This document shows, piece by piece, positions 1 through 34,621 of a DNA stretch of 34,621 nt. The notes under the pieces were generated by a model that had not been told where the DNA came from, did not search any database, and worked only from the letters and a program-made list of their open reading frames with translations. Source of the DNA: Pseudomonadales bacterium (GTDB lineage Bacteria > Pseudomonadota > Gammaproteobacteria > Pseudomonadales > Alcanivoracaceae); contig JAKSCQ010000325.1 in the NCBI GenBank assembly GCA_022360555.1, positions 1 to 34,621 on the forward strand. The letters run 5' to 3'. Both the position numbers and the translations under genes were made by a program. How positions within the stretch are numbered: position 1 is the first letter of the stretch; the number at the start of each line of letters is the position of its first letter.

Positions 1-617
1 CGCATTTCCCCTACCAGAATGATGTCCGGGTCTTCCCGCAGGGCCGAGCGCAGGGCTTCGGCGAAGCCCAGGGTGTCACGGTGGACTTCCCGCTGGTTCA
101 CCAGGCATTTCTTGGATTCGTGTACGAATTCGATGGGGTCCTCGATGGTGAGGATGTGCTCGTAACGGGTGTTGTTGATGTAGTCGAGCATGGCCGCCAG
201 GGTGGTGGATTTACCGGAACCGGTGGGCCCGGTGACCAGCACGATGCCGCGCGGGAAGTCCGACACCTTCTGGAACACCTTGCCCATGCCCAGGTCTTCC
301 ATGGTCAGCACTTTCGAGGGAATGGTCCGGAATACCGCGCCGGCGCCCCGGTTGTGGTTGAAGGCGTTAACCCGGAAACGGGCCACACCGGGCACCTCGA
401 AGGAAAAGTCGGTCTCGAAGAATTCCTCGAAGTCCTTGCGCTGCTTGTCGTTCATGATGTCGTAGATCAGCGCGTGGACTTCCTTGTGCTCCATGGCCGG
501 CAGGTTGATACGGCGCACGTCGCCGTCCACCCGGATCATCGGGGGCAGGCCGGCGGACAAGTGAAGGTCAGAGGCGCCATTCTTGGCGCTGAAGGCGAGC
601 AGCTCGGTAATATCCAT
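1..617 (-). CDS. pilT: Twitching motility ATPase PilT (N-terminal part, cut by window edge)
   Basis: PilT is the cytoplasmic hexameric ATPase that powers retraction of type IV pili. The minus strand from the ATG at 617 encodes 205 residues before the window ends. The N-terminal PAS-like domain begins MDITELLAFS and carries ASDLHLSAG. The Walker A motif GPTGSGKST lies at residues 130-138, an acidic stretch TIEDPIEF follows near 158-164, and the Walker B region ALREDPDIILVGEM sits at the edge. These match PilT rather than PilB in length to Walker A and in wording; the paralogue PilU is the main alternative. The gene diverges from yggS, the arrangement also known in Pseudomonas (pilT next to yggS-proC-yggT). 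The C-terminal AIRNLIRE region is outside the window. Confidence 0.93.
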   Translation of the reverse strand, partial: MDITELLAFSAKNGASDLHLSAGLPPMIRVDGDVRRINLPAMEHKEVHALIYDIMNDKQRKDFEEFFETDFSFEVPGVARFRVNAFNHNRGAGAVFRTIPSKVLTMEDLGMGKVFQKVSDFPRGIVLVTGPTGSGKSTTLAAMLDYINNTRYEHILTIEDPIEFVHESKKCLVNQREVHRDTLGFAEALRSALREDPDIILVGEM

Positions 618-645
618 GGATTTCTACTTGCGTTGTCTGGCATTG

Positions 646-670
646 AAAGGGTCCCCGCAGGCACCCTTTT
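646..670. promoter_or_regulatory. Hairpin in the pilT-yggS divergent intergenic region
   Basis: Arms AAAGGGT (646-652) and ACCCTTT (663-669) can pair, with partial C/G pairing inside. It lies about 30 bases upstream of the pilT start, so it would be in the pilT 5' leader. On the plus strand it is followed by a T-rich run, as in an intrinsic terminator, but no plus-strand gene ends just before it. Its role is unknown. Confidence 0.35.
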
Positions 671-755
671 GTTATTATGTCGGCGGCCGGAGCACCGGCT
701 GCCTCAGAAAATCGTCGCATGCCTAAAGTAACCCGACCTTTTGAGCCGTTCAATA

Positions 756-1451
756 ATGATGGACCCTGAAAGCCCACTGGCGCAGATTAATACGCAAATT
801 CGTGCATTTTGTGACCAGTCGGGCCGCGACCCCCACAGTGTGCAGCTTCTGGCGGTGAGCAAGACCCGTTCACCGGACGAACTGGCCCGGCTGGCAGACC
901 AGGGGCAGCGTCACTTCGGGGAAAACTACCTGCAGGAGGCCCTGGACAAGATCCAGGCGCTGTCGGGCCGGGACCTGGTCTGGCATTTCATCGGCCCGAT
1001 CCAGTCCAACAAGACCCGCGATATCACCGCCCATTTTGACTGGGTGCACTCCGTGGACCGGTTGAAGATTGCCCGCCGCCTCAGCGAGCAGCGCCCGGCA
1101 GGGCTGGCGCCGCTCAATGTCTGTATTCAGGTGAATGTGGACAACGAGGACACCAAGAGCGGGGTGCCGCTGGCGCAGGTCCCGGAACTGGCGGCGGCCA
1201 TGGCGGCCCTGCCCAACCTGCGGCTGCGCGGCCTGATGGCCATCCCCCGGGCAGATAGCGAGGACCACAACCGGCAGGCCTTCCGACAGCTCGCCATGAC
1301 ACTGTCACAATTGCGCAATACAATGCCGGCCCTTGATACGCTCTCCATGGGGATGAGCGCGGATTTTGGGGTGGCCATTGAAGAAGGCGCCACCTTTGTC
1401 CGGCTGGGAACGGCCCTGTTCGGCCCCCGCCCGGCAAAAGACACGCGCTGA
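756..1451 (+). CDS. yggS: PLP homeostasis protein, YggS/PROSC family
   Basis: This cytosolic protein binds pyridoxal 5'-phosphate, has no known enzymatic activity, and helps balance free B6 vitamers and amino-acid metabolism. From the ATG at 756 it has 231 residues, the usual length. LLAVSKT places the PLP-binding lysine at residue 36, the same position as in E. coli YggS. HFGENYLQEA, WHFIGPIQSNK, VHSVDR, LRGLMAIP and the phosphate-binding MGMSADF...GTALFG region are all present. A TTG at 741 and an ATG at 759 are in frame, and no strong ribosome site decides among them; 756 best matches the family. It is followed 43 bases later by proC, a conserved pairing. Confidence 0.93.
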   Translation: MMDPESPLAQINTQIRAFCDQSGRDPHSVQLLAVSKTRSPDELARLADQGQRHFGENYLQEALDKIQALSGRDLVWHFIGPIQSNKTRDITAHFDWVHSVDRLKIARRLSEQRPAGLAPLNVCIQVNVDNEDTKSGVPLAQVPELAAAMAALPNLRLRGLMAIPRADSEDHNRQAFRQLAMTLSQLRNTMPALDTLSMGMSADFGVAIEEGATFVRLGTALFGPRPAKDTR

Positions 1452-1494
1452 CACACGTCGGCGTGCAAGCTCAGAGATAAAGGATTCTGCAGTT

Positions 1495-2304
1495 ATGGCA
1501 CAGCAACTGATCGGTTTTATCGGTGCCGGCAACATGGCGACCAGCCTGGCCGGTGGCATGGTGGCGAAAGGAATTCGCCCGGCCCGCATCTGGATGAGTG
1601 ATCCGTCGAAGGATCGCCTGGAAGACGTGGCCCAGCTTCACCGGGTGCACGTCAGCGCCGACAACCGTGATGTGGCCGGTCGGGTCGACGTGATGGTGCT
1701 GGCGGTCAAACCGCAGATGATGCAGGAAGTCTGCGAGAATCTGCGCGACATCATTGCCGATCGCCAGCCGCTGGTGATTTCCATCGCCGCCGGCGTCACC
1801 GTGGCCAACCTGCGCGACTGGCTGGGCGAGACCCCCATCGTGCGCTGCATGCCCAACACCCCGTCCCTGGTCCAGGCCGGCGCCTCCGGCCTGTATGCCG
1901 CCGAAGGTGTCAGCGACGACCAGAAAGCCATGGCGAAGGAGATTCTTGGCTCCGTGGGCCTGACCTTCTGGTTCGACGAGGAAAAGGAACTGGATGCGGT
2001 CACCGCCGTGTCCGGCTCCGGCCCGGCCTACTTCTTCCTGCTCATGGAATCGCTGATCGAGGCCGCCAAGGCCCAGGGCCTGGACGCCACCACCGCCCGC
2101 CAGATGGTCCTGCAGACTGCCTGGGGCGCCGCCCAACTGGCCATTACCAGCGAAGTGGGCCCGGACGTGCTGCGCCAGCAGGTCACCAGCCCCGGCGGCA
2201 CCACCGCCGCCGCCCTGAGCGTGTTCGAGGAGGCGGGTTTCCGCGAGCAGGTCCAGGCCGCGGTCGCCGCCGCACGGGAGCGCTCGGAAGAGCTGGCCGG
2301 GTAG
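1495..2304 (+). CDS. proC: Pyrroline-5-carboxylate reductase
   Basis: ProC reduces pyrroline-5-carboxylate to L-proline with NAD(P)H, the last step of proline synthesis in the cytosol. The 269-residue length is typical. The Rossmann motif GFIGAGNMA is at residues 7-15, the RCMPNTPSLVQAG segment contacts substrate and cofactor, and AVSGSGPAYFF and TSPGGTTAAAL are the C-terminal family signatures. The start at 1495 is preceded by AGGA at 1481. An in-frame extension back to 1366 overlaps yggS and was not used. It lies in a yggS-proC-yggT series on the plus strand. Confidence 0.96.
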   Translation: MAQQLIGFIGAGNMATSLAGGMVAKGIRPARIWMSDPSKDRLEDVAQLHRVHVSADNRDVAGRVDVMVLAVKPQMMQEVCENLRDIIADRQPLVISIAAGVTVANLRDWLGETPIVRCMPNTPSLVQAGASGLYAAEGVSDDQKAMAKEILGSVGLTFWFDEEKELDAVTAVSGSGPAYFFLLMESLIEAAKAQGLDATTARQMVLQTAWGAAQLAITSEVGPDVLRQQVTSPGGTTAAALSVFEEAGFREQVQAAVAAARERSEELAG

Positions 2305-2313
2305 AAACCGCGA

Positions 2314-2341
2314 CAAGCTTCAAGCTGCAAGCTACAAGGCG
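2314..2341 (+). repeat. Heptad repeat arm H1-left
   Basis: Four consecutive 7-bp units begin at 2314, 2321, 2328 and 2335 (CAAGCTT, CAAGCTG, CAAGCTA, CAAGGCG). The arm starts 9 bases after the proC stop. A related arm in inverted orientation lies at 2433-2471. Confidence 0.8.
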
Positions 2342-2432
2342 CGTATGAAGGTGGTCAGGATTTGACATGTAGTGCCCGCGTTGTTGCGTCTGAGCGCGGG
2401 CTCAGCCTTGTCGAAAAGAAGGGGCATGGCGT
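2342..2432. other. Spacer between the H1 heptad arms
   Basis: About 90 bases without a gene. It holds a possible hairpin with arms GCCCGCG and CGCGGGC around positions 2377-2402. No promoter for yggT could be assigned with confidence. Confidence 0.4.
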
Positions 2433-2471
2433 GTTGCAGCTTGCGGCTTGAAGCTTGCCCCTCGTCGCTTG
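2433..2471 (-). repeat. Heptad repeat arm H1-right (inverted relative to H1-left)
   Basis: Read on the minus strand, this region gives 7-bp units such as CAAGCTT, CAAGCCG and CAAGCTG, the same template as 2314-2341. The two arms could form a long stem around the 90-base spacer. Confidence 0.75.
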
Positions 2472-2526
2472 ATTTTCCCCTGTTTTGCCCCAAACTCTCT
2501 CCCTGTTGTGACCAACGGAGTAATCC

Positions 2527-3075
2527 ATGAACCCCCAGGGTGCCCTGTTTTTCCTGCTGGATTTTGCCTTCAGCGTCTACATCTTCATCGTCCTGACCCG
2601 CTTTGTCCTGCAGCTGGCCCGGGCGGATTTCTATAACCCCATTTCCCAGTTCGTGCTCAAGGCCACCAACCCGCTGCTGCGCCCCATGCGCCGTGTGATT
2701 CCGGGTTACGGCGGGCTGGATATCGCCTCGCTGGTGCTGGTGATCATCCTGATCATTCTCAAGGCCGTGGTGCTGCTGAGCATCCAGATGGGGGGGCTGC
2801 CCAGTGGTGTTGGCGGACAGTTGGTGATCTATGCCCTGCGGGAGCTGGCCACCCTGATTCTTGATTATGTGTTCTGGACGGTGCTGATCCGGGTGATCCT
2901 TAGCTGGGTGGCGCCGGACCCCTACAACCCGGTGGTGCGGGTGATCGTGCAGATCACCGAGCCGATCATGGCGCCGGTGCGCAAGCTGCTACCGCCCATG
3001 GGCGGTTTCGACCTGAGCCCGCTGATTGTGTTGCTGGGCATCCAGTTATTGCAGATCCTGTTCCGTCTCCATTAG
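2527..3075 (+). CDS. yggT: YggT family integral membrane protein
   Basis: The protein has 182 residues with two homologous halves, each with a pair of hydrophobic segments and a short conserved stretch: NPLLRPMRRVIPGYGGLD in the first half and EPIMAPVRKLLPPMGGFD in the second. This internal duplication is typical of the YGGT domain. Family members have been linked to osmotic tolerance and to cell-division-associated membrane functions, but the molecular role is uncertain. The start at 2527 follows GGAG at 2517. In Pseudomonas the next genes are metX-metW; here a signalling gene follows instead. A strong terminator lies just downstream. Confidence 0.92.
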   Translation: MNPQGALFFLLDFAFSVYIFIVLTRFVLQLARADFYNPISQFVLKATNPLLRPMRRVIPGYGGLDIASLVLVIILIILKAVVLLSIQMGGLPSGVGGQLVIYALRELATLILDYVFWTVLIRVILSWVAPDPYNPVVRVIVQITEPIMAPVRKLLPPMGGFDLSPLIVLLGIQLLQILFRLH

Positions 3076-3084
3076 ACGATCATG

Positions 3085-3110
3085 AAAAGGCGCCACAAGG
3101 CGCCTTTTTT
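3085..3110 (+). terminator. Intrinsic terminator after yggT
   Basis: A perfect 7-bp stem, AGGCGCC at 3088-3094 with GGCGCCT at 3099-3105, has a 4-base loop and a run of six T. It ends the yggS-proC-yggT unit. Confidence 0.9.
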
Positions 3111-3200
3111 CGTTATACAAAAATGTGAATTCCCTTCCCCTGGCCGACAGAGACAGTTACAAAGTGGTAGAGCGAGACAAGCAACAGCGGGAAGGGAAAC

Positions 3201-4664
3201 ATGGATGATGGGGGAGCCAGCCTGGGCGGACTCGAGGCACTGCACCGGCTATCGCAACTGGACGATGGCGACATTGATGCCCTGTGTCATGAATATTTGA
3301 CCATCGGCTTGCGCCTGTTCGATCTCTCCATCGGGATCGTCAGCCGGGTGGAGGGGCAGGAGTATCAGGTGCTGGCGGTGCAGCCAGAGCAGGAGGGGCT
3401 TCGTAAAGGAGCCTGCTTTTCCCTGAGCGACACCTATTGTGCCGCCGTGATCGGCAAGCGGGGCTCGGTGGCATTGCATCACGTGGGTGGGCTGGAAGAG
3501 ATGCGCTCGCACCCGGTCTACCTGAACATGAAGCTGGAATCCTATCTGGCCACGCCGGTGCGGGTGCGCGGTGAAGTGTTCGGGACCCTCAACTTCAGTG
3601 ATACCCGACCGCGCCAGGAGCCATTCAGCATTGAGGAAATTACCCTGCTGGAGCTGATGGCCCAATCCCTGGGGCGTCAGCTTGAAAAGAGCCTGAGCGA
3701 CCGGGAGCGCGAAGACAGCTACAGCGAATTGCAGGACAACATGGCGCTGTTCGAGGGTGCGTTCCGGCATGCACCGATCGGCATGGCTATCGTGGCCCCG
3801 AATGGCCGCTGGCTGCGGGTCAACGACGCCGTGAGCCAGATCGTGGGGTACAGTGCCGACGAGCTGCTGGCCATGGACTTCCAGTCCATTACCCACCCGG
3901 ATGACCTGGAAAAGGACCTGGCCTTCGTGGAGTCCCTGTTGCGGGGGGAGGCTGACACTTACCGCATGCGCAAGCGCTACACCCACAAGGACGGCCAAGA
4001 AGTCTGGGTGCTGCTGGCCGTGTCGCTGGTGCGCCATGACGGCGGTGCTCCCCGTTACTTCCTGTCCCAGATTGAGGATATCACCGCCCTGGTCCACGGA
4101 CAGCTTGCCCTGCGCGAACAGCGCGATGAGCTGGAACAGCTCAACCTGGAACTGGCGGACCTGGCCCGCAAGGACCCCCTGACCGGCCTGATCAACCGCT
4201 CGGTGATCATTGAGCAGTTGCGTCAGCACCTGGCCCTCGGTTCCCGCACCCATCAACCTCTCTCCCTGATTCTGCTGGCGGTGGGGAATCTCAATGAACT
4301 TAATGCCACACACGGCCATGGCTGTGGTGATGAAGCGCTGGTGGCGGTGGCTGAGGCCCTGTGCCGTGTCAGTGACGGTCAGGCGGAGCTGGCCCGCTTC
4401 AGCGGCAGCCAGTTTCTGGCATTGATGCCGGAAGTCGGGCTCAACACGGCGGAAAGCCTGGCCGGGGACTTCCGCCATGGGGTGTTGTCATTGCCGGACT
4501 TGCCGTTACCCCTGAGCGTCAGTCTGGGCGTGGCGACGCTGATGCCCTGCGAGGAGTCCGCAGGGCAAGAAGCCACCCTGGACAGTGCCCTAGCGGCGGT
4601 TGAGGCTGCGCTGCTGGCGGCCCGGGACGCGGGCAGCAACCTGGTCCGTACGGTTACCCTGTGA
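3201..4664 (+). CDS. GAF-PAS-GGDEF signalling protein with degenerate GGDEF motif
   Basis: The 487-residue cytoplasmic protein has no membrane segment. Residues about 30-165 resemble a GAF domain (SDTYC, YLATPVRV, EVFGTLNFS). Residues about 185-300 form a PAS domain with PAC tail (APIGMAIVAPNGRWLRVNDA, GYSADELL, THPDDL, SQIEDIT). A short coiled linker leads to a GGDEF fold from about 320. DPLTGLINR (325-333) is intact, but the signature is SGSQF (401-405) instead of GG[DE]EF, and the metal-site D-x-N/F region reads VGNLNELNATHGHGCGDEAL. Diguanylate cyclase activity is therefore probably lost; it may bind nucleotide or act as a sensor partner. No EAL domain is present. The start at 3201 follows GGGAAGGGAA. 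It appears to be transcribed alone. Confidence 0.9.
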   Translation: MDDGGASLGGLEALHRLSQLDDGDIDALCHEYLTIGLRLFDLSIGIVSRVEGQEYQVLAVQPEQEGLRKGACFSLSDTYCAAVIGKRGSVALHHVGGLEEMRSHPVYLNMKLESYLATPVRVRGEVFGTLNFSDTRPRQEPFSIEEITLLELMAQSLGRQLEKSLSDREREDSYSELQDNMALFEGAFRHAPIGMAIVAPNGRWLRVNDAVSQIVGYSADELLAMDFQSITHPDDLEKDLAFVESLLRGEADTYRMRKRYTHKDGQEVWVLLAVSLVRHDGGAPRYFLSQIEDITALVHGQLALREQRDELEQLNLELADLARKDPLTGLINRSVIIEQLRQHLALGSRTHQPLSLILLAVGNLNELNATHGHGCGDEALVAVAEALCRVSDGQAELARFSGSQFLALMPEVGLNTAESLAGDFRHGVLSLPDLPLPLSVSLGVATLMPCEESAGQEATLDSALAAVEAALLAARDAGSNLVRTVTL

Positions 4665-4708
4665 GGTTGGCGATGGGCCCTGGCCGGCGGGATACATCCT
4701 GTATTGGC

Positions 4709-4735
4709 TTGTAAGTTCCAAATAAGAACTTACAA
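4709..4735. promoter_or_regulatory. Perfect inverted repeat upstream of the thioesterase gene
   Basis: Perfect 10-bp arms TTGTAAGTTC (4709-4718) and GAACTTACAA (4726-4735) flank a 7-base spacer. It lies 28 bases upstream of the thioesterase start. It could be the operator of a dimeric repressor or an RNA hairpin. No regulator gene is adjacent, and there is no T-run that would make it a terminator. Confidence 0.6.
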
Positions 4736-4763
4736 TTTCGGCAACCCATTACCGGAGTTGATC

Positions 4764-5204
4764 ATGAATGTTGCCGACATGACGGGCCTGCAAATCATGC
4801 AGGCCTTTGCCGCCGGAAAGATTCCCCGTGCCCCGATTTCCGAAACCATACCCATGGACCCGGAGACCGTGGAAGAGGGCCGGGTGGTGTTCATCGCCAC
4901 CGCCGACAAGCGCCACACTAACCCCCTGGGCGGGGTGCATGGCGGTTTCGCCGCCACCGTGCTGGATTCCGTCACCGGCTGCGCTACCCACACGGTGCTG
5001 GGCCCGGGCGAGAGCTACGGCACCACGGATCTGAACATCAAGATGTGTCGGCCCCTGCCGTTCGACAAGCCATTGCGCGCGGAGGGAAAGGTGATCAACC
5101 GGGGGCGCAGCCTGGTGATTTCCGAAGGCCGCATCGTGGATGACGAAGGCAAACTCTACGCCCACGCCACCTGCACCTGCATGGTCATTGCGCCGCGTCG
5201 CTGA
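4764..5204 (+). CDS. PaaI/YdiI-type hotdog-fold acyl-CoA thioesterase
   Basis: A 146-residue protein with a single 4HBT hotdog domain. NPLGGVHGGFAATVLDSVTG is the family core: HGG precedes the long hot-dog helix and the aspartate in LDSV is the usual catalytic acid. TTDLNIKMCRPLP and AEGKVINRGRSLVISEGRI form the following strands. Family members hydrolyse acyl-CoA or aryl-CoA thioesters in the cytosol; the substrate cannot be told here. The ATG at 4764 has GGAG six bases upstream, while the longer in-frame extension to 4704 runs through the inverted repeat and was rejected. Confidence 0.87.
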   Translation: MNVADMTGLQIMQAFAAGKIPRAPISETIPMDPETVEEGRVVFIATADKRHTNPLGGVHGGFAATVLDSVTGCATHTVLGPGESYGTTDLNIKMCRPLPFDKPLRAEGKVINRGRSLVISEGRIVDDEGKLYAHATCTCMVIAPRR

Positions 5205-5271
5205 AGGGCGTAAAGGCGGTTTTTCCCACGGCGGGCACCGCGTTCGCCGAGGCAACGAAAGCCCGCTTGAT

Positions 5272-5341
5272 CTGTGGGAGCCAGCCTGCTGGCGATTCTG
5301 TCTGGATCAGCGCCGTTTCGCTTGCAGGCAGGCGCCCACAG
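5272..5341. repeat. Pair of inverted REP-like hairpins
   Basis: Copy 1 (5272-5297, plus) contains GCCAGC-CT-GCTGGC after TGTGGGA. Copy 2 (5316-5341, minus) reads TGTGGGC then GCCTGC-CT-GCAAGC, with one mismatch in the stem. The inverted pair lies between the convergent thioesterase and HMG-CoA lyase genes, the usual place for REP pairs. The sequence resembles the Pseudomonas REP class mobilised by RAYT transposases. Confidence 0.8.
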
Positions 5342-5371
5342 GGCCGCGCCATCGGTGGTAGAACTGAAGCC

Positions 5372-6295
5372 CTACCACAGGCAGGGCGTCTTGCCCTGTT
5401 TTTCCTGCGACGCCATCCAGTCCAGGATGCGCCCGCCCAGCGGGCGCTGGGTGGCTTCGGCGGCCAAGGCCACAGCCTCACGTAGCCCCTCGATATCGAT
5501 GCCGGTTGTCAGGCCGGCGCTTTGCAGTAGATAGACCAGATCTTCCGTGGCCATGTTGCCGGTGGCGCCCGGCGCGAACGGGCAGCCGCCCAAGCCGCCC
5601 ACGGAGGCATCGAACTTTCTCACCCCCAGATCCGCCGCTGCCCAGGCCATGGCCGCGGCCAGCCCACGGGTATCGTGCAGGTGCACGTAGAACCTGTCGG
5701 CGCCGAACTCACGGATCAATGGCGCCATGATGTCCTTCATCTGCTGCGGATTGCCGGCGCCGATGGTATCGGCGATGGCCACCTCGTCGGAGCCGGCGGC
5801 AAACATGCGCTCGGCGAGCTGCTGGGGCAGGGAAACCGGCACCGGGCCGTCGTAGGGGCAGGCAAAGGCGCCGGAGATATAGGTGCGGGTGGCGATGCCG
5901 TCTTCTTTCGCGGCGGCAATGATCGCCTCGCAGCTCTGGGTAGCCTGCTCCAGGCTCATGCGCAGGTTGCGCTCGTTGAAGGAATCCGTGGTGGACAGCA
6001 CCAGCGCCACCGTGGGGTAGCCGGCGTCTTTGGCCAGTTGGTAGCCCTTCAGGTTGGGCACCAGGGCGGTGTAATGCAGGTCATCACCCCGGGGCAGCAG
6101 CGGGGTGAGGGCGGCGGCATCGGCCATCTGCGGGATCGCTTTCGGGCTGACGAAACTCACCGGCTCCAGGTAACGCATGCCGGCATCCACCAGCAACTGG
6201 GCCAGGCGCGCCTTGGTGTCCGTGTCCACGGTGACCGGTTGATTCTGCAGGCCGTCGCGCAGCCCCACTTCGTTGATGATTGCCTGGTCTGTCAT
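5372..6295 (-). CDS. mvaB: Hydroxymethylglutaryl-CoA lyase
   Basis: HMG-CoA lyase splits 3-hydroxy-3-methylglutaryl-CoA into acetyl-CoA and acetoacetate, the last step of leucine degradation. It belongs to the DRE-TIM metallolyase family. The start at 6295 gives 307 residues, the usual bacterial length. NEVGLRDGLQNQP near the N-terminus holds the catalytic R and metal-binding D; VHLHDTRGLA gives the metal-ligand histidines; and GGLGGCPFAPGATGN is the loop with the catalytic cysteine. A longer open frame to 6499 overlaps the divergent VOC gene and was not used. The rest of the leucine pathway is not nearby, so it stands alone or serves another branched acyl-CoA route. Confidence 0.95.
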   Translation of the reverse strand: MTDQAIINEVGLRDGLQNQPVTVDTDTKARLAQLLVDAGMRYLEPVSFVSPKAIPQMADAAALTPLLPRGDDLHYTALVPNLKGYQLAKDAGYPTVALVLSTTDSFNERNLRMSLEQATQSCEAIIAAAKEDGIATRTYISGAFACPYDGPVPVSLPQQLAERMFAAGSDEVAIADTIGAGNPQQMKDIMAPLIREFGADRFYVHLHDTRGLAAAMAWAAADLGVRKFDASVGGLGGCPFAPGATGNMATEDLVYLLQSAGLTTGIDIEGLREAVALAAEATQRPLGGRILDWMASQEKQGKTPCLW

Positions 6296-6372
6296 GTCTC
6301 TCGCCGTCCGGTTCGGGGTCAGCAAGTGTGCCACCGCCAGCGGGGGAGTGCATCCTGCCCTGACGGGTGGCC

Positions 6373-6388
6373 AGAACTGACAGGTTCT
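6373..6388. promoter_or_regulatory. Inverted repeat between mvaB and the VOC gene
   Basis: AGAAC (6373-6377) and GTTCT (6384-6388) flank six bases in the 172-base divergent intergenic region, with further partial pairing outside (CC/GG). It could be an operator shared by mvaB and the VOC-hydrolase pair. The evidence is positional only. Confidence 0.35.
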
Positions 6389-6467
6389 TGGTGGTTTCGG
6401 TTTTCCGTTCCCGCAGGGCCTGTGGCAACAATAACTCCCGAATACGGATAACAATCGGGAGCCAATC

Positions 6468-7100
6468 ATGAGCCGCCTGCCGGATTGCGCCATGCTCAAG
6501 CATGTGCATCACAGTGCCTACCGTTGCCGCGACGCGGAGCAGACCCGCTGGTTTTACGAGGATGTGCTGGGCCTGCCGTTAACCCTGGCCATGGTGTTCG
6601 ACGAAGAGCCGGGCACTGGCCGCAAGATCGACTACATGCACCTGTTCTTCAAGATGGGGGACGACAATTTCATCGCCTTTTTCGATGCCCCGGAAGGGGC
6701 CGATGAAAAACTGTTCCGCCCGCGCAGCGCCTTCGACCTGCACCTGGCCTTCGAGGTGGATACCCTGGAGCAACTGAAGGACTGGCGCCGCCGCATCAAC
6801 CAGGCCGGACGCCCCTGCTTTGGTCCGGTGAATCACGACTTCATTCATTCCATCTACTTTTTCGACCCCAATGGCATTCCCCTGGAAATCACCATCAAGG
6901 ACGCCAACTACGACGCCGTGGTCGCCGAAGACGCCGCCAATGCCCATGCGGTGCTCAAGGCCTGGACCGAAAAGACCCGTGCCCTGAAAGAGCAGAACTT
7001 CGGCGCCGCGGCCCTGGACATGCGCGGCGTGGATACCAGCAAGGCCGATTTCTCCAAGGTCAGGGACGCCCTGGACAAGCAGAAGGAACAACAACCATGA
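6468..7100 (+). CDS. VOC (glyoxalase/dioxygenase) superfamily protein
   Basis: A 210-residue protein with paired beta-alpha-beta-beta-beta modules. KHVHHSAYRCRD opens module 1 with a candidate metal-ligand histidine. The second half contains FDLHLAFEV and ends with HSIYFFDPNGIPLEIT, the characteristic strand bearing the last metal-ligand glutamate. After about residue 150 a helical tail (VLKAWTEKTRALKEQ) is extra to the core. Members include glyoxalases, extradiol dioxygenases and epimerases; the substrate is unknown. The start at 6468 follows GGGAG. Its TGA overlaps the ATG of the next gene, so the two are translationally coupled and probably act on one substrate series. Confidence 0.85.
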   Translation: MSRLPDCAMLKHVHHSAYRCRDAEQTRWFYEDVLGLPLTLAMVFDEEPGTGRKIDYMHLFFKMGDDNFIAFFDAPEGADEKLFRPRSAFDLHLAFEVDTLEQLKDWRRRINQAGRPCFGPVNHDFIHSIYFFDPNGIPLEITIKDANYDAVVAEDAANAHAVLKAWTEKTRALKEQNFGAAALDMRGVDTSKADFSKVRDALDKQKEQQP

Positions 7101-8260
7101 GCCGGCATTACCAGCGTACCCCCTACCTGATCACTTTTACCGAATCCGCCACTTTCAAGGACACCTATGCCGGGCCCATGGACCTGGTGGCGCTGGAAGC
7201 CCACCTGCTCACCCCGAAAAGCGGGCCGGGCAAGACGGTGGTGATCTTCATGCACCCGGTGGGTGGCGGGGCCTACCTGCCCATGGTGTCGGCGCTGGCG
7301 AGAGCGGGGCTGTCGGTGATCTACTGCAACAGCCGTTACCGGGGTGCCGACAGTGCCTTGATCATGGAAAAGGTGGTGGCGGACCTGGGGGCCTGCGTGC
7401 GCGATGCCAAAGAACGACTGGGTTTTGAAACCGTGGTGCTGGCGGGCTGGTCCGGCGGCGGCTCCCTGAGCCTGCTCTACCAGGCGGAAGCGGAAGACCC
7501 GCGGATCACCGAGACCCCGGCGGGCGACCCCTACGACCTGACCGCGCAACAACTGATCCCGGCGGACGGCATCATGCTGCTGGCGGCCCACGTGTCCCGC
7601 GCCATCACCATGACCGAATGGCTGGACCCGTCCGTGAAGGATGAAGCCAACCCGGACGACCGCGACCGGGAGCTGGATATCTACCACCCGGACTGCCCCA
7701 ACCAGCCGCCCTACAGCGATGAGTTCGTGGCACGCTTTCGCCAGGCACAGATCCACCGCAACCGCCGTATCACCGACTGGGTGAAAAGCAAGCTCGAAGA
7801 CTTTCGTGCCCGGGGCCTGCATGCCGAGGAGTACGGCTTTATCGTTCACCGCACCATGTGCGATGTGCGCTGGCTGGACCCGGAACAGGATACCAACGAA
7901 CGTCCCCCGGGCACCTGTTACCTGGGCGACCCGGAAACCGTCAACAACGGCCCCGTGGCCCTGGCCCGTTTCAATACCCTGCGCGGCTGGCTCAGCCAAT
8001 GGAGTTATGACGATTCCCGTGCCAATGGCCCCGCCTGTGCCGGGCGGACCACGGTCCCGGCCCTGGTGATTGGCAATACCGCAGACAATGCCTGTACCCC
8101 CAGCCATACCCGCCGCCTGTTCGACGGGTTCCAATCCGGACAGGCAACACTGCGCGAAGTGGCCGGCGCCAACCACTACTACTTCGGCCAGAACGACAAG
8201 CTGGCCGAGGCGGTGGGGCACTGTCTCGACTGGCTGAAGGAGCAGGGGCTGCTGGCCTGA
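7097..8260 (+). CDS. Alpha/beta hydrolase, coupled to VOC gene
   Basis: A 387-residue protein with a single alpha/beta hydrolase domain and no signal peptide. FMHPVGGGAYLPM supplies the oxyanion-hole turn (residues 52-63), LAGWSGGGSLS places the nucleophile at Ser119, PALVIGNTADNACTP carries the likely acid near the C-terminus, and GANHYYFGQND holds the catalytic histidine. A long insertion (roughly 135-270) including HPDCPNQPPYSDEF forms a lid. The ATG overlaps the VOC stop codon (ATGA). I do not recognise a specific substrate; together the pair resembles a small catabolic module. Confidence 0.85.
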   Translation: MSRHYQRTPYLITFTESATFKDTYAGPMDLVALEAHLLTPKSGPGKTVVIFMHPVGGGAYLPMVSALARAGLSVIYCNSRYRGADSALIMEKVVADLGACVRDAKERLGFETVVLAGWSGGGSLSLLYQAEAEDPRITETPAGDPYDLTAQQLIPADGIMLLAAHVSRAITMTEWLDPSVKDEANPDDRDRELDIYHPDCPNQPPYSDEFVARFRQAQIHRNRRITDWVKSKLEDFRARGLHAEEYGFIVHRTMCDVRWLDPEQDTNERPPGTCYLGDPETVNNGPVALARFNTLRGWLSQWSYDDSRANGPACAGRTTVPALVIGNTADNACTPSHTRRLFDGFQSGQATLREVAGANHYYFGQNDKLAEAVGHCLDWLKEQGLLA

Positions 8261-8282
8261 TCGCTGGAAACCCCAAACACCG

Positions 8283-8358
8283 CCGTTGGAGCTTTGCTCG
8301 CAAAGCGAAAGGTTAAGTCATGGCTGAAGCCTTCGCCTTGCGAGCAAGGCTCCAACGG
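8283..8358. repeat. Pair of inverted REP-like hairpins
   Basis: Copy 1 (8283-8309, plus) has core GCTTTGC-TC-GCAAAGC. Copy 2 (8332-8358, minus) has core GCCTTGC-TC-GCAAGGC. Both start CCGTTGGA and end GCGAA in their own direction. The variable stem triplets differ (TTT/AAA and CTT/AAG), yet each pairs perfectly. They lie between the hydrolase and lipase genes. Confidence 0.88.
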
Positions 8359-8474
8359 GCTGGCAGGTAGCAGACATGAATATTATTCACGCCTTGTCCG
8401 ACAGTCATACCAGCAACAGGACAAGCGCCGCGCCACTGGCCTAGCGTCGAGAACAACAACAAGGGAGTAACCCG

Positions 8475-9329
8475 ATGGGCCTGATTCTTTTCCTGCTGGC
8501 ACTGGGCGTGCTGGCCACGGTCATGCTGACCCTGGCCTTCTACATGTGCTGGTACTACGACCGCCGCAGCTTTCCGGAGCAGGCGAAACTGCCCGGCGAG
8601 CAGCCACTGCGGTTGCTGCCGACGATCGTGGGCATCCTCAAGGAAGCCGCCAGCCTCACCGTGCTGGTGTTCAGCTATCCACTGCGGCTGATCCACGATG
8701 CCTCGCCGGCACGCAGCCGCCACCACGGGGAAGCCCCGGTGATTCTGGTGCATGGTTACGGCGGCAACAGCGCCAACTTTCTGCTGATGCAGTGGCGCCT
8801 GAAATGGCGCGGCTGGTCCAACGTCTATTCGGTGAGCTATACCCCGCCGCATATCAACGCCCGCAAGCTGGCCCAGCAGGTCACCGACCATGTGGAGCGC
8901 ATTCTGGAAAGCACCGGTGCGGAAAAGGCCAACCTGGTGTGCCACTCCATGGGCGGCCCGCTGACCCGTTACGCGCTCAAGAACCTGGGCCTGGCCGGCA
9001 AGATTGACCGGGTGGTAACCCTGGGCAGCCCCCATTACGGCTCACGCATTGCCGGTCTGTTCCCGCCCCTGGGCGCGGCGGCCCAACTGCGCTATCGCAG
9101 CCCCTTCATCGAGGAACTGGCCGAAGGCGGCGACTGCCCTGGAGGCGCCCGCTACTTTTCCATCTTCTCCAACATGGACAACTTCGTGCTGCCGGTATCC
9201 ACCGCCGTGCTGGACGGGGCGGAAGCCAATATCCACGTTCCCTACCTGGGCCACTGTGCCCTGCTGTACAGCAACCGGGTCATGGATCAGGTGGAACATT
9301 GCCTTCTGGCACCCAGACAAGACGGTTGA
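8475..9329 (+). CDS. Membrane-anchored lipase/esterase-like alpha/beta hydrolase
   Basis: A 284-residue protein. Residues 3-28 are strongly hydrophobic and probably anchor it in the inner membrane. VILVHGYGGNSANF (89-102) is the oxyanion-hole strand of triacylglycerol lipases. LVCHSMGGP places the nucleophile at Ser158, with Cys in place of the usual Gly before His (GHSMGG in most relatives). VTLGSPHYGSRIAG follows, and the catalytic His is probably in VPYLGHCALL near residue 260. It fits the lipase-2/PGAP1-like group acting on lipids or esters. The start at 8475 follows AAGGGAG. It is transcribed alone or with the following OsmC gene, 84 bases on. Confidence 0.85.
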   Translation: MGLILFLLALGVLATVMLTLAFYMCWYYDRRSFPEQAKLPGEQPLRLLPTIVGILKEAASLTVLVFSYPLRLIHDASPARSRHHGEAPVILVHGYGGNSANFLLMQWRLKWRGWSNVYSVSYTPPHINARKLAQQVTDHVERILESTGAEKANLVCHSMGGPLTRYALKNLGLAGKIDRVVTLGSPHYGSRIAGLFPPLGAAAQLRYRSPFIEELAEGGDCPGGARYFSIFSNMDNFVLPVSTAVLDGAEANIHVPYLGHCALLYSNRVMDQVEHCLLAPRQDG

Positions 9330-9413
9330 TCCGACGTTGATCTGAAACAAGGTTGCCTTTCCTCCCGTGGCGGATCATGGTGAAAGTGAAGACGCGAGAG
9401 AGGGAGTTTGACC

Positions 9414-9863
9414 ATGAGTGAATACGGCGCCTCCGTGGCCTGGCACCTGCAGCCGGGCACCCCGTTCGAGTACGAACAGTTCAACCGGGATCACGAGTGG
9501 ACCTTTGCCGGTGGTGAAGTCGTGCAGGCCTCTGCCTCCCCGGAATATTACGGTTGCAGCAACCGGGTGAACCCGGACGAGGCGGTGATCGCCGCCACGG
9601 CCAGTTGTCACATGCTCACCTTCCTGTCCATCGCCGCCAAGCAGGGCCTCACCGTGCTTAGCTACATCGACCAGCCCGCCGGCACCGTGGAAAAGAGCGG
9701 CGATGGCCATATGGCCATCACCCGCATCGTGCTGCGTCCCCGGGTGGTCTTCGACGGCGAAGAGCCGGACGGCCCGGCGCTGGAAAAGCTCCACGCCAGC
9801 GCCCACCGCAACTGCTTTGTGGCCAATTCGCTGAAAGCCGAAATCCGCATCGAACCGGCCTGA
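9414..9863 (+). CDS. OsmC family protein (probable organic hydroperoxide/thiol reductase)
   Basis: A 149-residue OsmC/Ohr-fold protein. The two redox cysteines are present: Cys65 in ATASCHMLTF and Cys134 in HRNCFVANS. NPDEAVIAATASC is the family helix before the peroxidatic cysteine. Such proteins reduce organic hydroperoxides in the cytosol, in some cases lipoyl-dependent, which would be useful in a cell oxidising alkanes and fatty acids; that link is inference. The ATG at 9414 has AGGGAG eight bases upstream. An in-frame TTG six bases earlier overlaps that site and is unlikely. Confidence 0.9.
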   Translation: MSEYGASVAWHLQPGTPFEYEQFNRDHEWTFAGGEVVQASASPEYYGCSNRVNPDEAVIAATASCHMLTFLSIAAKQGLTVLSYIDQPAGTVEKSGDGHMAITRIVLRPRVVFDGEEPDGPALEKLHASAHRNCFVANSLKAEIRIEPA

Positions 9864-9868
9864 CAGCC

Positions 9869-9935
9869 TTGTGGGAGCTTGCCTGCAAGCGATCATCCAT
9901 CTCTTGCAGAAAGGCTCCCGCCTGCGGCGGACCGG
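9869..9935. repeat. REP-like hairpin with decayed inverted partner
   Basis: The copy at 9869-9894 has core GCTTGC-CT-GCAAGC after TGTGGGA. A weaker inverted relative follows at about 9900-9935 (minus strand GGGAGCCTTTCTGCAAG), with several mismatches. It lies just after the OsmC stop. Confidence 0.7.
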
Positions 9936-10081
9936 GGAATCTGGACATCCCGCCCCACCCGTCTGGACCGGACAGTCACTCGGGGGTGATGTGACCTTCA
10001 CCCCGTGCCGCTAGAATGTTGGCCATTATTTCGTCGGCCCCCGTACCGGGCCGGTGTCGATGACCAACAGGACTGTCAGAA

Positions 10082-11221
10082 ATGCTTAATCAAAACGAAA
10101 TCGAACTGTTCCGCGACAACGTCAAGAAATTCCTCGAAAACGAAGTGGCTCCCCACTACGACCAGTGGGAAAAGGACGAGAAGTTCCCCCGCGAACTGTG
10201 GAACAAGATGGGCGAGAACGGCCTGCTGTGCGTGGACGTACCGGAAGAATACGGCGGTTTCGGCGCTACCTTCCGCCTGTCCGCCGTGATCGTGGAAGAA
10301 GCCTCCCGTGCCGGCTACGGGGCCCTGGCCTCCAACATCTCCGTGCACTCCGACATCGTCGCCCCCTACATCCTGCACCTGGGCAGCGAAGAGCAGAAAC
10401 AGACCTGGCTGCCGAAAATGGTTACCGGTGAAGCGGTGGGCGCCATCGGCATGACCGAACCGGGCGCCGGTTCCGACCTGCAGGGCATGAAGACCCGCGC
10501 CGACAAGGACGGTGACGGCTACAGCATCAACGGCCAGAAGACCTTCATCACCAATGGCCAGCACTGTGACGTCATCGTGCTCGCCACCAAGACCGACCCC
10601 AACGCCGGTTCCAAGGGCATGAGCCTGTTCACTGTGGATTGTTCCCTGCCGGGCTTCTCCCGCGGGCGTAACCTGGAAAAAATGGGCCACCACGCCGCCG
10701 ATACCTCCGAGCTGTTCTTCGAAGATGTGAAAGTGGGCGCCGACCAGATCCTCGGTGGGGAAGGCAAAGGCTTCGCCAACCTGATGAACGAACTGCCCCG
10801 CGAGCGCCTGATCCTGGCCCTGGGCGCCGTGGCCGCCTGCGAAGGCATGATCGAGCGCACCATTGAATACACCCAGGAACGCATGGCTTTCGGCCAGCCC
10901 ATCAGCAAGTTCCAGAACACCCGCTATGTACTCGCCGACCTGCACGCCCAGACCGCCGTCAACAAGGCCTTCTGCAGCCAGTGCACCGACCAGTACGACA
11001 AGGGCGAACTGAGCACCACCAACGCCTCTATCGCCAAACTCACCACCACCGAACTGCAAGGCGTAGTGGCCGACAAGTGCCTGCAACTGTTTGGCGGCTA
11101 CGGCTACATGCAGGAATACCCTATCTCCCGCGACTATGTGGACGCCCGCATCCAGCGCATCTACGGCGGCACCAGCGAAATCATGAAGGAAATCATCTCC
11201 CGGGATATCCTTGGCCGATAA
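10082..11221 (+). CDS. Acyl-CoA dehydrogenase
   Basis: This FAD enzyme introduces the trans-2 double bond in acyl-CoA during beta-oxidation. It has 379 residues, the standard length. The order is: N-terminal helical domain with VPEEYGGFGAT; AIGMTEPGAGSDLQGMKT (FAD and substrate binding); the beta domain with NGQKTFITNG; and the C-terminal domain with AFGQPISKFQN, LFGGYGYMQEYP and RIYGGTSEIMKEI. The glutamate in YGGTSEI (Glu366) is at the MCAD/SCAD catalytic-base position. Chain-length preference cannot be read from the sequence; the wording resembles long-chain or general bacterial enzymes. The start at 10082 is preceded by AGGA. A terminator follows directly, so it is the last gene before the low-GC island. 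Confidence 0.95.
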   Translation: MLNQNEIELFRDNVKKFLENEVAPHYDQWEKDEKFPRELWNKMGENGLLCVDVPEEYGGFGATFRLSAVIVEEASRAGYGALASNISVHSDIVAPYILHLGSEEQKQTWLPKMVTGEAVGAIGMTEPGAGSDLQGMKTRADKDGDGYSINGQKTFITNGQHCDVIVLATKTDPNAGSKGMSLFTVDCSLPGFSRGRNLEKMGHHAADTSELFFEDVKVGADQILGGEGKGFANLMNELPRERLILALGAVAACEGMIERTIEYTQERMAFGQPISKFQNTRYVLADLHAQTAVNKAFCSQCTDQYDKGELSTTNASIAKLTTTELQGVVADKCLQLFGGYGYMQEYPISRDYVDARIQRIYGGTSEIMKEIISRDILGR

Positions 11222-11243
11222 CCCCTTCATATTTCAGCACCAT

Positions 11244-11275
11244 AAAAAACGCGGCCTTCGTGGCCGCGTTTTTTA
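11244..11275 (+). terminator. Intrinsic terminator after the acyl-CoA dehydrogenase gene
   Basis: GCGGCC (11251-11256) pairs with GGCCGC (11262-11267) around a short loop, extended by A-run/T-run pairing on both sides (AAAAAAC and GTTTTTT). The symmetric A/T flanks could let it work in both directions. Confidence 0.9.
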
Positions 11276-11313
11276 TGTCACATTCCCACACACCCATCCC
11301 GTTCTCCGCGCCA

Positions 11314-11340
11314 CCGTTGGAGCCATGCTCGCATGGCGAA
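11314..11340 (+). repeat. REP-like hairpin, single copy
   Basis: CCGTTGGA followed by core GCCATGC-TC-GCATGGC and GCGAA. The variable triplet is CAT/ATG and pairs perfectly. It is the last GC-rich element before the low-GC island. Confidence 0.82.
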
Positions 11341-11623
11341 TCCCGCCCCACAGTCCTCCCTCGACCCACTCTTCCACCGTGCTCAACAGACCGGGCCTCC
11401 TGGTTTGTAGGATATGGCTTACAGAAAAGGCTAACTGATTGATATAAGGTAAATTTGAGAAGGGGGAATTCACAGCTAAAGTGCATGACCGTACCGGTAC
11501 AATGTCGAACGATCGTGACTTGCCAGTCGAGAAGAAATCACAAAACAATGGCAAGTTACTGACCAGCATAAATTATTCGTGCCTGATGCCGTGAGCCCAA
11601 AATAATTATGTCGAATAGAGTTA

Positions 11624-11640
11624 AGTCGAACCGTTCGACT
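11624..11640. promoter_or_regulatory. Perfect 17-bp palindrome
   Basis: AGTCGAAC (11624-11631) and GTTCGACT (11633-11640) around a single C. TCGAA also occurs nearby at 11504 and 11611. It sits 34 bases upstream of the first small island gene and may be an operator or a decayed recombination site; its role is unknown. Confidence 0.45.
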
Positions 11641-11673
11641 GAATACGCTGTTATGTGGTGTGGTTGGTAGAAA

Positions 11674-11874
11674 ATGAAGATGTTGCTGCGAGTGCTTAGC
11701 GGAATATTGGGCGTCTTCGGAATTGGTGTTTTTAGCCTTATGCTTTATGTCGTTGGAGTTAGTGTTTCTCATTTTTCAGGTCTTTTTATGAGTGCAGTAT
11801 TTCTCGCTTATGGTATTGGTGGCGAGAAAGTAATCGGGGCTGTTTTTCCAGGGTTGTTGAGAAGTAAGTGGTAG
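11674..11874 (+). CDS. Small membrane protein, probable gene cassette product
   Basis: The 66-residue protein is not one I recognise. Two hydrophobic segments (about residues 5-30 and 34-58) suggest a small inner-membrane hairpin. Composition is AT-richer than the flanking chromosome. The gene begins 18 bases after a GTTATGT core-like sequence (11650-11656) and ends 8 bases before the start of the attC-like site at 11883, which is how integron cassettes are packed. The ribosome site is weak. It is hypothetical but position and hydrophobicity favour a real gene. Confidence 0.6.
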   Translation: MKMLLRVLSGILGVFGIGVFSLMLYVVGVSVSHFSGLFMSAVFLAYGIGGEKVIGAVFPGLLRSKW

Positions 11875-11882
11875 CCAGCCAC

Positions 11883-11964
11883 ACATAACAAGCCAAGGCA
11901 GTGGGACATATTTTGTTTCGCTGCGCTCAAAGCACAAAATATGCCCCTGCTTGGGGCGTTAAAG
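11883..11964 (+). other. attC-like integron recombination site
   Basis: An 82-base imperfect palindrome. The left end is ACATAAC (R''-like, 11883-11889) and the right end is GTTAAAG (R'-like core, 11958-11964). The arms at 11893-11916 and 11934-11954 pair over 21 bases, leaving three unpaired bases on the left arm only (one G of 11897-11898, T11902 and A11906). Unpaired bases confined to one arm are the hallmark of attC sites, which IntI recognises as folded single strands. The 17-base loop contains TTCGCTGCGCTC. A terminator is less likely because there is no T-run and the bulges are systematic. Confidence 0.78.
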
Positions 11965-11974
11965 GGGAGGGGAG

Positions 11975-12469
11975 ATGCTCAGTTCTTATGTGGCTATTGG
12001 GGTTAGGCTCGTAGCTATTTTATTTTTCTTTAAAGCCGTTAGAGAGTTTTTTGGGGTGTTTCAGTTTTTCTACCAGGGTAGCCCCTATGGTGATGACACC
12101 TCGGCATGGCCTATTTTGGTGGTGGCTTTAACAAGCTGGGCTCTTGTGTTCATTCTTTGGTTCTCCGCTCGAGTGGTTGGTCGCTTGGTGGCATCTGGTG
12201 GCATTGATGCTAAGCCTGAAAAGATGCCTCCTGTCTCTTTGCTGGCGGTGTTTGTTGCTGCTATTGGTTTGTTTGTTTTCTGGTACGGTGCGGTTGATTC
12301 CCTGTATTACCTATCGGTAATTATTATGGGGCAGCAGTTGGGTGTTCCTGAAATGTCCGTAGAGATAAAAGCCAACATGGTCGCTACTGCCTTTGAAGTC
12401 ATAAGTGGGGTTTTTCTTGTGATGAAAGCGAGAACGGTTGCCGGCAAGATTAATGATGTAGCGCGTTAG
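11975..12469 (+). CDS. Hypothetical membrane protein, gene cassette product
   Basis: The 164-residue protein is not one I recognise. It has about four hydrophobic segments (roughly 5-30, 45-72, 84-110 and 130-152), with a loop rich in K/P/E around 75-83. It begins 10 bases after the GTTAAAG core of the upstream attC-like site, with a strong purine-rich ribosome site (GGGGAGGGGAG). It ends at a TAG just before the next attC-like site. Codon use is clearly AT-richer than the flanking housekeeping genes. The layout core-RBS-gene-attC is that of an integron cassette. Confidence 0.72.
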   Translation: MLSSYVAIGVRLVAILFFFKAVREFFGVFQFFYQGSPYGDDTSAWPILVVALTSWALVFILWFSARVVGRLVASGGIDAKPEKMPPVSLLAVFVAAIGLFVFWYGAVDSLYYLSVIIMGQQLGVPEMSVEIKANMVATAFEVISGVFLVMKARTVAGKINDVAR

Positions 12470-12474
12470 TAATC

Positions 12475-12523
12475 CTTTAGCAATGCCATCCATGCGACAA
12501 GCGCATGATGGCGGGCGTTAACC
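12475..12523 (+). other. Short attC-like site
   Basis: Arms at 12485-12496 (GCCATCCATGCG) and 12502-12512 (CGCATGATGGC) pair with one unpaired C on the left arm. The right end GGGCGTTAACC matches an attC right core (GTTAACC, 12517-12523). The left box CTTTAGC fits RYYYAAC at only five of seven positions. At 49 bases it is shorter than typical attC sites, so it may be decayed. Confidence 0.6.
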
Positions 12524-12544
12524 TGGCGAAGAAAAGTAATAGAA

Positions 12545-13153
12545 ATGGAAAAGGTCGACTACAAGAAAACGCTAAGGCATTTGTATAAACCAAGCGCCAA
12601 GAAGATCGAGTTTATAGATGTCCCCCGCTTTAATTATTTGACGATTACAGGGAAAGGCAGGCCTGAAGGAGAAGAGTATCAACAAGCTCTTCAGTCACTG
12701 TACCCAGTCGCCTACAAAATCAAGTTTTGGATAAAAGAACACAAGCACTTTGATTACGTCGTTCCGCCACTGGAGGGATTGTGGTGGGCAGACGACCTGT
12801 CTGACTTCATTAAAGGGAATCGCGACGAATGGCGGTGGACTATGATGATCATGCAGCCAGAGCCGGTCACACAGGAGGTCGTCGATCTTGTACTCAATAC
12901 GGTTGCGTCAAAGAAAGATGCACCAGGCGCCCTGGATAAAGTAGAGTTTCAAACCATCAATGAAGGAAGGTGTGCACAAATTTTACATCTAGGGCCGTTT
13001 TCGGAGGAAGGGCCTGTTATCCAGCGCTTGCATAAAGCTATCGAAAACGAAGGAAAGAACTTGGCTGGAAAGCATCACGAAATATATCTCAGCGATATGA
13101 GGCGGGTTTCACCCGAAAAGTATCGAACTATTCTTCGCCAACCAATGGTTTAA
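12545..13153 (+). CDS. GyrI-like small-molecule-binding domain protein, probable cassette gene
   Basis: A 202-residue protein with features of the GyrI-like/SBP-fold family: VPRFNYLTITGKGRPEGEEYQQAL near the start, a central YVVPPLEGLWW, and EGRCAQILHLGPFSEEGPVIQRLH (about 142-165) followed by HHEIYLSD. The family binds small hydrophobic ligands, either free-standing or fused to AraC/MerR regulators; here there is no DNA-binding domain. It begins 22 bases after the attC core at 12517. Its TAA lies within GTTTAAC (13148-13154), a perfect RYYYAAC box, as in many cassettes, but no complete attC follows. Composition is intermediate and AT-richer than the flanks. Confidence 0.82.
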   Translation: MEKVDYKKTLRHLYKPSAKKIEFIDVPRFNYLTITGKGRPEGEEYQQALQSLYPVAYKIKFWIKEHKHFDYVVPPLEGLWWADDLSDFIKGNRDEWRWTMMIMQPEPVTQEVVDLVLNTVASKKDAPGALDKVEFQTINEGRCAQILHLGPFSEEGPVIQRLHKAIENEGKNLAGKHHEIYLSDMRRVSPEKYRTILRQPMV

Positions 13154-13281
13154 CGAGGCAGTTCACGCAACACCTGAATCCGCTGCCGCAGACCCCACTG
13201 GCTGCATTCATTCTGTCATGGCTGATACGGACAACTTGGCTGCCAAGAAAGGGGCTGCTGACAATTCACAAAGAGATTTAA

Positions 13282-13617
13282 ATGGCAGAAAAATTCGAAC
13301 AATTCAAAGAGCGGATTCTGAGCACGGATTACCCGCGTTGGCGCAACAATTTATCCTGTGCAGTTATCATTTTTCTTGCTACGGGCATGGTTTTCGCCTG
13401 GTGGTATATCTACTACACCACTTATGCCGCAGAGTGCCATAAAGGGGCGCTGTACGTCTCTGTCATATGGTTGGCTGTGCAGTGGGTTGTCATCGGTTAT
13501 TTGTACCGCTATTACAACATTCCCGCTTTTGCTCGGGAAGCTATCAAGTTGATGCTGTTTATGGGCAATATCTGGTTTGGTTTTTTTGTGTTTTTGCTGC
13601 AACCCTGTGCGCAATAA
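13282..13617 (+). CDS. Hypothetical small membrane protein
   Basis: The 111-residue protein is not one I recognise. An amphipathic N-terminus (EKFEQFKERIL) precedes three hydrophobic segments at about 25-45, 55-77 and 88-106. Several aromatic residues cluster at the first segment (WWYIYYTTY). It lies in the low-GC island, 128 bases after the GyrI-like gene, without an attC-like site on either side. The ribosome site is weak (AAGAGA, 8 bases upstream). Confidence 0.6.
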   Translation: MAEKFEQFKERILSTDYPRWRNNLSCAVIIFLATGMVFAWWYIYYTTYAAECHKGALYVSVIWLAVQWVVIGYLYRYYNIPAFAREAIKLMLFMGNIWFGFFVFLLQPCAQ

Positions 13618-13695
13618 ACCAGTCATCTATAGGCTATGAAAAACATCATGCCGGGCTTGGCCGGCCACTGAAAAAACAGGTATTTGGGTCTTGCC

Positions 13696-14070
13696 GTGAA
13701 AAATTTGATCATTATCGTCATTGTTGTCATCGCAGGCTATAAGGCCTGGGAACAGTTGTCACCGGGCAAGTCGGTTTCGCCACTGGAGAGCCGTTCCTAC
13801 ATTGCCGTCTATGGGCGTGATAACTGCGGCTGGACGCAGCGAGCGCTCAAAGAGCTGGCGCGCAGCGGGGTGAACTACAAGTATTATGTTGTGGACCATT
13901 CTCCGGTGGCTGAGCAGCTTCATGCCAGAATGGAGCAATCCGGTATTTCCACTCGTCGTTATAACCTGCCGGTTATTGATGTTAACGGGGAGCTGATGGT
14001 GAGGCCGGAGCTGGGTGTGGTGATGGAGAAATACAAGAACAAGCTATACGAGCAAGCGGGGTACCGATAA
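13696..14070 (+). CDS. Membrane-anchored glutaredoxin-like protein
   Basis: From the GTG at 13696 the protein has 124 residues. Residues 3-14 are strongly hydrophobic, so it is either anchored with the domain in the periplasm or exported. The rest is a glutaredoxin-like thioredoxin fold: YIAVYGRDNCGWTQRAL with a CGWT active site (one cysteine where dithiol glutaredoxins have CPYC), and RYNLPVIDVNGEL with the cis-proline. A single-cysteine CxxT suggests a thiol-transfer or glutathione-binding role rather than disulfide reduction. A TTG at 13684 is an alternative start. It sits in the low-GC island, with no evident operon partner. Confidence 0.8.
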   Translation: MKNLIIIVIVVIAGYKAWEQLSPGKSVSPLESRSYIAVYGRDNCGWTQRALKELARSGVNYKYYVVDHSPVAEQLHARMEQSGISTRRYNLPVIDVNGELMVRPELGVVMEKYKNKLYEQAGYR

Positions 14071-14194
14071 GGTGCGATGGCGCAGGCTTGGTCCGCGCCC
14101 CGTTTTTCTGAACACCTTTGAACCGTTGGATCTAAGCCCATTACGACGTATTCTCTTTTTTCTTCGTATACAAGATTCGGGGTGTGGGTCGGCT

Positions 14195-14620
14195 ATGACA
14201 AAACCGGTTCTTCTTGTTGTTCCCTTTTTTGTTGCTGTGCTGTCAGGCTGCACCAATGTGGCGGGCGGTGAGTCCAGGCTGATTGCGTCTCCGGAAGGGA
14301 GCAGTCTGGAGACCGGGCAGTTGTTTTCCCTGGCGGCGGCGTTTTTCTCTGAGGCGGGCTACCAGTGCAGCGCAGACAGGGACGCCAGCCGGTTTCGCTG
14401 CTCCAGGGAGCTTCGGGATCTGTACATTCATCAGACTCGAGCGGTAGTGGAAATTTATGCCGGGGAGCATGATTCTTACCGGCTCGTGCCCACGCGCTGG
14501 GATGAGGGGCTGATTCCGGGGGAGTTGATTTCCAATACCTACGCCAACGATGATGTTGAGGCGTTCTGTACGTATATCGCCAGCGGGAAGGTGGCGTTTT
14601 GCCGTGACGACGAAGGCTGA
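14195..14620 (+). CDS. Putative lipoprotein of unknown function
   Basis: A 141-residue protein with a lipoprotein signal peptide: TKP, a hydrophobic run, then LSGC with the acylated Cys19. Residue 20 is Thr, which does not suggest inner-membrane retention. Four further cysteines (in YQCSADRD, RFRCSREL, EAFCTYI and AFCRDDEG) could form two disulfides in the periplasm. I do not recognise the family. The longer open frame starting at 14072 lacks a start with a ribosome site and would bury the signal peptide. It is the last gene of the atypical island, and its own composition is closer to the flanks. Confidence 0.72.
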   Translation: MTKPVLLVVPFFVAVLSGCTNVAGGESRLIASPEGSSLETGQLFSLAAAFFSEAGYQCSADRDASRFRCSRELRDLYIHQTRAVVEIYAGEHDSYRLVPTRWDEGLIPGELISNTYANDDVEAFCTYIASGKVAFCRDDEG

Positions 14621-14642
14621 GCCCCCGTCAGTCTGACCCGGG

Positions 14643-14674
14643 CCGTTGGCGCTTTGCGAGCAAAGCGCCAACGG
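14643..14674. repeat. Perfect REP-like hairpin at the island's right edge
   Basis: Perfect 14-bp arms CCGTTGGCGCTTTG (14643-14656) and CAAAGCGCCAACGG (14661-14674) around CGAG. It shares CCGTTGG and the GCTTTGC core with the REP-like family but is fully symmetric. It lies between convergent genes and may also act as a terminator, although no T-run follows. Confidence 0.8.
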
Positions 14675-14710
14675 AAGCGGCAGTGTCCTGCCCGGCCCTT
14701 CTTCTCAGAT

Positions 14711-15121
14711 TTAATCAATCATTCCCATCTTCTCAAACCGCTCAATGGCGTCGCTGCCGCCGAAATCCCCCTTCTCGAATAACTGCCGGACTTCAATTTG
14801 CCCGATCCCCCCATCGGTGGCCGGGTTGGGGAAGCGTTTTGTCCAGGCCAGGGCTTCTTCACGGGAGTCGGCCTGTATCAGGGTGTAGCCGGCGATCAGC
14901 TCTTTGGTTTCGGTGAATGGGCCGTCGGTGACGGTGGTGTGGTCGCCATCGTAATCAATTCGCCAGCCTTTGCCGCTGGGTTGCAGGCCGGCGGCGTCCA
15001 GCAGCTTGCCGGCCCGGTGCAGTTCTTCATGGAAGGCGGCCATGTCGTTGATTTGTTGTTCGCTGGGCATGACGCCGTCTTCGGAGCCGGCGCTGGCTTT
15101 GACCAGAATCAGAAAGCGCAT
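14711..15121 (-). CDS. YCII-related (DGPF-type) protein
   Basis: A 136-residue protein starting MRFLILVKAS with the signature VTDGPFTETKELIAGYTLIQ in its second third. This is the YCII/DGPF family, a ferredoxin-like fold often encoded beside ECF sigma factors or with glyoxalase-like genes. Its biochemical role is unknown. EALAWTKRFPNP and IEVRQLFE are the usual C-terminal features. The ATG at 15121 is preceded by CAGGAG (minus strand). No sigma-factor gene is adjacent. Confidence 0.87.
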   Translation of the reverse strand: MRFLILVKASAGSEDGVMPSEQQINDMAAFHEELHRAGKLLDAAGLQPSGKGWRIDYDGDHTTVTDGPFTETKELIAGYTLIQADSREEALAWTKRFPNPATDGGIGQIEVRQLFEKGDFGGSDAIERFEKMGMID

Positions 15122-15297
15122 GTTGTTCTCCTGGATTCAGTGGATTGCTGATGTAGTCGGCTGGGCCAGGAGAAAATCGACAGGGTGGGGCTTCGCAATA
15201 GATTCGCGGTCCGTGAAGGCGCTCCCACAGATGGGGGCCGGGCAGACAGACAAAGAAAGGCCGGCGGGAGCCGGCCGAAGAAAGGGGAAGCGTGATG

Positions 15298-15963
15298 TCA
15301 GGCGGCGCTGCGCTTGGCGATGGCCCGCAGCACGATCTGACACTGATTGTCTCCATATTCGCGGATGTCCGCTTCGGCGTCATCCACTTTACGACCAACG
15401 ACGTTAACCAGCAGACGTTTGAAGATTTGCAGGGAAACATCGAATTCCGAGGTTTCCTCCTGCAGGGCGATGTAGGAGTAGCGCTTGAGCAGAGGGATCA
15501 GATCCTGGATGTCCGTGGCCAGGTAGCGGTTGTTGGCGAAGCGGTGGGTGGCGATTTCCACGAACCGGAAGGCCAGCTGGTGGGCGGCGGGCAGGTCGTC
15601 ATTCTGGTAGTGCTGCTCCAGTTGTGGCAGCAGGTCCACCAGGTCCTCGATCTGGCCCGGCTGCCAGTTGGCAGCGGCCTGGCCGGCCAGCCGCGACAGC
15701 AGCATGAAGAGGAAGTCGTACAGGTCGCGTACCTGCTCTTCGGTGACGTCACAGACGCGGGCGCCCTTGCGCGGTTGCAGCTCGATCAGATGCTGCTTTT
15801 CCAGCAGCCGAAAGGCCTCCCGCAGTGAGTTGGTGCTCACATCAAGCTCTTTGGCCAGGTCGGTTTCCGGCAGTCTCGCACCGGGGGCGAGGGCACCGGT
15901 AATGATCCGTTCGCCCAGATGCTGGGCAATCTGTTCGCTCAGACTTACGGCCTTCAGGGTCAT
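15298..15963 (-). CDS. GntR-family (FadR/FCD subfamily) regulator, probable alkB repressor
   Basis: A 221-residue transcription factor. Residues about 8-72 form the GntR winged helix (GERIITGALAPGARLPETDLAKEL, TNSLREAFRLLEKQHLIEL, PRKGARV). Residues about 80-215 form an all-helical FCD effector domain with candidate metal/ligand residues in QLAFRFVEIATHRFANN. FCD members usually bind acyl or carboxylic ligands as dimers. The gene diverges from alkB, and the 152-base gap holds a near-perfect palindrome overlapping both predicted -35 boxes. A gntR-alkB pair of this kind is known for alkB2 of Alcanivorax borkumensis. Repression of both genes, relieved by an alkane-derived ligand, is inference. 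Confidence 0.9.
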   Translation of the reverse strand: MTLKAVSLSEQIAQHLGERIITGALAPGARLPETDLAKELDVSTNSLREAFRLLEKQHLIELQPRKGARVCDVTEEQVRDLYDFLFMLLSRLAGQAAANWQPGQIEDLVDLLPQLEQHYQNDDLPAAHQLAFRFVEIATHRFANNRYLATDIQDLIPLLKRYSYIALQEETSEFDVSLQIFKRLLVNVVGRKVDDAEADIREYGDNQCQIVLRAIAKRSAA

Positions 15964-16011
15964 GACGTCATCCTGTGTGAATTCCGGTTCGGATTATCCT
16001 CCATGGAGCCA

Positions 16012-16040
16012 ACTATGTCATTAATTGAGTTGTTTGACAA
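16012..16040 (-). promoter_or_regulatory. Predicted promoter of gntR
   Basis: On the minus strand, TTGTCA (16040-16035) is 17 bases from CATAGT (16017-16012, four of six -10 bases). Its -35 overlaps that of alkB inside the palindrome, which suggests autoregulation. Confidence 0.5.
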
Positions 16041-16050
16041 TTCAATTAAT
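16020..16050. promoter_or_regulatory. Candidate GntR operator shared by gntR and alkB
   Basis: Arms ATTAATTGAGTTGT (16020-16033) and ACAATTCAATTAAT (16037-16050) pair at 13 of 14 positions around three bases. The centre reads TTGT-TTG-ACAA, in line with the GT...AC core of FadR-type GntR operators. It covers the -35 boxes of both divergent promoters. Confidence 0.8.
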
Positions 16051-16062
16051 CAGTCATATTCT
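16034..16062 (+). promoter_or_regulatory. Predicted sigma-70 promoter of alkB
   Basis: TTGACA (16034-16039, perfect -35), a 17-base spacer, then TATTCT (16057-16062, four of six -10 bases). It lies 54 bases upstream of the alkB start and overlaps the candidate operator. Confidence 0.7.
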
Positions 16063-16115
16063 AACCGTCACATTGATGACTGTTACTGTTGGCTTGGACT
16101 AGCGAGGTATAGGCC

Positions 16116-17261
16116 ATGTTCGAGAACGTAAACCCGGACACCATGCTGAAAATAAAAAAATGGAGCTATCTGCTCTTCTGGGCAATCATGGTTCCCTTGG
16201 TGCCGTTCAGCGCTTATGTGGGTAATGATGGCACCCAGAACTACTGGGCCTGGTTTCTGTATTTCGTGATCTTCGGGATCATTCCGGTGCTGGACTACTT
16301 GATCGGCAAGGACCCGAGTAACCCGGATGAAGAGACCCAGGTGCCCACACTTACCGAAGAAACCATCTATCGGGTGTTCACCATCCTGATGGGCTTTGTC
16401 TGGATTGCGGTGCTCTTCTACGCCGGCCATATCTACATGAGCAATGACTACAACTGGTTCGGCAAGCTGGGCTGGATTGTGTCCATTGGTACCGTGGGCG
16501 GCATTATTGCCATCAATCTGGGGCACGAGCTGATCCACAAGGACCCGAAGGTCGAGAACTGGATGGGCGGCCTGCTGCTGTCCACCGTGACCTATGCCGG
16601 TTTCAAGGTGGAGCACGTTCGCGGCCACCATGTGCATGTGTCCACGCCGGAAGATGCCTCTTCCAGCCAGTACAACCAGGGTCTGTATGATTTCCTGCCC
16701 AAGGCGTTCGTGCGCAACTTCAAGAATGCCTGGGTACTGGAAAAGCAGTACCTGGAGCGCAAGGGCAAGAAAAATATCAGCATCCATAACGAGCTGATTT
16801 GGTGGTACAGCATTTCCGCCCTGTTCGCAGTGACGTTTGGGGTGCTATGGGGCTGGGAAGGCGTGGTGTTCTTCCTGGGTCAGAGCTTCTTTGCTGCCCT
16901 GGCGCTGGAGATCATCAACTACATTGAGCACTACGGCCTGCACCGTCGCGTGAATGAAAAGGGTCGCTACGAGCGGGTCACCCCGGCTCACAGCTGGAAC
17001 TCCAACTACCTGCTCACCAACATCGCCCTGTTCCAGTTACAGCGCCACAGTGACCACCACGCCTATGCGAAACGTCGCTACCAGGTGCTGCGTCACTACG
17101 AGGAAAGCCCGCAGCTACCCGGGGGCTACGCCAGCATGTATGTCCTGGCCCTGTTCCCGCCGCTGTGGAAGAAAGTGATGAACCCGCGCGTGGAAGCCTA
17201 CTACGAAGGTGAAATGGATCAGTTGTTCCGTAATAGCAAGCGGGTGAACAATATCGCTTAA
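16116..17261 (+). CDS. alkB: Alkane 1-monooxygenase
   Basis: AlkB is the integral-membrane non-heme di-iron enzyme that hydroxylates the terminal carbon of medium-chain n-alkanes, using electrons from rubredoxin and rubredoxin reductase. The 381 residues contain all signature histidine boxes: HELIHK (137-142), EHVRGHHVHV (166-175), NYIEHYGLHR (268-277) and LQRHSDHHA (308-316). About six hydrophobic helices surround them. The start at 16116 follows GAGGT. Rubredoxin is neither fused nor adjacent, so it must be supplied from elsewhere. By the gntR partner and housekeeping neighbours it resembles A. borkumensis AlkB2; that assignment needs alignment. A terminator follows at 17304. Confidence 0.96.
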   Translation: MFENVNPDTMLKIKKWSYLLFWAIMVPLVPFSAYVGNDGTQNYWAWFLYFVIFGIIPVLDYLIGKDPSNPDEETQVPTLTEETIYRVFTILMGFVWIAVLFYAGHIYMSNDYNWFGKLGWIVSIGTVGGIIAINLGHELIHKDPKVENWMGGLLLSTVTYAGFKVEHVRGHHVHVSTPEDASSSQYNQGLYDFLPKAFVRNFKNAWVLEKQYLERKGKKNISIHNELIWWYSISALFAVTFGVLWGWEGVVFFLGQSFFAALALEIINYIEHYGLHRRVNEKGRYERVTPAHSWNSNYLLTNIALFQLQRHSDHHAYAKRRYQVLRHYEESPQLPGGYASMYVLALFPPLWKKVMNPRVEAYYEGEMDQLFRNSKRVNNIA

Positions 17262-17264
17262 AGG

Positions 17265-17299
17265 CAGTTAACAGTTAATAATTAATCGTTAACAGCTAG
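17265..17299 (+). repeat. Heptad repeat arm H3-left
   Basis: GTTAA or a variant occurs at 17267, 17274, 17281, 17288 and 17295, exactly 7 bases apart. The arm begins within 4 bases of the alkB stop. Its inverted partner is at 17549-17587. Confidence 0.8.
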
Positions 17300-17303
17300 A
17301 ACA

Positions 17304-17330
17304 AAAAGCCCCGGCAATGCCGGGGCTTTT
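17304..17330 (+). terminator. Intrinsic terminator after alkB
   Basis: Perfect 12-bp arms AAAAGCCCCGGC (17304-17315) and GCCGGGGCTTTT (17319-17330) around AAT. Because A- and T-runs flank the stem symmetrically, it could also stop minus-strand transcripts from trkH. Confidence 0.93.
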
Positions 17331-17347
17331 CTGTTTCTGCGAAGCTA

Positions 17348-17374
17348 CTGGGAAGCGATGCTTGCATCGCGAAT
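17348..17374 (+). repeat. REP-like hairpin, single copy
   Basis: CTGGGAA then core GCGATGC-TT-GCATCGC and GAAT. The stem triplet is GAT/ATC, again perfectly paired. It lies inside the spacer between the H3 heptad arms. Confidence 0.75.
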
Positions 17375-17481
17375 AGCGGCGTTTCTGTTAATCCCTTCGA
17401 GTCTCGAGCGGCGTATTCGCCACGCTCACCCTTCGGGCCGCACTTCGTGCGTTACTCCGCTACGCCCCGTTCCTGCAGCAG

Positions 17482-17523
17482 GGGCCGTGGGTTCGTGCCG
17501 TTCTGTTGGCACGGGTACGGCCC
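17482..17523. other. Two-part hairpin in the alkB-trkH intergenic region
   Basis: Outer stem GGGCCGT (17482-17488)/ACGGCCC (17517-17523) and inner stem CGTGCC (17494-17499)/GGCACG (17508-17513), with a small internal loop. No gene encloses it and no T-run follows. It might be a structured RNA, a DNA cruciform or part of a repeat element. Confidence 0.5.
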
Positions 17524-17548
17524 TTACGTTGGCAAGGCTCTCCCCCGC

Positions 17549-17587
17549 GCAACTATTAACTATTCACTGTTAATTATTAACTGCCTT
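17549..17587 (-). repeat. Heptad repeat arm H3-right (inverted)
   Basis: TTAAC/TTAAT-type units begin at 17556, 17563, 17570 and 17577, 7 bases apart. Read from trkH, its stop codon TAA runs directly into AAGGCAGTTAA, nearly the same junction as alkB (TAA then AGGCAGTTAA) on the other side. Confidence 0.78.
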
Positions 17588-19039
17588 TTACTGTCGCCAG
17601 AACATGGGCGTGAATAGCACCAGCAGGGTAAAGATCTCCAGCCGGCCGGCGACCATGAGGATGGTCATCATCCACTTGGCGCTGTCGGTGATGTTGGCGA
17701 AGCCGCCACCCCCCTGACCGATGCCCACCCCCAGGTTATTGCGGCTGGCGGCCACGGCGCTGACAGCGGTGGTCAGGTCCATGCCGGTCATGGTGAACAG
17801 CAGGGTGAAGATCACCGAGATGGTGATGTAAACGCCGACAAAGCCCCACACTGCCTGCAATACCCGGTCGGGAATGGACTGGCGGCCGAAGCGCAGGGCG
17901 AACATGCCGTTGGGATAAATCAGCCGACGCAGTTCGCGGATGCTGTGGTGGAACACCAGGGCGGCGCGCACGGCTTTCATGCCGCCGCCGGTGGAACCGG
18001 CGCAACCGCCAATAAAGCTGGTGAAGACCAGCAGGTAGGGAATGAAGCCGGGGAAGGCCGCCGCATTGGTGCTGGTCAGGCCGGTGCCGGTGCTGAACGA
18101 GGCCACCTGGAAGGCAGAGTGGCGCAGGGCATCGTCCACGGTGAAATCGTAATGGAAGAACAGCAGCCCTGCGGTAATGATGGTGGTATAGATCAGGAAC
18201 AGGCCGATGAAGAAACGGAATTCCGGGTCGCGAAAATAGGCGAGCAGTGACTTGCCACGCCAGACGGCAAAGTGCAGGGCGAAGTTAACCCCGCCAATGA
18301 GGATGAAGGCGGTGGCGGTCCAGTCGATCCAGGGGTTGTCCCAGTAGGCCATGGAGGCGTCATGGGTGGAAAAGCCACCGGTGGCGACGGTGCTGAAACT
18401 ATGGCAAATGGCGTCGAACACGGTCATGCCCGCCGCCCAGTAGAGGGTGGCGCAAGCGATGGTGATGAACAGGTAGATGAACCACAGCGCCTTGGCGGTT
18501 TCGGCGATGCGCGGGGTGAGCTTGGCGTCCTTCATGGGCCCGGGGATTTCCGCCTTGTATAGCTGCATGCCGCCGATGCCAAGCATGGGCAGAATGGCCA
18601 CCGCCAGTACTACCACGCCCATGCCGCCCAGCCATTGTAGCTGCTGGCGATAGAACAGCACTGACTTGGGCAGAAAGTCGATACCGGAGAGGATGGTGGC
18701 GCCGGTGGTGGTCAGGCCGGAGACGGATTCGAACACTGCGTCGGTAAAGCCCACTGGCACATCGTCGCTGATGATCAATGGCAGGGCGCCGATCACGCCA
18801 AGCACGGACCAGAACAGGGTGACCACCAGGAAGCCGTCGCGGGTTTGCAGTTCCGCCTTGTTGCGGAAAAACGGCAGCCACAGGGCCAACCCCAGTGCCA
18901 GGGTAATCACGAAGGAAATCAGGAAGGGGCCTTCACTGCCCTCCTGATACCAGTAGGACACCGCCACCGGCGGCATCATGGTAAAGCTGAATACCACCAG
19001 CAGCAGGCCGAGGATTTTCGAGATCAGGGCGAAATGCAT
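17588..19039 (-). CDS. trkH: Trk potassium uptake system, membrane subunit TrkH
   Basis: TrkH is the K+-translocating inner-membrane subunit, gated by the TrkA ring. From the ATG at 19039 it has 483 residues, the same length as E. coli TrkH, and starts MHFALISKILGLLLVVFSFT as expected. Four P-loop half-repeats are visible, with filter regions SGLTTTGAT, STVATGGFST, FSTGTGLTST and ASRNNLGVGIG. GGCAGSTGGGMKAVR is the conserved intramembrane-loop region. A 12-residue in-frame extension runs into heptad repeat H5 and was rejected. It follows trkA by 111 bases, filled by that repeat, and converges on alkB. Confidence 0.96.
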   Translation of the reverse strand: MHFALISKILGLLLVVFSFTMMPPVAVSYWYQEGSEGPFLISFVITLALGLALWLPFFRNKAELQTRDGFLVVTLFWSVLGVIGALPLIISDDVPVGFTDAVFESVSGLTTTGATILSGIDFLPKSVLFYRQQLQWLGGMGVVVLAVAILPMLGIGGMQLYKAEIPGPMKDAKLTPRIAETAKALWFIYLFITIACATLYWAAGMTVFDAICHSFSTVATGGFSTHDASMAYWDNPWIDWTATAFILIGGVNFALHFAVWRGKSLLAYFRDPEFRFFIGLFLIYTTIITAGLLFFHYDFTVDDALRHSAFQVASFSTGTGLTSTNAAAFPGFIPYLLVFTSFIGGCAGSTGGGMKAVRAALVFHHSIRELRRLIYPNGMFALRFGRQSIPDRVLQAVWGFVGVYITISVIFTLLFTMTGMDLTTAVSAVAASRNNLGVGIGQGGGGFANITDSAKWMMTILMVAGRLEIFTLLVLFTPMFWRQ

Positions 19040-19048
19040 GGCAATATC

Positions 19049-19083
19049 CGCTGGCACGCTGGCACGCAGCACGCAACACGCTG
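19049..19083 (+). repeat. Heptad/octad repeat arm H5-left
   Basis: CGC recurs every 8, 8, 7 and 7 bases (CGCTGGCA, CGCTGGCA, CGCAGCA, CGCAACA, CGCTGAA). It lies directly upstream of the trkH start, so it forms part of the trkH leader and leaves little room for a normal ribosome site. Confidence 0.72.
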
Positions 19084-19102
19084 AAAACCGGCAGTGATTG
19101 TG

Positions 19103-19146
19103 AGCTTGCGAGCGTGCAAGCGTGTTTGCGTGTTTGCGTGCATGCG
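19103..19146 (-). repeat. Heptad/octad repeat arm H5-right (inverted)
   Basis: Read on the minus strand, CGC recurs every 8 bases with CGCAAACA twice in succession, then CGCTTGCA and CGCTCGCA. It begins 5 bases after the trkA stop. Only about 20 bases separate it from H5-left, so the two could form a stem-loop in the trkA-trkH transcript. Confidence 0.72.
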
Positions 19147-19150
19147 ATTC

Positions 19151-20527
19151 CTAAAAAAACGTAAACCCGACCTGGAACAGTTTCTCCACGTCCCGGGTGC
19201 GGCGTTTGTCGATCAGGAACAGGATGACGTGGTCGTCCGGTTCAATCACCACGTCATCGTGGGCAATCAGTACCTTCTCGCCGCGCACGATGGCGCCGAT
19301 GGTGGTGCCTTCCGGCAGGTCGATTTCCTCGATGGGTCGCCCCACCACCTTGGACGACCTAGCGTCGCCATGGGCGATGGCCTCGATGGCTTCCGCCGCG
19401 CCCCGCCGCAATGAGTAGACGTTGACCACATCCCCCCGGCGCACATGGCTGAGCAGGCTGCCAATGGTGGATTGCTGGGGGGAAATGGCGATGTCGATGT
19501 CATGCCCCTGCACCAGGTCCACATAGGCGGGGTTGGCGATCAGTGTCATTACCTTGCGCGCGCCCAGTCGCTTGGCCAGCAGTGAGGCCATGATATTGGC
19601 TTCGTCGTCATTGGTGAGGGCGCAGAACACATCGGTGTTTTCAATGTTGGCCTTGAGCAGTTCGTCCCGGTCGGTGGCCAGGCCCTGCAAGACCACGGTC
19701 TGGTGGAGCTTTTCGCCCAGCCATTCCGCCCGCCCGGGGCTGCGCTCGATGACCTTGACGTTGTAGCGGTGCTGGATATTTTTCGCCAGCCGGTAGCCGA
19801 TGTTGCCACCGCCGGCGATCAGTACGCGCTTGTAGTTGTGTTCCAGGCGGCGCAGCTCACTCATCACCGCGCGGATATCGTTCTTGGCGGCAATAAAGAA
19901 GACTTCGTCGTCCGCTTCGATGACGGTGTTACCTTCGGGAATGATGGGCCGTCCACGGCGGAAGATGGCCGCCACGCGGGTATCCACATTGGGCATGTGC
20001 TTGCGCAGTTCGCGCAGTTCGTTGCCTACCAGGGGGCCGCCGTAATAAGCGCGCACCGCCACCAGTTGTACCCGGCCACCGGCAAAGTTCACCACCTGCA
20101 GGGCGCCGGGGTGTTCGATCAGGCGGCGGATGTAATCGGTCACCACCTGCTCCGGGCTGATGATCACGTCGATGGGCAGGGCGTTTTCGTTGAACAGCTT
20201 GTCGGATCGGCTGGTGTAGTGGGCGGTACGAATGCGGGCAATCTTGGACGGGGTGCGAAACAGGGAGTAGGCCACCTGACAGGCGATCATGTTCACTTCG
20301 TCGGAGTTGGTGACCGCGATCAGCATGTCCGCATCTTCGGCACCGGCTTCCTTGAGCACGGCCGGGTAACAGCCCATGCCGCGCACGGTGCCGATATCCA
20401 GGCGGTCACCCAGTTCACGCAGACGCTCCGGATCGGTGTCGATCACGGTGATGTCGTTGCGCTCGTTGGCCAGGTTCTCCGCCAGTGTGCCGCCCACCTG
20501 GCCGGCACCGAGAATAATGATTTTCAT
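19151..20527 (-). CDS. trkA: Trk potassium uptake system, NAD-binding subunit TrkA
   Basis: TrkA is the peripheral cytoplasmic subunit that gates TrkH in response to nucleotides. From the ATG at 20527 it has 458 residues, the same as E. coli TrkA. It contains two RCK repeats: the first Rossmann motif is [13 protein letters not shown] at the N-terminus, the second is [16 protein letters not shown] in the middle, and each is followed by a TrkA-C domain ([28 protein letters not shown]). An in-frame extension to 20605 lacks family support. It lies between rsmB and trkH, as rsmB-trkA are arranged in Pseudomonas. Confidence 0.97.
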
Positions 20528-20629
20528 GCGTTGTGCTGTCTCTCCAGTCCCCGAACAGCGGTGGTTCCCTTCCCCGCGAACGGCAGGAAGCGGTTCGCGC
20601 GGCAATACGCCCGCGGGCGCTGCGGACGG

Positions 20630-21925
20630 TTACCCGTCCTTGCGCAGGCAGGCCAGGTAGAAGCCGTCCGGGCCGTCCGGCTGGGCAAACAGTTGCCAGC
20701 CCGCTTCCACCATTGTGGCCCCTTGCGGCCGTGGCGTCACATCCCGGGCCTGCGGCTGGCGCTGCAGGAAGGCGCTGACCTGACGATCATTTTCCTCGCG
20801 CAGTACCGAACAGGTGGCATAGACCAGCATGCCGCCGGGGGTGAGCAGCGGCCATAGTGCATCCAGCATGCGCGCTTGTAAATCAACCAGTGCGGGCAGG
20901 TCGCTGGCCTTGCGGTGCCATTTCACGTCCGGCTGGCGGCGCAGGATGCCGGTGGCGGAGCAGGGTGCATCCAGCAGGATGGCATCGAAGGGGGTGCCGT
21001 CCCACCAGTCCGTCTGGCTGGCGTCCCCCTGCAACAGCGTGGCCGTTGTGCCCAGGCGGTGCAGATTGTCGCGCACGCGCGCCAGCCGGTTGGCTTCCAG
21101 CTCCAGGGCGACCAACTCGGCGTCCGGGTACTTTTCGCGTAACTGGCCGGTCTTGCCGCCGGGGGCGGCACAGGCATCCAGGATGCGGCCGGTGGGCGGC
21201 GCCTGGAGCAGTTCGGCGGGGAGCTGGGCGGCTTCGTCCTGCACCGACAGGGCGCCGTTGTCGAAGCCGGGTAACTGCGCCACCGGGCGCGGCGGTGACA
21301 GGTAGAGACTGTAGGGCGCCAGATTACCGGGCCGGGCGCCATCCAGGGTGGCGATGGCCTGCTGGCGACTGTGTTGCTGGCGATTCACCCGCAGGGTAAA
21401 GGGCGGGGCGCTGAGGTTGTCCGCGGCCAGGTGATCGGCGTGCTCCGGCCAGTCCTGTTGCCAGCGCTTGTACAGCCAGTCCGGCAGGCTGTGACGCACG
21501 GTGGCGGGGAAATCCTGGCTGGCGTCGGCGAAGGTCAGGGCGGTGGCCTTGCGCAGCACAGCATTGCTCAGGCCGGCGGCCCAGGGTGCTTTCAGCTTGC
21601 GGCACAGGGCCGGGTAGGCGTTGACCACCGCATGGGGCGGCCGGTCGCTGAACCACAGCTCGTAGAGGCCGGCGAGCAGGGCCAGGCGCACCGGCTGGGC
21701 ATTGGGCTTGAGGGGCTTGCTCAGTTGCTGGTTGAGCCAGTGATTGAGCGGGCGCAGATAGCGGCAGACGCCGAAACAGATATCGCGCATCAGGCCGCCG
21801 TCGGCGCCTTGCAGGGGAAAGTCGCGCAGCACTTCGCGCAGGCTTTCGCCGTCGCCCTTGCCGGGCAGCACCCGGTTCAGGGCCCGCACCGCGGACAGGC
21901 GCGGATCAGGCGTCGTCAAGGGCAT
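20630..21925 (-). CDS. rsmB: 16S rRNA (cytosine-967-C5)-methyltransferase
   Basis: RsmB (Sun/Fmu) methylates C967 of 16S rRNA using SAM. The 431 residues include an N-terminal NusB-like RNA-binding domain (about 1-140) and a C-terminal methyltransferase. ILDACAAPGGKTGQL is the SAM motif; DAPCSATGILRRQPDVKW and YATCSVLREEN carry the two catalytic-site cysteines. Its start lies inside the end of fmt (20-base overlap), so translation is coupled. It is part of the def-fmt-rsmB-trkA-trkH minus-strand series. Confidence 0.96.
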   Translation of the reverse strand: MPLTTPDPRLSAVRALNRVLPGKGDGESLREVLRDFPLQGADGGLMRDICFGVCRYLRPLNHWLNQQLSKPLKPNAQPVRLALLAGLYELWFSDRPPHAVVNAYPALCRKLKAPWAAGLSNAVLRKATALTFADASQDFPATVRHSLPDWLYKRWQQDWPEHADHLAADNLSAPPFTLRVNRQQHSRQQAIATLDGARPGNLAPYSLYLSPPRPVAQLPGFDNGALSVQDEAAQLPAELLQAPPTGRILDACAAPGGKTGQLREKYPDAELVALELEANRLARVRDNLHRLGTTATLLQGDASQTDWWDGTPFDAILLDAPCSATGILRRQPDVKWHRKASDLPALVDLQARMLDALWPLLTPGGMLVYATCSVLREENDRQVSAFLQRQPQARDVTPRPQGATMVEAGWQLFAQPDGPDGFYLACLRKDG

Positions 21926-22874
21926 CTCCCAGCATCTGGCCGACCTGGAACAGGTCCGGATGGCCGCGCAGGATCTCGGCCACGGTCATCCGGCGTTTGC
22001 CCGGCAGTTGCAGGGCTTCCAGTACCAGGATGCCGTCCCCGGTGGCCACCTGGATGCCGTTGTCGTCCACCTTGAGAATCTGGCCGGGCTGGTCGTCGTC
22101 CCTGCCAGGCAGGGGGGCCTCACTGGCCTGCCAGATACGCAGGGGCTGGCCGCCGAACGGTACCCAGGCCACCGGAAAGGGGTTGAAGGCGCGTACCCGG
22201 TTGTACAGGGCCCGGGTGGGCAGGCGGAAATCCAGTCGCGCTTCCGCCTTGGTGAGCTTGTGGGCATAGGTGACACCCTCTTCCGGCTGGACGGTGGCGC
22301 TGGCCAGGTAGGCCTCCAGGTCGTCCAGCACGGTGAGCAGCAGGCGGGCGCCCTGTTCGGCCAGCCGGTCGTGGAGTTCACCGCCGGTTTCGCTGTCACC
22401 GATGGGCAGGGCTTCCTTGAGCAGCATGGGGCCGCTGTCCAGGCCGGCTTCCACCTGCATGATGGTGTTGCCGGTTTCCGTGTCGCCCACGGTAATGGCG
22501 CGCTGGATGGGCGCGGCGCCGCGCCAGCGAGGCAGCAGCGAGCCATGCACATTGATACAGCCCAGGCGCGGGGTATCCAGCACCGCCTGGGGGATCAGCA
22601 GGCCGTAGGCCACCACCACCATCACGTCCAGCTCCAGGTCGCGAAGCTGTTGCTGGGTGGTGTCGTCTTTGAGGGTGGCCGGTTGCAGCACCGGAATGCC
22701 GTGCTCTTCGGCAAGTACTTTTACCGGGCTCTTGTGCAGCTTCTTGCCCCGTCCGGCGCCCCGGTCCGGCTGGGTGAGTACCGCCACCACGTCATGGTCG
22801 GTGCCCAGCACGGCCCGCAGGCTGGTGGCGGCGTAGTCCGGGGTGCCGGCGAAGGCAATGCGGAGTGGTTTCAA
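21906..22874 (-). CDS. fmt: Methionyl-tRNA formyltransferase (probable TTG start)
   Basis: Fmt formylates Met-tRNAfMet with 10-formyl-THF so that translation can start. RIAFAGTPDYAAT opens the Rossmann-like catalytic domain. The active-site region INVHGSLLPRWRGAAPIQRAI contains the essential N, H and the SLLP loop, with the catalytic Asp later in GDTETGNTIMQ. A C-terminal OB-like domain binds tRNA. No ATG fits the family N-terminus; a TTG at 22874, six bases after GAGG on the minus strand, gives 322 residues and starts just before KPLRIAFAGT. An upstream TTG at 22916 lies inside heptad repeat H2. It is downstream of def and overlaps rsmB. Confidence 0.94.
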   Translation of the reverse strand: MKPLRIAFAGTPDYAATSLRAVLGTDHDVVAVLTQPDRGAGRGKKLHKSPVKVLAEEHGIPVLQPATLKDDTTQQQLRDLELDVMVVVAYGLLIPQAVLDTPRLGCINVHGSLLPRWRGAAPIQRAITVGDTETGNTIMQVEAGLDSGPMLLKEALPIGDSETGGELHDRLAEQGARLLLTVLDDLEAYLASATVQPEEGVTYAHKLTKAEARLDFRLPTRALYNRVRAFNPFPVAWVPFGGQPLRIWQASEAPLPGRDDDQPGQILKVDDNGIQVATGDGILVLEALQLPGKRRMTVAEILRGHPDLFQVGQMLGDALDDA

Positions 22875-22906
22875 GGTGAACCTCGGGGTCAGTAAGTGGT
22901 GGGCAG

Positions 22907-22934
22907 CAAGTGACAAGTTGCAAGTTACAAGGCG
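22907..22934 (+). repeat. Heptad repeat arm H2-left
   Basis: Units at 22907, 22914, 22921 and 22928 read CAAGTGA, CAAGTTG, CAAGTTA and CAAGGCG. The last unit is identical to that of H1-left. The arm lies in the fmt leader, about 33 bases upstream of the TTG start. Confidence 0.82.
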
Positions 22935-23028
22935 CGGGATGACTCGGCTGCACCTGCCTGGCCATGCCCGCGATTATAGGTGAAGCGCGGCGAGGTCATT
23001 GCCCGGTTGGCAGCAGCCTGTTCCGCGC

Positions 23029-23061
23029 TTTGCAACTTGAAACTTTCAACTTGCAACTCTC
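23029..23061 (-). repeat. Heptad repeat arm H2-right (inverted)
   Basis: On the minus strand this gives repeated CAAGTTG/AAAGTTT/CAAGTTG units, 7 bases apart. It abuts the def stop codon at 23062-23064. The def-fmt gap is therefore almost wholly made of the two H2 arms and a 94-base spacer. Confidence 0.8.
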
Positions 23062-23568
23062 TCAAGCCCGCTGGCGGTGGAGTTTTTCCAGTTTCTTCTT
23101 GATCCGGTCCCGTTTCAGGCGGGAGACGTAATCCACGAACAGTTTGCCGTCCAGGTGGTCGATTTCGTGCTGGATGCAGGTGGCCAGCAGTTCGTCGGCC
23201 TCTTCCTCGAACTCGTTGCCGTCCCGGTCCAGGGCCTTGATCTTCACCCGTGCCGGGCGTTCCACCTTCTCGTAGAAGCCGGGCACCGACAGGCAGCCTT
23301 CCTCGTAGGGGGCCAGTTCGTCGGTGAGCGGGGTGATCTCCGGGTTAATGAAGACCCGCGGGTCGGACTGGTCCTCGGACAGGTCCATGACGATCAGGCG
23401 CCGGTGCACGTTCACCTGGCTGGCGGCCAGGCCGATTCCCGGCGCGGCGTACATGGTTTCGAACATGTCGTCGATCAGTTTGCGAAGCTCGTCATCCACC
23501 TTTTCCACCGGCTTTGCTACGGTTCTCAGCCGGGGGTCAGGGAATTCCAGTATTTCCAGTTTGGCCAT
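23062..23568 (-). CDS. def: Peptide deformylase
   Basis: Peptide deformylase removes the formyl group from nascent proteins, using Fe2+ or a similar metal. At 168 residues it is the classical class-1 length. All three motifs are intact: GIGLAASQV (44-52), EGCLSVPG (90-97, metal ligand Cys92) and QHEIDHLDG (133-141, ligands His134 and His138, catalytic Glu135). The ATG at 23568 is preceded by GAGAAGG on the minus strand. The open frame continues far upstream through the divergent LysM gene, but that part is not coding. It leads the def-fmt-rsmB-trkA-trkH series. Confidence 0.97.
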
Positions 23569-23712
23569 GTACCTTCTCAGAAGTTGCGATAGCACTCGAA
23601 ATTCGGTTGCTAAATATATGATCGCATTGCTAATATCCAAAAGAAACCGTGTCCGTATAACGGCGGCACGGCAGCTCTTGGGGATGAGTCCAATAATGAT
23701 AAAAGGAATCCG

Positions 23713-24786
23713 ATGATGATGAAATCGGTCCAGCGCGCCCTGGCCTTCGGCCTGCTTCTGTCCGTATCCGGTCTGGCGGCCGCTCAGGTGGTTCTCAAAG
23801 AGGGGCATCCCAGCAAGTATTTCGTGAAAAACGGCGACACCCTGTGGGATATCAGCGGCCGTTTTCTGGAAGAGCCCTGGCAATGGCCGGAAATCTGGCA
23901 GATCAACGAGGAAATCAGTAACCCTCACCTGATCTATCCCGGGGACGAAATCCGCCTTACCTATGTGAATGGCGAGCCGCGCCTGACGGTGGAGCGCGGC
24001 GTGCAGGAAACCCAAATGCCCAACGGCACCGTCAAGCTCACCCCCAAGGTACGGGAAATCGCCAATGACGAAGCCATTCCGGCGATTCCGGCCAGCGCCA
24101 TTGCCGCCTACCTGAAAGAAGGCCTGGTGGTGAGCCAGCGTGAAATTCAGGAAGCGCCCTATGTCGTTGGTGGCCAAGACCGGCGCGTAGTGTTTGGCGA
24201 AGGCGATTCTGTCTATGCACGCGATACCCTGACCCGCTGGGAAGAGCTGGAGCGCGGCTACGGCATCTACCGGACTGGTGAACAGTATGTGGATCCGGAT
24301 ACCAATGAAGTCCTGGGTTACGAGGCGCGCCAGGTAGGGCTTGGCCGGGTGGCCAACCAGAAAGATGACATCGCAACCCTGCGTGTGACCGATTCCACCG
24401 AGGATATCCGCATCGACGACCGTATCTTCTCCACGGAAGACCGCCGTGTGCGCTCCGTGCTGTACCCGTCGGCACCGGATACCAAGATTGAAGCCAAGAT
24501 CATCCGCTTCTTCGATCGCCTCAGCAGCGTGGCTCGCAACGATGTGGTGGTGATCAACAAGGGCCTGCGTGATGGCCTGAAGGAAGGCAATGTGCTGGAT
24601 ATCTTCGGCAAGGGCGAGGTGGTCCGTGATCGCCAACTGGGCGATAATGTCCAATTGCCCAACGAGAAAACAGGCTCCATGGTAATCTTCCGGGTTTTCG
24701 ACAAGGTCAGCTATGGCTTGATTATGGAGTCCACCCGGCCTATTTATATGAACGACATCGCCGAAAGCCCGGCGGGCAGCTATTAA
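23713..24786 (+). CDS. LysM-domain exported protein
   Basis: A 357-residue protein with an N-terminal signal peptide (hydrophobic core [15 protein letters not shown], likely cleavage after AAA-Q). One LysM peptidoglycan-binding domain follows (about residues 35-85: [39 protein letters not shown]). The rest is a mostly beta region without a recognised catalytic motif. It corresponds to the LysM gene found between def and dprA in Pseudomonas and other gammaproteobacteria, suggesting a periplasmic cell-wall-linked role. The start at 23713 follows AAAGGA. Three ATG codons in a row leave the exact start ambiguous by two residues. Confidence 0.92.
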
Positions 24787-24865
24787 CAGACAACCTCTGC
24801 GGTAGCGCTCACCGCCGGAGCTACGGCTCCTGACAACCCCGTCAACGCACACAAGGAGGTGGGCG

Positions 24866-25930
24866 ATGGACGGACAATTCAAGCGCCTGCTGTTGCAGGC
24901 GCTGTTTTCCCCGTCTTCTGCGGCCTTGGGCCGTGCACTCAAACAACACCGGATCAATGCGCCGGTGTCCGATTTTCTGCCTTTGCTGCCTGCCGGCCTC
25001 AAAGAGCGGGCCAATCTGCTGAACAATACCGGCAACCTGTCGGTGCAGTTCGAATCCCTGCAGGAACAGGGCTGGCGCTGGATTGCCCTGGGTGACCCGG
25101 ATTACCCGTCGTTATTGGCCAGCATCAACGATGCCCCCGGCGTCATCGCCGTGCGCGGCGACCCCGAGATTCTCAATGCGCCGGGCCTGGCCATGGTGGG
25201 GGCCCGCAATGCCTCCGCCGATGGCCTGGACAACAGTCGCCGCTTTGCCCGCCAGCTTGCTGGCAGTGGCTTCGTGGTGGTCAGTGGCCTGGCGCTGGGG
25301 GTGGATGCGGCGGCGCACCGTGGTGCCATTGAGGCCGGGCAAACCGTCGCCGTACTGGGCAGCGGGCCGGACCGCCTGTATCCGCCGCGCAATGCCTGCC
25401 TGGCCAGCCGGATCGTGGAAACGGGCGGCGCCCTGGTGACCGAATTCGCCCCGGGATCGGCGCCGTTGCCCGCCCAGTTTCCACTGCGCAATCGCGTGAT
25501 CAGTGGCCTGAGCCTGGGCACTATTGTGGTGGAGGCGGCGATCAAGAGCGGTTCACTGATTACCGCCCGCACCGCCCTGACCCAGGGGCGTGAGGTGTTT
25601 GCCATCCCCGGCAGTATCCATAACCCGCTCAGTAAGGGCTGCCACCAGTTGTTGCGCGACGGTGCCAACTGGCTGGAATCCATGGACGACATCTTTCAGG
25701 CGTTCGGGGATTTCCACCGCAGTATCGAGGCGGCGGGGATTTCCGAAGCCGCCCCGCCGGCGTTGCTGCGCTATCTCACCAGCGGCCTCAATTCCATGGA
25801 CGTGTTGCAGGAGCGGACCGGCCTGTCCATGGAAGAGCTGGCCGGCCAGCTTTCCGATCTGGAACTGGAAGGCTGGGTGGAGCGGGTGGCCGGTGGCTAC
25901 ATGAAGCGTGAAGGCAGTTTCCACCCCTGA
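24866..25930 (+). CDS. dprA: DNA-processing protein DprA
   Basis: DprA binds incoming single-stranded DNA and loads RecA during natural transformation. The 354 residues comprise an N-terminal SAM-like helical region (1-70), the Rossmann-type DprA fold (about 75-290) and a C-terminal winged-helix-like region (about 300-350). [54 protein letters not shown] and [20 protein letters not shown] are characteristic. It has a perfect AAGGAGG ribosome site at 24854-24860. Together with type IV pilus genes such as pilT, this makes competence plausible, although no uptake genes are seen here. Confidence 0.96.
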
Positions 25931-25990
25931 TTGTATGTCGCAATCGCAAGGGAAAAAGACAGAGGGAAGCCAGCGTCAGGAGGAACAGGG

Positions 25991-26494
25991 ATGTGTGCAC
26001 GATGGTGTGTAACAGGGCTATGTTTGCTGGCAGGCTGCACAACGGTTAATCAGCCTATCCAGACTCCCACCGGAGAAACCGCAGTGGTCGAAGGGGAGAT
26101 GTCCATTTTGCGTGTGGTGCGCAAGGTGGTATCGACCGGCACCCAGCCGGATGCCCGCCGGGGCAGGATTACCGAACGGGTAGAGGTGTCTTGCCCGGCA
26201 GGGACCCGGATGGTGCTGCCCGTCCCCGAACAGGTGGTGTTCGGCTTTGGCGAGGTGGAGGAAGGGGAAGACGCCGAGGGCAGAAGCGGGCTGATCTGGT
26301 CCCGTGCCAAACAGCGTCCCCTGGGTGTGTCCTACAGCGGGGTAACCGTAGACAGGGTCTACGCGGCGGAGGACGGTGAACAGGCTGCGGAACTTGAAGT
26401 GACCGCCTGGCTAACGGACAAGAACGGTGATGATTCCTGGTGGCAGGTCCAGGCCTTCCATGCGTTGTGCCTGGGGAGTCGGGGGCCGGACTAG
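25991..26494 (+). CDS. Putative lipoprotein of unknown function
   Basis: A 167-residue protein starting MCARWCVTGLCLLAGC. LLAGC is a lipobox with the acylated Cys16, and Thr17 points to an outer-membrane or non-retained lipoprotein. The body is mostly beta (VEGEMSILRVVRKVVSTG, RVEVSCPAGTRMVLPVP). I do not recognise the family; WWQVQAFHALCLG ends the protein. The start at 25991 follows CAGGAGGAACAGGG. An extension upstream to 25931 would spoil the signal peptide. It lies between dprA and tsaC, which are adjacent in Pseudomonas, so it is probably an insertion into that gene order. Confidence 0.75.
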   Translation: MCARWCVTGLCLLAGCTTVNQPIQTPTGETAVVEGEMSILRVVRKVVSTGTQPDARRGRITERVEVSCPAGTRMVLPVPEQVVFGFGEVEEGEDAEGRSGLIWSRAKQRPLGVSYSGVTVDRVYAAEDGEQAAELEVTAWLTDKNGDDSWWQVQAFHALCLGSRGPD

Positions 26495-26581
26495 GCCGGT
26501 TCGCACACTGCCCCGGCGATCGCACGGTTTGCACCAGCTTGCCCGTCGGCGTATACCGACAGGGTAGACACAGGAAGGATT

Positions 26582-26806
26582 ATGTTCGAAATTCTGGTGC
26601 CCCTGGTCCAGGACCCCAATGACTGGCAACCGCTCGAGGCGGTTCACCTGCGTGGCAGGCTCTACCGGATTATCGGCAGTGCGGCGGACCCGCAGGAGAC
26701 ACGGTTTATTGCCGGGGATGTGGTGGAGTGCGAGTCGGAAACCGCGGAAAATGGCAAACGCGTGCTGCGGGCACGCCGGCTGGCTCCGGCTGCCCGGTTC
26801 TATTGA
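26582..26806 (+). CDS. Small conserved-looking hypothetical protein
   Basis: A 74-residue soluble protein (MFEILVPLVQDP at the start) without signal or membrane segment. Predicted short strands (AVHLRGRLYRIIG, TRFIAGDVVECES, KRVLRARRL) suggest a small beta barrel. I do not recognise it. It has a good ribosome site (AGGAAGGA, 4 bases upstream of the ATG), and lies 64 bases before tsaC, so it is probably co-transcribed. Confidence 0.65.
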   Translation: MFEILVPLVQDPNDWQPLEAVHLRGRLYRIIGSAADPQETRFIAGDVVECESETAENGKRVLRARRLAPAARFY

Positions 26807-26870
26807 ACGAAAGCCTTGAGGGCCGAGGGCCGGCAGGGTATGTTGCGCGTTTTCGGGCCAGGCGAACGTC

Positions 26871-27419
26871 ATGAACCAGCATCTTGTCAGTGCCGCACAG
26901 ATCATCCAGGCCGGGGGCGTGGTGGCCTATCCCACCGAGTCCGTGTACGGGCTGGGCTGCGATCCTTTCAATGAAGAGGCGGTTATGCGCCTGTTGGCGA
27001 TCAAGCAGCGTCCGGTGGACAAGGGCATGATCCTGATCGGTGCCGACCTGGTGCAACTGGCGCCCTGGCTGGAACTCCGGGGCGACCAGTACCAGCAACT
27101 CGAACAGCAATGGCCGGCCCCCCTGACCTATCTGGTGGAAGCGAAAGCAACGGTGCCGTCCTGGGTTCGGGGCCGCCACGCCAAGGTGGCGGTGCGAGTG
27201 CCGGACCACCCGCTGGCCAGGGCGCTGTGCCGTCGGGTCGGCCATCCGATCATTTCCACCAGTGCCAACCTCAGCGGCCGGCCGTCGGCCCGCAATCGCT
27301 TCCAGGTGGCCCGACAGCTTGGCGATCAGCTGGATTTCATTGTCAGCGGCGTCTGTGACCGCGCCAGCAAACCTTCTACCATTATCGATCTGGAAAGCGG
27401 GCGCACCCTTCGCGCATAG
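26871..27419 (+). CDS. tsaC: Threonylcarbamoyl-AMP synthase
   Basis: TsaC makes threonylcarbamoyl-AMP from threonine, bicarbonate and ATP for the t6A modification at position 37 of ANN-decoding tRNAs. The 182 residues are the short YrdC-type form without a Sua5 tail. The RNA/nucleotide-binding cleft residues are present: [13 protein letters not shown], the KxR motif in [24 protein letters not shown] and [10 protein letters not shown]. It precedes hemF, as in Pseudomonas (where qor intervenes). Confidence 0.96.
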
Positions 27420-29173
<1,754 letters not shown>

Positions 29174-29175
29174 GC

Positions 29176-29622
29176 ATGGAGCACGAGGCGGTCCTCTACG
29201 AAGTCGTGTATGCCTCGGTGGTCAGCCTGATGATGGTGCTGACCACGGTAACGCTGCATTACTGGACGCTGGCCAGCCTGTCAGCATTGCTCAAGCGCCG
29301 GAAGGATTTCCGGGGCGAAATCCTGCTTGTGGTGATCGCCATGTTTTTCGCCCACATGGTGGAAATTTCCCTCTATGCCTGGGTGTATCAGCTACTTGAT
29401 CGCAGTGACACCTATATGAGCATTGGTGGTGCCGTGGATGGCAGCTTCATTGACCATCTCTATTTTTCTGCCGCCTGTTATACTTCCCTGGGTCTCGGTG
29501 ACCTCTACCCGGTGGGAACACTGCGATTGATGGCGGGGGTGGAAGCCCTGAACGGCCTGATACTAATAACCTGGTCCGCGTCGTTTGCCTTTCTTGTCAT
29601 GCAGCGTCGCTGGCGATTCTGA
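29176..29622 (+). CDS. Two-helix potassium-channel-like membrane protein
   Basis: A 148-residue inner-membrane protein. Hydrophobic segments at about 8-35 and 48-70 precede a pore region, FSAACYTSLGLGDLYPVG (about 96-113), and a last helix GVEALNGLILITWSASFAFL. The layout helix-pore loop-helix matches ion-channel family 2 (Ion_trans_2). The filter reads TSLGLGD instead of TTVGYGD, so the GYG tyrosine is replaced by leucine and K+ selectivity is uncertain. It starts only 2 bases after the aroE stop with GAGG inside aroE, so it is co-transcribed. Functional kinship with TrkAH is inference only. Confidence 0.82.
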   Translation: MEHEAVLYEVVYASVVSLMMVLTTVTLHYWTLASLSALLKRRKDFRGEILLVVIAMFFAHMVEISLYAWVYQLLDRSDTYMSIGGAVDGSFIDHLYFSAACYTSLGLGDLYPVGTLRLMAGVEALNGLILITWSASFAFLVMQRRWRF

Positions 29623-29675
29623 AAGCGCAACTGCGCCTTTGGGGGCACATTCAACCACTGGACCAGGGACTGTTT

Positions 29676-30659
29676 ATGCCCCCGCGTTTTGCTGCCTGTC
29701 TGTTTGTCCTGTTTTTGTCGTCAGCGGCGAAAGCCTCCACGTTCGGCTTTTCCTGGGATAACGACCTGTTTGTCGGCTCTGATGGTCAGTACACCAATGG
29801 TGTGCGCCTTAGTTGGGTCGGCAATGCCCATGAACATTGTGAGCGCAACACTACCTTCACCTGTGGCCTGGCCTCGACGCTGGACCCACTGCCCGGTATC
29901 AGCATCCAGGATGAAAAGCATGCCCTGACCCTGAGCCTGGAACAGGTGATGATCACTCCCGGGGATATCAGTCGCACCGAACCGGATTACAGCGACCTGC
30001 CCTATGCGGGCTACAGCAATCTGGAAATGGGCCTGTTCAGTTGGGATGACAGTCGCCTGTTCGGCTACGGCATCCGCGTCGGCGTGGTGGGCGAGGATTC
30101 CGGTGCCGAGCAGAGTCAGAAATTTGTACACAAGCTTACCGGCTCCACCGACCCCCAGGGCTGGGACCATCAGCTGGGCCCGGATGTAATTGGCGGGGCC
30201 TATTTCATCACCGCCGAGCGGGCCTGGCAGCACCGGTCGGACAGCGGCATGCAGACCGAGCTGGGCTATGCCTGGGGCGTGGATGCCAACAACTTTCACG
30301 GCACCGCAACGGCAGGGGGCTTCCTGCGATTCGGTCGTAACCTGCCGCGCAACTTTATCCCCGACTATGCCGGTATCGGCACGGCCGGTTCCCTGGTGGG
30401 CCTGCTGGAAGGCGAAGGCTTCGGCTGGGAAACCTTCGTCGCCAGCTTCGGTGAGTACATCGGCTATTCCTACCTGGAAAACCACGCGGACGAATACAAC
30501 GTGGAATCCCGCGATGGCATCATTGGTCTGGTGGTCGGTGGCGGGGTTCACTGGGACAACTTTTCCTTCACCCTCACCCTGCAGGGCTCCACCTCCCCCC
30601 TGCGCAACAGTGACGACCCACTCAGCTTCGGCAACATGTCGTTCATGTGGAAAATCTAG
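29676..30659 (+). CDS. LpxR-like outer-membrane lipid A deacylase family protein (DUF2219)
   Basis: A 327-residue protein with a signal peptide (FAACLFVLFLSSAAKA, cleavage likely before STFGFS). The mature part alternates beta strands, ends in FMWKI (aromatic near the C-terminus, as in outer-membrane barrels), and carries family wording: FSWDNDLFVGSDGQYTNGVR near the N-terminus, LPYAGYSNLEMG, and SQKFVHKLTGSTDPQGWDHQ with the candidate catalytic histidine. LpxR of Salmonella removes the 3'-acyloxyacyl group of lipid A; several of its active-site residues (N/D in WDND, T in YTNG, H in FVHK) appear conserved. Activity is predicted, not shown. The start at 29676 follows CAGGGA. Confidence 0.88.
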   Translation: MPPRFAACLFVLFLSSAAKASTFGFSWDNDLFVGSDGQYTNGVRLSWVGNAHEHCERNTTFTCGLASTLDPLPGISIQDEKHALTLSLEQVMITPGDISRTEPDYSDLPYAGYSNLEMGLFSWDDSRLFGYGIRVGVVGEDSGAEQSQKFVHKLTGSTDPQGWDHQLGPDVIGGAYFITAERAWQHRSDSGMQTELGYAWGVDANNFHGTATAGGFLRFGRNLPRNFIPDYAGIGTAGSLVGLLEGEGFGWETFVASFGEYIGYSYLENHADEYNVESRDGIIGLVVGGGVHWDNFSFTLTLQGSTSPLRNSDDPLSFGNMSFMWKI

Positions 30660-30682
30660 CTTCGTCATTTCTTACGAAGCCG

Positions 30683-30710
30683 CTGTAGGAGCACATCTTG
30701 AGGTGCGAAC
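30683..30710 (+). repeat. REP-like hairpin, variant subtype
   Basis: CTGTAGGAGC then ACATCTTGAGGT then GCGAAC. It keeps the GGAGC...GCGAA ends of the local REP family, but the stem is different (CAC/GTG with an 8-base interior). Confidence 0.55.
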
Positions 30711-30809
30711 CGCGCTTGCGCGGAAATCGTCCGGAGGACGATCAGGAATATACGCACTCGACAGGTCCATTCAAACCATCCTTCATGGCGCTATTTCCAA
30801 TTCCTCCCA

Positions 30810-30836
30810 TTCGCCATGCGAGCATGGCTCCCACAG
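30810..30836 (-). repeat. REP-like hairpin
   Basis: On the minus strand: CTGTGGGA, core GCCATGC-TC-GCATGGC, then GCGAA. The core is identical to the copy at 11314-11340, though the left flank is the TGTGGGA type. Confidence 0.82.
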
Positions 30837-30875
30837 GGAATGTTCGGGAAGCTATCCAGGCGATAGGGGAGGGCT

Positions 30876-30903
30876 GGTGGATTACGCCTTCGGCTAATCC
30901 ACC
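30876..30903. repeat. Hairpin repeat of the GGTGGATTA...TAATCCACC type
   Basis: Perfect 9-bp arms GGTGGATTA (30876-30884) and TAATCCACC (30895-30903) with an inner GCC-TTC-GGC stem. Very similar intergenic hairpins are common in Pseudomonas and other Proteobacteria. It may act as a bidirectional terminator-like structure but lacks a T-run. Confidence 0.75.
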
Positions 30904-30942
30904 CTACATGTCGGGCATTACGGGAGCCGTGTCTCGCGGCGT

Positions 30943-31494
30943 TCAACTTTCCACTTGCTCATGCTCGTCCGCCAGGTACCGATCTTTCAGGCGCTCATAA
31001 TTCCCCGCTACATAGGGCAGAAATTCCTTCTCTTCCGCGGTCAGGGCCCGCACCTGCCGCGCCGGCTGGCCGCGATAGAGATAGCCGCTTTCCAGTCGTT
31101 TGCCCGGTCCCACCAGGGAGCCGGCGGCCACGATCACATCGTCTTCCACCACGGCTCCATCCATGATGATCGCCTGCATGCCCACCATCACCCGGTTGCC
31201 CAGGGTGCAGCCATGCAGCATGGCCTGGTGGGCGATGGTCACGTCATCACCGATCTCCAGCGCAAAGCCGCCCGGGTTGAAGCGCGAATCGTGGGTAATG
31301 TGCAGCACGGCGTTATCCTGGATGCTGACCCGTGCGCCAATGCGGATGCGATGCATGTCCCCCCGGATCACCGCCCGGGGCCAGACAGAACAGTCTTCCC
31401 CCAGGCGCACATCGCCAATCACCGTGGCGTCCTCATCCACAAAGACCCGCTCACCAAGCCGCGGGGCCTTGTCTTCAAAGCGGCGAATCCCCAT
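30943..31494 (-). CDS. Gamma-carbonic-anhydrase-like hexapeptide-repeat protein
   Basis: A 183-residue left-handed beta-helix protein of the YrdA/PaaY/CaiE group. Repeated hexapeptide turns run from about residue 15 to 150 (VFVDEDATVIGDVRLGEDCSV..., IQDNAVLHITHDS, IAHQAMLHGCTLGNRVMVG). Three histidines in LHITHDS and TIAHQAMLHGC are at the zinc-ligand positions of gamma-class carbonic anhydrases. Relatives include thioesterase PaaY, so hydratase activity is not certain. The ATG at 31494 gives the family N-terminus; the longer frame to 31644 overlaps the divergent small gene. Confidence 0.9.
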   Translation of the reverse strand: MGIRRFEDKAPRLGERVFVDEDATVIGDVRLGEDCSVWPRAVIRGDMHRIRIGARVSIQDNAVLHITHDSRFNPGGFALEIGDDVTIAHQAMLHGCTLGNRVMVGMQAIIMDGAVVEDDVIVAAGSLVGPGKRLESGYLYRGQPARQVRALTAEEKEFLPYVAGNYERLKDRYLADEHEQVES

Positions 31495-31537
31495 CACTGA
31501 TACACTCGATAGTTCATTTCGATTCCCAGGGACGAGC

Positions 31538-31702
31538 ATGCAACGGCGGCCCGCCCATATAATGATTGCCATACTGATCTTGCTTGGCGTTTTCCTGCTG
31601 AGCAAGTGGCTGATATTCCAGACGCTGCTGGAACCGGATGACACCGCCCGTCAACGGCTGCCGGCCGCGTCCACTGAAGCAGGACAGTCCAACCATGAGT
31701 AA
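31538..31702 (+). CDS. 54-residue single-pass membrane protein overlapping prlC
   Basis: The predicted protein begins MQRRPAHIM, then has one strong hydrophobic helix (about 9-29: IAILILLGVFLLSKWLIF) and a polar tail ending AGQSNHE. AGGGA lies 5 bases upstream of the ATG. Its last 8 bases overlap the prlC start (the ATG is in the second-last codons), so prlC translation is probably coupled to it. I do not recognise a family. It is easily missed because of size. Confidence 0.6.
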   Translation: MQRRPAHIMIAILILLGVFLLSKWLIFQTLLEPDDTARQRLPAASTEAGQSNHE

Positions 31703-33728
31703 CAACCCGCTGATCGACTACCCGGATCTGCCCCCGTTTTCCCGCATCCAGCCGGAGCATGTGCTGCCGGCGGTAGAGCAACTGGTGGCGGACGGTCGTG
31801 CCCGCATCCAGCAGGTGCTGGCGGAGGGCAATTTCGACTATGCCCACCTGGTACAGGCCCTGGATGAAGAAGACGACCGCCTGGGCAAGGCCTTCGGCCC
31901 GGCGGGGCATCTCAACGCCGTGGCCCAGAACGAGACGCTGCGCGATGCCTTCAATAGCTGCCTGCCGTTGCTCAGTGAATACGGCACTGAGGTGGGGCAG
32001 AACGCGGCACTGTGCGCCGCCTACCAGGCCCTGCGCGACAGCGAGGAATGGCACAGCCTGAGCGAAGCCCAGCAGAAAGACATTGAAAACACCCTGCGCG
32101 ATTTCCGCCTTTCCGGGGTGGACCTGCCGGCGGACAAGAAAGCGCAGTACATGGCCAACTCCAAACGCCTGTCCGAACTGTCCAGCAAGTTCTCCGACAA
32201 TCTGCTGGACGCCACCCAGGCCTGGAGCAAACACATTACCGACGCGGCGGAACTGGACGGCCTGCCGGACAGCGCCATGGCCGGCGCCGCCGACCGGGCG
32301 AGGGCCGATGGCAAGGACGGCTGGCTGCTGACTCTGGACGCGCCGGTCTTCATCGCCGTGATGAGCCACTGCCGCAATGCCGAACTGCGCAAGGAAATGT
32401 ACACCGCCTGGACCACCAAGGCCTCCGACCAGGGCCCCAATGCCGGCGAGTTCGACAACGCCGCCATCATGGATGAAATCCTCAAGCTGCGTCATGAGCA
32501 GGCGCAACTGTTGGGCTTTGCCAACTACGGCGAAGAGTCCCTGGCCACCAAGATGGCTCGTGACGTGAACGAGGTCATCCAGTTCCTCGACGATCTCGCC
32601 AAACGCGCCAAGCCCCAGGCCGAGCAGGAACTGGCGGAACTGAAGGCCTTTGCTGCCGAGCAGGGTGCCGGCGAACTGAACCCCTGGGATATCGGTTTCT
32701 GGAGCGAGCGCCTGCGCGAAGCACGCTACAGCATTTCCGAGGAAGAGCTGCGCCCCTGGTTCCCGGCGGACACCGTGATCAACGGCATGTTTGCCGTGGT
32801 GGGCAAGCTGTTCGGCATCCAGTTCCGCCAACGCGATGACGTGGACACCTGGCACGACGACGTGCGTTTCTACGAACTGGTGGACGATGACGGCAGCGTG
32901 CGCGCCGCCTTCTACCTGGACATGTATGCCCGCACCGGCAAGCGTGGTGGCGCCTGGATGGACGATGCCCGCCTTCGTCGCCGCCGCGCCGATGGCAGCC
33001 TGCAAACGCCGGTGGCCTACCTGACTTGCAACTTCGCCCCGCCCGCCGGCGGCAAGCCGGGCCTGCTCACCCACGATGAAGTGGTTACCCTGTTTCACGA
33101 GTTCGGCCATGGCCTGCACCACATGCTCACCGAACAGGATGTGTCCGGGATTTCCGGCATCAACGGTGTGGCCTGGGACGCGGTGGAACTGCCCAGCCAG
33201 TTCCTGGAAAACTGGTGCTGGACCGAAGAGGGCATCGCGCTGATCTCCGGCCACTACGAAACCGGTGAACCGTTGCCAAAGGAAAAACTGGAAAAAATGC
33301 TAGCGGCAAAAAATTTCCAGAGTGCCATGCAGATGGTGCGGCAACTGGAGTTTTCCCTGTTCGACATGCGCATCCATGCCGAATACCGGGAAGGGCTGGA
33401 TATCTACCAGGTCCTGAATGAAGTGCGCCAGCAAGTGGCGGTGATACAGCCGCCTTCCTTCAACCGCTTTCCCAACAGCTTTGGTCATATCTTTGCTGGT
33501 GGTTATGCGGCGGGTTACTACAGCTACAAGTGGGCGGAAGTGCTGTCCTCCGATGCCTATTCCCGCTTCGAGGAAGACGGCGAATTCAATGAGGAAACCG
33601 GCCGCGCCTTCCGCAGCGAAATCCTGGCCAAAGGCGGCAGCCGCGAACCCATGGAGCTGTTCAAGGCCTTCCGGGGGCGAGAGCCCAGCGTGGAGCCCCT
33701 GCTGCGCCATTGCGGCATCAACGGCTGA
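31695..33728 (+). CDS. prlC: Oligopeptidase A (M3 zinc metallopeptidase)
   Basis: PrlC degrades oligopeptides, including cleaved signal peptides, in the cytosol. The 677 residues are close to the E. coli length of 680. The zinc motif HEFGHGLHH begins at His468, with the third ligand in the downstream helix ELPSQFLENW. NFAPPAGGKPGLLTHDEV and HIFAGGYAAGYYSYKWAEVLS near the C-terminus are family signatures. The start MSNNPLIDYPDLPPF is at 31695; an upstream frame to 31638 is inside the small membrane gene. It is followed by yheV, an arrangement known in Pseudomonas. Confidence 0.96.
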   Translation: MSNNPLIDYPDLPPFSRIQPEHVLPAVEQLVADGRARIQQVLAEGNFDYAHLVQALDEEDDRLGKAFGPAGHLNAVAQNETLRDAFNSCLPLLSEYGTEVGQNAALCAAYQALRDSEEWHSLSEAQQKDIENTLRDFRLSGVDLPADKKAQYMANSKRLSELSSKFSDNLLDATQAWSKHITDAAELDGLPDSAMAGAADRARADGKDGWLLTLDAPVFIAVMSHCRNAELRKEMYTAWTTKASDQGPNAGEFDNAAIMDEILKLRHEQAQLLGFANYGEESLATKMARDVNEVIQFLDDLAKRAKPQAEQELAELKAFAAEQGAGELNPWDIGFWSERLREARYSISEEELRPWFPADTVINGMFAVVGKLFGIQFRQRDDVDTWHDDVRFYELVDDDGSVRAAFYLDMYARTGKRGGAWMDDARLRRRRADGSLQTPVAYLTCNFAPPAGGKPGLLTHDEVVTLFHEFGHGLHHMLTEQDVSGISGINGVAWDAVELPSQFLENWCWTEEGIALISGHYETGEPLPKEKLEKMLAAKNFQSAMQMVRQLEFSLFDMRIHAEYREGLDIYQVLNEVRQQVAVIQPPSFNRFPNSFGHIFAGGYAAGYYSYKWAEVLSSDAYSRFEEDGEFNEETGRAFRSEILAKGGSREPMELFKAFRGREPSVEPLLRHCGING

Positions 33729-33743
33729 TTTTTCGCCTCAGAG

Positions 33744-33776
33744 GGCACAGGATGTATTAAAGACGTCTTTTGTGCC
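33744..33776. other. Stem-loop after prlC
   Basis: Outer arms GGCACA (33744-33749) and TGTGCC (33771-33776) enclose a perfect 12-bp palindrome AAAGACGTCTTT (33759-33770). No long T-run follows. It may mark the 3' end of the prlC message or be a binding site. Confidence 0.45.
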
Positions 33777-33781
33777 GGGAA

Positions 33782-33876
33782 AGTTAAGTAGCGAGTAACG
33801 GCAAGCGAGTTTCGAAAGGCAAAACCCCGCGCCGCCGGGTTTTCGGAACTCGCGCCTCGCAACTCGAGACTCAAAG
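33782..33876. repeat. Heptad repeat inverted pair H4
   Basis: The left arm (33782-33820) has GCGAGT-type units 7 or 14 bases apart. The right arm (33838-33876), read on the minus strand, has CGAGTTG/CGAGGCG/CGAGTTC units 7 bases apart. An AAAACCCC...GGGTTTT stem joins them at the centre. The pair fills most of the prlC-yheV gap and ends 9 bases before the yheV start. Confidence 0.7.
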
Positions 33877-33884
33877 GGTTTTCT

Positions 33885-34079
33885 ATGAAACGCCAATTTA
33901 TCGCCGGGGCCACCTGCCCGGAGTGCGGCCAGATGGACAAGGTTCAGCGTGTCATCGACGGCGACAGGCAATGGATGGAATGCGTCGCCTGCGGCGCGAC
34001 CAAGGACCTGGACGCCAAACCGTCGGAAGCGAAAGACGCGCTGGCCCAGCCTGTTAATCTGCAACCTTACAAGAAATAG
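33885..34079 (+). CDS. yheV: YheV family putative zinc ribbon protein
   Basis: A 64-residue protein with two CxxC pairs, CPEC (11-14) and CVAC (33-36), spaced as in a zinc ribbon. The opening MKRQFIAGATCPECG is typical of the YheV family. The function is unknown; small zinc ribbons often bind nucleic acid or partner proteins. The gene follows prlC by 156 bases, which are filled by repeat H4. The ribosome site is weak (AAAGGG, 6 bases upstream). Confidence 0.9.
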   Translation: MKRQFIAGATCPECGQMDKVQRVIDGDRQWMECVACGATKDLDAKPSEAKDALAQPVNLQPYKK

Positions 34080-34159
34080 ATTTTTCTGCAGGAGCGTCGT
34101 CCGCGTTTCGGTACTCGTCACTGAGCCCCGCGTACAAGCGTTGAAAAGAAATGTCGCTT

Positions 34160-34280
34160 TCAACTCAGTAAGCCACTTTTCAACCCCGCCACCGTCTTTG
34201 CCATCTGCATGCGCAGCCATGGCACCTTCTCTATGACAGGAAAGAGCAGGTCCCGCCCGGCGCCGATAATGGCGATAGAT
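34160..34280 (-). pseudogene. Possible remnant of a flavin-dependent monooxygenase C-terminus
   Basis: The minus strand encodes AGRDLLFPVIEKVPWLR followed by MQMAKTVAGLKSGLLS and a stop. This resembles the helical tail of FAD_binding_3-type monooxygenases. The open frame continues upstream but without family-like sequence, and no start or flavin motif is present. If real, it is a decayed 3' end left by a deletion. Similarity is from memory of the family's pattern only, so confidence is low. Confidence 0.3.
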
Positions 34281-34365
34281 TGTGGTTGCACCGATGAATA
34301 TCCCTTCCCTGAAAGCCTGCCCATGCTAGCAAGGAAAGGTGCTGTTCGTGGATCGGGATAAAAAA

Positions 34366-34387
34366 ACGGGCCGCGAAGGCGGCCCGT
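34366..34387 (-). terminator. Intrinsic terminator after fpr
   Basis: Perfect 9-bp arms ACGGGCCGC (34366-34374) and GCGGCCCGT (34379-34387) around GAAG. On the minus strand the stem is followed by a run of T (34366 downward). Confidence 0.9.
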
Positions 34388-34390
34388 AGC

Positions 34391-34420
34391 GTGTTGCGTG
34401 CAAGCTGGGAGCGTGCAAGC
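34391..34420 (-). repeat. Heptad-type arm H6 (single arm)
   Basis: Minus-strand units such as CACGCAA and GCTTGCACGC recur at about 7-base steps, as in H5-right. The arm begins 8 bases after the fpr stop and runs up to the terminator. No inverted partner was found in the window. Confidence 0.5.
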
Positions 34421-34427
34421 GCCTAAC

Positions 34428-34621
34428 TCACTTCTCCACAAACGCCCGCTCAATCACATATTCCCCCAGCTCACCACCACGGGTTTCCTTGAAGCCCCAG
34501 CCATCGAGAATGGCCTGGGTGTCCTTGAGCATGGCCGGGCTGCCGCACAGCATGAAGCGGTCATTTTCCAGGCTGGGCTTGGGCAGCCCCAGGTCCTCGA
34601 AGAGTTTGCCGCTGGTCATCA
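34428..34621 (-). CDS. fpr: Ferredoxin-NADP+ reductase (C-terminal part, cut by window edge)
   Basis: The last 64 or so residues are present, with RFMLCGSPAMLKDTQAIL (the CGSxxM NADP-binding motif) and the C-terminus GELGEYVIERAFVEK. Fpr moves electrons between NADPH and ferredoxin or flavodoxin and takes part in oxidative-stress defence. The ending VIERAFVEK is typical of the bacterial subclass-I enzymes of Pseudomonas type. The start lies beyond the window. Confidence 0.93.
   Translation of the reverse strand, partial: MTSGKLFEDLGLPKPSLENDRFMLCGSPAMLKDTQAILDGWGFKETRGGELGEYVIERAFVEK

Follow-up and report, generated by a model that had tools for sequence, protein, structure and literature searches.

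Inverted heptad elements beside stop codons in Alcanivorax as candidate interchangeable gene-end modules

The intergenic heptad elements of Alcanivorax described here have a common structure and polarity, a position beside stop codons, and an abundance beyond chance, turn over at orthologous gaps, and, for one core, have dispersed relatives. We read them, tentatively and with something near an even chance of being right, as REP/MITE-like dispersed non-coding palindromes that spread by copying and are kept as stop-proximal gene-end modules. With a word that varies from copy to copy, and from species to species behind one and the same gene, the elements look like interchangeable gene-end modules more than simple sequence stutter; a transposition mechanism, an action on transcript ends or decay, and an interchangeability of function are parts of this reading that we infer.

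Loci of the window and their shared plan

The window, the whole 34,621-nucleotide stretch analysed, carries inverted arms at the five loci (H1–H5) where the first-pass annotation had placed them, with the strongest period-7 segments of the window scan at 2314–2338, 17265–17292, 17551–17580, 22907–22931, and 23030–23058, and weaker ones at 2434–2457, 19062–19081, and 33849–33872. At H1, AGCTNCA heptads on the plus strand (2314–2338) follow the stop of the pyrroline-5-carboxylate reductase gene (proC, by Pfam), and lead through a CGCG box (2340–2343), a central GC hairpin GCCCGCG..CGCGGGC (2374–2401, by consensus and folding), and a right box reading CGTG (2430–2433) to a minus-strand arm (2434–2471), clear over 24 bp to 2457 and then continued by degenerate heptads. 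H4, in the def–fmt gap (Pfam), consists of plus-strand AGTTNCA heptads (22907–22931), two CGCG boxes (22933–22936 and 23024–23027) around a central GCCCGCG..GCGCGG motif (22966–22990), boxes and motif being recognised by consensus, and a minus-strand arm adjoining the def stop (23030–23061).

H2, reported as an inverted pair spanning 17265–17587, does hold such a pair of AT-type heptads, one arm behind the stop of a fatty acid desaturase gene (Pfam) convergent with trkH (17265–17296, plus) and one adjoining the trkH stop (17551–17583, minus); between them, however, lie an intrinsic-terminator-like hairpin with a T tail (17304–17330, plus) and a further long block. H3 lies in the trkA–trkH gap, its left arm of CACGCNN heptads (19056–19081, plus) overlapping the predicted trkH start, and its right arm (19098–19146, minus) adjoining the trkA stop with 7- and 8-base spacing mixed. 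An 8-base period had been assigned to part of H5, yet the only strong period-8 stretch is this right arm of locus 19049–19146, which makes the H5 label doubtful. H5 itself, of a short class, sits in the peptidase M3–DUF2387 gap (Pfam and orthologous gaps) with plus-strand AGTTNCG heptads (33790–33815), a core hairpin flanked by A and T tracts (33820–33843, by sequence and folding), and a minus-strand right arm (33849–33875). The sixth, single arm (34391–34420) is indeed single, weak, and adjoins a terminator-like hairpin on the minus strand (34366–34387). The Rfam scan of the window gave no match at gathering scores.

Most elements follow a plan of ~155 bp, namely four heptads, a CGCG box, ~28 free bases, a central GC hairpin, ~30 free bases, a second CGCG box, and four inverted heptads, with a shorter class of about 80–100 bp lacking the boxes. 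Under a loose match (C[GAT]CG and CG[CTA]G close to the arm ends), both boxes were found in 49 of the 54 elements with spacers of 80–110 bp and were not recognisable in the other 5, and the spacing of the central motif is similar across the long class as judged by eye. Arms mostly hold about four units (145 of 260 arm segments measure 28–34 nt). Period, inversion, locus-variable units, and position beside stops recur across the genus, which bears out the family first proposed from the window; the sequence is not free, as had been supposed, since the same classes of unit come back at many loci and the cores of the long class have common boxes and a common central hairpin. Many unit classes stand side by side within one genome, and in three of them the letters are mostly fixed with one freer letter per unit. 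The consistent polarity was also upheld: among 76 non-overlapping pairs with spacers of up to 160 bp, 73 had the same orientation, 1 the opposite, and 2 were ambiguous, with the reference words taken from left arms of the same data.

The period-7 signal exceeds chance in the own genome and in related genomes. With inverted arms sought within 350 bp of each other throughout, we found 35 pairs in 380,494 bp of the own genome, a biased figure given that the contigs were chosen for holding CAAGCT, and 17 and 33 pairs in 400 kb each of G372 and G381, from stretches unselected by content. Nine dinucleotide shuffles gave 0 pairs, and the same scan gave 0–3 pairs at each of periods 4–6 and 8–13, and 7–16 at period 14, a multiple of seven. 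Overlapping pairs were merged or skipped in the counts of polarity above, and in those of placement, gap size, and mismatches below.

Stop codons and turnover at orthologous gaps

Across three genomes, only 2 of 85 elements overlap a predicted gene, with 79 placed and 4 without context, gene ends coming from a simple codon-usage caller, which put the window's def gene in the wrong place and may thus err in single distances. The proposed position beside stop codons was confirmed: in 43 codirectional gaps elements start a median of 4 nt behind the upstream stop, with 36 of the 43 within 30 nt, where uniform placement in the same gaps would give 22.0; 10 of the 79 placed elements lie in divergent gaps. 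In the 25 element-bearing convergent gaps, subtraction of the element leaves a median of 4 bp, such that the element fills the gap from stop to stop, compared with a median of 106 bp for 85 convergent gaps without period 7 (p = 3.9e-6). No such difference was seen for codirectional gaps (65 versus 53.5 bp, p = 0.20) or divergent gaps (180 versus 187 bp, p = 0.41), the comparison covering gaps of up to 700 bp, except where period-7 segments occur but do not pair (51 codirectional gaps, 27 convergent ones, whose median is 360 bp, and 8 divergent ones). At the Pseudomonas-group loci, with 27 of 31 placed, the upstream stop lies no more than 15 nt before the element in 16 of 17 codirectional cases, and all 10 convergent elements end within 19 nt of both stops.

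In the gene-end reading, an element behind the last codon, or between convergent stops, would act as the 3′ boundary of the gene, formed by a strong stem in RNA and possibly a cruciform in DNA. This boundary would set transcript 3′ ends and decay and insulate facing genes, and the module could be exchanged for another heptad word or a GTAG REP doublet whilst the site is kept. The stop-proximal site may, however, simply be where insertion harms least.

A point against the gene-end reading is that several elements occupy short gaps between codirectional genes of what are probably operons, where strong termination would come at a cost. Terminator-like sites are not enriched across 15000–34621 (18 found, 16.7 expected); a GC stem with a T tract occurs at H2 and none within H3, H4, or H5, the only other such site near an element being the hairpin beside H6.

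Comparison of orthologous gaps, in a set excluding G377 and G380, showed that different heptad words, or a GTAG REP doublet, occupy one site in different species. At the same post-stop site of the proC–yggT gap, 13 of 15 species carry one of five heptad classes or GTAG REP doublets, and the def–fmt gap is likewise occupied in 15 of 15, classes being assigned by eye in both. Only one pair of classes, AGCTNCA and AGCTNC[GT] at proC–yggT, has a common flank and arm phase. Conversion of units in place with the core kept was considered and rejected: between orthologous long cores of different class the similarity never exceeds 0.64, close to the 0.58–0.59 that is the background of the family, and for the same reason replacement and long divergence look alike in these data.

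Arm sequence, copying, and mobility

As an alternative, the arms could be a replication by-product, with 7-base slippage and fold-back copying around a terminator hairpin building matched arms in place. For elements with spacers of 25–150 bp, the two arms of a locus match at 0.798 overall, compared with 0.758 for arms drawn from different loci within a class (0 of 2000 permutations); the own-locus value is higher in 4 of 7 classes and lower in 3. When arms were swapped between orthologues, under a split that gave own arms the advantage and with many swaps between classes, the own arm was the single best partner in 5 of 11 species at H1, 4 of 13 at H4, and 2 of 10 at H3, and 0, 0, and 35 of 5000 permutations, respectively, reached the own mean. 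These matches, the coordinated changes across both arms of the G372 proC–yggT element, and long pure arrays of one heptad in Alcanivorax and Pseudomonas all suit such a process. Slippage, however, predicts the opposite of the observed depletion of adjacent identical heptads (61 of 645, versus 97.5 ± 5.8 in within-arm shuffles), a count in which, as in that of arm lengths above, orthologous arms from several species are pooled and hence not independent. With the same pooling, agreement between the two arms at the N positions is no better than chance in two of the three classes tested, AGTTNAA and AGTTNCA, and the same units, mostly about four per arm, recur at many loci. Slippage as the main cause finds no support in the depletion, and we regard a by-product origin as quite improbable.

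Of the RNA stem for 3′ protection suggested initially, a predicted stable stem stands, with folds of five window segments giving z of −2.97 to −7.50 (the last segment covering no more of H2 than its left arm and terminator). Arm mismatches, however, show no strand bias towards G.U (G.U 56 and A.C 52 of 280 in 71 codirectional elements with spacers of up to 160 bp, pooled as above and so not independent), suggesting that RNA pairing may not be the selected trait. Compensatory RNA pairing as the main force was rejected on this result and on the chance-level N positions.

Arrays of heptads could alternatively be sites for a DNA protein. The omega repressor, a ribbon-helix-helix protein, binds cooperatively to WATCACW heptads. 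By analogy, each heptad might be a site for a cooperative protein, with the inverted arms building a nucleoprotein complex across gene ends. Units of three classes with a single freer position among otherwise mostly fixed letters, the consistent polarity, the lack of RNA-strand bias, and the occurrence of the same unit in distant phyla with different cores are all compatible with this, but the many unit classes within a genome would hardly be readable by one protein, the protein itself is hypothetical, and we consider the idea improbable.

Mobility, also suggested at first, holds for one core subfamily, through copying that is not very recent, and not for the two window cores tested. The AT-type core L075 of G381 recurs four more times in that genome, each time over at least 96 of 103 bases at 84–86% identity; all four copies lie more than 100 kb away, two of them 0.5 kb apart, and scoring covered 40 of the 76 candidates. 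For the H1 and H4 cores the own genome yields no second match, and the L033 core has partial matches only, mostly to its centre. In a sample of 62 long elements, covering roughly one tenth of three genomes, the best non-local pair of cores scored 0.79, short of 0.80; a conclusion of no recent copying, drawn from these elements, does not extend to the L075 core in the whole-genome search. The L075 copies raise the case for passive MITE-like elements, and lower that for the gene-end reading and for slippage.

Under the passive alternative, heptad arms would be the terminal inverted repeats for a putative transposase, and stop-proximal insertions would merely survive. The elements have the size (70–300 bp) and terminal inverted repeats of MITEs, here of ~30 bp in keeping with the usual 15–30 bp, and no coding capacity as judged by gene prediction alone; cores are related between loci, and distribution is patchy yet reaches several phyla. 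Besides the single H1 and H4 cores, the partial L033 matches, and the sampled core pairs, the flanks of RAYT (PF01797) genes count against it, and insertion alone fails to predict the 4-bp convergent residual unless tight gaps are preferred. PF01797 is present in 16 of 17 genomes of the genus, and G369, which lacks it, also has 0 heptad pairs in 130 kb of stretches. At 28 of 30 RAYT loci (two were too short), however, the best inverted repeat, judged by eye, was about 14 times GTAG-like, about 7 times GGGGTCAGG-like, and 7 times unremarkable, and at none a heptad array; the 30 loci hold 4 heptad pairs in 95,930 bp. RAYT as a direct mobilising partner was rejected on the compared flanks, and the palindromes begin, by eye, with heptad words and not with a GTAG (or CGTC) tag. 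We consider purely passive insertion rather unlikely, though the strongest rival to stop-proximal gene-end modules.

Distribution and comparison with known systems

A class-wide draw found elements in 3 of 369 genomes, the own included, whilst CAAGCT arms around different cores are found in Pseudomonas, Natronospiraceae, Bacteroidota, and one Verrucomicrobia MAG. A bolder and unlikely extension would be a phylum-spanning class of stop-proximal modules in which the word, not the core, is conserved and read by a factor in polar four-heptad arms, both arms can change word jointly while the gene end stays put, and differences between adjacent units are maintained against slippage; the Xanthomonas GGGAATC heptads would then be one dialect, their G-quadruplexes incidental. 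Heptamer repeats have so far been noticed in single genome groups, each with another explanation. Several words with one architecture and one address, the gene end, with turnover between species at that address, make it testable which of word, stem, and position is functional, and allow a clean comparison with the REP elements that occupy these sites too.

The first-pass annotation knew of no description of such elements, which is only partly right. A search of literature readable without subscription returned none for Alcanivorax or Pseudomonas, but sections of PMC4692102 describe Xanthomonas GGGAATC or GGGANTN heptads with partly variable unit positions, the majority in four units. Pairs of convergent sites lying close together number 70 in Xcc, with its 186 arrays, and 75 in Xac, with 183. 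Of the arrays, 89% and 93% lie between genes, at a mean distance of 28 nt to the neighbouring 5′ ORF and 160 nt to the downstream one, and arrays vary in length and sequence between species at the same gene pairs. Our elements resemble these in period 7, mostly four units, convergent inverted pairing, and intergenic position near the upstream ORF end. The Xanthomonas arrays, however, have one G-rich unit, explained in those sections as a G-quadruplex, whereas Alcanivorax has many words with GGG in none of the 45 commonest units, and a core in common, a change of word at orthologous sites, and filling from stop to stop are absent from those sections.

REP and REPIN sequences are, in the sections available of PMC3733652, PMC3116915, and PMC12306157, dispersed extragenic palindromes mostly downstream of genes, some within 15 nt of stops. 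The heptad elements are likewise dispersed extragenic palindromes, with GTAG doublets at the same orthologous sites, but differ in their heptad-array arms without a GTAG end tag, a word per locus, and no heptads flanking RAYT genes. Bacterial MITEs (ERIC, NEMIS, RUP) are given in part of PMC3733652 as 70–300 bp with 15–30 bp terminal inverted repeats, no ORF, and a folding RNA; these features, and dispersed copies for one core subfamily, are shared, in contrast to the internally periodic arms of many words and a transposase and target duplication that are putative at most. Intergenic 7-base units in several copies also occur in Nostoc (sections of PMC4692102) and in Beggiatoaceae, where TAACTGA (PMC4679880) is a single unit, repeated directly in 169 sets against one indirect repeat, and mostly placed immediately ahead of putative start codons.

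Abundance and anatomy of inverted heptad pairs

The inverted heptad arms that the first-pass annotation described at five intergenic loci of the window (H1, 2314–2471; H2, 17265–17587; H3, 19049–19146; H4, 22907–23061; and H5, 33782–33876) are present as described, and the heptad-pair family is real, structured, and abundant. A detector of inverted period-p segments ≤350 bp apart found 35 pairs at p = 7 in 380,494 bp of the window's own genome (contigs picked for CAAGCT hits), and 17 and 33 pairs in contiguous, content-blind 400 kb selections of the Alcanivorax genomes G372 and G381, respectively. Of the other periods compared in the same sequences, 4–6 and 8–13 gave 0–3 pairs and 14, a multiple of 7, gave 7–16; nine shuffles gave 0 pairs. 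The word CAAGCTNCAAGCTNCAAG has 110 exact matches in the own genome, with overlapping matches within one array each counted, against 0 for the reversed control.

Most arm segments comprise about four units (28–34 nt in 145 of 260), with the words AGCTNCA, AGTTNCA, AGTTNAA, AGTKAAY, AGTTGAY, AGTTNCG, CACGCNN, and GTCNGAC set in one register. The claimed polarity holds: 73 of 76 pairs have the AG-type strand running inward from the left arm, two others are ambiguous, and the sole clear exception is a reversed pair (TCTAGCT; L055, 9786–9913), one arm of which is long and pure. The long class, with spacers of ~90–105 bp, follows the plan CGCG, ~28 free bases, rCCGCGCc, short loop, GCGCGGgc, ~30 free bases, CGCG, which fits 49 of 54 elements with 80–110 bp spacers when outer boxes are scored by a loose pattern and the centre by eye. 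Short-class elements have spacers of ~14–60 bp, cores unlike those of the long class, and chiefly the words AGTTNCG, CACGCNN, and GTCNGAC. Different arm classes can have a core motif in common, with two G381 cores (L070, CACGC arms; L080, AATTAAT arms) 90% alike over 52 nt, mainly in the central hairpin. Between the H2 arms (17352–17550) lies an extended block containing GGAGTAACGCACGAAGTGCGG-type sequence; similar blocks were seen in G381 and G384 gaps, and are absent from the shorter G376 and G378 gaps.

The CAAGCT word occurs in 17/17 genomes of the genus, 25/46 in the family, and 3/369 of a class draw, the own genome among the three; of the other two carriers, G288 has inverted pairs and G276 has none in the 10 kb seen. 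A both-arms pattern matched at least 112 stretches over named genomes, with Alcanivorax, Alloalcanivorax, many Pseudomonas, Halopseudomonas, Natronospiraceae, Paucimonas, a Verrucomicrobia MAG, Fulvivirgaceae, Flavitalea, and Sediminibacterium among the matches listed, contamination being possible in MAG assignments. The CGCG plan was not seen by eye in cores outside Alcanivorax; several Pseudomonas cores carry AAAAGC..GCTTTT-like hairpins, and long pure arrays also occur there. Long pure single-heptad arrays, present on own-genome contigs C27, C82, and C236 and at loci such as L148 and L190 (Pseudomonas) and L183 (Alloalcanivorax), suit strain typing or phase-variation checks. GGTCGAG- and CAGGAGT-type arrays of a proteobacterial MAG (L187, 4373–7534, and L165) show the word drifting within one array. 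In the Alcanivorax species of genome G369 the family may be extinct: this genome has no heptad pairs in 130 kb (L132–L136, L321–L322), a decayed element at def–fmt, and no PF01797 match. Window positions 11222–14620, where ORFs with native codon usage are sparse, are possibly foreign DNA.

Placement at gene ends and constraint on pairing

Among 85 elements from three genomes (4 without placement), 2 overlap predicted genes, and 43 lie in codirectional, 26 in convergent, and 10 in divergent gaps. The proposed position beside stop codons is borne out by the codirectional elements, whose median distance from the upstream stop is 4 nt (n = 43), with 36 of the 43 within 30 nt of it, compared with 22.0 expected from uniform placement in the same gap; 13 of the 43 lie ≤30 nt from the following start. 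Convergent gaps with an element (n = 25) have a median leftover space of 4 bp, whereas for those lacking period 7 (n = 85) the median is 106 bp (Mann-Whitney p 3.9e-6), with no such difference in codirectional (65 bp versus 53.5 bp, p 0.20) or divergent gaps (180 bp versus 187 bp, p 0.41), gaps holding unpaired segments alone being excluded. In the Pseudomonas group (31 loci fetched for CAAGCT pairs, 4 without placement), 16/17 codirectional elements start ≤15 nt from the stop and 10/10 convergent elements end ≤19 nt from both stops; in 12 loci of other groups, 6/7 codirectional elements lie ≤21 nt from the stop, with 2 divergent, 2 convergent, and 1 without placement. That the elements function as gene-end modules is our best inference.

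Window segments fold better than shuffles (z −5.77, −3.79, −2.97, −3.32, and −7.50), the third being equalled by 2/200 shuffles and the fifth comprising the H2 left arm and terminator, nothing else of H2. Were an RNA stem the sole target of selection, G.U pairs should be favoured. The arm mismatches of 71 codirectional elements (280/2,055 positions) show no excess of G.U over A.C on the sense strand (56 versus 52), so it is at least as likely that the constraint acts on the DNA or on the sequence, or that pairing itself is under none.

Turnover of words, units, and cores

The unit differs by locus, as claimed, and also changes between species at one gap, as seen when 14 further Alcanivorax species were compared over syntenic stretches, with word classes read by eye and genes identified by Pfam domains, to which we presumptively apply the names proC, yggT, def, fmt, trkA, and trkH. 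The proC–yggT gap of H1 (13/15 species covered) holds long AGCTNCA elements in the own genome (G000), G379, G382, and G384, long AGCTNC[GT] in G372 and G376, AGTTNAA in G381, AGTTNCA in G373, short AGTTNCG in G374, G375, and G378, and GTAG REP doublets in G371 and G383. The def–fmt gap of H4 (15/15) holds AGTTNAA in G376, G381, and G383, AGCTNC[GT] in G371, G372, G374, and G378, AGCTNCA in G379, G382, and G384, AGTTNCA in G000 and G373, short AGTTNCG in G375, a decayed copy in G369, and a REP-like hairpin in G370. Words also change at the trkA–trkH (11 species) and peptidase M3–DUF2387 (14 species) gaps, the latter with REPs in some species. At proC–yggT in G372, the left arm still carries the N letters found in the related AGCTNCA elements, with the seventh letter altered in three units, and the right arm has matching changes, the only clear case of coordinated change in the two arms.

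Replication slippage alone, an origin raised in the first-pass annotation, would enrich identical neighbours, yet in 235 arms of 3–5 units identical adjacent heptads are depleted (61/645 versus 97.5 ± 5.8 in within-arm shuffles), and those three units apart are enriched (59/175 versus 26.9 ± 3.7). The freer letter N is identical in neighbours in 7/115 cases for AGTTNAA, 6/43 for AGTTNCA, and 29/118 for AGCTNCA (~0.34–0.35 expected), with agreement between arms at chance for AGTTNAA (33/75) and AGTTNCA (13/31), and above it for AGCTNCA (38/78; reached by 47/5000 permutations).

Sampling covered about a tenth of three genomes. There, the mean identity between paralogous long cores at non-local sites is 0.58–0.59, and 0/62 elements have a non-local core partner at 0.80 (maximum 0.79), the closest pairs being local duplicates from the same genome (L059, 100%; L060, 85%; L291, 79%). 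At H1 and H4, nine orthologous pairs of the same class have identities of 0.96, 0.79, 0.75, 0.72, 0.72, 0.67, 0.63, and 0.62, with one <0.60, compared with at most 0.64 for different-class pairs. Whole-genome searches matched the H1 and H4 cores to no other place in the own genome, and gave 35 further matches for the L033 core, mostly to its centre, and 76 listed for the AT-type L075 core of G381, in many places on both strands. Four of these 76 cover ≥96/103 bases at 84–86%, and G372 and G381 copies of this type are 84% identical, about as alike as copies within G381. The near-full-length copies indicate that at least one core subfamily spread by copying, not very recently.

Comparison with known systems

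In form, the Alcanivorax pairs are closest to the GGGAATC heptads of two Xanthomonas species, described in PMC4692102 as mostly four units, often in convergent pairs, near the upstream ORF, and interpreted there as G-quadruplexes. None of the 45 commonest Alcanivorax units contains GGG, so the architecture is independent of quadruplexes. In address, the pairs are closest to REPs, of which the GTAG and CGTC types and TIR-type relatives are defined in PMC3733652, a source whose text lacks the word heptamer. As relayed by PMC12306157, ribosomes stall at REPs ≤15 nt from a stop codon and translation is reduced; by analogy this would be the most direct precedent for the function of the heptad elements.
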